Shown: one piece after another, positions 1-64,000 of the stretch | Layout: the number at the start of each line of letters is the position of its first letter | Position numbering within the stretch: position 1 is the first letter of the stretch | DNA from: Telopea speciosissima | Taxonomy: Eukaryota; Streptophyta; Magnoliopsida; Proteales; Proteaceae | Direction of reading: 5' to 3' | Assembly (NCBI RefSeq): GCF_018873765.1 | Contig: NC_057925.1 | Span: 388,927-452,926, forward strand | DNA: 64,000 nucleotides | The notes under the pieces: generated by a model | The model's database searches: none | Told to the model about the DNA's origin: nothing | Seen by the model: the letters and a program-made list of their open reading frames with translations, nothing else | Position numbers and translations under genes: made by a program

Positions 1-2219
1 CGTGGAAGAGAGAAAGAGGAGAGAAAGGAGAATGAAGAAAGAAGAAAGAAGGAAAGAAGAAAGAAGGAAGGAGAAAAGGAGGAAGAAGGGTGGAGAATCT
101 TGGTTGGAGGTTTGAAGATCACTTCTTGGAGCCTCAACATGGAGCCTTCTACCTTGGGGTGGGTAAGCCATTCAATCCCATCTCTTTTCTTCTATTTTGG
201 GTTTTGGGGTTTGGAAAATGGGAGAAATTCGACCTAGGGTTCTCTTGGAACCTAAGGAATCTATGGAACCTCTAAACCTAGATTATGGTGGAGTTATTTC
301 ACTCCATTACAAGCCCTAAGCCTAAGTAATCTCTTTCCATTTAAGAAATTTAAGGTTTCTACCATATTATGTCCTAATTTAGGTTCTCTTTGTTTTCTCT
401 TAAATCCATGGGATTACATGGACCTAATGAGGTCTTAGAACCCTAATGGACCTAGGAGGAAGCTTTCTTGAAGCCTCCCTACCTTTAAACCCCTTGGAAA
501 ATGAATCCCTAGTGAGAAACCCTTCAATTTTCGGTTCCTGCAGTATGTGGTTTTACACTCGGATTCATTTTCAAAACCACACCGCAACCGACCTTGACTA
601 AAACTATCCTAAGCCCCTGGTTAGCTAGGATTTACATGTGGTTTCTGCACTGCAAGAAACCACCCCGAAATTACCTCCCGAAAAGGCCCCCGTGAAGCTC
701 GGATTTACACTCGGATTCGCTTAAAACCACATCCGCATCCGACCTTGACTAAAACTGCCCCGGGCCCCTGGTTTCCTAGGATTTACACTCGGATTCAGTT
801 TTCGAAACCACATCCGCATCCGACCTTGACTAAAATTGTCCCGGGGCCCTGGTTTCCTAGGATTTACATGTGGTTGGAATTTGGGCATGAAACCACACCG
901 CAACCACTTCACTTCGAAACCTTATACTTAAATGATTAATGGGAGACCTTTTGGGGATCCGTCCCTTTACTTAATTAATCCTGTTTGCACTCTTTATTTA
1001 GGTTAAAGTTTTCATCTTGTGACGTGTTACTTGATTGGCGACAACTCATAACATCGGACATAACACAAATAGTGAGTGGGTTTGGTTGTTTGGGCTTGAT
1101 ATTATTATTGCATTGTATATTATGTCATCATTATAAATTATTAAGCATGCTTGCGCATATTGCATATTTTTATATATGAATGTTATGATGTTGATTGGTA
1201 ATGTTGTACCTTGATGGGTCTCGTGTGGGTATCGGTTTGAACCCCGAACACTATATACATTTATGAAGAAATTATGTTGAATGTCATGTTGAATCAGATG
1301 CGCTGTGCTCGTCTGGTAACCGGCACTAAACCGGATGAAAAGTTGATGCGCCCGGATTACCTCTCGGACGATAGGACTTGCATGTAGTCGTGGCTAGGAT
1401 TTTACACCCTTATGCTACGACCCTTACCAACAGGGGTTTAGGTGTTGGGTAATCAGACACCGGATTCTGCGGGAGGTGGGAGAGGCCATCATGGTAGTAT
1501 TGGTTATCGTGGTCCGCCACCGAGTGGTCTTGGAGGCTTCGATCGGCGTAGGTCCCACGTGACAATTGAGGTTTCATTGTGGCGATAAGTTAAGTGACCC
1601 TGAGTTGTCTCCCGAGTTGTCACAAGAGCATATGCCATTGACTTAGTTGTGATGTTAGGTGGAAAATTTACTTAACATATGCATGCATCATTGGACTATG
1701 TGAATTGTGTGTTTGTGCATCCCCATCCCCTCACCGGCTCGGTGGAGAGCTAACCCCTCGTGTACACAATTTTTAGATTATGATGCAGTACGGAGGAGGC
1801 CTAAGTCGTGTTAGAGGAACATGGCAACGGTGTCCTTGTGACAATTGTGCCTACGGGCCGTGAGAATTTAGGGACTTGTTCCCTTTTGTTTATTTTAGGC
1901 GTAGGCCCATGTATAAACATTTCTGTTATACCCTTGTTGATCATTATTAGATGGTAATAAAAATGGATTAACTACGGTATTTATCATCTAGGCTTTGATC
2001 ATCTTGTAACTATTAATTTTATACGCTCCGCAAAACTAGTGATCATTTGGAATGTAATATTTCCCTTTTCGCACTCTGATATTATATTATTTTAATATTA
2101 GTTATGATGTGCGTTGGGACACTCGTGTCGATGATCCTGGCAACTTAGTAGGATGACAAGCGTCGTCCTAGTCACCCCTTATAATGTATTTTATCCCTTG
2201 TTGGGATGGGGGCGTGACA
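1..2219. repeat. LTR-like retroelement DNA, cut by left edge
   Basis: No credible protein is encoded here. The right edge ends in GGGGGCGTGACA, whose complement TGTCACGCCCCC is the usual start of many plant gypsy LTRs. The stretch has the features of a long non-coding LTR: purine-rich start, many short diverged blocks, and a tandem repeat. The partner LTR and internal region are not in the window, so orientation and lineage are uncertain. It could also be a solo LTR. The family is an inference from the terminus only. Confidence 0.4.
551..905. repeat. Tandem repeat, about 78-81 bp unit
   Basis: The phrase GGATTTACACTCGGATTC recurs at 701 and 779, with diverged forms at about 551, 627 and 860. 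Each is followed by AAAACCACATCCGCATCC and CCTTGACTAAAACTG. The spacing of the clean copies is 78 bp, then 81 bp. The array lies inside the LTR-like DNA and has no convincing coding potential. Confidence 0.65.
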
Positions 2220-3541
2220 GATTGCATTCTTGAACAGCTTGATGAATAGATCTTCCTTGCTGTTTTGGTAGCTTGTGCTAGTACAAATGTTGTTGAAGAA
2301 GGTTCATGAATCTAATCGGAGGTTTACCATATCGAATAATAGGAAAGGGGTTTAGGGTTTCAAGTTTTGGGGAAATTGAGAAAGATGAGGGTTGTCTGTT
2401 TCTGTGAACTTGAAGATCCCAAGAGCTGCTTAAGCCATCGTTTCCAAAATGAAAAATGAAAAACCTGCAATCTCAGCAGAGAAATGGTCATACTTAAGCC
2501 ATCGTTTCCTCATTAGAGACTTATCAATTTTCAAAATAGATTGCAATCTCATAAACAAAACCAAACAAAAAAAGAGGGCAAAAAAAGAAGAAATCTGCCA
2601 TCTCAGTTGATAAAAGGTCATATACAGAATAGATTGCAACATAACTTTAATATTATAAGAAGAAACCGGAAAACATTAATTTTGTTTTTGGTTCTTCACC
2701 TGCTTTGATTTCTCCTTAGAATTAATTTTCTATTTTCCATTTTTTTTCCCACCTGAACAAATCGACGTCGCTTGGGAGAAACCCTTCTTAGAGCTTCTTC
2801 TGCCCAACTCATCTTTGATTTTACATTTTAATTTCATCAATTAAAAACCAAGTGCCCATTCGCCTTTCTTGACTTTCATACGAAAAGGGCTCTCTCTGCC
2901 TGTGAGTTTGGACTTCAGAATGAACTGTGCCCCTATGAATTTGGCAACCAAATTAAAAAAATGTCCCGCCCAACAAGGTGCGAAGTATGAATCCAAGTTG
3001 TATCGATTTTGCAGGTTATCATCTGATGAAGAATCAGATGTGAATAAGAGCGTCAATCAGTATCGATGCGTGTAAGACCACGGCGATCATAACTTCATCA
3101 TGTTCTTCCAAACTGATTTCCATGAGTTGCAGGTTTTTTCTTTTTTCTTGAAGGGTATTTTGATAACTTTATCCCTTGATTTTAACACTGTTAGTCATAA
3201 ACTAACGGAATAGGTTTATTTGTTAATATTTGTAAACCTCAAGCGAATACGCAGAATTTTCTAAAACTGGAGGGTAAAATCATATTTTCATTAAACCTTA
3301 GGGATGATATGTACAAATTACCCAAATTTTTAAACAGCAGAACCATCGCTTGTAGTGGATCCGATCCACAAGTGGCTAATACCACATTTGAGATATCCGC
3401 TTTTCTTGGCAATCTACTGTATAAAGTATATTTTATTGCATCGTTCTATTTCAAAGCACAACTCCACTGATATACATTTGACACACAAAGATGTTCAATT
3501 TCGCCCATGAATGAAGCACAGCTCCACGCCTCCACTGATAT
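2220..3541. other. AT-rich spacer with a short duplication
   Basis: I see no gene here. An imperfect tandem duplication of about 64 bp starts with TAAGCCATCGTTTCC at 2431 and 2495. Small open frames at about 2840-3075 lack family resemblance, splice signals or a promoter and look fortuitous. Confidence 0.5.
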
Positions 3542-3598
3542 AGGTGCTAGGGAAATCGCGAAATTCTACGACAGAGCTTCGCGATTTCCCTAGCACCT
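3542..3598. repeat. Perfect 21-bp inverted repeat (hairpin)
   Basis: The arms 3542-3562 and 3578-3598 are exact reverse complements (AGGTGCTAGGGAAATCG...), separated by a 15-nt loop. This is a short foldback element or the remnant of one. It lies about 230 bp upstream of a candidate ATG. It does not carry the 19-nt core of the larger hairpins described elsewhere. Confidence 0.8.
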
Positions 3599-3739
3599 TT
3601 ATCTTTTTTAGTACCCCAGGATCGATATCGTATCGGTCAGTAATTGGTGTGAATACAAATTGGCCATTCCGATACGATTCCTCAAACCATGGTAGTATAG
3701 GTACCCTCCCTTACCGTCTTAGAGAACCTTCTCCCACAG

Positions 3740-3750
3740 TATATATAAAA
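3740..3750 (+). promoter_or_regulatory. Possible TATA box
   Basis: TATATATAAAA lies 78 bp upstream of the ATG at 3828, a plausible distance for a plant core promoter. It supports the candidate first exon only weakly, because AT-rich runs are common here. Confidence 0.35.
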
Positions 3751-3827
3751 TATAGAGAATTACTGGCTCCTCCCCTCGATTATACATTTATACCTTCATA
3801 AGAGTCCCTTCCCCTGCATATTGAATA

Positions 3828-5036
3828 ATGTCTCTCGTCCTCACTGTCTCGTTCACCACAGCGTATAGAATTCGCCAGCCTCTTCACCATCTATCGTCAA
3901 AGCTGGGATTTCTGTCTTCCCCAGCTTCCTGTATCAGGCCCAAGCAATCATTCCTGGTCTCGTGTGTGAAGGTATGGACGTTGGTTCTTGTCATTTCAGT
4001 TGTTTAATTTCATTTTATACTTGTATTTTAAAATTTCAATTGTGAGAAGATCTCCTGGTAGTTCTAGAATGGATTTATGTTCCTAAATCTTTATTAGAGT
4101 ATTATTATCCTTGTATAATATGGCTTTCATGGAACGCAGGAAAATATTGCCCTCCCTCTTTTCCTGGGCCAATGAAAACCCTCTTAATCCTTCGATTTTC
4201 GCCAGGAATCGTATGTTGTTGGTCGATTGCTGATTGCCATTTTCATCTCTCTCTCTCTGGTTGGGACTTTGGAGTTCATGGATTGGTTTGATCGTCATCC
4301 TTTTCTGTCGATTTAATTTTCCCTTTTCACTTTCGCTACACGGGTATGATAATCTTCTTCTATGTCACTTTCGCTATATGGACATGTTAACGATCTTCTA
4401 TGCTTGTTTACCTTAACTTTTACTTGGTTTACCAGTTGATTGGTTTGAAAACCGACTTTCTTCTCTTATTTGACGATCAGAGTTCATGTAATTTTCATGC
4501 ACTCATCATTCCATGTACTGGTCTCTGATTTCGCCTGATGCACTTCTGGTTTGTTGATAGTTATAGTTTCCTTTTACATCTTTCGTATTTAATGTATGGT
4601 ATTTTGTATCCAGTTGGCACTTGGCAGTTGCTTCAATCCTATTCAAGCCCATGAATGTTGTGAACTTCGATGAATCCATATTTTTCTAAGCAAAAGCGCT
4701 GCCCTGATAAAATGAATACCTCATCCCAGTGAGGCCTAGGTCTAGAAATTACTTGGCAGCCGATTAAGCAAAGGAGGCATAGTACAAACTCTACATATAT
4801 CGAACCCTATGCTTTTGTTATTGTGTACATACACTTTTGTTTTGTTTCTTGCTGATTGTGTTCATATGTAATATGAAAATCTTATTTCTTTTTAATTGTA
4901 AATATGAGGGGGGGGGGGGGCAATATATATATATATAAATAATTAATATCAGCTTCAAAGTTAGAATTTAACAAATGAAACCCGTTTGGACTCCTTCCTC
5001 TTTGATGTTCACCGCGAAAGTGGTGGTGGTTGCAAC
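3828..5036 (+). CDS. Candidate 5' exons of an unidentified gene
   Basis: An ATG at 3828 opens a 48-codon frame to a consensus donor (AAG|GTATGG, exon end 3971). The peptide is rich in Ser, Arg and hydrophobic residues, starts MSLVLTVSF and lacks acidic residues, as plastid transit peptides do. A second possible exon at 4965-5036 (acceptor TTAG, donor AAC|GTGAGT) is in phase and would read NLTNETRLDSFLF and onward. No further exon is recognisable before 5.9 kb, where retroelements begin, so this is either the start of a gene broken by insertions or chance. I do not recognise a family and assign no function. The promoter-like TATA run at 3740 and the two good donors are the only support. Confidence 0.3.
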
Positions 5037-5903
5037 GTGAGTTCCAGGCATGTACCTCCCTCCTCCCCCTTCTTCTTCTTCTTCTTGTTCCTCCCATTTC
5101 CTCATTTTCCCTTTCTTTTCCCCCTATTTTCTGTTTGGACACCTTGAACAATATGTCGACTAGTGTACTAGGCGTTCAAGAACTGCCTTGGTGCCTATGT
5201 GACGCCTTGACAACTGTGGTAATGCAATCCTGGGTTGTGAAGCCCTGCTTTGGGATCGCTGTGGTCCCACAAGAATTCTAACTAATCCAAATCAAGAGTT
5301 TGATGGCAAAACTATAAATATGGTGAAGTTTGAGATCCCTTTTGGGAGAAGAAACAAAACCAGGACTTAATTGGAAACAATTACTTTAGATAAGGGCAAT
5401 TCTTATGAAGAGAGGATAAAACAGAAACCAATGATGAGATAAAGGGGGTTTGTGTAATTAACATCAATTCTGGTTTTACTTGTAAATAAGAGGACTGTTA
5501 TGTAATGTAAGTCTGTACACCGAAGGTAACAGTCCCAATAATAGTCCTCAAACTCCAAAAAACTCAGGTGGGAAAACTCAGACTTAGTAGGGAAGATAAG
5601 CAGTCAAATCTGAGAATAAATTTCAAATCAGGAAGACAAATTAGACTACTCACCTCTCTTTGGAACCCTAAGAGGATAAAGGGTTCCACTAGAGGCTGTA
5701 ATATGTAAAGCATACTCATACGACATTCTTTGGAGGTCTATTCCTCACACCAATCTGTAATGGAGGGAGTCTAGAAGCTGTTAAAGGTGATTCAAGCCCT
5801 AAAAGAGCTACCCAGAAATTTCTGCCAGCCTATTTTTTCTCATTTCTGCTTCTGGCTTCATCTCTGTTTGGTTTGCTATCCCACCAAGCCTATTTGGATC
5901 GCC
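5037..5903. other. Spacer with a hAT-MITE end fragment
   Basis: Nothing coding is evident. At about 5160-5218 the sequence GACGCCTTGACAACTGTGG resembles the right end of the 60.7-63.5 kb hAT-type element (GCCTTGACAACTATG), so this is probably a degraded family member. The poly-G and AT runs just upstream (4909-4937) are simple sequence. Confidence 0.4.
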
Positions 5904-6020
5904 CAAGGTAATGTAGTCCTAGATAGGTAGGAGACCTACTAGGAGCCAGGTAAATCAGAGTTTTTAACTATGCTGGCCGAATGGGACAGAATAGATAAAC
6001 TAGGGCAGAATTAGGGTTAA

Positions 6021-7120
6021 AAATGTAGTTCTAGATAGGGTAAAGCCCTACTAGAAGCCAATTAAATCAGGACCAATAACAAGGAACTAAGGGGCTGTTG
6101 GTTCTGCAGTTTCAGTTGGACAGAATTGCAGTTTTAGGTCAAATCTAGGGCTTAGGTTAAGATAATGCAAGGGGGGCTTAGGGGGTATGGCTAGGCAGGT
6201 TTATAGGACTCTAATAATGTAGGTATTATAGAGTTTTAAGTGTTTTGAAAATTCTGTAAAACTGGGCAGTAAGTCAGGATCGACTATGGGTTTTGGGGAA
6301 ATTAATGAAGGATAAGGGATTAGGGTTTTGATGGACAAATATGGCTGAGCAGCAAGATCTAGAGTTTAATGGAATTCAAGCAAAAATAAAGGGGATCAAT
6401 TGGGGGAAAGGATTAAAGGGTTAGAAGAAGAAATTGGGTGTCAAACTTACTGGAGATTCCACTGGCAGCAGCTTGAACAGATGTGAAGGATAGAACCACC
6501 TTCGAATTGAAGAAGATCCTCCCAGCCGTCACGGCGTAAGGAGTCAACCGGATTCTGTACCAGTCCCTTTCCACCTTGATAGAACCACAAGGAAGCACAC
6601 TCAACAGAGCAGGGCAGCAGCAATGGCAGCAAACAAAAGCTTTTCATTAATCAAATTCGTGTTCAAGGCTTTGCCCCCTTACAACCTTATATAAAATACT
6701 CAAAAATAGACTTCTACTCTAAAAAGGAAAGGCCTAACCCAATCCTTAACCTACTAGGTAACTTAAACTGACTAGGAAACTAAAATACTAAAAAAAATTG
6801 ATTCAAAACATGGTTGGACTTATAGAATCCTAATCCAGCCCAACTTACATCATATGACCACTTAAGTTGTCACATGACCACTTAACCAATTCACATGATC
6901 ACTTAAATTGAACCAATTTGAACTGGTTCAATTAAAAAAACATAAAAATAAACTAAGTATTGGGCTAATCTCGTATGCAACCTATATACCCCTAGTTTGG
7001 GCTTATTAAAGTGGCCTATTACATAGAAAACCCTTGGGATCAAAGGCCCAACATATATATATCCCAACCCTAGACTTATTTATAAAGAAATAAGCCCATT
7101 TCGGTGATGAATCTGCATCA
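6021..7120 (-). repeat. 3' LTR of the gag-only element
   Basis: On the minus strand it begins TGATGCAGATTCATCACC and ends near GAACTACATTT. It aligns over its full length with 7794-8850, sharing for example TTATAGGACTCTAATAATG and GGCAGCAAACAAAAGC. Differences are scattered substitutions and small indels. Confidence 0.8.
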
Positions 7121-7778
7121 ACTCTCCCCAACTTGAAAAAATTCGTCCTTGAATTTTGCAGTGATGAGGGGGAAACAACATATGAGTAGCAGCTTCAACC
7201 ATTCCCAAACAAAATTCTGGTGATGTAGGAACATTAGGGATGAAGTCTTCAAAGCGTGGAGCTTTCTCTTCGAAGAACCATGGTGACATAACAAACTCTA
7301 TGTGTTCGATCTCTGAATCACCCGTGAATGCCCTATCCATAGAGTCTTCAGTTTTAATAACCTTCTTAGACACCAGCTCCACCGCTTCATCTTCTACTGT
7401 ATCAACCTTATCTACATTGGTTTCTTCGACATAGACCACTTCAGTAAGATCTTGTACATGTTGATTTTCCATCTTTGAAGCTATAGGAGTAGTCTCTTTC
7501 TTTTCATCACAATTCACTGTCACTTCAGATTTATTTTCAGCTTCCTTTGGCAATGAAAATATGTATTCTCTATACTTGTCTGTGTCTTCTTTGTAACCTC
7601 TGAGTCTATCCCTGTGATCTTTGGCAGGGGTGCTTCTTTGTTCTCCCAATCGTTGCAACCTATCCAGGATGGCTTCATTTGCAGCCCTTTGTTCAACAAC
7701 AAATTTCTGGAACAATTCCAACATAGCAGCCATAGGATCTGCTGATGGGTTTACTACTTGATTACCATGCTGATCCAT
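7080..7778 (-). CDS. Gag-like protein of the non-autonomous element
   Basis: The 232-codon frame starts 3 bp after the primer-binding site with ATGGATCAGCATGG and ends inside the 3' LTR. The N-terminal part (about residues 10-50) has the amphipathic, basic and acidic helical look of plant gag leaders (FVVEQRAANEAILDRLQRLG). Residues 60-170 are strongly acidic and low in complexity. No CCHC knuckle, protease or other enzyme motif is visible. Its position right after the primer-binding site is the main argument that it is gag-derived. It presumably supplies or mimics a capsid-related function while enzymes come from an autonomous partner. The frame is open throughout, which is notable for a non-autonomous element, but expression is unknown. 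Confidence 0.6.
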   Translation of the reverse strand: MDQHGNQVVNPSADPMAAMLELFQKFVVEQRAANEAILDRLQRLGEQRSTPAKDHRDRLRGYKEDTDKYREYIFSLPKEAENKSEVTVNCDEKKETTPIASKMENQHVQDLTEVVYVEETNVDKVDTVEDEAVELVSKKVIKTEDSMDRAFTGDSEIEHIEFVMSPWFFEEKAPRFEDFIPNVPTSPEFCLGMVEAATHMLFPPHHCKIQGRIFSSWGELMQIHHRNGLISL

Positions 7779-7780
7779 GG

Positions 7781-7793
7781 CTCTGATGCCAAA
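7781..7793 (-). other. tRNA primer-binding site
   Basis: On the minus strand TTTGGCATCAGAG directly follows the 5' LTR. It resembles the initiator-Met primer-binding site of plant LTR elements, with GCATC in place of GTATC. It fixes the transcription direction of the element as leftward. Confidence 0.7.
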
Positions 7794-8850
7794 TAATGTA
7801 GTTCTAGATAGGGTAAAGCCCTACTAGAAGCCAATTAAACCAGGACCAATGACAAGGAACTAAGGGGTTGTTGGTTCTGCAGTTCAAGAGACGTGCAGTG
7901 CGGTTTTAGGTCAAATCTAGGGCTTAGGTTAGGATAATGGAAGGGGGGCTTAGGGGGTATGGCTAGGCAGGTTTATAGGACTCTAATAATGTAGGTATTA
8001 TAGAGTTCTAAGTGTTTTGAAAATTCTGTAAAACTGGGCAGTAAGTCAGGATCAACTATGGGTTTTGGGGAAATTAATGAAGGATGAGGGGATTAGGGTT
8101 TTGATGGACAAATATGGCTGAGCAGCAAGATCTAGAGTTTAATGGAATTCAAGCAAAAATAAAGGGGGATCAATTGGGGGAAAGGATTAGAGGGTTAGAA
8201 GAAGAAATTGGGTGTCAAACTTACTGGAGATTCCACTGGCGGCAGCTTGAACAGATGTGAAGGATAGAACCACCTTCGAATTGAAGAAGATCCTCTCAGC
8301 CGTCACGGCGTAAGGAGTCAACCAGGTTCCACCAGTCCCTTTTCACCTTGATAGAACCACAAGGATGCACACTCAACTGAGCAGGGCAGCAGCAATGGCA
8401 GCAAACAAAAGCTTTTCATTCATCAAATTTGTGTTCAAGGCTTTGCCCCCTTACAACCTTATATAAAAGACTCAAAAATAGACTTCTACTTTAAAAAGGA
8501 AAGGCTTAACCCAATCCTTAACCTATTAGGTAACTTAAACTGACTAGGAAACTAAAATACTAAAAGAAATAGACTCAAAACATGGCTGGACTTATAGAGT
8601 CCTAATCCAGCCCAACTTACATCACATGATCACTTAAATTGAACCAATTTGAACCGGTTAAATTAAAAAACACAAAAATAAACTAAGTATTGAGCTAATT
8701 CCGTATGCAACCTATATAACCCTAGTTTAGGCTCATTAAAGTGGCCTATTACATAGAAAACCCTTGGGATCAAAGGCCCAACATATATATATCCCAACCC
8801 TAGACTTATTTCTAAAAAAATAAGCCCATTTTGGTGATGAATTTGCATCA
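7794..8850 (-). repeat. 5' LTR of the gag-only element
   Basis: Upstream LTR in the minus orientation, matching 6021-7120. Boundaries are set by the primer-binding site on one side and the TGATGCA terminus (TGCATCA on the plus strand, ending 8850) on the other. Confidence 0.8.
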
Positions 8851-9954
8851 GTTAGGGTTAGGGTTTTGAGCTAGGGTTTTATTTGGTAATGATGTGCAGG
8901 TTTTTAGGAGTCTATTAATATAAGTTTGGTTTGATTTGGATGAAGTTGGAAATCTAGGGTTTCGGGTTAGAGGCCTTGTAAAAATTGGGTGTTTTTAGAA
9001 TCTAGGGTTTAGAGATAGAATATGGGGAAAGTGAGCTGGTCGAATGTTACTGGCAATATGGGGAGTAAGATGAAAATAAAAAGATCAGATTTTGATGGGT
9101 GGTTAGGTCTAGGTTGAGGTTAGGGCTGTAGGGCTTAATTAGGGTTTAAGGGATTATAAGCCTGCAATGGAGAATTGAAATTAGGGTTGTTGTCGAGTAA
9201 AGTATGAAGGCTGTGGATGAAGTTTAATGATGATTGATGGAGGGAATAAGGATGCTGGTTTGATGATCTGAATTGAATCGATGGGGAAGGTGGGTTTACG
9301 TTAGAGGATGAGAAGTAGAAGATGTAAACAGAAACTTTGAATCAAACTTATTGGTTTGAAGAACTCAAAGGCAGCAACTTGAAAATTGAAGAAACCTCCC
9401 GATCTTCTTGATGCAAGGAGTCGCAGGAGTCCACCCACCCTATCCACCTTGAGATCCACAAGGATGCACACTCACAAGGAGCAAAGGAGCAGCTATGGCA
9501 GCAAACAAAAGCTTTTCATTAATCAAATTCGTATCCAATGCTGGCCTCCCTTACAAACTTATATAGAAGACTCAAAAATAGACTTAGACACTAAAAAGGA
9601 AAGGCCTAACCTATTAGCTAACTTAAACTGACTAGGAAACTGAAATAGACTCAAAATAGAGTCCTAATCCAGCCCAACTAAACAACTAAAAGAAAAACTA
9701 ATAAAATCACTTAAATTGAACCACTGGTTCAAACTAGATTTGGACCGGTTCAATTTAAAACATTAAAAACATGAAAATAAACTAAGTATAGGGCTAATCC
9801 CGTATGCAACCTATTTACCCATATTTTAGGCCCATAAAAGTGGCCTATTACATTAGAAACCCATGGGATCAAAGGCCCAACATGTATATAACCCAACCCT
9901 AGACTTATTTCTAAAGAAATAAGCCCATTTCGATGATGAATCTGCATCACAAGG

Positions 9955-10770
9955 GTCCCTTTTAGATCCCCAAAAGCTTGGATTGTTCTCTGCTGCTGAA
10001 CAAAAGATTTAAGCTCATTGAAACTCCAGATGGTCTACTGCCATTTCCACTAACACTGCCTTGTTCTGCTGCTATCTCCCTCATCCCAGCACCATTTGGA
10101 GTGGGACCAGCACTGTTAGAATCTGCCAGGGGTCTCCTTTCAACCCCCTAGGGTCTCCGTTTGTGAAGTGAAACAATATGGGAGCATAGTCCATTCTCTT
10201 ACAGCCCTACAGGTATCGCCAGATTCTGGTTTGCTTCTCTGTTTAATCAAAAATGGCATGTGGTGTGTTGAATAGTTGCTAATGATTGAAGAGTTCTATT
10301 ATTTGAGTATTGTTGGTTGTTGTGGAATGAGGCTAAGGTGCAAAAGGTGGTATATTAGCTTGTGATTTGTTTTTTTTCTTCAAGAAACTGTTGTTCACTG
10401 TGTGATGGTGGTGTATTAGCTTGCTAGAATTTTATTTTCCGAAGAGGGACTGCTTGGTGTTGGTAAGGAATGTTGCTTGAGCTTCTCTAGTGGTTGTGTG
10501 ATGAAGCTATACTTTAAAGAATGTGGTGTTGTTGAATTTCTTTGAGACGTTTGCCTTGTTTGATTGCTAGACTATGTTCACTAGTGTTTGAAACTTTTTT
10601 TTGGGTTGAGAATATACTCCCCATTTGACTTTGGGTATTACTCCTATCTTGTAAGTGTGTTCTTTGGAGAAGTGAATCAACAACGGTTATTTGGAGAATT
10701 CTTCCCTGATAAGAACTGTCTCTGTTTGGGTAGAGTGTGTACTCCCCATTGGATTTGAGTATCATTTCTT
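9955..10770. other. Spacer between LTR element and copia remnant
   Basis: No gene is recognised. The expected 5' LTR and the start of gag of the downstream copia element are not visible here, so that element is either 5'-truncated or degraded beyond recognition. Confidence 0.4.
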
Positions 10771-10788
10771 GTGTATTCCTACATTATG

Positions 10789-13447
10789 TCAGCTCTTGGA
10801 GGAAGAGGCCAGGGTCCACCCCAAGGAAATGACAGAGATAGGTTCTACTGTGATCATTGTTGAAGTCTGGACATATGAGAGAGAAATTTTGGGTACTTTA
10901 TGGCTGTCCCCCTGGTATGCACGACAGCAGGAGAGGGGGAGCCAAAGCGTAGTCTGTGATGACTGAGATTGCATCTATGGGATCTCCATATGGACTACAG
11001 ACAGACACCACATCTCTCACTCAGGCTGATATTGCAGCATTTCGCGGGGTTTTGTCATATCTAGATAGTCCTACTTCTCCACTTGCAGTGTCAGATTCTT
11101 CAGCTTCCACTTTATAGGCCTCCACATCTGGCTCTTCCACTACCTCTATGTGGGTCATTGACTCTGGAGCCGCTGACCATATGACCGGCATATCTCAGTG
11201 TTATGACTCCTACTCCATCTGTTCTGGTAAGAAAAAGGTTAGAGTTGCTGATAGTTCACTTTCCTCTATTTGTGGTAAGGATAGTGTTCGTGTCACTTCT
11301 TCTATCTCCCTTGACTCTGTTCTTCATGTTCCTCAGTTGCACACTAACCTCTTATCTGTGAGCCACCTAACCAAATCCTTGAATTGTTCTGTTATTTTTT
11401 TCCATCTTATTGTGTTTTTCAGGATTTGTTGACAAAGAGGGTAATTGGCAGAGGACGTGAGGAAAAGGGACTCTAACTTCTTGATCAAGGAACATCCCCT
11501 TTACTTACTGCTCAGTCCTACACATGTGGGCGTGATGATAACAGTACTGTTGGCTCTGTGATGTTGTGGCATCAACGTTTGGTGGGCCACCCTTCTTTTG
11601 GTGTTATGAGGACAAAATTGCCTCACTTGTTTTTTGCCATTCCTTCTTCCCATGTGTTTCAGTGTGAACCCTGTTTGTTTGCCAAACATTGTCGTTCTTC
11701 TTGTCCTTATCATGGTAATAGATCTAATGTTCCTTTCCATATTGTGCACTCTGATGTTTGGGAGCCTTCCCCTTCTACTTCTTTGTTTGGCTATCGTTAT
11801 TTTGTTTCCTTTGTCCATGACTATTCCCGGTCAATTTGGACCTTTTTGATGAAACAAAAAGTGATGTTTATGCTGCCTTTAAAGAGTTTTATCAGCTCAT
11901 TCATACCCAGTTTCATACTCGCATTCAAATTGTTTGTTCTGATAAAGGGGGGGGAGTATATGTTTGGGGGGCTCCGACAGTTTTTTACTGATCTTGGCAT
12001 TATCCATCAAGTTGCTTGTGTTGACACCCCTCAACAGAATGGGGTGGCTGAACGGAAAAATTGCCATTTGTTGGAAGTCACTAGGAGTCTCCTATTTGGC
12101 ATGCATGGTCCCAAGATTTTTTGGTCTGAAGCCCTTCTTACCGCTGTCTTTTTAATTAATTGCATGCCCTCTAAACTTCTTGGCTCCAACTCTCCTTTAG
12201 GCTTGTTGTCTCCTCATACTTCTGCTTTCTCTCTTCCTCCCAACATGTTTGGGTGTGTCTGCTATGTCCATGTCAACCCCAAGGCACTCAAATGTATTTT
12301 CCTTGGATATTCCTCCTCTGCCAAGAGTATAAGTGCTATCATCCCTCTTCGCGAAGGCAACTTCTCTCCAAAGATGTTACCTTCTTTGAATCTATACCTT
12401 TCTTCACTACCTTTCAACATCCTCTTCAGGGGGAGAATAGTATAAATGAAGAGGCTGTTTTTATCCCTTTCTTCTCACCTTTGTCTACTCCTTTTTTGTT
12501 TGATATTGGGAAACCTAAAGAAGGGGCTGTTATTGAAGAAGGGGTTGTTGTTGAAGAAGGGGGGCTGTTGTTGAAAGTGGTTCTTGTAATGAGAAGGATT
12601 ACTACATTAAGTACAAAAAAGGTGAATGCTTGAAGAGTAAAGGAAAGGAGACCTACCAGGAGCCCTCTTTGGATCCACATCCTGAGATACATCCTCTTTA
12701 GTCAGGTAACATTCCTTCTCTCCCTTCTGATTTAGACCTTCTTATTGCTGCTAGAAAAGGACAGAGAGCTTGCACTAATCCTGTAGTCCAGTTTGTTTCC
12801 TATGATGCTCTCTCTCCTACAAGTGTTGCCTTCACTGCCGCTCTTCTATTTTCATTCCCAAAAATGTCACTGAGGCCATGTTTGACCCAAAGTGGAAGCA
12901 AACCATGTCTGAGGAAATGGTGGCCCTTGAGAAGAATTGTACTTGGAAATTGGTTGATCTCCCCAAGGGGAGGGTTTCAGTTGGATGCAGATGGGTCTAC
13001 ACAGTCAAGTACCGATCAAATGGTACAGTTGAGAGATATAAGGCTCGATTGGTAGCTGAAGGCTATAGTCAGGTGTATGGAATTGATTATCAGGAGACAT
13101 TTGCTCCTGTGGCAAAGCACAACTCAATAAGAGTTCTTTTATCTTTGGCAGGATGACCATTGTATCAGTTGTATGTGAAGAACGCTTTCCTCCATGGTGA
13201 TCTAGAATTGGAAGTGTACATGCAGACTCCACCTGGCTTCAAGTGTCCCTCAGCTGAAGGGAAAGTGTGTCTGCTCAAGAAGGCACTATATGGTTTCAAG
13301 TAGTCCCCGAAGGGTTTGAGAGGTTTAGACAGGCCATTTTGAAGAATGGGTATTCCCAAAGCCAAGCTGACCACACTTTATTTACCTGATGAGGTAATGG
13401 TACCATCACAACCCTTATTGTCTATGTTGACGATATTGTAGTGACTG
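10789..13447 (+). pseudogene. Copia gag-protease-integrase-reverse transcriptase remnant
   Basis: At 10789-10960 a gag knuckle remnant reads FYCDHC and then, in another frame, REKFWVLYGCPPGMH, so a frameshift and stop lie near 10860. Protease follows at 11148 (WVIDSGAADHM, intact D-S-G-A). Integrase at 11558-12300 shows the WHQRLVGHPS entry, the HSDVW and GGEYM acidic residues and the PQQNGVAERK signature, with a compensating frameshift pair at about 11850-11945. Reverse transcriptase begins near 12880 (WKLVDLPKGR, YKARLVAEGY). It has a stop near 13155, is frameshifted around 13300, and reaches the catalytic YVDD just before the hAT insertion. The polyprotein cannot be made from this copy. 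Confidence 0.85.
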
Positions 13448-16400
13448 AAGATGACCAAGGTTCTAAAACTCGGGGGGGGCATCTCGGCCCAGCCAAAAAC
13501 CGAGACGAGTCGAGATCTTAGTGAGATCTCGGCGAGTTATTGCATTTTTTTTTTTTTGACTCGGACCCCCAACTCGGTGGGTTTTATATATATTTTGGGT
13601 CTGAAACTTGGTATTCAGTCTATTTCAGGCCATTTAAACACAATGGCATACCCAGATTTCCCAAAAAACAAGTCCAAATATGAGTTCACTTTGGACCATA
13701 GGTTGGTAGGCGACGAGTCGTACAAAAACAACATACTCTACACATAATTTAGTAATACATAGCAAATTAGCAATCTAAACATTCAATTTAGTACATATCA
13801 ATCAAAACATTCAAATAAAAAGTACATTACATCAATGTTCTCTGAATTTATTACATAAAATGTGATCGAGTAATAAATTCTTCCCCATATTGATCCACAA
13901 AGAATTCCCATGTCATAGAATTGCTGAAGTGTTACGCATAGTGTGACACAACTTTCATATAAGTGTTGTCATCAACATATACCAAACTCCCTATCCTAGG
14001 GTACATGGGAGGCTGTTGGTATGAGGTGTGAGATCCACTGCTACTGTCATATTGAGTTTGAGGCATGTATGGCTGGTTTGGGATTAGGAATATGTACCCA
14101 AAACTTGACCCAGTGCTTTGATTGTTAAACTCAACTGCTGACTGCCCGAACTGACCATAGCCACTATATTCAAAACCGGTGCTCTCCTGGCCATAGTCAT
14201 AGCTATGATGATGTTGAGATGAATGCCATGACTGAGGCTCACTAGTAGTATCTATACTCATGCTTCCGAAACTTGCAAGCATGGTATTCATACTGCTGTC
14301 ATCATCCTGAGCATATGAGTGTTTGCGACCCTTCTTTCTGTTGTATGTTTTAGTGTGGCCACCATGGTTTTGATCTTTAGTGGCATGCGTAAACTGAGAC
14401 TCACTTGTGAAACGCATAGGGCCTCCTGCGTTCCCACTTCGTGCTGGTATTGCTCGCGCATCCCCTCATGACGATCATCATAATAACACCACCACCACCA
14501 CCACCATTACCACTGTCATCATCACCACCATCATCATCATCAGCAGGACTTCCTACAACAGGCTCAAAAGGTCTCGGTGAGTCTGAATGTGCACGCCCCT
14601 CTTGCGACATATATTCTTCAACATCAATACCGGTTACAGACGTAATGGTGGGGTCGGGCCTACCCCCAGGCTGATCCGTATCGGGTGTACCACGATCCCT
14701 TACCCACTGGAATAGGGGATCCTCATCCTCATCAGAGTCCTCCTGGAAAATGTTGGACAGTTCAATGGGTTCTTTATCATTGGCTTCAATTCCTTCACGT
14801 ATGTGCCTCATCCTTAATCTCATATTGTAGTGCACATACACAAGCTACTCCAGTCGTTCGCTACCCAACCTGTTCTGCCTCTTTGAATGTATCAATGAGA
14901 ATGTATTCCAGTTGCGCTCTTATCTGGAGGATGAACAAGTTTATGAGAGCACTCTCACTGTTACCTTTCTCAGGTTGGGTGAACTTGTACCATAAAGCAC
15001 CCACCAGTCGGTTGCATTACAAATATAGAATATTAAGAATATGTACATTCTAAAGGGATAAAACTATAATTCATAAATGTAATATTATGCCACCTACTGG
15101 GGTCTGACTTTTGTCTACCCTCCACTGTAGCTTGTCGACCGAAACTTGCTGAGGCCTCTCTAAAGTATTTGATCTATTTTTATTTTAAATTTCAAACATT
15201 GTTAGAGGCATTAGTATTTGTTATGTAGTAATTACATTCATAAACTAACTACAAAAGTACCAAAGTCCCATACTCTCACCTCATCATTGCAGGTAGCTTG
15301 TATCTTTGGATTGGGCTCCAACTTCTCAATAACAGCTTGAACTGCCACTAACAAATCTATGTCTAGCCTAAGATCATGGGAGTACTGATACTTTGAATTC
15401 AAATAGTATGTTAGTAAAGTAGACACCACAAATATAATTTGTTAGTGACTTAATGCCTTTGGGTTTTGAATAGGTAAATGTAAAAAAGTTTTAACATTTA
15501 AAGTATAAAGTATGTTGAACTCACCAGCTTTCTGCAATGGATGACTCAAGTGCTTCTCCCACCACTCATCAATGATGTTAATGTAGGACTTTGCACTTCG
15601 AGGTATAGCAGCTCTAACCATTTCCTTCATTTTTTGAATGGCAGCATAAATGTGGGCCAAGGTAGGCTTCTTTTCTGTATCAACCATCCTCAGTACTGCC
15701 ACCACTGGCTCTAATATGGCAACCACTTTATGCAAGTCCTTCCAGAATCCATCACTTGTAATGGTTTGTTGTGCTGCCTTCCCTTCTTCTGACCTAGAAC
15801 CTTGCCAACCAAACCATTGTTCACTTGAAAACATAGACCTCAGACCTATCACTTTCGACTGAAAGCTCTTCAATGCAATGTAATTGGTGGCAAATCGAGT
15901 GACACCAGGCCTCACTAAATCTCCATTGCATTTTTCCCTCAACAAGGTTAAAGCATAACCATGGTTATGCACAAAATTTGTCACTTGTCTTGCCCTATTT
16001 ACCACACCCGCCACTAAAGTCTTTTTCCCCATGTCCTTCAGCATTAAATCAATAGAATGGGCTGCACATGGAGTTCAAAAGAGCCGGATCCTCTTACTCT
16101 TCTTATTCATCAACTTCTCTCCAGCCTTTTTAAAGTTGGAACCGTTATCCGTCACAATTTGGATAACGTCCTTTGCTCCTATCTCCTCCACCACTTGCTT
16201 CAATTCCTTATACAAGTATGATGTATCCTTTACATGCTTTGATGCATCGACAGACTTCAAGAATACAGTCTTCCCATTGCAACTCACCATGAAATTTATG
16301 ATGGACAGTCTAGTAGGTCCAGTCCAACCATCAGCCATAAGAGTAATCCCATATGTCTCCCACATTGGCTTCAAACCATCAATGTAATCTTTCAGCTCTT

Positions 16401-18381
16401 GTACCTCCTGAGGCAAATATACATTGTATAATTCATGTGATGAAGGCCCCTTCCATCCTGGGCCAGCCCTCCCTACAGCGTCAAGGAATGCATTATAGTA
16501 TGTTCCTTGTGCTACGTTAGCTGGAATGCCATGGTAAAGCATGAACTTGCTGAAGGCTTTTCATGCTTCCTCTTGTTTACCACCAAACATTTGCGGGATG
16601 GTTGGTTGGTAGGCATCTTGCTGCCTAAAAATTGTTGGATCCTGCTAAAAAATGGGATTTGGAGAATGTGCTTGTGGTCGGGTTGGGGGTCGTATATTTC
16701 TTGTCTTAGTGCTTTTCCTCCTCTCATCTTCTTGCACTGGTGCAACTGAGCTAGATCCACCAGCTCCTTTTGCCTGCTCATATCTTCTTACATTCTCAAA
16801 ATGCAAACTTTGTCTACTCTCTGCCAAAGTCTGCTGGTAAATTCTCCATTCAGCCTCTGAGTGAAACTCACTAGGTGGAGGCCTAAAGTCAGTATCATCT
16901 CCTCCACGGACCTCTACACCAGGCCTCTCTAGTACTGCCTCATCAAACTGTTGTTGCATTCTTTCCCTCTCAGCTTTCTTTATTCTTCCTCCTTTCAAGT
17001 GTTGTGCCATTGCCACTTTCACTTAGGTAGGAACATTTGGGCATGAGGCAACATCCTTGCCTGTACCAGACAAATGTTGCTTTAACCTGGTGGCTCCTCC
17101 ATATAGCAACTTTCTACAATAATTGCATTTGGACTTCTTTTTGTCTTCGGACATCGGGACTCCATGTTGCCATGCTATATCAGACATTGTGTACAAAATG
17201 TCTTATATTTTATACTTTTACATAAAAAAGCTTGTATTAATAACCATAGTTCATTTGAAGTAATGTATTCAAGACTTAAAGTATGCTATTCATAACTGTT
17301 AAACATAATGTCAAGCTACTAGAACTATGAAATAACTATCTCTTATTTATCCCCTAACCCTAGTATTTATTTCTTAATTAAAAATAATATTTAGAATTTT
17401 TATTAAAAATTATTTATACCTTAAAGTATAAAAAAAATATAATGTAATGATGTATTTGACACCATTTGAAGTTGAACATTATGTACATATGTTGTACATA
17501 ATTTTCCATAAACAATAAGTATTTTTTCTTAATATTATATATATATTTTTAATTTTAATAATATTTTTATTAAATTTGAAAAATAAAATAAATTTTTTAA
17601 TGGGTGAAAATAAAAAACTGATCCATGAGGCTATAGAGCATCCTAAGTTGTTCAACATATATGAAAATCATTTTCAAACAATCACTATTCATCCTATTTT
17701 TTTCAATTTTTTTTTTCAAATAAATCATTTATTTTTTCAAAAATTATAATAAAAAATTTAATAACTGAAATATAATTCCGACTCCATCAAGTGATAGATC
17801 AGCCAAAGATGTTTAACATATCTCCAAACCACATGAATCTATCAAGAATTGCACAAATTTTGTTGAAAAAAATAGATTTGGGGAAAACTAGAAAATACTT
17901 TTGAAAAATCTTCAAATAGGTGATGATTCTTGGACTGTTGGAGTTGAATCTTCAATTTAGTACTTGAATCACACTTGAAACCATGCAATCCACCCAAGAT
18001 TTTAAGCAAAGAGGAAGAAAATGGAGGTAGATGGCTGTTTTCCTATTTTTTACAGGCTTAGGACAGAACTCGCCGAGATTTGCGAGTTCTGTCCATGTAG
18101 CTTCTTTTATAAATTGGGGTAGATGGGTTAAAAGGGGTTAAAAAATGGGTCAAAACCATATCCAGACCCGATACCGAGATCTCGGCGAGAAATTGTAAAA
18201 AATATAATGTAAAAATTCAGGAAAATATCTTCAAAATAGGGGTCAGCTGCATGGGTCGAGACGATACCGAGATCTCGCCTAGAAAATGTAAAAAAATAAT
18301 GTGTATGGAGTATCGACTTGGTTTTTTGAAATATCGAGAAACTCGGCGAGATCTCGCAAGTTCTCGAACCATGGAGATGAC
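13448..18381 (-). mobile_element. 4.9-kb hAT transposon inside copia RT; 8-bp TSD
   Basis: The element spans 13456-18373. Its ends are CAAGGTTCTAAAACTCGG on the left and, inverted, CATGGTTCGAGAACTTGCG on the right. The flanks AAGATGAC (13448-13455) and GAGATGAC (18374-18381) form an 8-bp target duplication with one mismatch, as expected for hAT. Removing the element restores the copia reading frame across the YVDD region. Both subterminal zones contain repeats of CGAGATCTCGGCGAG (about 13505-13530, 18175-18190, 18257-18272, 18340-18355), the type of clustered motif that hAT transposases bind (inferred). Confidence 0.88.
13932..17187 (-). pseudogene. hAT transposase (BED finger, DUF659, C-terminal region)
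   Basis: The gene reads leftward from an ATG at 17187. A BED-type zinc finger comes first (KCNYC, then HLSG and a later Cys), followed by a region rich in charged residues and polar linkers. A DUF659-type catalytic region lies at 16542-16075 (ITLMADGWTGPTRLSIINF, IVTDNGSNFKKAG). More transposase core is at 16044-15442. The acidic C-terminal tail near 14800-14700 carries DPLFQWVRDRG. A stop interrupts the frame right after the BED finger (near 17025), and later segments lie in different frames. Some of these breaks could be introns, but the early stop and the short blocks suggest a dead copy. The His/Gly/Ser-rich end (14417-13932) is typical of this plant hAT family. Confidence 0.8.
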
Positions 18382-19305
18382 ATGGCTGAGATAGCTAGGC
18401 TAAAGACCTACTTGGCTCAACAGTTTGAGATTAAATATTTGGGTCCCTTAAAGTACTTCTTAGGGATTGAAGTGTCAAGGTCTAAGAAGGGAATAAATAT
18501 ATGTCAAAGGAAGTTTGTCCTAAACTTGTTGAAAGAGACAGGGATGTTGGGTTGCACGCCTGCAAACTCTCCTATTGATCAGAATCATAAGCTAGGAGAA
18601 GACTGTGGACCTCCCCTTGTTGATGCAAGGAAATACCAGAGGCTTGTAGGGAAGTTAATTTATCTCTCTTTGACTCGCCCAGATATCACCTATGTTGTTG
18701 GGGTAATGAGTCAGTTTATGCATGCCCTCAAAAGTGGGCACTTGGATGCTGTATACCGGATCCTCAGATATTTGAAGTCCTCTCCAGGAAAAGGTCTCCT
18801 ATATGCCAAGTACAACCATTTGAGAATTGAAGGCTACACTAATGTTGACTGGGCTGGTTCAGTTTCTGATAGGAGATCTACATCTGGCTATTGTAGTTTT
18901 ATGGGTGGTAATATGGTCACATGGAGGAGTAAAAAGCAACCCGTTGTGGCTCGGTCAAGTGCAGAGGCAGAATTTAGAGCTATGGCTCATGGAGTATGTG
19001 AACTCCTATGGTTGAGACGGCTGATCCAAGAGGTGGGGTTTGATACTGAGGCTCTTATGAGACTCTACTGTGATAACAAGGTTGCCATAAGTATTGCTCA
19101 TAACCCCGTGCAACATGACCGAACAAAGCACATTGAAGTTGATAGGCACTTCATCAAAGAGAAGCTGGATTCAGGTTGCATTTGTACTCCATTTGTGGTG
19201 ACCGGTGATCAACTGGCAGACATTTTCACTGAGGGTCTCATTCCACATCAGTTCAATACTCTTCTATGCAAGATGGGAATGTATGACACTTATTCTCCAG
19301 CTTAA
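18374..19305 (+). pseudogene. Copia RT end plus RNase H segment
   Basis: This frame resumes the copia polyprotein after the hAT insertion: DDMAEIARLKTYLAQQFEIK, then LTRPDITYVVGVMSQF. RNase H is marked by NVDWAGSVSDRRSTSGYC, ARSSAEAEFRA (catalytic E), LYCDNKVAISIAHNP (catalytic D) and HIEVDRHFIKEKL. It ends with an ordinary stop just before the polypurine tract. This portion is intact over more than 300 codons, in contrast to the upstream part. Confidence 0.9.
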
Positions 19306-19311
19306 GGGGAG

Positions 19312-19465
19312 TGTTAGAGTTTATGTGTTATGGGTACATTAGTCTTTGTTCTTATTGTAAGTGATAGAGTTGTATTTTTCTCCTGTATTTCTTTTTATCT
19401 TTTACCTCCTCAGGGAGGCCGTTATCAATAAAGTAAATAGGTGTTAGGAGATGAATCTCCTAACA
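19312..19465 (+). repeat. 3' LTR of the copia element (minimal extent)
   Basis: It starts TGTTAGAGTTTATG directly after AAGGGGAG and plausibly ends at CCTAACA (19465), giving the usual TG...CA termini. The pyrimidine-rich DNA up to about 19560 may also belong to it. With no 5' LTR for comparison the right border is provisional. Confidence 0.5.
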
Positions 19466-19731
19466 CTCACGATTCTATCAATCTCTCTTCTTCTTCCTCT
19501 CTTCTCTTCTCTCCTCCTCCTCTTACTGCAAACCTCTTCTGCCTTACCTAGAATCGATCCAACTTATAGTTCGATCTCGTTCCACATCATATTTTTGTCT
19601 CCATTGAAGTTCCACATTCCCTTTTTACTATTTTATTAGTAAATGTATTCAGGTTTTCCTCCTTTTAAGTGTCACCATCTTATCCTAAGGGCTAAGGCAA
19701 ATAATCTCACATTTTTTACGATTCAGCGTTT

Positions 19732-20856
19732 TAAAACATATATTTATTTTTTTAGTGAATAAAAAATGTATTACCAAAGCCCAAGGGGGGCGAGAAGGAG
19801 AAAAAAGGGGGGGGAGGGGAAAATACAAGGGGGAAGAACATGGGGGGGGGGGGGGAGGGACCCCAAACCCAACTGAGGGTGGGAATGGGAATGTAAGAGA
19901 GCACTATCTAAACCCCAGGATACAACAATATGCCTGTTCCTTGGGGTATCCAAAAAAGCCTTATGAGGAACAAAAGTAAGCTTAGAGAAGACATCCTAAA
20001 AGATGGCTTTCCAAATCAAGTCAAAGGAGCGAGAGTTGGAGGTCCATCTCCTAAGGTTCCTCTCCATCCAAATGTGGTAGAGGGTAGCGCCAAACATAAG
20101 CTTGCCTACAGTGTCGCAGATAGTGCAGCCAGGGAAAGTCATGATTAGCCAGAGCCATTCTCGAGCGAAGGGAAGGTGTCTTCTGCTGCGAGGCCAGATA
20201 AACGACAGGGCGTTTTTTCCAGATGGTAGAGGTAAAGGGGCAAGCAAAAAAAGGTGGTCAATGTCTTCGGTACCATTCCAACAAAAAATACAAGAAGGGG
20301 GGACTGGGATTTTTCGGTGAGTGAGGAAAGCTTGGGTAGGGAGACAAAGGGTAAGAGTTCTCCAGGCAAGGAAGCTATGACGAGGGATGTGGCCTTTGAA
20401 CCAGACTAGCTTGTGCCAAAGAACAGTGGGGGCTTGGTGCCTAACTAGGTTCCAGGCAGATCTAAAGCTAAAGAGGCCGTTTGTGGAGGGGAGCCAAATA
20501 ACCTTGTCCGCATGAGCCGGGGGGGGGGAGGGGGGAGGGGGAAGGGGGGGGGGACCATGAACTATTCGAGATGATGGAGGAAAGGGGGGCCAGCTTGGGA
20601 ATGCCAAAGTAAATTGCTCTAGCTCCAAAGAAGTTATAGAGAATTACGATAGGGTGCTAGGGGTCAAGCCAGAGGGAGGTGGAGGACCTGTCAACAATGG
20701 AAGAAGAAGTGGCTCTAAGAGCCAGAGGGCAAAAGAGGAGGATCTTGCGCCAGACCCAGGAGGAATCAGCAGGGATGGAGATGGTCCAAATGGAGTCATT
20801 CTTGAGGAGGTGGGAGTAAACCCACTGGACCCAAATGGATAAAACATATATTTATT
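19732..20856 (-). mobile_element. 5'-truncated LINE with 17-bp TSD
   Basis: A perfect direct repeat TAAAACATATATTTATT lies at 19732-19748 and 20840-20856. Between them a minus-strand non-LTR element ends in an A-rich tail (the plus-strand side reads TTTTTTAGTGAATAAAAAATG). Only the last roughly 1.1 kb of the element was inserted, typical of incomplete target-primed reverse transcription. G/C homopolymers near 20520-20550 and 19840-19860 are unusual and may be unstable. Confidence 0.9.
19996..20628 (-). pseudogene. LINE reverse-transcriptase zinc-binding (zf-RVT) region
   Basis: The segment carries the hallmark of the plant zf-RVT domain found after the reverse transcriptase of L1-like LINEs: HKLVWFKGHIPRHSFLAW, then PSCIFCWNGTEDIDHLF, with the C-x2-C and D-H-L-F pattern. 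The upstream part of the same insertion (to about 20840) also matches LINE sequence in another frame. No reverse transcriptase or endonuclease is present, so the copy is dead on arrival. A C-rich run gives a poly-Pro patch that breaks the similarity. Confidence 0.8.
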
Positions 20857-20975
20857 ACCATTAATATATGTTGCATGGTTGGGCTTCCCGTGGTATAACC
20901 TTACCATCTTTACATAACTTATTGGTCCTTCTAGTTAGAAAAAAAATCTATTTGACTACTATTTTGCCTACTTTT

Positions 20976-21094
20976 GAAGGTTATTAAATGTTCTTCTCTC
21001 TTTAAGACACATATAGCCTACTATTTTGCCTTTTATCTTTAAGAAACTCACCTCAACATGCTTTGAAAAGAGAGAAGAACATTTAATAACCTTC
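20976..21094. repeat. Foldback element with perfect 28-bp arms
   Basis: Arms 20976-21003 and 21067-21094 are exact reverse complements (GAAGGTTATTAAATGTTC...), with a 63-nt spacer. A short direct repeat (CTACTATTTTGCCT) occurs just outside the left arm and in the spacer. No core motif or coding capacity. A MITE or a recent inverted duplication are both possible. Confidence 0.8.
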
Positions 21095-22560
21095 TATTAT
21101 TTTTGTCCCCAATATATCATAGTTTATAGCTATTTAATTCCTTAGTTTTTTTACCCTTCTATCTAGCCTCTTTTATAGAAACTATGTTAATTTTTCTTCT
21201 TTTCATTATACCTATCAATTCTAAACTATTACCTATTAACATTCATAAATTCCAAGATGCTAATCTAATACCATGCTTTTGGACTAACTTCTTTATTTGG
21301 ACTCATCTATGGCGCGAGAACCCTTGCCCAGTTGTCTTAGCAACCGGGTGCTGAAGTGCTGCGTCGCTTGCAGGGGATGCCCTAGCTATTCCTTGCTCAC
21401 TATTCACTACACCCAGGTCATAGTGCAGCGCTTCGCTTCCGGGAGATGCCCTAGCATAAGGTCGAAAATACGAAGTTCTAGGATCCATGTAAAAGTGTCT
21501 GTCTAATGGTTTTTTATGATGCCGGCTGTCGACCACTCGACCTGATGCACCAACCCTCCTTTATCTGGGTTTGGTACCGGCAGTATAAACCACCGGCGGA
21601 GTTTGAGAGGAGTTATCTGAAGTTGTCACAAACATGAGGGTTCTAGGTGTAATTTATCCAATTGAACATGGCAGATTCTTTTTGTTTTCATTTTTCGTTT
21701 ACTAAAAGAGAGAATCATTGGGCCCTGGAGACCATTCAATTTCTGACTGGATTGATTTGGGCCCTTGAGATCTCTTTGGTTGGGATCAGTGAGACTTTGG
21801 GTCTGATCTTTGTGTATCTTCACGTGCCCATATATAGACATGTTTCTGATGAGGATTAGCTGATATCTGTGTATGTAGATAATCAATTCTGTTACTGATT
21901 ATTGAGACTAGTAAAAGTCCAACACAGTTCTACTGAGTATGCATGCTTGCTTGGTTGATAAAGTTGCTGATATTGATACAATGACATAGGCAACCTCACC
22001 ATTTGTGGTACTGTAGTCAGCTACTGGTAGAAGGAAAAAAGAAGAACCTGCAGATGTTTGGTTCTACTTTGAACCAGTTTTCTGGTTCAAACAAGCACCT
22101 GCGGTTCAGTTCTGGTTCCCAAGGAAACTGAAATCGTGGGATAGTTGTAGGACACTTATTTACTTTTATTTTATTGTTTATAAGTTTCTTACTAAGGCTG
22201 GGATATGTCCAGTCCTGTTTCAAGTCAATTTTATTCCAATTGTCAGAGTCCTATGTTCCTGTCAATTTTATTTCAATTGTCCAGTCCTATGTTCAAGCCA
22301 TATTTTATTCCAGGAGGTTGGGGTATTATGCTGTCGTTCAGCCTGGATACTATGCAATTAGACAAGGGAACCAGTAGCATGTATTGAGCCTACTATGTTT
22401 ACTTTATTGTAGAGACTTAGTTTTGGAAGTTTGCTCCAACTAGTGAGGCTTTAATTTAATCTAGGGTCATTTTGATGCATCAAATATCGTCATAATGATT
22501 TTTAAAATTTGTTTCCTTTTTCACACTACCAACCTAAAGAGTTTCTTTTATTATGGTCGG
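21095..22560. other. Spacer with a small tandem duplication
   Basis: No gene is supported. A 37-bp imperfect tandem repeat starts with GTCAATTTTATT at 22224 and 22261. Similar blocks GGGATGCCCTAGC / GGAGATGCCCTAGC occur near 21376 and 21441. Short open frames have no recognisable family. Confidence 0.4.
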
Positions 22561-22676
22561 GGTTAATGGTTTAACTTCCTCTGTTTCTTCCATTTGCTGA
22601 GGTGAGTTTACAACCTTACATGTGTTTTAGCTTTAGCTTTAGTACTGTTTCTGAGCAACTTTTGTGTTCCCTTCAG

Positions 22677-23678
22677 TTACAGAGGCGATTGGCTGTTGAA
22701 GCATCAGCAGCATCCTACAGTTTGGGGTCCCCATTCTCACTTTCTGTGTCCAGCCAATTGGAATCTGATCACCTCTTAGTATTTTGCAATCCTGTGTCAG
22801 ACACTGAGGGCTTTGGTTCTGCTGACGCAAGCTTCATTAGTAAGTTTTTTTTTGTGGTAAAGCTTCATTAGTAAGTTGGCACCTGGTGAAAGTAGGGACT
22901 CCCCATATCACTAGCCTGATAACAGTCCAAGTCTCAATCTTAAGTTCAATAAGAACCTCACAGAACTCCAGAAGATGGATGTTTCACCCGAACCCAGCAC
23001 AAGTTGCAGAAGAGGTGGTTTTAGGTTCAGTAATGCCAGCAGTAATGACATGGGCTTTGATGAAGATGGCATTGATATATCAAAACATGTAAATTTAGAG
23101 AATGTAAGATTGCATCACTACTTCACAGGCAATCAGAAATGTGAGTTGTGTGGAAGACTTTTGTGGCAGAAGTCCCCATGGAGTTCCTACCGAATTGTCA
23201 GAGGTGGCAACATGCCAATTGCTGGTATACTGCATTGCTGCCATGTTTTCCATGCAGAATGCTTAGAGCAGACAACACCAGAGAGCAAGACTCATGATCC
23301 TCCTTGCCCTGTGTGCCTGAAGACCATTGATGCATGGAAGAGTCCCCATCCGTTTCGGAGCCGCCACTGCAAATGGCATTAAGATCAGTTTGGAGAAATC
23401 GAGGGGATGTGTTTTCTGATGCACCAGGAGATAGAATTGACACCCAATTTCCCAACCAAGTTGAGGGTGAGGGTGGCTAGAGGAGAAACCAGAGTCAACC
23501 AGTTCCATGTCAAAGAAGTGGTCCATTGATAAAGAACAATCTGAAGAAACGTTTCATGTTTAAAGGGAATACAAGGAAGGATTCCTTTGGTATGAAGGGG
23601 TTCCAAAGACATGGTTCTTCATCTTCGAACCAGGATCCTGTTGGACAGTTGAGATCTTTTCGATCCTTGAGAAAGTAG
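22677..23678 (+). pseudogene. RING-finger protein pseudogene
   Basis: After an intron-like stretch ending CTTCAG (22676), the sequence encodes a Ser-rich segment and then a RING-type finger at about 23130-23320: CELC, 30 residues, CCHVFHAEC, then CPVC. Proteins with this layout are plant RING E3 ligase-like proteins. The family would transfer ubiquitin through this domain. Three lesions are visible: a 31-bp tandem duplication of AAGCTTCATTAGTAAGTT (22829 and 22860), an in-frame TAG at 22912-22914, and a frameshift near 23330 after which the similarity continues in another frame to a stop at 23678. The finger itself keeps its metal ligands. The retained intron-like upstream edge argues for a segmental copy rather than a processed one. 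An ORF from an internal ATG at 22975 could still make a short 135-residue protein. Confidence 0.7.
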
Positions 23679-24007
23679 CTGGCTATTAGGAATTGGCAAT
23701 CTCGTGTAGGATTGCTGTACAACAATATGAATACTGGTTTTTGCTCTTTCCCTTTCTGCCCAACCCGTTGACCATTCCTCTCCCCTCCCTTTGAAGCCAC
23801 AAAGAGGTGGAGGGCCTATGTACATTTAACTGTTTAATAATTAATAATCAGTATTTGGTTTGAATTAATAGACGAGTAATCATTTTTCAAAGGTGAATCT
23901 CCCAATTCGTGTATGGCTGTTGATCGCTAAAAAAATCGTAGTGTGTACCCATTGATTAGATCTTAGTTCATCCAGCTTTCTACAACCATGATGGAGGAGA
24001 TTACAAG

Positions 24008-24214
24008 CAATTTTGGAATCGTGATCGTCTACGGCCTGTTGCTTGGAGCAGCCATAGCAGCGCACTAATGAGGCACGGCACAATGACCGCCTTACCTCTG
24101 CTCGGGCAAGGTGCTCGGGCAGGGGTAAGGCGGTCATTGCACTGCACCTCATTAGTACGCTGCTATGGCTACGACGGGCAAGCAGGCCGTAGACGATCTG
24201 GATTCGTAATTTCG
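24008..24214. repeat. Hairpin element A with GGGGTAAG core
   Basis: Arms of about 88 nt (24016-24102 and 24118-24206) pair almost completely, for example GATCGTCTACGGCCTG on both sides and CCATAGCAGCG...ACTAATGAGG. The 19-nt core GGGGTAAGGCGGTCATTGC is at 24122-24140 and is mirrored in the left arm. CAATTTTG (24008-24015) and TAATTTCG (24207-24214) may be a diverged 8-bp TSD. No coding capacity. Confidence 0.8.
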
Positions 24215-24720
24215 AAGGATGAATTAAATAGTAGTGGGTGAAACATTGATTGATGGGGTTCCTATCTGTAAAATATAATTGAATTGTGAGAAGAGCATTG
24301 CGCATATATTGGTCACAACTATAACAAAGATGATCAAATTGTTGCATCTTAGAAACAGAGGAGATGATCAGTCAATTCGACTAGGAGTGTGATCCTACAC
24401 GGACGACCACCCGTGATGGAGACAAGTGGTAGGTGTTTGATTGGCTAATGTTTAATTTAGAGAGTTTAAGCGGAGTGTGACTCTGAAAGATGCAGCAGCA
24501 GCGTTGATCGATCTTAAACTTTGCATCCCTTCGCAGATGGATAAGGGTACTGCAAAGGAAAAGCCCTGTGGAATCATGTGAATGCTTTTAAGATGTGAGG
24601 AAGAAATCTCACCGCTCCATTCACTCTATTCACGTTCCATATATTAAACTTCCCTTATTTGGCTTCGGTCCACATCTCTCCTTAATTCTCACTCCCATTC
24701 CTCTTTTCTCCTTCAGCAAC

Positions 24721-24858
24721 ACTGTCACCCCCCATGAAAGACCTGTCTTTCTTCCTCCTCAAGAACTCTCTGGGAGCCAAGATGAAGACACTGTCACCCC
24801 CCATGAAAGACCTGTCCTTCTTCCTCCTCAAGAACTCTCTGGGAGCCAAGATGAAGAT
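24721..24858 (+). repeat. 69-bp in-frame tandem duplication at the gene start
   Basis: Two nearly identical 69-bp units begin ACTGTCACCCCCCATGAAAG at 24721 and 24790. They differ at one or two bases, so the duplication is recent. Each contains the same ATG (24734 and 24803) and encodes the same 23 residues, so the gene has two equivalent starts. Confidence 0.9.
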
Positions 24859-25702
24859 TAAGGTACGTCTAAGAAGCTTCTGCAATGGGGTTGGTTCAAC
24901 ATCGACGCTCAACCAAAACAAGGCTGACTGTGATTCATCCTGCTGCATGGTGACCCCATCCATTGATACCTCTTCCTACTGGGATGACACTAATTTGGAT
25001 CCAGATCGCCCACCAACCCTGGAGGAGATGATCTTGCAGCTAGAATTAGAAGAGGAAGCTACAAGCAGGAAGGCAAAGTTTGATGACTTTGATGCGTCGT
25101 CGTCATCGTCGAAACGTAGAATGTCTTGCGTGAACAACTCTGACATACTACGTTCTGCAAGGAATGCATTGAATCAGTATCCTCGGTTCTCTGTGGATGG
25201 GAGGGATGCCATGTATCGTTCTTCGTTCCGGAACTTGGCTTCCATTACTGGGGTTGGCTACAAAACTGGGAGAACATCGGTTTGTTGCAGCAGTAGTGGT
25301 CTTAAACTCAGAGCAGAGAAGCTCTTTAAGGATGGTTTTGATTTAGATTTGGAGAGAACTCCTGGGTTACCCCAAACTATAGCTGGAGAAAGCGTGCTCT
25401 GGTGCAAACCAGGTGTGGTAGCCAAGTTGATGGGCCTGGAGGCCATGCCAGTCCCTATTGCTACTGATAGTAACCACAGGAAGGAGAACTCAGAAGTGAA
25501 GTATTTAAATCTGAGCTCCACCAATATTAGGAAGGAAAATCTTAGGAGAGCTGATCAGATGCGGGAACTGGGGAAGAGAAGGCTTGTTATTGGTACCAGT
25601 GGTGGTTGCAGGAGGTTGGGGAGAGGGACTGCCTTCTCAGGCTCAAACTCTCTTTCTCTGGATCCCATGGGAGGTCGGTCAGAGGGGTTGGGAGGCTACT
25701 AG
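24734..25702 (+). CDS. DUF3741 / TRM-like protein (LONGIFOLIA-type motif)
   Basis: A single open frame of 322 residues. The segment GVVAKLMGLEAMPVPI (about residues 231-246) is the DUF3741-associated motif shared by plant TON1-recruiting-motif (TRM) and LONGIFOLIA-type proteins, which act with microtubules in cell elongation. The N-terminus MKDLSFFLLKNSLGAKMK, an acidic stretch DRPPTLEEMILQLELEEEA and a Ser-rich linker fit short members of the group. The true start is ambiguous: ATG 24734 and ATG 24803 lie in a 69-bp tandem duplication, and translation from the second gives about 299 residues. A GTACGT at 24863 could act as a donor but the frame reads through with family-like sequence, so I treat the gene as intronless here. 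A hairpin MITE starts about 20 bp after the stop. Function is inferred from the motif only. Confidence 0.75.
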   Translation: MKDLSFFLLKNSLGAKMKTLSPPMKDLSFFLLKNSLGAKMKIKVRLRSFCNGVGSTSTLNQNKADCDSSCCMVTPSIDTSSYWDDTNLDPDRPPTLEEMILQLELEEEATSRKAKFDDFDASSSSSKRRMSCVNNSDILRSARNALNQYPRFSVDGRDAMYRSSFRNLASITGVGYKTGRTSVCCSSSGLKLRAEKLFKDGFDLDLERTPGLPQTIAGESVLWCKPGVVAKLMGLEAMPVPIATDSNHRKENSEVKYLNLSSTNIRKENLRRADQMRELGKRRLVIGTSGGCRRLGRGTAFSGSNSLSLDPMGGRSEGLGGY

Positions 25703-25724
25703 ACATTTGTTGTAAATTTATATA

Positions 25725-25900
25725 GGGAAAAGGCTGGGTATGCTAGCGGTATATAGTAAGCTAGCACCCTATGTGTCTATCTCTCTCTCTTTTCCTCCCT
25801 TTGAGGGGTAAGGTAGTCACTTCAAAAGAGGGAAGGGGAGAGGAGAGAGATAGACACATAGGGTGCTAGCTTACGGTATACTACTAGCATATATAAATAT
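25725..25900. repeat. Hairpin element G in the 3' flank of the TRM-like gene
   Basis: Arms near 25738-25800 and 25824-25891 pair (TAAGCTAGCACCCTATGTG, GTCTATCTCTCTC). The core GGGGTAAGGTAGTCACTTC (25805-25823) sits in the unpaired loop rather than in the arms. The left edge GGGAAAAGG (25725-25733) matches the inverted right end of element D at 57.4 kb. Its position implies it is likely transcribed in the 3' UTR of the upstream gene. Confidence 0.75.
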
Positions 25901-27660
25901 CCTTCAAGTTCTCTTCAGTTTAGATTAGAAGCAAGAAGTAACTTAGTTTCCTATCTTCCCTATATATGTACATTTCTCTCCAAAGCTAGCTTGTCTGCAA
26001 TTTATGTTTTATTCATGATCAGGTTGCGGAAAAATATTAAAAAAAAAAAATGTTTCAGCGTAGTATGTATTTGGCGCATTTTTCATGCAGTAATTGTTTC
26101 TCTTTGGCTGATAGATGTGCTTGCTACTATTAGGCAAAAAAAAGAACTTGAGGTTACAACTCAAAAAACTCCATATTTTTACCACATATAGGTGTTATTA
26201 AACATCTAACCTTCTTTTGATTGCCCCTACTCTTATTTCCAGAAGTTCTTTTAGTCACGGGTGAAAAAGGATTTTTTAAATAATTTACGGGCATGAGATC
26301 CCTGCCTAGTTATGTGGCCCCTACACCAACAGGGAACCATGTGAGCGTGTGCTTAGGAACATCAACATGGATGAGATTTTTTAGTACACATGTGAAATGA
26401 CATGATTTTACCCTCATTGAAAGAAAAAGTGTGCTCACTAAGAGGGTAAAAAAGTAACATTACAAATTATTTGACATATTAAGAGATGTCCCCCCCCCAA
26501 AAAAAATCCCTTTATGAAAACGTCAATTTTAGCCCCAAAGAACCTAAGCAAGAACATGTTATTTACCAAAAAATAAAATAAAATGAAGCAAGAACGGTAT
26601 TGAGGTCCAAAAATCAAACAAGAGCTCACTGAGGTTAGTGGGAGCAGGATTTTAGTAACCGGTATGGTCTCGGCCAATACCGCTATGATACCAATTCAGA
26701 TCAGTTCGTATCGGTTTAGATTGGACAGTTTTACCCTTAAATTTCAATTAAAATTTATTTCATTTACATATTGTTGGTCAGTACCCCTGGATTGGAATCG
26801 TATTGATCTCTACTGATACCGATACAGCCGATCCGATATCGATTCCTTGAATTATGAGTGGGAGAGGGATGCTGAGAGGGGATACGCCACCAAGAGTGCA
26901 GCCACAATGGGGTGTGGAGGTGGAGGGTGCTACAACAGATGGAGGATCTGGTGGTGATGGTGGTGGATTGTGGGTGATGCTGCTCTGTAGCAATGGGCGG
27001 TTGAGATGTTTCCCAACCCCCATTGGTCCATTGGACGTACAGTCAATATTCTGCCCTCCTGGGGATTCATTCCCAATTTAGCAAAGCGCGTGGGGAACCT
27101 TTTCTCTTATAGTAAAGAATGCTAACATTATTACAAGATGGAGTAGAGACTAGAGTGAGGAGTTAGAGTTGATTTAAATTGCTGGTATAGAGTATAGAGA
27201 GAGGACGAAATTTTGCTGCTATATTTGTAGCAGAATTGTTCCTAGTACAAGGTTGGCAGCTAAGGAAATGGGATCTTAAAGGGTATTTTAGAAAATACTA
27301 AAACCTTGGAGGGTATTTTTGAACCCAAAGGGGAAGTGACCCACTACAAGTGTAGCAGCAAATTTTTTTCCATATAGAGACGATGACCATGCGTGTACAT
27401 ATAGTCTTCGATCCTTTTAATCACAGTTAAAAGAGAATCTCTTTAATTCATTCACGAGATTTTGGGGGTCGGATTTAATTTTGGAATAGTTTGTATTTCG
27501 TATGACTTTTATATATTTAAGGAAAAGAGAAAATAATCACAAATGGAAAAAAAAAAAAAGTTTAGCCATCAATTTCAGTTCATATCTTCAGAAGATGGTT
27601 ACAAAAGAAAAGATCATAAAGTAAGCAATTGAAGGATTGAAAGGCCGAGGAGGACTTTAA
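25901..27660. other. AT-rich spacer with degraded repeats
   Basis: No gene is supported. At 26655-26852 the text GTATCGG, GATATCG and CCGATACAG is repeated in both orientations, resembling a degraded MITE. Similar words occur at 3620-3690. At 26394-26413 GAAATGACATGATTTTACCC resembles the complement of the hairpin core. Confidence 0.4.
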
Positions 27661-27667
27661 TAATCCT

Positions 27668-27668
<1 letters not shown>

Positions 27669-27731
<63 letters not shown>
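27669..27731. repeat. (AT)n microsatellite
   Basis: Uninterrupted AT dinucleotides for about 60 bp. A shorter GGTGAGT array follows at about 27821-27850. Confidence 0.95.
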
Positions 27732-27734
<3 letters not shown>

Positions 27735-28308
27735 GTATAAAGTTAAGTTCAGTGTATGGGGTCTCAAAAAAACTCCAGATAGGTAGGTAGTAAAACCTAT
27801 ATATAATTAATTGACCACTACTGGTGAGTGGTGAGTGGTGAGTGGTGAGCTCTAAAAACAGAAGAAAGGGTAATGTAATGGGAGTCTAATAAGCCTATGC
27901 TTTTTTGTTTTGTTTTTTCCCTTTAAATTCAAGTGGCCATGTGATCCCATGTGCAGTTTCATTTCCCCTTTCTATTTCTTGCTTTTACTTTTATTCTTCA
28001 AATTTTTGGGGAGATAGACCTTTTGGGTTTAAGGCGGCTGGGAGATGGTGCTTTGAATATTTCTTCTTTTCCTTTAGTAAGTAGCAGTACTCATGCACAT
28101 AATATATCATCACCCTTCAGAAACGAACTCATTTTTTACATTATTTGTCTTCTTTTCTTTTCTATAGTAGTTTGAGGTAACATGTTAATGATTTTATTGA
28201 TAACCATATATGTTTTTTTTTTTTTTTGTTGGGAGGGAGGGAAGGGGTAGGTGTTGTCATAGATTTACAATGTTGTGGTTTTTATTTTGGGGAAGAGTTT
28301 TTGGTTCA

Positions 28309-28409
28309 GGAGTGTAGCCCCTGCACAATGGAAGTGCACGAGAAAGAATTGACAGGGGTGGACCGGTCATTTCACGGAGCTACACTCCTGGAGAGAGTAA
28401 TTTTTTCCC
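28309..28409. repeat. Hairpin element E, short and degraded
   Basis: AGGAGTGTAGC at 28309 pairs with GCTACACTCCT at 28379. Between them lies the core GGGGTGGACCGGTCATTTC (28355-28373). The right side ends TTTTTTCCC (28401-28409), like element D. The left terminus is lost in a T-rich run. Confidence 0.6.
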
Positions 28410-28528
28410 TTTTATTTTATAGCTGACTTATTGTCTGTCTCATATATGCTTGGGCATTGGTTCCTCCAACTGATTAACGGTGAAAAGTAAGTAATAAAGA
28501 AAGAAAGCAGAAGAAAAGAAACGGAACA

Positions 28529-28649
28529 GGATTCAATGTCAAATGTACGCAATCTTACTCCTGTTTCTAGAGAGGCTGTTTTCAGGATTTGAACCTGTGA
28601 TCAAGCGTTCAGCAAGTGAGCACTTGACCAATGCGCCAAGCGCAACCTT
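28529..28649 (-). mobile_element. Au-like SINE (tRNA-derived)
   Basis: On the minus strand it begins AAGGTTGCGCTTGGCGCA. It contains a pol III A box (TGGCGCATTGG, 28628-28638) and a B box (GGTTCAAATCC, 28585-28595), then AACAGCCTCTCTAGAAACAGG and GTAAGATTGCGTACATT. This order matches the angiosperm Au SINE family. It is not a functional tRNA gene: no acceptor stem can form and the 3' part is SINE-specific. Confidence 0.8.
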
Positions 28650-30690
28650 CATAACTCAAAGTTATATATATATTAATACGACTAGCATCAACAAAAGAAA
28701 ACATCAAGCCAAGCCCAATGAAGTCTAGTGTATCAATACTTCTCTGAACAACTACCTCCATCCAACTGAAAATACCAGAATTCCAATTTCTCAACATTCC
28801 CTTTTGCCTTTATGTACTGAAAAACCTCTTTGTGTAATTATCTCTGTCACCTAGTACTCAAGGCTATCGAAGGGAATTCTAATACAATACCCTTCAAGAA
28901 CATCACATGTAAATTTCTAGCTTTAGTTAGTTTATATATATAGAGGACTTAATTTAATTGAAGGAAAGCTAGATATACTTAACTTATAAGTTCTCAATTA
29001 GCAAGAAAAAATGATCTATTTTTTGCTTACTATAAAGACAAGTTATAAACTTTTCATGATAGCTAGACTACCCTGAAATTATTAGTTATAATATATATAT
29101 ATATATATGTTCCCATCATTCTGTTGGTTCAGTAGATGCTGTAAAGAACACAGCTTTCTTTTAACCTCTTATTATGACCACCAGCATTTATGAAATTAAG
29201 AGAGGTTTGTATTATGAGACACAAACATTGAGGATAAGAATGGTACAGCTAAGATTAGCTAAAGGAGGAGGAGACAGTTAGAAATAAATAGAAATTACCA
29301 AAGAAAAGAAAGAGAGAGAGAGAGAGAGAGCAGAAGAAGATTGTTGTGCACTCTTTTAATTTGTGAACTGTGAACTGGAAGGTTTGCCACATGCTAGGCA
29401 CTTTAGATAAGTTTTGCAGCAAATTTCCATTCATTCAGCTTTGAGCTTGAAAAGTAAGTTTTTATATGGGTGGTTGGGTTACTAACAGGAAGGCCAAACA
29501 GCAGCCAAAGTACAAATAATTAATAAATAAATAAATAAATCCAGATATATGAAACCCATCACCCTTATGTGCTTAGTTGTGTCATCCAATGCATAATCCA
29601 TAGAAGAATTCCTTAAAAATAATTAAAAAGAGCCTTGTAGCTCAAAAGTGAATATGATAATGATGATGCATGAGCTTGAACACGATTGCTAATTATTGCT
29701 GACTTGTTCCATATTAATCTGCACTTTTGGAATACTTGATTAGCTTCAAGGAGGAAATTATGAAAAGTGCATCATATATGAGAGTTCACCATTAGTTTTA
29801 ATTATAAGGCAGTATAGCTAAGCTAGGGGCTAGCTAGGCTGCTTCTTCTCCTTTAAGAGTTAAGTTGGCAGAAAGATAAAATTTATAAAAGAGTAGCAGA
29901 CCAATAGGATTGAGTTGCAATCAGTTCAAGTGATTTCCACCTCCTTATGTCGTTATGTCCCTCAGTTGTGACTCACTAACTGCAACTGGTGAGTGAATGA
30001 GTGAGTGCTTAAATGCTTAATGCTTAATGCTTATGCTTTCACACACCCCCCTTCCCCTCCCCCAACTTTTTCAATTTGAGGGCCCATAATGGAAGTATCA
30101 CCACATCACTATCTGTTTTTTATTGTTATAAAAGGATAAGATTCTGTTCTACACCCACCCCCCCCCCCCAAAAAAAAAGAAGAAAAGAAAGGATAAGATT
30201 CTGTGAACTTAAGGGTGTAGTGTTTGGTTGGCCAGAAAAGAAAAAGAAGACACATGTCATCAGTGTGTGGTGTGTAGAGGAGGGTGTGATTTGTAGAGAC
30301 TCTACATGGAGCATACTTCAGAGTGTTTTGAGGAGCATCACACCAATCCCCCCCCCAGCAAAAAATTTTTTTATTTTTTTATTTCATTGTTCCTTATTGG
30401 ACAAGTACTATTATGGGCATTCATGCAGTCATGCTCCCAAGGCATCTTGGTAATGGGAAATATAGTCAAAAAATTGCACAAAGTTAAAGAATTAGAAACA
30501 GAGTAGTGGTTATGAAGAAGAAGAAGAAGGGGCCAAAAGGGGAGATGTGCTGGATCCTCTCATCTCATGGGTTTACTTTACTTTATTTTGGCTCTTCATT
30601 CCAACGGTTTTTTGGTTACAATTTTAGTTAGTATTTGTCATGGATGGTCTGGCGTGAAAATTCCATCCCACACCGGCCTTTTCCATGGAC
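28650..30690. other. Spacer upstream of the expansin gene
   Basis: No gene is recognised. Simple repeats include (GA)n at 29310-29330, (AATA)n near 29520-29540, and C/A runs at 30155-30180. The last few hundred bases presumably hold the expansin promoter, but I cannot assign specific sites beyond the TATA box. Confidence 0.4.
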
Positions 30691-30699
30691 TTCCACTTC

Positions 30700-30707
30700 T
30701 ATAAATA
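30700..30707 (+). promoter_or_regulatory. TATA box of the expansin gene
   Basis: TATAAATA lies about 270 bp upstream of the ATG. The 5' UTR appears to hold an intron at 30824-30966, so the spliced leader would be near 100 nt, which is normal. Confidence 0.6.
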
Positions 30708-30823
30708 ATACTTGGATTCCTAGCTCCCACATTTCTCCTCAACTTCCCTCCCTCCCTCATTTAAAGCTTGGTTTTCTTTCTAGGACTCTTCTAGCCTCCG
30801 TAAGCCCAAACTGAAGCTTCTCG

Positions 30824-30966
30824 GTGAGTTCCGGTCTCTATTCTTCTTCTCCAATACTTTCACAATTTGTTGTTGATTTCTACTTTTGTCAGGAACAGTA
30901 CTGAAAACTAATCTATCTAGCTAATTAGTTGGGTATCATTAATTTATGGGGTTTTAGTTTGTGCAG
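30824..30966 (+). other. Probable 5'-UTR intron of the expansin gene
   Basis: CTCG|GTGAGTT at 30824 and TTTGTGCAG at 30966 are strong plant splice sites. The acceptor lies 3 nt before the ATG. Leader introns are common in strongly expressed plant genes. Not confirmed by transcripts. Confidence 0.55.
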
Positions 30967-30969
30967 GAA

Positions 30970-31931
30970 ATGGGCTTCCTTAGAATTTTCCTAGTAGCCC
31001 TTTTCGCTTTGTTGTTAAGATCTGTTCATGGTTACAAACAAGGGTGGTCCAATGCCCATGCTACCTTTTATGGAGGTGGTGATGCTTCTGGTACAATGGG
31101 TAAGACTTAAGAGAGCCCAAAATTAAACCACTACTTTTAACTATATATCATCAAAATGTCTTGTTGATCGATCAGCTTTTTTGATTTTGCGTTTTTTCAA
31201 TATTTGGGGTGGTTGTTTTACTTGTTTATTAGGAGGAGCTTGTGGGTATGGAAATCTATACAGTGAAGGTTATGGGACAAACACAGCAGCACTGAGTACT
31301 GCTCTGTTCAACGATGGATTAAGCTGTGGAGCTTGTTACGAGATCAAATGTGGAAGTGGATGCAAATGGTGCTTAACGGGATCCATCCTAGTCACAGCAA
31401 CCAATTTCTGTCCACCAAACAATGCTCTCCCAAATAGTAATGGAGGATGGTGTAATCCTCCTCTCAAGCACTTTGATCTCTCTCAGCCTATTTTCCAACG
31501 CATAGCTCTGTACAAAGCAGGGATAGTCCCTGTCCAGTATAGAAGGTAAACCAACTACTGTTAAAAACACAAATATTCAATCATCATCAGGAATTCTTTC
31601 TTATATATAATTATATGATTACAGGGTTGCTTGCAAGAAGAGAGGTGGAATAAGATTCACCATAAATGGACACTCATACTTCAACCTTGTGCTAGTGACA
31701 AACGTTGGTGGAGCTGGTGATATTGTGGCCATCTCTATCAAAGGCTCTAGATCAACTAGTTGGCAATCCATGTCTCGGAACTGGGGACAAAACTGGCAGA
31801 GCAACTCCTACCTTAATGGTCAAGCTCTTTCTTTCAAGGTCACAACAAGTGATGGACGATCTGTGATCTCCAACAACGTTGCTCCTTCCAATTGGGCCTT
31901 CGGTCAGACCTACACCGGAGGACAGTTCTAA
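30970..31931 (+). CDS. Alpha-expansin, three exons
   Basis: Exons 30970-31099, 31233-31545 and 31625-31931 (130+313+307 nt) give 249 residues. Alpha-expansins are secreted, non-hydrolytic wall-loosening proteins that act at low pH on cellulose-xyloglucan contacts. The sequence starts with a signal peptide ([16 protein letters not shown]...SVHG). A GH45-like domain follows with [31 protein letters not shown], the alpha-specific [12 protein letters not shown] segment and the HFD motif. The C-terminal binding domain has [15 protein letters not shown] and [15 protein letters not shown], with the conserved aromatic residues, and ends TGGQF. Both introns sit at the positions usual for the family (after TMG and after YRR), in phase and with GT-AG borders. 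Nothing is broken. Length matches the family norm. The subgroup cannot be fixed by eye. Confidence 0.95.
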
Positions 31932-32611
31932 CTTCTAAGCTCTCTCTCTCTCTCTCTCTTCCCCAAAACTAACCAAAATCATCTTTCTATAGATTAGCTC
32001 ATTAGGCAGGAGAATCCAGAGTTTTCTTTTTTTGTTTTTACCTCCTGTCTTGTTCTTGTTGTTCTTAATTGTTGGGTGGGCTTCATCAGTTCAGTACCAT
32101 GAAGATGGTAGGTGTGAAGGAGAAGGTTCTGTCTAGTGATATTATGTATAGAGAGGACCTCTCACCTCCTAATTTAAGAATCTAGTTAGTTAGTGAGGAG
32201 TATGTATATCTATCTGTTAGGAAATTAAAGAGTAGTGTGTTGGGGAGGGGTGTGTCTTGGCAATTATGGCAAGTAATTAAGCAAGATAAGACATGGCTGA
32301 GGTGAACAGGGGTTATCACCCGCCCAATGCTTTTGCTTGTATTTTCTATATATACATACCATCATCTCGATCTTCTTCATATTTATTGTTAACAAAAAGA
32401 AGGGATGGAGATGGGGAGAGATGTCAATTATAAGTGAGAGAATTTATTATCTAACTCTCACAGTGACTTGTAAGTTGCTTCTAATTTTAATTTGTAAGGT
32501 TTTGAGTGAATCTGTTTGATGAGTGCAAATTAGTATAATCCTTGAGTCAAAAAAAAAAGTTATTTCATTTGTTCACTTGTAAACTCTGTCTCTCTCTCTC
32601 TCTCTCTCTCT

Positions 32612-32649
<38 letters not shown>

Positions 32650-35030
32650 ATGGTGTTTGTGGTGGCCATCTCAGTTCTCAACTTAAAAAATTTTCCTTCT
32701 CTTTGCTACGGCTCATTGTTGTGGTATCACGTGATCCATTGGTTGAAAAATCAATAGTGTAGCTACACAGAATAATAATAATAAAATAAAAAATCCAATA
32801 ATATTCCATTTCCTTCTTACTTTGGGATTTTGTAGAGCATGAAAGATATATAGAAAAGGAAGCTGGCTTGTGGCTATGGGTTTGAATTTTATTTCTAATC
32901 CCACCCCATTCAACTCCCTTGTATAGTGATAATCTATGTCATCATCATCTATTCATGTAACCCTAATTAATCAAATTATATATGGGGAATATTTAGTAGT
33001 ATGAAGAGAAATAGATAATCCTTCCCTTAAAAGTAACTGACTATAGGAATGGGACAAGAGATTTGCATTTTTAATTTAGCACAAGTACACTTGGTGAAAC
33101 AAAGCTTTAGAAATCCAAAAATAAAAGATTCTGAAACTTTTGTTGTGGTTTTTGACTCATCATCAGTGGATTCAGATTTCAAGGGGTTGAAATTGAATAT
33201 CAATAGGGGGCAAATAACCAATCAGATCTAGTTGGTTATTGAAGACTGTGCCCCCCCACTCCCACAACTTTAAATGCTTTACCAAGATCAATACGAGATG
33301 CCATTAAATATCTCAATAATGTTTATAAAAAAGAATAAATAATCAATTCAAGTATTTCTCCCTGCTCCGATCCTCACATTAACTTAAAATTTGATTGCAC
33401 ATGTCACTCCCCCCATCCCTCTGTCTCTCATCCTTTGTGGAGCTTCTAATTGTAACCAGTTTAGTTACAAATTTTGCTTCTAACCAGAGTATTTCATTCC
33501 TCTTTCTATTCTTTAGCCGGTTTGAATGCCCACTTCCCACCTTCAACTTAGAATTGAAATTTTTGAATTCACTCATCCACTGCTGTGCTGTGAAGTAAAT
33601 TAAAAACATAAAAGAGATCACATGAAAATGAAAAGGGAGGGAGCAAATTAAGTGAAAGTTGAAGCCCATAATTAAATTTGAAAGCCCACTTGGAAAAGGG
33701 TAACACATGATGACTCGGTGTATTAGCTGAATCCCACTATACCTAAAAATAATACAAGAGTTTGTTTGGGCTTTAAATATCTGGACTCTAGACTGTTTTG
33801 TTGCACGTATTAAACAATTTTCTCCCATTCCCCATTGGATTCCCCCACGAACCCCCGAGCTAATAAAGCTGATTTTGTCTTTGGAGTTTGACCAAGGACC
33901 GGTGTTATTAATTAATTAATTAATGAGATAGATGTTTACTACAAATTTGCTTCTTCGTATTCGATCGTGGACTCGTGGTCCCACTGGGACTAATTTGCAC
34001 TTAAAAGTATATATATATATTTTTTTGTCTTTTGGAAGTTTTGCTTTGCTTTTTCGTTCCTGTTCGACAGTGGTTCTACTTGAATTTGTATCCTATGCAG
34101 TTACTGCATGGTGCAGTATTGCATCGTGCGGCGGTTGCAAAGGTCATGTGCATCATGTGGGATCCACTATGTCACATGGCCTCTGTTGCTCCTCACGATG
34201 CACTACTGCACTGTGCAATTACAGGAAAGGATAACGATTCGGTTGTACTTGTAGTGGACCCCAAGCACTATTTTGTTTTTTCCTCCCCTCTTTTGGATGT
34301 TTAACGATATCAATCAAAATCAGAAACTAATTTCAGCTTCTCTCAGCGCCCACGGAGTGTAGGGGGGTCATCCAAGGGCTGGACCGTGCCATACACATCC
34401 TCATGGCTGATTGTATGCACGTTTTTATCGTCTAGTTTTAATTTCAGTTTTGTTTCTTATTCACATTTGACACCGTAGTTACTCCTCAAGTTTTAACAGA
34501 TACAATCCTTCTCAATTCTAAACATTTTTTTTTAGCCTACAGGGTTTTAGGGACACAATATACAAGGCTTCAGGCTTATTCATTTTTCCTTCCTAAATCT
34601 TAGTAATGGAGATCAATCAGCATACGATAACAAGAACGGATGCGTTAATGACATACCTGAATCCATGGCCGTCAAAACACTGTGTCTCACAATGATTACC
34701 TTCTAGTACACCCTTTGCACAACACGAGTAACTATCCTCTTCTCAACTCAACTTTAGATTTCTTGTGTTGAACACTTAATGGGCCAATGCCAATTATAGT
34801 ATAATATTGAATGAGATAGGGACCAATTAACCCTCTAAAAGGAAATACAAGTCTGTTTTCCCATTAAAAGAAAAGAATAATACCTTAGGTCTACACATAA
34901 TAATCCAATATCACACTAGTGATCACTTACCAAAATTGGATTTTGCTCACTTCACTATTAATTAACATCCTAAACTGGTTTTAGGAAACAAATATTGAAC
35001 TATGCTAGCCAACCTAAGAGAAAATCTTAC
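31932..35030. other. Spacer between the expansin and the Tat element
   Basis: No gene is supported. Simple repeats are (CT)n at about 31940-31958 and (CT)n(TA)n at about 32584-32647. One hairpin element lies at 34091-34226. The short open frames have no recognisable family. Confidence 0.45.
34091..34226. repeat. Imperfect hairpin element H
   Basis: The arm GTGCAGTATTGCATCGTG (about 34111) pairs with CACGATGCACTACTGCAC (about 34195), continuing outward to GCAGTTACTGCA / TGTGCAATTACAGG and inward to AGGTCATGTG / CACATGGCCT. The loop is about 22 nt around GGGATCCACTATG. It lacks a clear 19-nt core. It may be a relative of the other hairpins or an independent MITE. Confidence 0.65.
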
Positions 35031-35035
35031 AAGTA

Positions 35036-35799
35036 TGATGAGGCATAAAACACCCTACCTATCAGAGGCTGCCACAGGGCCGATCCGACCTCAGTCCGAG
35101 AATCGAGTTGGGCCGAGCAGGAAATCGGGCCGACCCCATCTCCACTATAAGTCACTTGACAGAGCCAGACTCACGCAAGCTAGCCGGTGGCTGAGGCCGA
35201 GCTCATACAGGTCAGCCATAGACTCCTGGCCGAGCTTACTGCCGAGACAGACCTCTCGGGCCGACCTCCCAGGCCGAGGTGACGGCCAAGGTAGACCTCC
35301 CAGGCTGAGGTGACGGCCAAGGCCGACCTATCAGGCCGACCTCCGAGGCTGAGCCCTCCTCCACTGAAGCTGCCATAGCGCCCCACCAGGGATCTCTGAG
35401 CCACGTCAGCGCATCCCGAGAATCACGGGATAAGGATCGAGCCACGATCCCAGTGCAACACGGAATCGCACTCTACATGGACTCTTACCTTAATAAGAGC
35501 CCGACCCCGAAAATAGCTCTCCACTCTGCTCTACACGAGAGAACCTTTCGAAAGAAGGACTCCTACCTTACTAGGACTCTCCCCACCGCCTCATCTCATC
35601 CTCACTCTATAAATACCCAGGTATGGAGCACCATTCCTCATCTTGCTTTTACTACGCAGTTACGCTGTTGCATTGGAGACTTGACTTGAGCATCAGAGAG
35701 TCCTAGGCCGGAGCCACACCGGCTCTCTTGTGCTCATCGCTTGGTTTTTGCAGGCTCATCCGTGGGCGAACCGAGCATCGGAGGTTTTCACCCGCAACA
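35036..35799 (+). repeat. 5' LTR of the Tat element
   Basis: It starts TGATGAGGCATAAAAC and ends CACCCGCAACA. A TATA-like CTATAAATACCC near 35605 is the likely promoter. Compared with the 3' LTR, the visible differences are mostly C/T or A/G plus indels in a short internal repeat (AGGCCGAGGTGACGGCCAA) around 35260-35360. Confidence 0.93.
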
Positions 35800-35801
35800 G
35801 A

Positions 35802-35819
35802 TTTGGCGCCGTCTGTGGG
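35802..35819 (+). other. Primer-binding site of the Tat element
   Basis: TTTGGCGCCGTCTGTGGG follows the 5' LTR by two bases. This sequence is characteristic of plant Tat/Athila-type gypsy elements. Confidence 0.85.
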
Positions 35820-35869
35820 AACGACATCAGCAAGCATCGTCGTTTCTACCAACTTCAAGAGCAACAATA

Positions 35870-37768
35870 ATGGTGCACACGAGATCAGGGCAGCATGGCT
35901 CAACTTCCCGCACAGACGAGCCACAACCCGTTGGGCAGATGAGGAGATCACCGCCCCCCGAAGCCTCTCAGCAGGGGATAAACAGAAGACCCCCTCGGGC
36001 AGGGGGTGCGCAGCCCATCACGGGCACTATGATCAATCCCATTCCCCCACCGAAGGGTGGGAATGGGAGAGGTGTGCTAACCACGACCGCGGCTGACCAG
36101 GTGCAGGCTGAGCCAAGCTTGGACGGGATGGGCCTACCAGCGTCGCCGCCCTTGCCGGAGAGTTTGGACCCCGAAGCCCCGACAAATAATCGACAAGTTA
36201 TGGACTTGCAGTTGCAGATGCTCCACACTAACGAGATGCTACGCACCTTCATGAACCAGATGGCCCGAGGCGGGCTGATGGGCCAACCACTGGTCGCGCC
36301 CCCTCCAGCCCCGGTCCGCGCAGAGAGAAACTTACAGCAAAATGATGGCCGACGTAGGGCCGAGCCTAGCCGAGCCGCATCCTCACACCCTTCTCGTCAG
36401 AAGACTCCACCTCCGCGCCCTAGTAGAGACGCTCGGCAGGATGAGCAAGAGCATCGCCGAAGCCTGGGAACAGGGCAGGAAATTGAACCAGCCGGCTCGG
36501 TAGCGAGGAGGTCGATATTTTCTGGATGGCTCGGAGAGGACGGACAGCCGAGGAGAGTCTGAGAACAAAGGAAAGAGCCGAATGAAAGGCGCACGACGAG
36601 ACAAGGAGAAGGATCTCGTCGTACCCCCCTGCGTCAAAGCTCGCCTCCCCGAGAAGAACAACAGGGGAGCCCCCGCGGGTCCAACTTCCAGGAGGAAAGA
36701 AGAACAAGGAAGGATGGTGCGGACCGAGCTGATCAGAATGGCCAACCACAACGGGACGACCGACCCTACTGACCTCGGGCTGAAGAGCCTATTGGCCGAG
36801 CACCTGAAATCGAGCTGGAGAGGCGGCTACGAGACTTGGCAGAGCAAGTGAAGGGGTTGAAGAAACAAGCGACCCCGGAAGCCTATTCGTTGGTCAGGCG
36901 TCACCCATATCCTCCTGAGATCATGACCGCGCCCCTGCAGATCGGGTTCAAACCTCCCCCGTTCGACCTATATGACGGGACGACCGACCCGACAGATCAC
37001 ATCAACTACTTTAATGCAATGATGACCATGTACGGAGGAACCGAGATCGTTTCTTGTCGAGCCTTCCCTGCATCCCTCAAGGGCGCGGCGACCTCATGGT
37101 TCTCCTGGTTGCCGTCGAACTCTATAACAAGCTTCGCTCAACTCTGTCGAGCATTCGTCACGCGCTTTTAGAGTAGTATGAAACACAAGAAGACAACGGT
37201 CAACCTCCTCAGCGTGAAGCAATGGCCCAACGAGTCGATCCGAGCATTCGTCTCCCGCTTCAACAAGGAATCGTTAGACATCAAGGATTTGGATGAGGCC
37301 ACGACCCATACTGCTATGAGCAACGGGCTTGCCAACATGGACCTCATCAAGGACTTGGCCCGAAAGCCGACCAGAAACCTGGCCGACCTCTTAGAGAGAT
37401 GCAATGAATTTGAAAATATGGCCGAGGTCCTCCAGGCCCGGAAGGGAAACGAAGGCCGACCCGATAAGAAAAGGCCGACAACAGACGACCGTAGGGAAGA
37501 CAAATGGCCCAGGATGGATCGCCGAGCCGACAGGTTGGATCGAGCCCGGAGCCCCGATTATACCCCACTGAATACCTCGCGCAAGGAGATTTTGATGCAA
37601 ATACAGGACGGTGGGTACATCCTCCGACCCCGACCGATGCAAGCGGGGTCATCTCGGAATCCTAAAAAATATTATCAGTTCCACAAGGACACCGGTCACG
37701 ACACCGAGGATTGTTATCAGCTAAAAAGAGAAATCGAAGAGCTGATAAAAGCGGGTCATTTGAAGTGA
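35870..37768 (+). pseudogene. Tat gag polyprotein region with in-frame stops
   Basis: The likely start is the ATG at 35870 (MVHTRSGQHG). The N-terminal part is Pro/Arg-rich. The retrotransposon gag core follows near 36950-37450 (FDLYDGTTDPTDHINYF, GAATSWFSWL, SFAQLCRAFVTRF, FVSRFNKESL). A degenerate zinc-knuckle region lies near 37670 (YYQFHKDTGHDTEDC, with Tyr where the first Cys would be). The whole region stays in one frame but is cut by TGA at 36560, TGA at 36770, TAG at 37169 and TGA at 37766. No frameshift is needed anywhere, so the decay is by point mutation only. Confidence 0.85.
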
Positions 37769-40700
37769 TATGTCAAAGGAGGCCGAGAAGAGCGTGGGGG
37801 TCGACGGCCTGAAAAGCAGGATTAAAGAAGAGCCGAGCCAAGGCCTGAAAATAGGCGAGTCGAACGAGTTGAAGATAAAGTCTGAGCTGAGAAGAAAGAG
37901 GACAGGTCCGGGCCGAGCAGTGACAAGGGAGCTCCCATATACACTATCCTCAGAGGGCCCAGGCAAGAGACCACTCGAAAGGCTAAGGCAAATGTACAGT
38001 TCATCGGAGTTGTCGAGATGCCCACCAAGAAGCTTAAGCCAGCGGCGACGATCTCCTTCACCGAGGCCGACCTCGAAGGTATAAGCTTACCTCATGATGA
38101 TGCTTTAGTGGTGCAGGTAGAAATTACGAAGAGACCCGTCCACCGTGTATTGGTCGATACCGACGCATCCGTGGACCTTATATCACTAGAAGCGTACCGA
38201 CAATTTGGCTTCGGCAATGAAGCGCTCAAGCCGGAAGGCACCTCACTTCTCGGGTTCTCGGGAGCTACCGCGACCATCAAGGGCTCAATCGACCTGCTGG
38301 TCACGATGGGGCAAGCTCCATGCCAAGCGACGATCCAAGTCAAATTCATGGTAGTACGGTCGGTAGTGGCTTTCAACGCCATACTCGGCCATCCTTTATT
38401 GACCGCTCTCCAAGCCATCATCTCCCTGACACACTTGAAGATGAAGTTCCCCACCGAGAATGGTGTCAGCGAGGTCCGAGGCGACCAGAAGAAGGTGCGG
38501 GAGTGCTACGCTACTTTTGTCAAGCAAAATAAAGGTAATGTCGGAGGAATGGCAATGTGCGTCGAACACCTGCCCGAGGATCAGCAAGATGAGCTTATCG
38601 AAAGGAGAGGACGACCCGTGGAAGACCTGACCCCATTTCATCTCAGCGAAGATGACCCAGCAAAGGTGGTCCAGCTCGGATCATTACTGAATGAAGATCA
38701 AAGGAATCAGCTCAGAGCTTTCTTAAGGGCGAACGCCGATGTCTTTGCATGGTCGGCTGTCGACATGACGGGCATACCCAGGCATATAGCTGAACACCGA
38801 CTCCACGTAGATCCAAGTCAAAAACCAATTCTGCAAAAGAGAAGGAACTACGCACTTGATCGACAAACCGCGATCAAAGAAGAGGTGGAGAAGCTTCGCC
38901 GATCAGGGTTCATCCGAGAAGAAAAATTCCCGACCTGGTTGGCTAACGTCGTCATGGTCCCCAAACCGAGCGGGAAGTGGAGAATGTGTATCGACTACAC
39001 CGACCTCAACAAGGCTTGTCCAAAAGATGAGTACCCGCTACCTCGAATCGAACTCTTGATCGACGCTACGGCAGGTCACGAGATGCTGAGTTTCATGGAC
39101 GCGTATTTTGGCTACAACCAAATCATGATGCATGAGGAGGATGAGTCATACACGGCATTCCGAACCGACCAAGAAAATTTTTGCTACAAGGTCATGCCGT
39201 TCGGATTGAAAAACGCCGGAGCGACATACCAGCGGCTCGTGAACTATATATTCCACGAGCATATCGGAAGAAACATGGAAGTCTACATGGACGACATGTT
39301 GGTGAAAAGTTTGAAGGCCGAACACCACTTAGCCGACCTGGAAGAAGCCTTTGGCGTATTGAGGAAGAACCAAATGAAGCTGAACCCCGCCAAGTGTGCA
39401 TTCGGCGTGACCTCGGGCAAGTTCCTCGGCTTCCTGGTCTCTGTCAAAGGCATCGAAGCCAATTCGGTAAAAATCAGAGCCACCCAAGAGATGAGCCCTC
39501 CGAGGACGATCCGAGAAGTACAGAGGCTAAACGGACGAGTGGTGGCGTTGGCACGATTCATGTCGAGATCGGGCGACAAGTGCCTACCGTTCTTTAAAGC
39601 CCTCAAGAATATCCGGAACCCAAAGGACTTTATCTGGTCGGACGAGTGCCAGGAAGCTTTTGAAGAGCTGAAGAAATATTTGGAGAACCCGCCTCTTCTC
39701 AGTCGACCCAAACCAAAAGAGGAGCTTCAAGTTTACTTAGCCGTTACCCCTGTAGCGGTCAGCGCGGTATTGATTAGGGAAGAAAGTCGAACTCAAAGAC
39801 CCATATACTACATCAGCCATGTTCTTGTCGATGCCAAGACAAGATACTCCGGGTTCGAGAAAGTAGCATTCGCTCTTGTTACGGCCGCAAGGAAACTAAG
39901 GCCGTACTTCCAAGCTCATCCGATCGCGGTACTGACCGACCAGCCACTCAAGAAGATATTGCACAAACCCGACGTTTCGGGACGGCTGATCACCTGGGCG
40001 GTTGAGCTGAGTGAATACGATATAAGCTATTGTTCGAGGACGGCGATAAAAGGACAAGTCCTTGCCGACTTCATCGCCGAATGCACAGGGCCCGACCTTG
40101 AAGTCGGGGAAGAAAAGACAGTAGAAGAGGTCGGGGCTACGGCCGACCCGACTTGGACCATGAATGTCGATGGCTCAAGCAACTCCGGAGGAAGCGGAGC
40201 CGGCCTGATACTGGTAAGCCCCGAAGGGTTTTTGATCCAATATGCCCTGAGGTTCAAGTTTCCCACCTCGAACAACGAGGCCGAGTATGAAGCCCTCCTA
40301 ACTGGACTTCGAGTCAGCAAAGCAATGGGCGTAAAGCGATTGAAGGTGCGAGGAGACTCCCAACTCGTGGTCAACCAGGTCAATGGAGACTATGAGGCGA
40401 AAGACGAAAGGATGATAGCTTACCTGAGCCGAGCACGAGATCTGATTTTCGAACTTGAGCACTTTGAGATGATTCGAATACCGAGAAAAGAGAATGCCGG
40501 GGCTGACTCCTTGTCCAGGTTGGCCGAGGCCGGCCTCCAATATCTGAGCTGATCAGTATACATAGAAATATTGGAGAAGCCCTCCTTACAAGAAGAAAGC
40601 GTAAAGCACATTGAAGAGGACGGGCCGACCTGGTTGGACCCCATTGTCAACTACTTGGAGAATGACCTGCTCCCGGAGAACCGAGACGAAGCAAGAAAGG

Positions 40701-41863
40701 TCAAGATCCGAGCTACCAAGTACACCATGATCGACGGAGTGCTCTACAAAAGAGTAATCTCGGCCCCTCTTCTTCGATGCCTTGGACTGAAGGGAGCCGA
40801 GTATGCCTTGGCCGAGGTGCATGAGGGAATATGCGGGAGTCACATGGGTGGCCGAGCTCTTGCATACAAGATACTTCGGCAAGGATTCTATTGGCCAAGA
40901 ATGCAAGAAGAGGCTATGAGGTATGTGAAGACGTGCGAGAAGTGTCAACTGTTTGCACCAATCCCAAGCCGACCAGCAACAAAGCTGACCTCAATGCTGA
41001 GCCCAATCCCTTTCGCTATGTGGGGAATGGATATTCTTGGAGATTTCACCCCGGCATTGGGAAACAGGAAGTACGTGGTAGTGGCGATCGATTACTTCAC
41101 TATGTGGGTCGAGGCCGAGCCCCTTGCAACCATCACCGAGAAGAACATGGAGAAATTCTTTTGAGATAAGGTCATCTACCGATTCGGGCTACCGAAAGGG
41201 CTCATCATAGATAATGGCACGTAATTCAACAACCCAGCCTTCCAAGAATTTTACGAACACTTCTACATTGACTTCCGACCCGTCTTAGTAGCTCATCCGC
41301 AAGCAAATGGACAAGTAGAAGTGTCCAACTGAACATTACTCACCGGCATTAAGAGAAGATTAGACGAGGCCAAAGGGAGATGGGTGGAAGAGCTCCCAAG
41401 TGTCCTATGGGCATATAGGACAACAGTAAGAACACCAACCAGGGAGAGTCCTTTTCGCCTCGCTTATGGGACCGAAGCCCTCGCCCCGGTCAAAATTATG
41501 GCATCATCGTACCGAGTGCTCAACTTCGATGAGAAGACCTATGAAGATGGACTGAGAGCCAACCTTGACTTCCTCGATGAAGTTCGAGAAAATGCCCTAC
41601 TCCGGAACGCAGCATACCAACAGAGGACGGCAAAGTACTATGACTCAAGAGTAAAAGAGCGGCACTTCCGTCAAGGGGACCTTGTTCTTAGAAAGCTTAG
41701 CGCATCCCAGCCGAGGCAGCAAGGAAAGTTAGCACCAAATTGGGAAGGCCCGTACATAGTCTCCAAGCAAATTCGTCCTGGCACGTATCGCTTGCAGACT
41801 CCGCGGGGCAAGAAAGTACCGAGACCTTGGAACTCGGAAAATTTGAAGAAGTTTTTTCAATAA
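37769..41863 (+). pseudogene. Tat pol: protease, RT, dual RNase H, integrase
   Basis: This continues the gag frame. The longest open part is 38018-40552 (844 residues). Protease is near residue 44, VLVDTDAS, with Asp where the D-T-G-A signature has Gly, so it is probably inactive. Reverse transcriptase spans about 290-470 with the YMDDM active site at 423. A first RNase H lies at about 565-685. A second, archaeal-type RNase H lies at about 712-840 (NVDGSSNSGGSGAGL, NNEAEYEAL, VRGDSQLV). Integrase follows from 40571 with the HHCC finger (HEGICGSHMG, CEKCQLF), first Asp in WGMDILGDF, second in LIIDNGT and Glu in GQVEV. The stops are TAA 37823, TGA 37883, TGA 40550, TGA 41162, TAA 41222 and TGA 41330. 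The C-terminal integrase segment 41384-41863 is open. Confidence 0.9.
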
Positions 41864-41960
41864 CTGAGCATACTTGTATTCGGCTTCAGCCCCGACGTTT
41901 GATTCAATTAAATAAAGTCTTTCTCCACCACTAAACGTATTTGCAAGCTCCTAAATCAAA

Positions 41961-42260
41961 GTCGTAAGACCGGTCCTCATAGACCTGGCAACCTCTAAGA
42001 CCGACCCTCATAGGTCGGCAACCAAGTCGTAAGACCGGTCCTCATAGACCTGGCCGACCTCGAAGACCGACCCTCATAGGTCGGCAACCAAGTCGTAAGA
42101 CCGGTCCTCATAGACCTGGCCGACCTCGAAGATCGACCCTCATAGGTCAACAGCCAAGTCGTAAGATCGGTCCTCATAGACCTGGCCCACCTCGAAGACC
42201 GATCCTCATACGTCGGCAACCAGGTCGTAACACCGGTCCTCATAGACCTGACCGACCTCT
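41961..42260. repeat. 66-bp tandem repeat array inside the Tat element
   Basis: About 4.5 copies start with GTCGTAAGACCGG at 41961, 42026, 42092, 42158 and 42224 (spacing 65, 66, 66, 66). Each unit contains two similar half-units, CCGGTCCTCATAGACC and CCGACCCTCATAGGTC, so the array probably grew from a 33-bp ancestor. It lies between integrase and the antisense gene. Tandem arrays in this position are common in Tat/Ogre elements. Confidence 0.9.
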
Positions 42261-42694
42261 CAAGAGCAAACTCCCCCTTTGGCTGAGCCTAACAAAGTTT
42301 GAAACTAAGCTAAGGCATTACGCTCGGCCAGGAAGTCTGCTCGGCCACGCGTCCGCTTATATGATAGGCTATCCAATCGGACCGATGGGAACGACGAATT
42401 AACCAACCAAAGCGAGGATCACATTGACCTCGGGCATGGCATGGCCGAGCCACCGACCACGTGAAGCATGGGTAAAAAAGAGACAAGTTCCTAAGCTCGG
42501 CTAGCGGAACGACTCGGCAGTTCGGCCACAACCTCAAATAGAACAGCGTACACAAGGAAGAGAAGGTTAAGAGCGCTGAGCTAAAACACTTGGACAAATT
42601 TTGGCAAAAATAGATTTTTTCATTCATTATAAGCCGACTGCTCGGCACGGTTACAAGATGGGCAGTTCGGCCCCAAAAAAAAAAAAAAAAAAAT

Positions 42695-45130
42695 TTACAT
42701 CTCGATCTCCTCGGCGTTGGACTTGGAGGCGACCTCGGCGGTATCCACGACAGTAGGCTCGGCAGGGGGGTCTTTTGGTCCAGCGTCAAGAGGGAAGACG
42801 TCAGCCTGAGTAGGTTCCTCAAGGGGCAGAGCCTGGGTGACCTCGGCTCCCTCCTCATCTCCCAACTCCCCGACAAAGGTAGTCGCGTCATCATCAAAAT
42901 GGGAGAGATTGAGATCGGGGTAGACCGCCTTGATCTCGGCCAAGAGCTCAGCCCGGCCTGCCTCAAAACCTTCGGCGTAGGGAGGCTTCCTGATCTCATG
43001 GCACACATCAGCATACTCCTCCGATTGGAGATAGTCGCTGATTGCCTCGTCCCGAGCCATGGCCAGGTCTTCCTTGGCCTTCTCCCTCACCTCGGCAAGC
43101 TAAGCCTGCAGAGCCCGGACCTTCTCTTTCTGCCTGATCACCTTGGCCTGAGAGCTCTCCACTTTGGCCTCGACGGTAGTAAGCCTCTCTTGGGTCTCCC
43201 GACGCCTCTGAACGGCATCCTGGGCATCCTGGTAGGCCTTCTTGCACTGGACGCCCAAGGAGTGTTTCTCGATCAGGAGCCGCTCAAAGTGAAGCATGGT
43301 CTCCACTGCCTTAGCGAAGCCCTACAAAAAGCATGAGAACAAAAGTCAGGATAGACTACACAGGTTAGACCTAATCACAAGAGCCGACCAGGAAACTCAC
43401 CATGTTGAAATCCTGAAACAGCGTGGAGAGGAGCTCAGGGTCAGACAGCGCCTCAAGCTTCTCCCTGTCAGCCGGCAGCTGACCTGCATCTAGCCATTCC
43501 TTGGCATGTGTGGTCGACGTCAATGCCGAGTCCCCTGGGAAGAGGCGCCAGGTCGGCCTCACAAGAACGTTGCTGGCCGAGGCCCTCCCCAAGACATATC
43601 GAGAAATGTTGGGGGGTGAAGCCATGGGCGGAAGGCCACCACTCATCAGATTGACTGAGAGCTTCTGACGCTTGGTGTCTTTCGGCGGGCTCCTCTCGCC
43701 TTTTCGGCCTTTCCCTTTCCTCGGAGACCCCGCTGGGCCAGTACTCTTCTCAGCCTCAAGGCCGACCACAGTGTCTGACGGGCCCGGCATCACTGCCTTG
43801 CCCTTGGAGGACTCACCCTGGGACTTTTTCTTTGCATTTTTCTTCCTTCGGTCCGCAAGGGTCTCGGCCCTCAGCCGAGTTGTATCCATAGGGGGAATGT
43901 AGCCGACCACTGCAAGAAAAACCGAGAACATAAAAAATGAGTCAAAAAAGAAAAGAAGACTAAGTAAAAGGGTCAGCTCGGACAACAGAGACGAACTCGG
44001 CTCGGGCTCCTATCAGGGGTCATATGCCTCCTCTGAAGAAACCCCTCGTCCTAAAGCTGGAGGACATCGAAGGGCGGACGCTGGAGGATTAGGTCAAGCG
44101 AGGTCATCTCGTTCTCGGTCAGGGGTAGTACCCTGTTGACATAATTCAAATGGATCTCCTTCCACTCGGCTCGGAGAGGGCTGTTCGGGATCGAAGCAAA
44201 GAAGAAGCGGGGCTTCCACTGCTTATTGAAGCTCGACATGCAGACCAAAAACTTATGGCTGCCCAGGGACGTACTCTTCCCAGATCGGCGGCTGAAATAA
44301 TACCACCCCTTTTCTGGAGACTTCTTCAAGAAGAAGAGCCGAGAGAAGAGTGCCACGCTTACGCCTCGGCCCATCTCACAAAATAAGGCGTAAAAGCCGT
44401 ACACGGCCAGCCAGGAGTTCGACACCAGCTGATCCTGGGACAGATGGAAGTGGTCCAAGATTTGGTCCACCAGGCCGAGGACGGGGAGCCTGAACGCATA
44501 CTTGAAGGGCAGCTCGTACAAAGCCACCTTGTCGGGCCTGATGTAGCAGGCCATCTCCCCTGGGTTAGGAGCTCGGAGCTGGATGTCCTCGGGGATGGCA
44601 TAGGTCGTCCTCAGATAGTTGAGGTCGGCATCCATGATCGTGCTCGGAAAGGTGTCGACACTCCCTTCTTCAAGCTCAGGGGCGTCAGCGGACGAGCTGA
44701 CCGAGCCAACCCCCACTTCGGACGAATCTCCCTCACTTGACTCCTCATCGGATGAGGATGACCCAGAGTTCTCGGCTCGGTCTGTGGCAATTGGCTAGGT
44801 CGCGTGGTAGAACTCCAGGAGCAATGGAGGTTCGACCACCTTGGGCTGACGAGGCTCTACTACATCGGGCTCATCCGAAGTTGAGCCCAACAAGTCTATG
44901 GTGGGAGAACGAGCAGGGAGCTCTCGGCTCAGACTAGCGCCCTCTGCCGCCCCGACAAATAGCTCGCCCATGAGACTACTACCAACCGACATACTGGGCG
45001 GAGAAGACTTACTGGTTGAAGAAGAGCTGAGGATGAGTTGAGCGCGAACGAAGCAAAGGCCGAGCTGATCACGAACCAGTAAACGCTGAGCGCCACAGAG
45101 CTGAAGAATCCGAGCTTGCCGAGGAGTCAA
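42695..45130 (-). pseudogene. Antisense multi-exon gene of the Tat element (Transposase_28-like)
   Basis: The gene runs leftward, opposite to gag-pol. The first part, 45130-44051, begins with a Ser-rich leader and then carries the plant domain known as putative gypsy-type transposon (PF04195): DLNYLRTTYAIPEDIQL, LVSNSWLAVYGFYALF, KGWYYFSRRSG. It has an in-frame TAG at 44795 and probably another at 44051. A second exon at about 43913-43394 follows an acceptor CTTGCAG and is Lys/Ser/Pro-rich. A third, from about 43322 after TTTTTGTAG, is coiled-coil-like (CKKAYQDAQDAVQRRRETQE) with a TAG near 43099 and ends at 42695 in an acidic tail. Antisense genes of this kind are known from Grande-type elements, and their role is not established. 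The single-base stops parallel those of gag-pol. Confidence 0.75.
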
Positions 45131-45434
45131 TAACTTAGAGCAGTGAAGAATGAATAGTTAGGAGTCGCCTATTTATAATTCTTGGCTTGAACTAATCCAA
45201 CGGCCGAGCAGAGCTCAGCATAATTCAACGGCCTAGATCAAAGGACGTTTCGAATTTTCGAGCCTACCATAATGACTCTGCTGACGTGGTACTGGCACCC
45301 AACGGTCAGACCGTACAACGTCAAATCCGCAGTAAAAAATAAGCTCGGCTCGACCACAAAAATCTTCCAGACAAGCAGACCAAGAAACTTCACTCATCAG
45401 TGCCGAGCCGACCCCTGATGAGTGGGGGGGCCTG

Positions 45435-46197
45435 TGATGAGGCATAAAACACCCCACCTATCAGAGGCTGCCACAGGGCCGACCCGACCTCAGTCCAAGA
45501 ATCGAGTTGGGCCGAGCAGGAAACCGGGCCGACCCCATCTCCATTATAAGTCACTTGACAGAGCCAGACTCGCTCAAGCTAGCCGGTGGCTGAGGCCGAG
45601 CTCATACAGGTCAGCCATAGACTCCTGGCCGAGCTTACTGCCGAGACAGACCTCTCGGGCCGAGGTGACTGCCAAGGCCGACCTCCCAGGCTGAGGTGAC
45701 GGCCAAGGCCGACCTATCAGGCCGCCCTCCTAAGCCGACCTCCGAGGCCAGCCCTCCTCCACTGAAGCTGCCATAGCGCCCCACCGGGGATCTCCGGGCC
45801 ACGTCAGCGCATCCCGAGAATCATGGGATAAGGATCGAGCCACGATCCTAGTGCAACACGGAATCACACTCTACATGGACTCTTACCTTAATAAGAGCCC
45901 AACCCCGAAAATAGCTCTCCACTTCGCTCTACGCGAGAGAACCTTCCGAAAGAAGGACTCCTACCATACTAGGACTCTCCCCACCGCCTCATCTCATCCT
46001 CACTCTATAAATACCCAGGTATGGAGCACCATTCCTCATCTTGCTTTTACTACGCAGTTACGCTGTTGCATTGGAGACCTGACTTGAGCATCGGAGAGTC
46101 CTAGGCCGGAGCCACACCGGCTCTCTTGTGCTCATCGCTTGATTTTTGCAAGCTCATCTGTGGGCGAACCGGGCATCGGAGGTTTTCACCCGCAACA
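45435..46197 (+). repeat. 3' LTR of the Tat element
   Basis: It matches 35036-35799 over its length, starting TGATGAGGCATAAAAC after the polypurine tract at about 45420-45431 and ending CGCAACA before the TSD AAGTA. Confidence 0.93.
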
Positions 46198-46208
46198 AAG
46201 TAATACAT

Positions 46209-46348
46209 ATAATTATTAAAGAAAAAAGATCTCTACTTGGTAGTGTTTCCTACACCCTCTCACAGGACATTGTGAGATGACACCTCTGCCCCCAGACACT
46301 TGTGTATAGATCTTGCGACCAAGTAGAGATCTCTTGCCCAATTATTAA
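46209..46348. repeat. Hairpin element I with a diverged core
   Basis: AGATCTCTACTTGG (about 46227) pairs with CCAAGTAGAGATCT (about 46319), extended outward by TAATTATTA on both sides. The interior GAGATGACACCTCTGCCCC (46274-46292) resembles the complement of the hairpin core, at about 12 of 19 positions. A related single end occurs near 51022-51060 (AATTATTAAGGATAAGAGATC). Confidence 0.6.
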
Positions 46349-46476
46349 TTATGATAAGAGGATGTTAATATTATTCTACTCCTCTCATTATTTTACTTAA
46401 TAAAAAAAATAAGGAAGAAAATTCCAATCTGTAACCTCCTTCCCTTGGGTTAGGTGGAGTCCGGATCATAAAAATA

Positions 46477-46588
46477 AAGGCGTACCCATTGCACGAGGCT
46501 CCCACCATTGTTGGGTATGGGAAGGATCGTAATGTATGCAGCCTTACCCCAGATTAATTGGCTTTGTAGAGAAGCTGTTACCCAGTAA
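46477..46588 (-). mobile_element. Au-like SINE, 3' part
   Basis: The plus strand reads GCGTACCCATTGCACGAGGC, then CTCCCACCATTG, then GTATGCAGCCTTACCCC and GAGAAGCTGTTACC. This is the complement of the 3' half of the Au SINE. The tRNA-like 5' part with the A and B boxes is missing, so the copy is 5'-truncated. Confidence 0.7.
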
Positions 46589-48079
46589 CTTTCTTTAATT
46601 ATTGTTCTAAATTCATAAAACAAGACCAATCCTATTCCTCAGACTCTTACGCTACTCAAAACCCGAAGAGTACTTAATTTATCCCAAAGAATGAATGGGC
46701 TCTAAAACCCAACATCGCTTAATTATTTGTGATTTTGAATGCCTTTATATAGACATATACCATTACCATTGGACTATCTCCACCTTATCACTAAAAAAAA
46801 TCTTTGCCCAAAGCCTTAAAAAGAGTATGCTGATGTAGATCATAGATTTGGGCTTTAACTTCTGGGCCGTAGGCTTAGAGCCCTATTTCTACTTATCCAC
46901 CATTCATTAATCCATTAATCTGGATGGTTGGTTTGGGGAAATATTCCTTCTTTAATTATCAAGAATTTATATCGTACAAGAAGAAAAAAAAGGAATTATT
47001 TTTTTTTTTGGTGAAGAAAAAAAAAACGATTTATTATAGAAGGATAATGAGGGCACTCCCTCTCTCTTTCCCTCATTTCGGTTGGAAATTAGAAAAGATT
47101 CAAAGATCGATCGTACTGTTTTTCAAACTTCTTTCTTTTATTTGTGTTTGAAGTTGTCCCCTAAAAATTTATTTTGGGGGGGGGGGGGGGGGGGAGGGAA
47201 TTGGAGAGCTTTAATAAGGGGATAGGGGATAAGAATAGGCCCAAGGTGGTTTGAACTCATGACTTTTTATTTGAACTTTCTTCGTTTTTTCTGGACACTT
47301 AAACTTGAGTTCAGAATTAAGATCAAAGAAGTAGAAAATATCCCTAAACCAAGAGAGAGGGGCATGCAAGTGTTGTCAAAAATTGTACGTTTTTTATATG
47401 TTTGGGGAATTGGGGGTCAGTATTCTCTATGGGAGAGCATGGCCCCTACACATGCATAGGGTCAATGAGAGCATACACGGCAGGGTGGTCATTTCACCCC
47501 CTCTATATCTGGGTGTGGATAGTATACTTGAATCAAGATCACGTTCATTTACATGAGCCGTTCAGATGGAATCCACTCTATGAGACCCACATGAAGTGGA
47601 TTCCATCTGGACGGCTGTGAACCATTCTCATATGCTCCGGTACTTAAACGTGAGTCCAACTCGGTACACTACTCCCCAAGAACTTTTCTCCATTATTTGG
47701 TTGGATGGGACTCCAAAATCCGGAGCTCAGACTGTTCTGCCACAGTAAGATTCACAGAGAACATGAGGGATTGGCATTTGAAGTAATCTGGCCGGGTAAC
47801 TGGAACAAAGAAATATTACTGTACTCTACCTAATGACATTGAAAGTAGAATCACAACTTTACTCTGCCACACACATTCTGTACTCTCTCTCTCTCGTTGC
47901 AAGAAAAGAAAAATAACCACAATGTCCATTTCATCATGTTTGCTCTTATCTTTCAAATTCAATACCTCCTTTAATTTATAAGACTATTTATCCATGTTAA
48001 TTTTTTTTATTTCTTTTCCTTATATTCCGCTCCCGTTTTATTTTCCTCTCTCTCTTCAAGGCCATAATTGTCTCCTAGA
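46589..48079. other. Spacer with a G-run, a core relic and a hairpin
   Basis: No gene is supported. AGGGTGGTCATTTCACCCC at 47482 resembles the hairpin core without arms. At 47556-47616 the arms AGCCGTTCAGATGGAATCC and its complement pair over 22 bp with one mismatch. Poly-G at 47176-47195 is simple sequence. Confidence 0.45.
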
Positions 48080-48280
48080 TCGTGATCTTCTACGGTGTGC
48101 TGTCCGTAGCGGCTTATGCGGTTCAGACAGAACGCTGCACGCAATGTCCATCTTACCCCTGCTCAAGCCCGAGGACCTTGTCCAAGCAGGGGTAAGACAG
48201 ACATTGCATGTGGCGCTCTGTCTGAACCGCACAGACCGCTACAGACAGCGCGCAATAGAAGAGCTGTATTGTTTTCTCCC
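48080..48280. repeat. Hairpin element B with GGGGTAAG core
   Basis: Arms of about 85 nt (48081-48168 and 48183-48266) pair well, for example GCGGTTCAGACAGA / TCTGTCTGAACCGC. The core GGGGTAAGACAGACATTGC is at 48189-48207. The left side shares CGTGATCTTCTACGG with element A (CGTGATCGTCTACGG). The right side ends TTTTCTCCC at 48280. Confidence 0.8.
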
Positions 48281-48368
48281 ACCGCTATCATAAGCAAAAG
48301 TGTTTCTTTTAGTGAGGTGAGAAGCTTATCATACAATTCAATAAATGTATTTATTCTAAACTTGGCTC

Positions 48369-48534
48369 CTGTCAATCGGGCAAGAGTGCTGCATGTGCAG
48401 CACCTGAGATGAGGTAGTGTGCATTTATCGTCTTACCCCTTGCCCAAACGCCTTGCCTGAGCAGAGGTAAAGCGGTCAATGCACACTGCTCATCTCAGGT
48501 GCTGCACATGACTGCATGCTACCCAGATTGACAG
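48369..48534. repeat. Hairpin element C with GAGGTAAAG core
   Basis: Termini are CTGTCAATC and its exact complement GATTGACAG. The arms share CATGTGCAGCACCTGAGATG. The core GAGGTAAAGCGGTCAATGC is at 48464-48482. It lies only about 90 bp from element B and downstream of the GST gene. Confidence 0.8.
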
Positions 48535-48822
48535 AATCTTTTTTGATTTATTCTTATGTAGTGATGTGACGCTTCAAATTTCAACACACAACCAAACTCC
48601 AAAATACACATAAAATACACAAACACATGCATGGTCACATTAGATAGATCATAACCTCCTTAACTACAAGCTCTGTACGTACTACTACATATAGCTGCGA
48701 GTTTACTACGAAACCAAAGTGAAAAGCTTAGCTAGCTGCTAGAAAGAGAGAAAGAGAGAGAGAGATATTAAAGTATCAGAGCTGCTGGTAAATGCTAATT
48801 ATAATTTAGTCGATCGATGAGG

Positions 48823-49740
48823 TTAATTCATGAGGTCGACAGGTCGAGGTTGTTCATCAGTTGTTGAAGAAGGAGAAGGAGAAGGAGAAGGAGAAGGAGA
48901 AGAAGAGGTTCCGGTTTGGCCGCGTAACATATGTAGCAGTTGATCGGCGGGAGGGATGGTTTGGGTGAACTCGGGGAGTTGCTCCAAGTCCCGAAGCCAA
49001 GAGTGAAACCTTGGGAAAGTGGTTTGATCCACAAGACTGAGGCCCGCAACTTCCTCCAAAGCCCATATCCAGTGGGATCCACACCCGATGACGAGGTCCA
49101 GAATTCCAACACTATCCCCTCCCAAGAATCTCCTCCCTCTCAACCACCCCTTCTCCATCTCCTCCTCCACCACCCTCAGGTTCCTCCGCACCTCCTCCAC
49201 CGCCGCTCCAAACACATCTTCACTACCTTCACCGATTCCTATCGATGCCATTGATTGGAACACCGCCCCCACTGATGGACCAAGCTGCATGCATACACAA
49301 ACCTATCTCTATTAACTTACTTAATTATAACATTATATACATATATATATAAAGAAGAAGAAATGGGAAAAAGAAAAAAGAATAGAAACCTTGTCGTCGG
49401 CAAAATGAGACCAGAAACGCACAAGGGCTCTCTCGTAAGGATCGAGGGGCATCAACGGATGAGTGTGGGTCCAGGTCTCGTCTATGTACTGGAGGATTAC
49501 GATGGACTCGGCAACTGGGTTTTGGCGGTGGAGTAGAATTGGGACCTTCTTATACACCGGGTTGTACACCAGCAGTGTTGTGCTCTTGTTGCTCAGCTCT
49601 TCCTCCACGTACTCGTACTCCACCCCTTTCAGCTTCAGCGCCACCTGCACTCGCTGCGTGTATGAGCTTCCCCACGACCCCAACAGCTTCACTACTTCTC
49701 CCCCTCCTCCCACTACTACTACTCCATCAGATGACCCCAT
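48823..49740 (-). CDS. Tau-class glutathione S-transferase, two exons
   Basis: Exon 1 is 49740-49390 (117 codons) and exon 2 is 49284-48823 (153 codons plus stop). The 105-bp intron has GT-AG borders in phase 0, at the position typical for plant tau GSTs. The product has 270 residues. Tau GSTs are cytosolic enzymes that conjugate glutathione to electrophiles such as herbicides and stress metabolites. The N-terminal thioredoxin-like domain has LLGSWGSSYTQRVQVAL, with the likely catalytic Ser at residue 25, and the glutathione-site segment KKVPILLH...ESIVILQYIDE. The C-terminal domain is all-helical. Two oddities make it longer than the usual 220-235 residues: a Gly/Val-rich N-terminal extension and a 27-residue Ser/Pro tail (SPSPSPSPS) encoded by a GGAGAA repeat. 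It resembles GSTU9/10-type members, but I am not certain of the subgroup. Confidence 0.92.
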
Positions 49741-49836
49741 GATCCAAACACTCTTTACTCCTTTCTTTTTTTCGATATCGAGACACTTTGTTTATACACT
49801 GATTTAGTGCGCTACCCAGCCATATCCAAGTTAGCA

Positions 49837-49844
49837 TTTTTATA
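49837..49844 (-). promoter_or_regulatory. TATA box of the GST gene
   Basis: On the minus strand TATAAAAA lies about 100 bp upstream of the ATG at 49740, a normal spacing for a plant core promoter. Confidence 0.55.
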
Positions 49845-49849
49845 GATAG

Positions 49850-52800
49850 AGAGGCAGAGTGAGTGAGTGAGTGAGTGAGTGAGAGAGTAGAGTAGGTAGT
49901 GTGGTGGTGACTTGCTCGGTAAGAATAGAAGACCAACAAGTCTACAGCAAGCAAACGAAGAAGAAAAAGTAAGTAGAGCCAGCCAATTAAGGACATAGTG
50001 CCGGCAGAGATTCGTTTAGGCACACAACCTAGGGAGGGAGGGGACTGGGGAGTCGGGTGTCCACTACTAGCTAGCTAGCTAGCTATATATCGGCTTGGGC
50101 CTTCGGCATTTAGCCCTGCAATGCAATGGGTGGCCCAATTAACACTTGAACCAGCCTCTAGCGAGGAGGAATTAGCTATTCTCATCATCTGTTTAATTAC
50201 TGGCCCAGTTGGCCTAAGTTAGTTTCAAGCACTTAATTACTTAATGCCCTTTTCAAAGCAAAGGCCAGTTCTTCTTAAACAAAGCACCGCCACGGCGCCG
50301 CTACATAAATACCACTTACTACTAAGCTAGCTACAAGTCTAGATTCTAATCTTTCTGTATGGTCAACAAAACCAGACTTTACAGGTTGGAAGGTTAACCC
50401 GAATCCCAAAGTGTTGTTCTTAAATTAGCCTTCAATTAATTTGCGTGCCAAGGCATTGAAAGTTGACTAGTTTGAAATTAGACTTGTGGCATGGGCCGGC
50501 CATATATGGAGAGTTGATAAGACTTGATCTTTTTTGTCCCGCCATGCCAGATATAATAGTAAACCGGATCAAGTAGACCAAGAGGATGGATAGGTTAGTT
50601 TTTATAGACTTAATTAATTATATCTTAATTTATTATTGTGGATTTATGGGTATAAAATCCAGTTTGAAATCATTTTAAGATTAATGATGGTATACTAGTT
50701 CTTTGCATTGTGGGAGTGAATAAAGATTGGAGTTTTGTATTATAAATACAAGTTGGGATCCCTGCAGTTTCTTGATCTCATTCATTTTTATCAATAATTT
50801 AAAAAATTCAATTGAGACAAGAAGATTGTGGAAGATCCAAACCAAGAATTTTGTTCATGTTTTTCATGGAGAACTTTACCAGGTCTTCTCCAACATACGT
50901 GGATGCAAGGTACACATCGTTTCTCTTATATTCTTTATTCAATCGTGTTCTAATTTAGTATAGAACTTGCATAGAATTTTAAAAAAAAAAAACTCAAGAA
51001 TATTCTAAAAAGATAAACTCCACATAATTATTAAGGATAAGAGATCTCTACTGGATCGCATGATCTCTACACAAGTGTTTGACCTATGTGATCACGTACC
51101 CTACCTTACCCTACCCTACCCGGCGGTTCAGTATCAGAGAACCTTTTTCCCTTTATAGCTTTTATCACACAAGAAATTGAATGGAGACTGAGGACTGGGA
51201 AGGAGTTCTACACCACACCCCACATCTGAGATATCTCAGTATCAATTCACGAGGTCACTCCACCAAATTCTCCAAACAAGAGAAACAAACAAAGCCCTCC
51301 ATGTACCCCTGTACTACTGTAAAAAAAAAAAAAAAATTTGAGGGGTGGGGGAGGGGTGAATTAATGCTGCTTTATAACATATGATGTATCATATGATTAA
51401 TTGGTTAGTCGCATCAATAACCTTGTGATTTCTGATGCAACCCGACTAATCAATTAATGTCTGCCTTAACTCCTCCTATCTACCATATTTATTTCATTTC
51501 ATAATCTTCCAAAACCTTATTACGTCATTTCTTCTTTTTCTTCTTCTAATCTTTCTCACTCTCCCTGTGCAATCTGCTTTGCAAGTCTACGTACGTAACC
51601 CCCATTTTTTACCATTTATGGTAACTTCCTTCATTTACCCCTCCCTAGTCCCTCCTGCTCCCCCTCCCCACCCACACCCACACCCACACCCACACCCATT
51701 GCCCATTGCCCATTGCCCATTGCCCATTCTCTCTGCCAAAAACGAAAGAAAGACTCAAAGCCCCAATGCAGACGTGTGAGTACTGTGGTGGTGTTCTGAC
51801 TCTTTCTTTTTTAGCTTTTTTCGCTTGTGATGATGAAAACACAGTCGTGCGGGGTCTGTGTTGTCACAGCCTTCTGACCCGCTCAAGTTTAAGTTCGAGT
51901 CTTTCAACACGCATACACAAACAAAGTTTGGAGTTATGAAAAACAGAAAAAGTAATCGCAGGCTTTGCAGAATGCAGAGATAATAAGGAAGGATCAAGGA
52001 AGGAACCCAATAGATATCGTCGTACGTAATAATTAATAACTAGGCTAGCAAGTTAGCTAGCTAGCTATCTCCTGTTGAGAGGATGGTTCAGCAGCCTTGT
52101 AAGAAACCTCAGGTTCAACCATGCCTTTCTGCCTTCATTACCTTACCCACCCCTATTTATTCAGAGTTGTGTCTGGCCTGATCCAAGTTTGTAGCTTCTT
52201 GTTGGTTGGTCACTTGACTCACTTGGTTGGTTGTTTCACTGTTTTCGCCACTTCGGAGTTGGAATTAGAAGTTTTTCGAGGAATGGAAATGTGGACACAT
52301 GTCCCGTGAGGCCATGAGTACTCTCCATCGTATCCATGCCCTTCTCTACTATGAGGGTTGATTGATTGTGTGGGGGATGAAAAATATGGACAGTGACGTT
52401 TTTTTATCTTTTCAACTGTAGAGTGAACGAGTAGATTAGATTAGATTCTTAAGTGTGATGCACGACTTAGTATATCTAACTTTATTTTGGCTGAAATTTG
52501 TCATATATAAATAAGGGTGGGGGATCCTAGGTTTTATCTATCCAAAAATTTCAACCACATCTCACTTACCAACAATGGTAGGAAGTTTCTGTGCATTTTC
52601 TACTCTACTCTGTGCAGATCGAATACAGATGCCCACCCACTCATCATTATCTTATTAGATTAGATGGGAAACAATACCCTGCAGGGCTGGGCTGCAAGGC
52701 AATAGCAAGGTCCATGCTCTATGCGCCCCATCCCTGATCAGCTCCCGTACAAAAAAACGAAAGAACTATTATTATAGCATCTTCGATACACAATAATGGG

Positions 52801-52890
52801 AATAGGAACTATTTGATCGATTGAGACTCCTCACGTCAAGTATCAAGATCAAGAATATTACACATGCTGTAGCTGTACACAATATATATA
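49850..52890. other. Spacer upstream of the GST gene
   Basis: No gene is supported. Simple repeats include (GAGT)n at 49858-49885, (AGCT)n at 50069-50086, CACACC units at 51667-51697 and four CATTGCC units at 51697-51726. Sequence at 51022-51090 resembles one end of hairpin element I. Confidence 0.45.
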
Positions 52891-53468
52891 TATATATAGG
52901 GCTGCAAGAGGGTCTAGTTGGGTCGGACTTTACAGATCTCTAGCCCAACCCTAAGTCCCCTTAACAAGGCCCAGACCCTACCCTACCCTAACTCAGGGCC
53001 AAAAAAATCCAACACTGACCCGTCCTCAGGGTCGGGCCAGGCCGGGCTGACCCTGATTGACCCTGATCATGTGGTAAATAGGGGAAAGAAATGTATGGGT
53101 TGGAATGGGCCGGGGAAAACATTATCAATTTTACATAAAATAACACTATAATAAAAAGTATTATATCAGTTATTGTCTTCATATATAATATATTATATAA
53201 AAAAAATGTAAGTGACATTTAAAGTTTATAATATATGTATTATATCAATATATATTTTATAATATAACTTAAATCAGGGTCGGGCCGGGCCGGGCCAAGC
53301 TTAGCTTGAGGCCTCAACCCTAACCCGACCCGACCTTGACTCAGGGTCAGAAATTTTCAGCCCTGACCTGCCCTCAGGGCCAGATATCTCAACCCAAGCC
53401 CTATTCAGGCTCAAAGCGGGCCAGGGCGGGTTCGGGCCGACAGGGCCAAACTTGCACCCCTATATATA
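52891..53468. mobile_element. hAT-type MITE, 562 bp, 8-bp TSD
   Basis: The ends are GGGCTGCAAG (52899-52908) and, inverted, GGGGTGCAAG (53451-53460). TATATATA occurs on both sides (52891-52898, 53461-53468), although it lies in AT-rich DNA. The interior is full of diverged copies of words such as GGGTCGGGCC and GACCCTGA. No transposase. The 8-bp TSD and terminal sequence point to the hAT superfamily. Confidence 0.75.
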
Positions 53469-54261
53469 CATATGGATCATCCAGGTAAAATTAGTGATCT
53501 AATAGTAGTTAGTGATCTTTAATTAAGTATTTGTAGTCTGATATAAACACATATATAGTTCCATCCACATTAATATATATATTTATTCTACATACATACA
53601 TACTATATAATAGTAAGAGGATACTATATAACAGTAAGAGGGAAGGTCATGTAAGGTCAGGTAGGTGTTCTAATTTAAGAATTTTCATTCACTTTAGAAA
53701 AATTTTAAATGATTCACACAATTTGTGTAAATTTGATATAAATGGATGGCTAAGAAAGAGATGAATATCTTCATTACCATCTTACAAAATATTTACCCTC
53801 CAAAAAGTAGAATTTTACATGTAAAAATGTTTTTCACATTAAATTTTACACGCATGACCATCTTTCTACCAGAAACAAAAGTCTATAAATAAAACAAGTA
53901 ATTCAGTAGAGAGCCCTATGGCAGCATTTTTATAACTGTGGTGGATCGAATTGAATCACCCGGTTAAAAAGCAAAACCTTAAGCTATTATTACAAATTCT
54001 CAGAAAGGTTCCAGATATGTTCATCTCATAATGGCTACTACGAAAGATAAAAACAAAAGTTGGCAGGATCTCTCTATAACAAGAGGAAAATGTCTCACAG
54101 AAATTGGAAACAAAGCACATTTTATCCGAGCAAGCTAAAGCCTCATCGCCTCTCTTTCAGCTCTGGGTCCCTAAAACATATAGCAATAATCCACAAGGTC
54201 AGATGCAAGAAATTTTCTAATTTTTGGACGACCGTTTTTCATATGGGTGAGTGTACAAGTG

Positions 54262-54576
54262 TCATTCATACCTCTGAATGCGATCAAGAATGAGCAGCCT
54301 AGGCCCAGGAGGGATTTTGACATCTCTAAGAGCACTGGAAAAAATCAAGGCAAAGTGAAGGACCTCTCAGCATCATCCATATCTAACATAAGGCAAAATA
54401 TTTATAAACTAAACTTCCACCACTTGCCTATCCGTGAGTAAAGGCAAAGTACTGTCTGTTAGCAAGCCTTTCTTGAAATTCTTCTCATAATTCTGGAGAC
54501 CAAGGCTTGTCAACATGCCTCTTGTTCTGGCATAGAACGTATCTTCAACTGGTGGCTGGGAGAACTTTTGCCCTAC
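54262..54576 (-). CDS. SAM-domain protein, last two exons
   Basis: Exon 54576-54428 (149 nt) encodes VGQKFSQPPVEDTFYARTRG and the start of a sterile alpha motif (LTSLGLQNYEKNFKKGLL). Exon 54334-54262 (73 nt) completes it (ALRDVKIPPGPRLLILDRIQ) and ends in TGA. SAM domains mediate protein-protein or RNA binding. The pattern and the short C-terminus fit a plant single-SAM protein. The intron 54427-54335 has a GC donor (GATAG|GCAAGT) and a normal AG acceptor. This is required to keep the frame and the family sequence. Upstream exons should lie to the right. I could not identify them with confidence among the transposons. A frame near 55560-55440 (DYRRFRNNLWDKYATAADSG) is one possible candidate. 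The gene may therefore be intact with long introns, or a 3' fragment. Confidence 0.65.
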
Positions 54577-54953
54577 CTGCAGAACACCAATGAAGACCAA
54601 GGATAAACCTTAAAGTTCAAGACTCATAAATCTTGTGAGAATTCAGTAGTTTTTTTTTTTTATTATTGGATGCAGCTATCCAAATAAACTGGAAAAGGAA
54701 AAAGATAATTCAATGAGAGAAGCAGATGATGACATGCCCAGAACTCTGCATACTACTGCTCCATGCTTTCACAAAGAAAACCCACCAAACTCCCTTAACT
54801 AACAGAAGTTTGATACTTGCTCTCCTAACCTAGGAATCTACAACTAAATAAGTATCCAATGTTCAAATTTCGGCGAAATCATTAAAAAATTTCAATTCCG
54901 CAAGAAACCTAAATGAAATGACAGTCAACATACAACATGCAATGTTCAAAATT

Positions 54954-55344
54954 GCCGAAATCATAGTGGTCAAAGCACTAGGCGACCCTAGGCATTGAAG
55001 GGGGTCAAAAACTACGGCAAGGTTCTAAATCACAGTTTTGAGGCTGGTTTCAACCCTGGTCGAAACCTGGTATTTTCTGGGCTAAACTCGAAATTTTATG
55101 GGCTGGTTGAAACTGGTCAAAACACTGAAACTGGTCGAAACTCAGCATTTTTTTTGGAAACTGATAGAAACTACCAAAAATTGTGAAATATGGTCGAAAC
55201 CTGATATGATCCAGTATTGATCTTAGGATTCGTCTCAGAAAGTGTCGAAACCAAGATTTAGTACCATGAACTAATGCAACACCCACAAGGAGCCTTGAGT
55301 CACCTATGCGACCAAGGCGACGCTTTGTAAACTATGGCCAAAAT
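54954..55344. mobile_element. Middle hAT-type MITE (CATAGT family)
   Basis: Ends are CATAGTGGTCAAAGC (54962) and, inverted, CATAGTTTACAAAGC (ending 55336). Flanks GCCGAAAT (54954-54961) and GCCAAAAT (55337-55344) differ at one base. It is of the same family as the 60.7-63.5 kb element and is itself interrupted. Confidence 0.65.
55010..55276. mobile_element. Inner hAT-type MITE (CAAGGTTCTAAA family)
   Basis: Ends are CAAGGTTCTAAATC (55018) and, inverted, CATGGTACTAAATC (ending 55268). These resemble the ends of the 4.9-kb hAT element at 13.5-18.4 kb. Flanks AACTACGG and AACTAATG share 6 of 8 bases. The interior is made of diverged GGTCGAAAC-type words. Confidence 0.6.
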
Positions 55345-55719
55345 AACTGAAATTTCAGCAAACATTTGGTTTCCGGACGGGGCGAAATGACCAAAAAAAA
55401 CCGAAATTTCGAACCTTGATAGTATCTCACCAACTAGAGAGACTCTAAGAGACCACCTGAATCTGCAGCTGTAGCATATTTATCCCAGAGATTATTTCGA
55501 AATCTCCTATAATCACGAGATAAGACCACAAGTAACATCACGGGAAATGCAATTGCCACGACAACACACTAAAATTCACCCTCCAAAACTCCCAAATCAA
55601 CTTAGAAATTTAACATTAATTCTTAAACAAACTTAATAGTCATTCTTAACTCTACTCAACATAATTCAACAAAGTCTATGGTCTCAACCACTGAAGGGTT
55701 TAAAAAAAAACACATTTGG

Positions 55720-56400
55720 GTTCAGCTTTATGGATCATGTTCTTTCATTCCACTTTCTATTTAGGACCATACCTTGTTCTAACTCGCAAGCATTCATGTC
55801 TTTTCCCACCCCTTCAACCCAAGGCATTTCCAGCCTCAACCGATCCCTGTAAATGTAATCCTCTTTTAATGCATACGTATGTCTTCATTGTGCATGGCCA
55901 AACTATCCCAGTCACTTTCCCCTCATTTTGTTACATATCGGTGCTCCTCCAAAGTTTACTCAAATGCATTCCTTCTGATTCTATCCTTCCTAATCTTGGA
56001 GTCTTGCCACTCACCCATCTTCACATCGTCACCTCGATTACATGTAGCCATGTACAGTTGAAGCTTTATCTTTCCTTTCTCAACATTCATTCACCATAAA
56101 ATTTCTTGCTATCCATTTTTTCACAGAAGTTCTAATTCTATGAGACATACTCATCTATATCTCTCATCATTGAAGACTGAACTGATGGATACTCATTTAT
56201 TTATAGGTCACCAATCATTACCCAGCTCTATTATTTTTATTAAAGCTGCAAAGTGTATTATTTTCTAATCTAGAATATGATTCTAAAGAGGCCCTCAGAT
56301 AATTACAACTTGGCATCTACCCCACTCTAGTCTCATCAATCAAAATTTATGTCATCAGCAAGCATAATACTCCATAGTTCACCAGTAAATGTCTCGTCAC
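55720..56400 (-). mobile_element. Degraded RTE-type LINE reverse-transcriptase fragment
   Basis: The complement of the plus-strand text (for example ATGGCCAAACTATCCCAGTC, CATCAATCAAAATTTATGTC, ATCAGCAAGCATAATACTCC) follows the order of the plant RTE reverse-transcriptase coding region, with many indels. No continuous frame remains. The identification rests on remembered family sequence and is moderate in strength. Confidence 0.45.
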
Positions 56401-57162
56401 TAGTTTACAGCTTATGATAAGTAAAGTCACAATGTGAGATCTAATATTAAATCACTACGATAAGACATACCCATCTCTCCCCAACTTCTCCAAGTATCTT
56501 ATTATTTTGAACTTTGCCATGAACCACCCAATAAGAAGATAGTTTCATCCATTTCCCAAACAAACATATATAGCCCATCATCAATGGCAAATATGTTCTA
56601 GAAACTATTCATGCAATTCAGTCAGGCCCATGAGTAATTTGAAGCTAATTCTGAACTGTCAGGCCGGGCGTTGGGCTTGGAACTATTCAAAATTCATCAA
56701 TTGCAAAATCAGCCCAGCTAGGATGGCATCTCTACCTATACTTCAAATACCTAAAACTACTTGGTGGCCAGCTATCGTATTTTCGTTGCCTTCACTATCA
56801 CCCTACCATTCCAACAACAATACCCTTCATCAGTTGTTTGATCGGGATACTATCCACTCCATAAGCGTCAACGCACGCCAGAACAGAGAGAGTTGCAAAT
56901 ATCATGATAGAAGACACTCCATGCATGAAGGAAAAAAAAAAGGTGAGAAAGAGGAGCATGGAAAACAAATTCGTTTTAGAGAGGGGAGAAGAGGGAAAGG
57001 CAAACTGGATCTCTGTTTCTTGATTCATAGCTTCCACATGTCAAAATATGATTAAGCTGAGGTATCGCAGTTCCAGAGTGTCGTAATCGCCTGTAGCATG
57101 TTTTTACTACTCTCTGAACATATAAATAACAACTTAGAAAAGAGATAAAAATCGACACCCTA

Positions 57163-58190
57163 CAACAACAACAGCCTTTTCCCAACTAAATGCGGTCGGC
57201 TACATGGATCCTAGCAAAGACAAGATTAAAAATAAATAAAATAAGGATAAAGAACGATAACCGGTTAAGTAGCGCGGCGTGTACCTGTGCCCAGACACAG
57301 CCGCATGCAAAATGACCAGTGCACCCCCCTGGAAAGGCGGAAAGGACCAGGGGTGTGCCGGTCATTTCACGCATGGCTGTGTCTGGGCGCAGGTACACAT
57401 GCAGCGCTTCGCGACCAGTTAGCGTTCCTTTTCCCATAAAATAAATAAATAATAGTAAGAAGAAAAGAGCACAACAACATCGACAAAGCTCAGCAATAAC
57501 CCACCTATATGGGGTCGGCTACGTGGATCTTAGCTCTCCAGTCAGCTCTATTCGAGGCCATACTCGAGACAAGGCCCAACCTATACATGTCTTTCCTCAA
57601 AACGTCTCCTAAGGTTATTTTAGGCCTGCCTCTAGCTCTTTTAGATCCATCAATCTGAATCAAATCACTCCTTCGTACTGGTGCATCCCTAGGCCTCCGT
57701 TGAACATGACCATGCCACCTCAAACGACTTTCTTGTAGATTATCATGTATTGGAGCTACACTCAACTCAGCTCTAATGCAGTCGTTCCTTACTCGGTCCT
57801 TCTTAGTCTTGCCACACTTCCATCTCAACATCCTCATCTCCGCCACACTAGTTTATCAACGTGCCGCTTCTTAACTACCCAACATTCCACACTATATATC
57901 ATGGCCAGTCGTATGGCAATCCAATAAAATTTTCCTCTTGAGCTTTGAAGGAATAGGTTGATCACACAGCACGTCAGTTGCACATCTACACTTCATCCAT
58001 CCTTTTTTAATTCTTTGGGTAACATCATCCTCTATATCGCCTTCTTTGCCTACAATAGAGCCCAAATATCTAAAAAATCACTTTGAGGTATCTCTTTATC
58101 ATCAATATTGACCACATCACCAACCGTCATAGTGTGGCTAAGTTGCAGACCATACATATTCTATTCAGTAACACTTGAGTAAAATAGTCA
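57163..58190 (-). mobile_element. RTE-type LINE 3' region, two 3' ends
   Basis: Reading leftward, the C-terminal coding region includes GKFYWIAIRLAM and CWVVKKRHVDKL (with stops and frameshifts), then MAEMRMLRWKCGKTKKDRVR, ESRLRWHGHVQRRPRDAP and WRAKIHVADPI (57846-57505). A 3' end with TTGTTG follows at about 57470. A second HVADP-type 3' end with the tail GGCTGTTGTTGTTG occurs at 57215-57165, so two truncated copies abut or one has been duplicated. The hairpin element D sits between them. RTE LINEs typically end in such short TTG repeats. Confidence 0.7.
57236..57443. repeat. Hairpin element D with a clean 8-bp TSD
   Basis: The element is 57244-57435. ATAAAATA is present on both sides (57236-57243 and 57436-57443). 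Ends are AGGATAAAGAACGATAACC and, inverted, GGGAAAAGGAACGCTAAC. Arms pair over about 85 nt (GTACCTGTGCCCAGACACAG). The core GGGGTGTGCCGGTCATTTC is at 57350-57368. It interrupts LINE sequence. This is the best-delimited member of the hairpin group. Confidence 0.85.
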
Positions 58191-58368
58191 CTGTCAATAC
58201 ACCACTTCACAATTCATAAGGATATTGCATAATGACAAACATGATGCATAATAACTAGAGGATACTTGAATTGGATGGAAATGAAACAGATTCAAGACTT
58301 GGGACAGGCAGAAAGGAATTATAAGGCGGGTTAATGGATAATAAGTGTTGGGATATTGCATGTCATTA

Positions 58369-59865
58369 TGTTTGGTGATAACTAAATGTGATTTACAATT
58401 GTGCAGGATGTGTGTATGTATTGGCATCCTTGGGTAGTCAACTATCTAATGAGATTAGCCTTCTCATATGCGGCAGCAAGTGAAAATTCAAATTGGTATC
58501 AAGAGCATTGCGTAAGTCCAGCCATGATTGAGCATGTCAGAATTACAATGGGCAAGAGATTCAAGGAGAAGTGGTGGAGGACCTGTTACTCTGTTAGAGC
58601 AGAAGAGAAAACTGAAATAGAATCTCAGAGTTGCATGGAGAAAGGAGGAAACTCACTATCACACACTCACTTGCTACGGCATCAAGAAGTCTTCATCAAA
58701 TATAAGTGTCTCTAGAACTTGGGATTTTAGATTGTAATTTGTATTTCATTTTGTATCCTATGTATTTGTACAGTCATTCTAACATCTTAGGACATTAGAA
58801 GCTTTCGCAAACCAAAAAGACCTAAGACTGATTCAATTGGTATAACCCTAACTTGGATTCTTTGGTAAAGTGACCTCTAGCTGGGATTGAACTTAAATAG
58901 GGTTTTTGACTTAGAAAACATTTTGGCAAAGACCATACCTTTTCCCCTTCAGACTGCCTATGATAGGGCAACCAGTCACAGAACCAGTCTGACCGGCTCA
59001 AGCGGTCGAAGTTTGTAGCATACCAGAAAAGAATTGGACTGAGTACTGGTCCGATCGGATAAACCGGTTAGAGCCGGCCGAGAGGCTTAAATCCTTCTGA
59101 TCGGATCAACCGGTCGCAGGCACTTGAGAATGCTCAGTCTCAATAGGGCAGGGCTCAGTATCCAGACTGACACCAGACGAAGAACTGACACACCAGTGTC
59201 CGACCGGTTCACATAACGGCTATAAATAGACCAGTAATCCGACCGGTTGGGCAATTTCTATCCGTTGGAGCTATTTTCAAGGCCATATTTTAAGGTTCTT
59301 TAAGGCTATAAATATGAGACATTTATGAACCTTTCAACCAACTGGTGAGCATTCATTGGTATATCATTTAAGAACCTTCAGTGCTCCAATTTGTGAGAAT
59401 CACCAAGTGTGCTTTATATCTTGCATATCCATTTATCTAGAGGTTTATAGTCTTGAGCATTATTTTCTCTATATGGATATTGGAGTCTTTGTATTCTCTT
59501 CACCATTGTAAGAGTATTGTTGGGGTTGATAGTGGTGATCCTTAGAGAACCACTAGGTTAGAGTGTTGACCTTAAACACTTGGGTTAGTGTTGAGACCGG
59601 AAAAAAACATTGCAAGTGTGATAGAAATCCCCAGTAGAAAGCCAAGTGTGTGGAATCACTTGGGAGTGGACATAGGCGGTTGGTCGAACCACTATAAATC
59701 TTGTATGCTTCATTGTCTCTCTCTTTCTCTCTGTCAACCCTTTGTCAAACCCTTTATCCCTCAACATCTCTTTGGGCATTCATTGTTGTCTTGGGTAGTT
59801 GTGCATTAAATTGTGAATTTTATTTTATACCCAATTCACCCCCACTCTTGGGTTGCTTCAATTCT
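58369..59865 (+). repeat. Copia (SIRE-like) LTR, probably solo
   Basis: The text runs from TGTTTGGTGATAACTAAATG with ACAATTGTGCAGG, through GTAATTTGTATTTC and many CCGGT-rich words, to CAATTCACCCCCACTCTTGG. This start and end are typical of long copia LTRs of the SIRE/Maximus type. No internal domain, primer-binding site or second LTR is seen, and no clear TSD was found, so exact borders are provisional. Confidence 0.45.
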
Positions 59866-60673
59866 AAGATAAGGATGCAGGCAATCAGTTGAGGTATTCA
59901 CAAAGATTTATAGAGTTTCAGAGAGAAACTAAATCGGGAAGAGTTTTGGAGTAAATAGAGAAATCTCAGCCAACAAAACTAAGGTAAAATAAAGATTTGC
60001 AAAAGTTGGAGAGGAGTAACTCGGGTACTTTCATGTGAACAGTAACTTTTTTTTTAAAAATTTGTCTTGGTCTCTTATCTTCGTCATGCTTCTCTCTAGG
60101 CTGGGGCTGCCTTAGGTGATGCTACATCGAACCAACAAAAACTTGCCACATCATCAGACCAGGCTGCCTCTCACAGGAATCGAATCCCACAACCTTGCTG
60201 GGCTGATTTTGGGGCTTGTTCCTACGGGTACATATGGACTTGTAATCTACATCAACCTCCTTTAAAAATTATAAATAAAGTACAAGAAATATGGTATTTT
60301 ACACCAAAGGCCTCACTTTATATGGCACGTCTAGGTCCCTGGCCACCACTTTGGGTCGCCTTGTCATGGTGACAACTCTGTTCAACACTAGAAGTAAGGT
60401 CTAAAGAAAGTTGAAGGGACCAAGATCATCTTATAATCTAAACAACAGGAAATAAAACAAGAAACTCAAAATTAGAATATGAAAAAAAATTGACAACCCA
60501 GAACAGGATTATAGCCACCTAGAATTAAAGAATGTATCCCTAGTACCACACGCAAGAAGATTTTGCATACCTAAAAATGAATATTGATCGACTAACTTGG
60601 CCATCCAAGATGGCCTCAAGCCCTTTAGAGAGCAGAGGTCCATCATATCTACTATTACCCAGGGCGCACCAAC

Positions 60674-63510
60674 ACCAAAACCATAGTTGTCACAGCGACA
60701 AGGCAACACAAGGCGGAGGCCAGGCGCCTAGGCGTGTCATGTAAACTGAAGGGTTTAAGTGTAAATATTCATATTTCTTGTCTTTAAGTTTTCCTTAACA
60801 TATAAAAATACAAGGATTAAAGTGTAAAATGAATAAACTCCTTTACACAAACAACCACAACCTTCGCCTCAAAATCGAGTCCATCACCTCGCCTATGTAA
60901 CTCGGGGACGGTCCAATGATCAAGTGGTAAGTAGGCATACATCTCTCTGTTCTTTTTTCTTCTTCTCCTACTCTTCCTCCTTGCGGTTGTGGCGGTGGTG
61001 GTCGGATGGTCGCTGCTGCTGCCACTTCTGGAGGAGATGGGAGGGGGAAGGAGAGATGCTGGTGGAGGGCCGGTTAGAGAAGAGGGAAATCTGAGATAGA
61101 ATCTCAGAGTTACAGGGGAGAGAGGGAATCACGTAACCACACACTCCCTTTGAGCAACCCAAGCACTTTGTATTTCAAATCTGTCTCTCCAACATTGGAT
61201 TACAAGGTATAAATATATGAAAATCAAAAGACTCCTAAATAAAATGTAAGACTGAAACTAACTTGCATCCAAATTCTATCTCTATCTCCGATTCCTAAAT
61301 AACAAAATATGATAAACAATAGACATAAAGACTAACTAAACGACTACCAACCCTTATTAGACCAAAAATTCGGGTTGGGCAGGTTCCGTTTGGGTTTCCA
61401 AACCTGGTCATACTAGTCCAACAAGTAGAGTGTTATTGCATCAATTCTCCTGCTCTGAAAAGAACTCAACTCCGTCAAGTTTGGATAAGGACCAAGGAGA
61501 TCATCTGAGTCAACAAACTAGAGGAGGAATGATCCTGCTACCTTCTTGAGCTTAATGTCGGGTAGATCTTTAGCAGGAAGAAACTTCATTTCTCTGTTGT
61601 CGTGCTTGAAAGAGTAGGTATTCGCATGCCCACAATTTGTGTCTTCTCATCAAACAATCACGGTTAACCAAGAAGAATATGATACACTTTCAGAGGGAGG
61701 ACGTCACATTGTACTGTATCCACAAATCCACCAATAGAGAATGTGAGCAAACGCCTATTAGTAATCTTGAGATTTGTGTTGTTCACCCATTCAACTTTGT
61801 AGGGATTTGGAGGTGGCTCTGTCTGGAATCCCAGCTTACGAACAGTGTCTTCAAAGACGATATTAGTACAACTACCTCCATCGATCACCATGCTATATAA
61901 TTGGTCATTACACTTCACGCGGGTTTGTAAGATACTGCTGCGGTGCCAGTCTTCATCCTCAATGACCTTGTGAATGGTCAAAACAAGACGAAAAACATAA
62001 CAAGGGTATCGCTCCTCAATCCTCATCATTGTCATTCCACTAACTTCACCCGGCCCATGCTCTGCCTCCAAATTAACTGTCTCAAAAGTCAATTTCTCTT
62101 CTGAGACATAACTACATAAGGTATACAAGAATCCTTATTAATATAAGCTACCAAATGGTAGGAACACTATACATTAATATGTATGTATCCCTTACACGTA
62201 AAGCATTGAATGGCAGCCTTTGGCATCACAGGTGAGTCAGAACCACGCCGAGGTGGAGAATATGGTCGGTTAGGTCATGAAGATGCCATAGATAAACCAA
62301 TAGCCTGTTGCTTATTGAATGACTTTTCCTAGAGAGAAGAATGTTGACTGGAACTATCAGCCTTAGGAAAAGTATCTATAAAAGTCTTCCGAGTGTATGG
62401 CCACTTCAGACTTTCTTCTACCTGATATGGCACCTGTACAACATCCTCCATCGTAGGCAATCGGCTAAAAGCTAGTGCAGCACTGATCTGAGGGTGCAAT
62501 CCATTGCGGAACTATGCTACCAATACCTCCTCATCCTACTCAAAATCAGATCGAGTGGCTAAATAGTAGAATCTGGCCACATACTCCTCAATTGTTATGC
62601 CTTCCTATCTCAACTGTGCAAAACCTGAGCTGCATGCTCTGCTTGTAGTCGGTAGGCATGAATCACCAATTTATGGCTTCATTCGTCTCAGGCCAAGTAG
62701 TGACTAACCCAATGCCTCAAGTCTGATTTTGTTGCTAGTGCTTGATCCACCAAACTCGAGTCATGCCCTTCAGCTTAGCCTCTGCAAATAAGATCTTTAG
62801 GGCCTCAATCAACCCATACCATCTGAAAAATATCTCCAAACTGTGAACCCAGTCAAGGTATTATTCTGGGTTGTTATCCCCCAAAAAATAAGGATGTCTA
62901 GCTTCGCTCCTCTTTCAGCTCTATAAAGAGTATCATCACATTGACCAGCTCCATCTGGGTTTGGGTTTCCAAACCCGGTCATACTAGTCCAACCAATCGA
63001 GTGCTACTACATCAGACATGGGTAGAGATTTTCAGGGAGATGAGAAAGAAAGGATTCAATGAGGAGTTAGGCGAGATAGGGTATCAGGGTGAGATGTCAG
63101 GTGTTGTCAGATGGAGCTACCCAAGCATCCGGAAGAAGTAGAACATGGGAAAAAAAACAGAAACAAAAGGAGGAGAAGCTTAACTGTTCATCTGCGTCAG
63201 CATGATCGTCGTCACCAGAATATTCGGCAGCGACTTCTCTTCAGTCTTCTCCTCTTCGTCTTCGAGTTACTTCCTCTCCATCTTCGACTTATATTTTTTT
63301 CTTTTGTTCTTTTTTTAAATGCATATGGATGATAAATGTATGGCAATGTATCTAAACAGTGTGCACCATCAAATCAAAATTCTAGAAAAAGGCAAAAAAA
63401 ATAAAAATCAAGGCGTGCCAACAATAAGGCATCCAAACACCCAGGTGTTGGAAAAACACCTTGTTGCCAAGGTGGCACTTAGGCAACGCCTTGACAACTA
63501 TGACCAAAAC
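60674..63510. mobile_element. hAT-type element with perfect 8-bp TSD, carrying gypsy DNA
   Basis: ACCAAAAC is duplicated at 60674-60681 and 63503-63510. The element (60682-63502) ends in CATAGTTGTCACAGCGAC and, inverted, CATAGTTGTCAAGGCGTTGCC. No hAT transposase is present. The middle (about 61090-63014) is a truncated gypsy element on the minus strand. The outer parts (60682 to about 61080 and 63015-63502) are non-coding. Confidence 0.8.
61440..63014 (-). pseudogene. Truncated gypsy gag-protease within the hAT element
   Basis: Related direct repeats at 61391-61441 and 62955-63014 (GGTCATACTAGTCCAAC, ending CATCA) look like the two LTR starts, the upstream one cut to about 70 bp. Between them, leftward, lies gag with GLHPQISAALAFSRLPTMED and a CCHC-like CFTCKGYIHI. 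The protease region follows at 62128-61664 (MVIDGGSCTNIVFEDTVRKL, KVYHILLG), then a few residues of the next spacer. Reverse transcriptase, RNase H and integrase are missing. Several stops occur in gag. It is therefore an internally deleted copy. Confidence 0.7.
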
Positions 63511-64000
63511 TGATTCATTTCTGTTGATTTTGCTCGATTGGAATTTCTGGGGCTGAAATTTGCAGCAACTCAAACTAAAGGTCGAGCGTTCAAGTGGTTG
63601 AGGTCAAGCCCAGCCCATGGTTCAGAAGTAAAATATCATGATTTCAGTACTGAATGCTAGATTTTAGCATGGATATATGTACTATAGCTGGATATTCCTA
63701 CGCTTCTACAAGAGTTTTTTTTTTTTTTTAAATACCATATCCTTAAAAGTTTCCAAGGATCCACCTCAAGCTGGTGCAGTGGCTTGTAAATTATTCATTA
63801 CTTAATTTTCTCTTTCCATTGTTTTAAATAATATTTCATTAACACTAAAAGGGTTTTTTTTTTTTTTTTTTTTTTTTTTTTGAAAAAAAAAAAAAAAACA
63901 AGTATATAAATCATATGGAATCACAAAACTGAATGGATTGGCTCCAATAAGTGATAAAATATAGACCTGAAAGAGAATAAGCATAAAGCCAAAGTAGCCA
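63511..64000. other. Spacer with poly-T/poly-A run
   Basis: No gene is supported. T and A homopolymers at about 63852-63898 and 63715-63730 are simple sequence. Confidence 0.5.

Follow-up and report, generated by a model that had tools for sequence, protein, structure and literature searches.

The two ends of a transposon can stay alike while families diverge, a behaviour usually ascribed to unspecified homogenisation.

Several described systems come close to the elements analysed here. Among the MITEs of 207 plant genomes, 41.5% are said to belong to the Mutator superfamily (PMC12550479); these too are short, non-coding, bounded by terminal inverted repeats and present in high copy number. 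Tm1, a group of Mutator/Foldback elements in root-knot nematodes (PMC3169594), likewise has a 9-bp TSD, 7-bp asymmetric motifs beyond the inverted repeat, members that resemble MITEs and a conserved motif at the repeat's inner end. Galileo of Drosophila mojavensis (PMC3573991) also has subfamilies defined by long inverted repeats as well as chimeric copies, and exchange among copies has been proposed to found new subfamilies there. Plant MULEs with multiple long TIRs (PMC3310237) resemble the present elements in that a long TIR behaves as a unit open to duplication or acquisition. A literature search on mirrored-arm evolution in MITEs or on TIR homogenisation, made by title, gave no title recognised as describing either, and passages of PMC4334395 have no bearing on them.

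The window, a 64,000-nucleotide stretch of Telopea speciosissima DNA, contains seven hairpins. With a probability of about three in four, these are foldback MITEs, decayed members of a large Mutator-like clan of non-autonomous elements whose symmetry is remade in propagating lineages.

Seven elements in the window and their common core

The sequence-only reading had described seven self-pairing hairpins with a common core, and both parts stand. Self-complementary arms occur at all seven places. Five are strong, with best local arm identities of 77/93 (24.1 kb), 55/61 (25.7 kb), 64/78 (48.1 kb), 59/71 (48.4 kb) and 72/84 (57.3 kb), and the other two offer only a short stem (28.3 kb, 14/15; 46.2 kb, 17/18). 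With up to 3 mismatches allowed, the core is matched seven times in the window where 0.03 matches are expected, and none of 100 shuffles reaches seven. When each element is tested with three core variants, one taken from the 25.7-kb family, its best match is equalled in 0/200 shuffles for six elements and in 2/200 at 46.2 kb, where the weak form reported at 46274 proves to be a diverged minus-strand match. The elements are as follows.

24016..24205, unstranded: palindromic MITE, GATC-end type, subfamily B, core in both arms
24007-24015 and 24206-24214: near-TSD of the 24.1-kb MITE, GCAATTTTG / GTAATTTCG, 7/9 match
24080..24098, minus: core, left arm of the 24.1-kb MITE, 2 mismatches
24122..24140, plus: core, right arm of the 24.1-kb MITE, exact
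25725..25891, unstranded: palindromic MITE of multi-copy family H, GGGA end on the left, single central core
25805..25823, plus: core of the 25.7-kb copy, single and central
28289..28409, unstranded: short element, perfect 9-bp TSD TTTTATTTT at 28280-28288 and 28410-28418
28355..28373, plus: core of the 28.3-kb element, on one side only, 3 mismatches
46220..46339, unstranded: MITE of a multi-copy family, only a short stem, perfect 9-bp TSD AATTATTAA at 46211-46219 and 46340-46348
46274..46292, minus: diverged core near the centre of the 46.2-kb MITE, 5 mismatches
47404..47530, unstranded: possible relative with two unlike arms (not a hairpin), core-like GCAGGGTGGTCATTTC at 47480-47495, found by eye, limits approximate
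48077..48271, unstranded: palindromic MITE, GATC-end type, possible TSD TTGTCTCCT / TTTTCTCCC, 7/9
48141..48159, minus: core, left arm of the 48.1-kb MITE
48189..48207, plus: core, right arm of the 48.1-kb MITE
48358..48545, unstranded: palindromic MITE, diverged GATC-end type (by inspection), perfect 9-bp TSD ATTTATTCT at 48349-48357 and 48546-48554
48421..48439, minus: core, left arm of the 48.4-kb MITE, 4 mismatches
48464..48482, plus: core, right arm of the 48.4-kb MITE
57245..57435, unstranded: palindromic MITE, GGGA-end type (E), perfect 9-bp TSD ATAAAATAA at 57236-57244 and 57436-57444
57309..57327, minus: core, left arm of the 57.3-kb MITE, 5 mismatches
57350..57368, plus: core, right arm of the 57.3-kb MITE, 1 mismatch from the E-type core

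The core occurs twice, once per arm and roughly symmetrically about the centre, at 24.1, 48.1, 48.4 and 57.3 kb. Perfect 9-bp repeats flank four of the seven copies (28.3, 46.2, 48.4 and 57.3 kb). The TSD first read as 8 bp at 57.3 kb also admits a 9-bp reading in which the ends match, in AT-rich flanks where further registers match too. At 24.1 and 48.1 kb only 7 of 9 positions agree: the top-scoring flank repeat of the former lies in another register and is equalled in 55/1,000 shuffles, and the best of the latter, equalled in 231/1,000, is not significant alone. A flank-repeat comparison found no TSD at the 25.7-kb copy, which lacks its right-hand terminus (about 14 bp). The 46.2-kb copy lacks part of the middle present in several other copies of its family. 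The 28.3-kb element ends in GGGGAAGAG / GGGAAAAAA, and one DNA search of the genome gave no relatives. At 47404..47530 an arm-pairing comparison gave no significant pairing; the right arm scores 28 against a GGGA-type arm, where the shuffled maximum is 23.

Two other early observations survive in part. A core followed by a TTTTCCC end in one polarity is present at 28.3 and 57.3 kb, but not at 48.1 kb, where TTTTCTCC sits in the likely TSD or flank. The arms were held to be mostly unlike between copies, yet the 24.1-kb copy shares arm sequence with the 48.4-kb copy (51/61 aligned positions alike over arm and core, best of four arm comparisons) and with the 48.1-kb copy (identity 0.81 over the outer 26 bp in the best of four comparisons, range 0.58-0.81).

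Architecture of the GATC-end type and other carriers of the core

The core is abundant in the 823-Mb genome, with 1,090 matches (561+529) against 0 for the reversed pattern. The end motif gives 579+575 matches (control 0), and GATC-type copies are roughly estimated at 4,300. Two exact core patterns gave 0 matches in IMG/VR. Two samples were drawn, the GATC-type copies coming from one contig (C1) in addition to the window's own 24.1- and 48.1-kb copies. The core-chosen sample holds 90 loci from 100 core matches listed, L004 and L005 being one element; of the remaining 10 places, two fall inside sampled loci, and five in one tandem array and three at the list end were left out. The end-chosen sample holds 81 loci: 84 of 100 end matches listed, less 3 duplicates. 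The other 16 places comprise 11 on elements already present through an exact core, 3 second ends of sampled elements and 2 omitted. GATC-type tests cover loci with both GATC end motifs, which excludes the 48.4- and 57.3-kb copies.

The main type is about 189 bp long and reads, from the outside in, as an asymmetric 7-bp terminus, a GATCnTCTAC block, a variable arm, the core and a loop. A set of 103 copies, confined to end-chosen elements of 160-215 bp with a second end, contains 64 of 188-190 bp, the many short, uniform, non-coding copies expected of MITEs and too short to encode a transposase. Two matched ends occur in 65/81 end-chosen loci, the stem running on to the core as in the long TIRs of plant MULEs. 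The terminal 7 bp are asymmetric, with an identity of 0.425 within copies, below the 0.55 between copies (42 copies), and CA/GG ends are present in 49/103. Among loci chosen by their ends, without reference to the core, 75/81 carry it within 5 of 17 substitutions, as against 18/1,620 shuffled controls; because the 11 end places on exact-core elements were left out, this figure is slightly biased against the core, and the exact pattern lies within 230 bp in only 5/81. The suggestion that most GATC-type members lack the core is thus rejected. Column conservation in these copies is 0.88-0.90 in the end block (partly by selection), 0.82-0.88 in the core and 0.62-0.78 in the spacer; the loop nearly matches the core (0.74 vs 0.82), which counts against the favoured reading.

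The TSD was profiled in the 44 of 95 loci that carry the end motif on either side, L004 and L005 entering separately and the end offset being picked among 5-9. Flank identity peaks at 0.69 for a 9-bp repeat with the element's end 7 bp outside GATC; other registers give 0.23-0.41, save two lying within or containing the same repeat. At least 6 of 9 positions match in 30/44 core-chosen and 44/65 end-chosen loci, 24/65 of the latter at 9/9. These 9-bp TSDs fall within the 9-11 bp of MULEs and support the Mutator-like assignment. A hAT-type MITE with an 8-bp TSD, the identity to which the repeat at 57.3 kb had pointed, is rejected as extremely improbable, since that repeat extends to 9 bp and the pooled flank profile has its peak at 9, with 0.26 at 8 bp in the same register.

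The core also reaches beyond this type. Of 723 candidates for family H, 40 were scored and 39 of these are further copies, 80-89% identical and for the most part along positions 1-167; four copies read carry the core once, at the centre. A core at or near the centre is found in two families with other arms, those of the 25.7-kb and 46.2-kb copies, which suggests that a second site, well away from the ends, is under constraint. For GGGA-end elements both ends were located in 8/33 TTTC-core loci, and in 7 of these 8 the flanks repeat with no more than 1 mismatch (8-10 bp, shifts of 3 allowed, counted without a shuffled control). When such elements are chosen by their end, a second end is present in 11/16, with a TSD of at least 7/9 in 7 of those 11, and the core in 9/16 at a loose threshold without control, so that absence of the core from most members is less clearly excluded for this type.

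MULE domains are abundant in the genome (150 scored of 827 candidates). Between 133 of those 150 MULE matches and the 193 ends listed, the shortest distance is 37.6 kb; among the matches listed, neither a MULE gene with these ends nor an autonomous partner was found. Ten of the 11 window ORFs of at least 200 aa were scanned: four had retroelement domains and one a VARLMGL motif, five gave nothing, and none was a MULE.

Evolution of the arms

The arms fall into subfamilies, the larger with nearly palindromic consensus arms, and the reading of wholly unrelated arms is rejected on this grouping (L005 and L053 were omitted from one comparison used against it). The 103 copies form 17 clusters, 8 of them listed, with tandem-array neighbours perhaps counted twice. 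Mean arm identity within copies is 0.780 over the 103, and in the comparison with distant copies it is 0.77 within against 0.46-0.55 between; the predicted combination of high within-copy and low between-copy identity holds at subfamily level. Left and right consensus arm bodies differ at 1 position in A (45 copies), 4 in B (16), 7 in D (15) and 6 in F (6), and less cleanly in the small C and G, at 8 and 12 positions. Between the larger subfamilies the changes are mostly paired: paired and one-sided changes number 22/1 for A-B, 21/5 for A-F, 21/4 for B-F, 16/6 for A-D, 15/8 for D-F and 14/7 for B-D. C-G shows 7 paired, 12 one-sided and 8 changed in both arms but unpaired, and F-G 9/11/6.

The sequence-only reading had proposed that the two arms of each copy are kept alike, for instance by foldback gene conversion, in which a resident copy extrudes a hairpin and mends its mismatches so that its own arms stay alike as copies drift apart. 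Distant copies agree with this, as do, slightly, pairs with a mean copy identity of 0.81-0.84, where within-copy similarity exceeds cross-copy similarity (0.839 vs 0.819; 173/242 pairs). The effect is gone among the closest copies (identity 0.87-0.90, 29 pairs), at 0.866 within and 0.875 across; when close copies are compared, within exceeds cross in 43/103, an arm resembling its own partner about as well as the other copy's opposite arm. Rare single-copy variants are mirrored in the partner arm in 3/138 cases, where permutation gives about 5.3 (A 0/45, B 3/42 and D 0/51, with permuted means of 0.6, 2.2 and 2.5). Left-right distance falls below the expectation from a single consensus in A (0.174/0.257; 43/45 copies), B (0.172/0.201; 11/16) and D (0.266/0.290; 7/15), a deficit that favours conversion in A but is read as sub-lineage structure, which could hide some conversion. 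Ongoing conversion is accordingly quite unlikely and is rejected as the main cause. Selection for pairing, by which a cruciform or a stem RNA for silencing or microRNA would be needed and paired changes kept, fits the paired arm changes and the conserved length, but rare variants show no excess of mirroring, and related core carriers often lack pairing arms (10/31 TTTC-core loci score at least 30 as hairpins). With no Rfam family, structured RNA or microRNA, in the window at gathering thresholds, it is unlikely.

Modular exchange is the more credible alternative, though short of an even chance. Recombination at the loop or core would exchange whole arms between elements, and copying of one arm over its partner would yield palindromes; as the shared junction, the core would persist. 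The earlier suggestion that arms are replaced while the core stays gains some support: one end type occurs with a like or a clearly different arm (different in 5/11, the reference itself being one of the five), family H keeps its central core with arms that have no detectable similarity to other window arms, and core carriers without a hairpin exist. Against it, GATC-type arm identity grades smoothly at near-constant length, as in ordinary divergence, and no breakpoint is mapped. This alternative overlaps the remaking of symmetry in propagating lineages and differs in the copying step. A three-module mosaic, drawn from a window-only comparison, was no longer leaned on once genome copies were added.

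Paired subfamily changes together with unmirrored rare mutations indicate that arms are re-matched in propagating lineages rather than by ongoing conversion of resident copies. Such remaking of symmetry could proceed as follows. A MULE transposase acting in trans would recognise the GATCnTCTAC block or the GGGAAAAAG-type end, perhaps aided by the inner core, and in the GATC type would make its cut 7 bp beyond the inverted repeat, giving 9-bp TSDs. Subfamily founders would have near-perfect palindromic arms between an asymmetric 7-bp terminus and an asymmetric loop. As lineages propagate, a change in either arm would come to be copied onto its partner, by conversion or arm replacement within the stem, with ends and core constrained; in a resident copy at rest the two arms would decay independently. 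It is possible, if doubtful, that transposition or linked replication itself uses one arm to rewrite its partner, leaving the loop and the asymmetric 7-bp ends untouched and re-symmetrising each propagating lineage, the shared central core acting as a hinge or second transposase site. If so, symmetry is both a by-product and a record of mobility. With so many small copies in a single clan, two stages can be told apart, paired change when propagating and independent decay when resident, and the question of end homogenisation thereby becomes testable by counting.

Comparison with known systems

The elements also differ from the described systems. Apparent differences from plant Mutator MITEs (PMC12550479) are that arm symmetry here extends nearly to the centre, that the outermost 7 bp are asymmetric, and that a central core is common to families with different arms. 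Tm1 has a known transposase-bearing member, none having been found here, and its arms consist of variable numbers of tandem 13-15 bp repeats (PMC3169594), whereas the present arms are about 85 bp and look non-repetitive; inspection of the arm consensuses by eye revealed no tandem unit of the roughly 14-bp kind. Galileo belongs to the P superfamily; its TSD is 7 bp and its arms reach up to 1.26 kb (PMC3573991). Finally, the extra TIRs of multi-TIR MULEs are mostly tandem (PMC3310237), while here one arm mirrors the other.

The core and the families that carry it

The sequence-only reading had described a shared 19-nt core at seven hairpins of the window, and this core is present, with seven matches at three or fewer mismatches against 0.03 expected from shuffles. 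Both arms carry it at this threshold in two hairpins, those at 24.1 and 48.1 kb. With up to five mismatches it lies in each arm, about symmetrically to the centre, in the elements at 24.1, 48.1, 48.4 and 57.3 kb; those at 25.7, 28.3 and 46.2 kb have a single core at or near the centre. The arms are strong in five of the window copies and short in two. Two end types and one control hairpin are distinguished.

24.1 kb: GATC type (end block GATCnTCTAC), arm subfamily B
48.1 kb: GATC type
48.4 kb: diverged member of the GATC type, assigned by inspecting its ends
57.3 kb: GGGA type, the second end type
34082-34240: hairpin without the core (best match equalled by 154 of 200 shuffles), used as the control for core matching; ends GAATTTGTATCC / GAATCGTTATCC; 9-10 bp near-duplication of the target site with one mismatch (29 of 1,000 shuffles); possibly a coreless relative

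The 25.7-kb copy has its own palindromic family, with 39 others among the 40 scored of 723 candidates, and the similarity of its arms to those of other window elements is not significant. Four family copies that were read have GGGA ends, 9-bp flanking repeats by inspection (three perfect, one 8/9) and one central core, 3 or 4 of 19 positions away from the GATC-type core. A further multi-copy family, from whose 1,324 candidates 40 were scored, includes the 46.2-kb copy; the family has a short stem, and its diverged core shows 4 to 7 mismatches in ten copies read. A genome search with the 28.3-kb element returned itself alone. Loop conservation is about equal to core conservation, so that what sets the core apart is not conservation by itself but its occurrence in families whose arms differ.

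In the GGGA type, 8 of 33 loci bearing the TTTC variant of the core had both ends located; a flanking repeat with one mismatch or none, mostly AT-rich, occurs in seven of these eight. Among 16 GGGA-type elements chosen by their end, 11 have a second end (seven of them with a target-site duplication matching at 7/9 or more), and nine have the core at a loose threshold, making the core less regular in this type. The second arm is of a different kind in five of 11 GGGA-type elements with both ends, the reference itself among them; the arms are clearly alike in three, and in another three they look alike by eye but not by score. Most loci with the TTGC variant (51 of 59) reach a hairpin score of at least 30 (shuffled maximum 26), whereas just 10 of the 31 TTTC loci do, so core carriers are not all hairpins.

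Several neighbouring features were recorded. A possible non-hairpin relative that includes a core-like stretch lies at 47404-47690, adjoining a separate 61-bp hairpin (47556-47616), and a composite or nested insertion is possible. No core was noticed in a perfect 28-bp inverted repeat flanking 63 bp (20976-21094) or in a 67-bp hairpin whose 31-nt arms are complementary at 90% of positions (3537-3603). An open reading frame with a VARLMGL motif (24734-25724 region) ends at 25702; the 25.7-kb element begins 22 bp past its stop, perhaps in its 3' untranslated region, and a tandem duplication of about 65-70 bp (24717-24858, by eye) surrounds its start. An 844-aa frame at 38018-40552, coding for reverse transcriptase and RNase H domains, is a retroelement.

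Target-site duplications and genomic abundance

A single 8-bp duplication had been proposed, at 57.3 kb. A search requiring flanking repeats to be consistent with the arms, with 1,000 shuffled flanks as control, instead finds perfect 9-bp repeats at four elements: TTTTATTTT at 28.3 kb, AATTATTAA at 46.2 kb and ATTTATTCT at 48.4 kb (best scores reached by 10, 2 and 7 of 1,000 shuffled flanks, respectively), and ATAAAATAA at 57.3 kb, where the best score, a 10-bp reading in an AT-rich flank, is reached by 3 of 1,000. The best flank repeats at 24.1, 48.1 and 25.7 kb are not significant alone, since 55, 231 and 797 of 1,000 shuffles equal them. The aggregate over genome copies decides the length. 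Aligning each of 44 genome loci on its own end motif gives a flank identity of 0.69 at repeat length 9 and 0.23-0.41 in other registers, except for two (0.69 and 0.61) within or containing the same repeat. The outermost 7 bp of the element are asymmetric, CAATTTG-like at one end and GGATCCA-like at the other, with a within-copy identity of 0.425.

The core pattern has 1,090 matches in the 823-Mb assembly (reversed control 0), and an end pattern holding no core has 1,154 (control 0). The end pattern was used to fetch 81 unique loci: a matching second end is present in 65, and 75 carry a first-arm core with no more than 5 substitutions in 17 positions (63 with no more than 3), compared with 18 of 1,620 at the limit of 5 in the shuffled control. 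At least six of nine duplication bases match in 44 of the 65 two-ended loci, and all nine in 24. Element length is 188-190 bp in 64 of 103 copies, and G+C is 0.58 versus 0.42 in the window. Capture-recapture on part of contig C1, with 12 shared elements, gives a rough figure of ~4,300 GATC-type elements genome-wide. Seven core matches at C1:22216101-22286261, spaced by ~5.4 kb or multiples, probably reflect a larger, tandemly repeated unit with one element in it (loci L052 and L053).

Arms within and between copies

The apparent paradox of arms alike within a copy and unlike between copies holds for distant copies: arm bodies agree with their own partner at 0.780 on average and with those of distant copies at 0.46-0.55. 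For the 84 arms of a first set, the closest match is the own partner in 17 cases, and a different copy's arm on the same side in 40 or on the opposite side in 27. Among close copies, an arm's own partner (within) is no closer to it than the other copy's opposite arm (cross). Ongoing gene conversion in resident copies is thus an improbable source of the likeness. It finds some encouragement at copy identity 0.81-0.84, where within begins to lead cross (0.839 versus 0.819, 242 pairs), but the values are 0.851 and 0.846 at 0.84-0.87 (122 pairs) and 0.866 and 0.875 at 0.87-0.90 (29 pairs). Copy by copy, with cross taken to the three nearest copies, within is the higher value in 43 of 103 (0.780 versus 0.791). 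Rare left-arm deviations are matched by an identical base in the right arm in 0 of 45 (subfamily A), 3 of 42 (B) and 0 of 51 (D), with permuted means of 0.6, 2.2 and 2.5. This missing close-copy advantage and the unmirrored rare variants argue against the earlier idea that arms are kept alike within single copies.

Among frequent variants, those of A are markers of sub-lineages and recur in both arms (126 versus 64.7 permuted), those of B are weakly mirrored (20 versus 13.5), and those of D are not mirrored beyond permutation (20 versus 20.6). The two consensus arm bodies differ at 1 (A), 4 (B), 7 (D), 6 (F), 8 (C) and 12 (G) positions; for a pair of two-copy clusters the figures are 21 and 12. 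Changes present in both arms outnumber one-sided changes in all six comparisons of the larger subfamilies: A-B 22/1, A-D 16/6, B-D 14/7, A-F 21/5, B-F 21/4 and D-F 15/8. When C and G, both small groups, are brought in, the paired excess shrinks, and one-sided changes are commoner in F-G and C-G. C to T and G to A make up the majority of changes from consensus (483 of 714 in A), a pattern expected of methylated, ageing copies.

The reading preferred here, at roughly three chances in four, is that the hairpins are decayed copies of non-autonomous Mutator-like elements whose arms are re-matched in propagating lineages. Copying or replacement between arms would occur in lineages that go on multiplying, with none detectable in resting copies. 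Such copying would spare the asymmetric outermost 7 bp and the loop; since whole-arm snap-back would give like ends, either the tract would be confined to the stem or the asymmetric ends would be needed for movement.

Relation to known elements

Domains of Mutator-like elements are common in this genome. No transposase gene bearing these ends was found, the nearest checked domain among the matches listed lying 37.6 kb from a listed end, and Mutator-type membership is to that extent incomplete. Short elements with a 9-bp duplication and terminal inverted repeats are classed as Mutator-type MITEs, short non-autonomous DNA transposons, and these make up the largest share in one plant survey (PMC12550479). 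The nematode element Tm1 (PMC3169594) is a close parallel for asymmetric 7-bp motifs outside an inverted repeat. For Galileo, exchange among long inverted repeats is proposed as founding subfamilies (PMC3573991).
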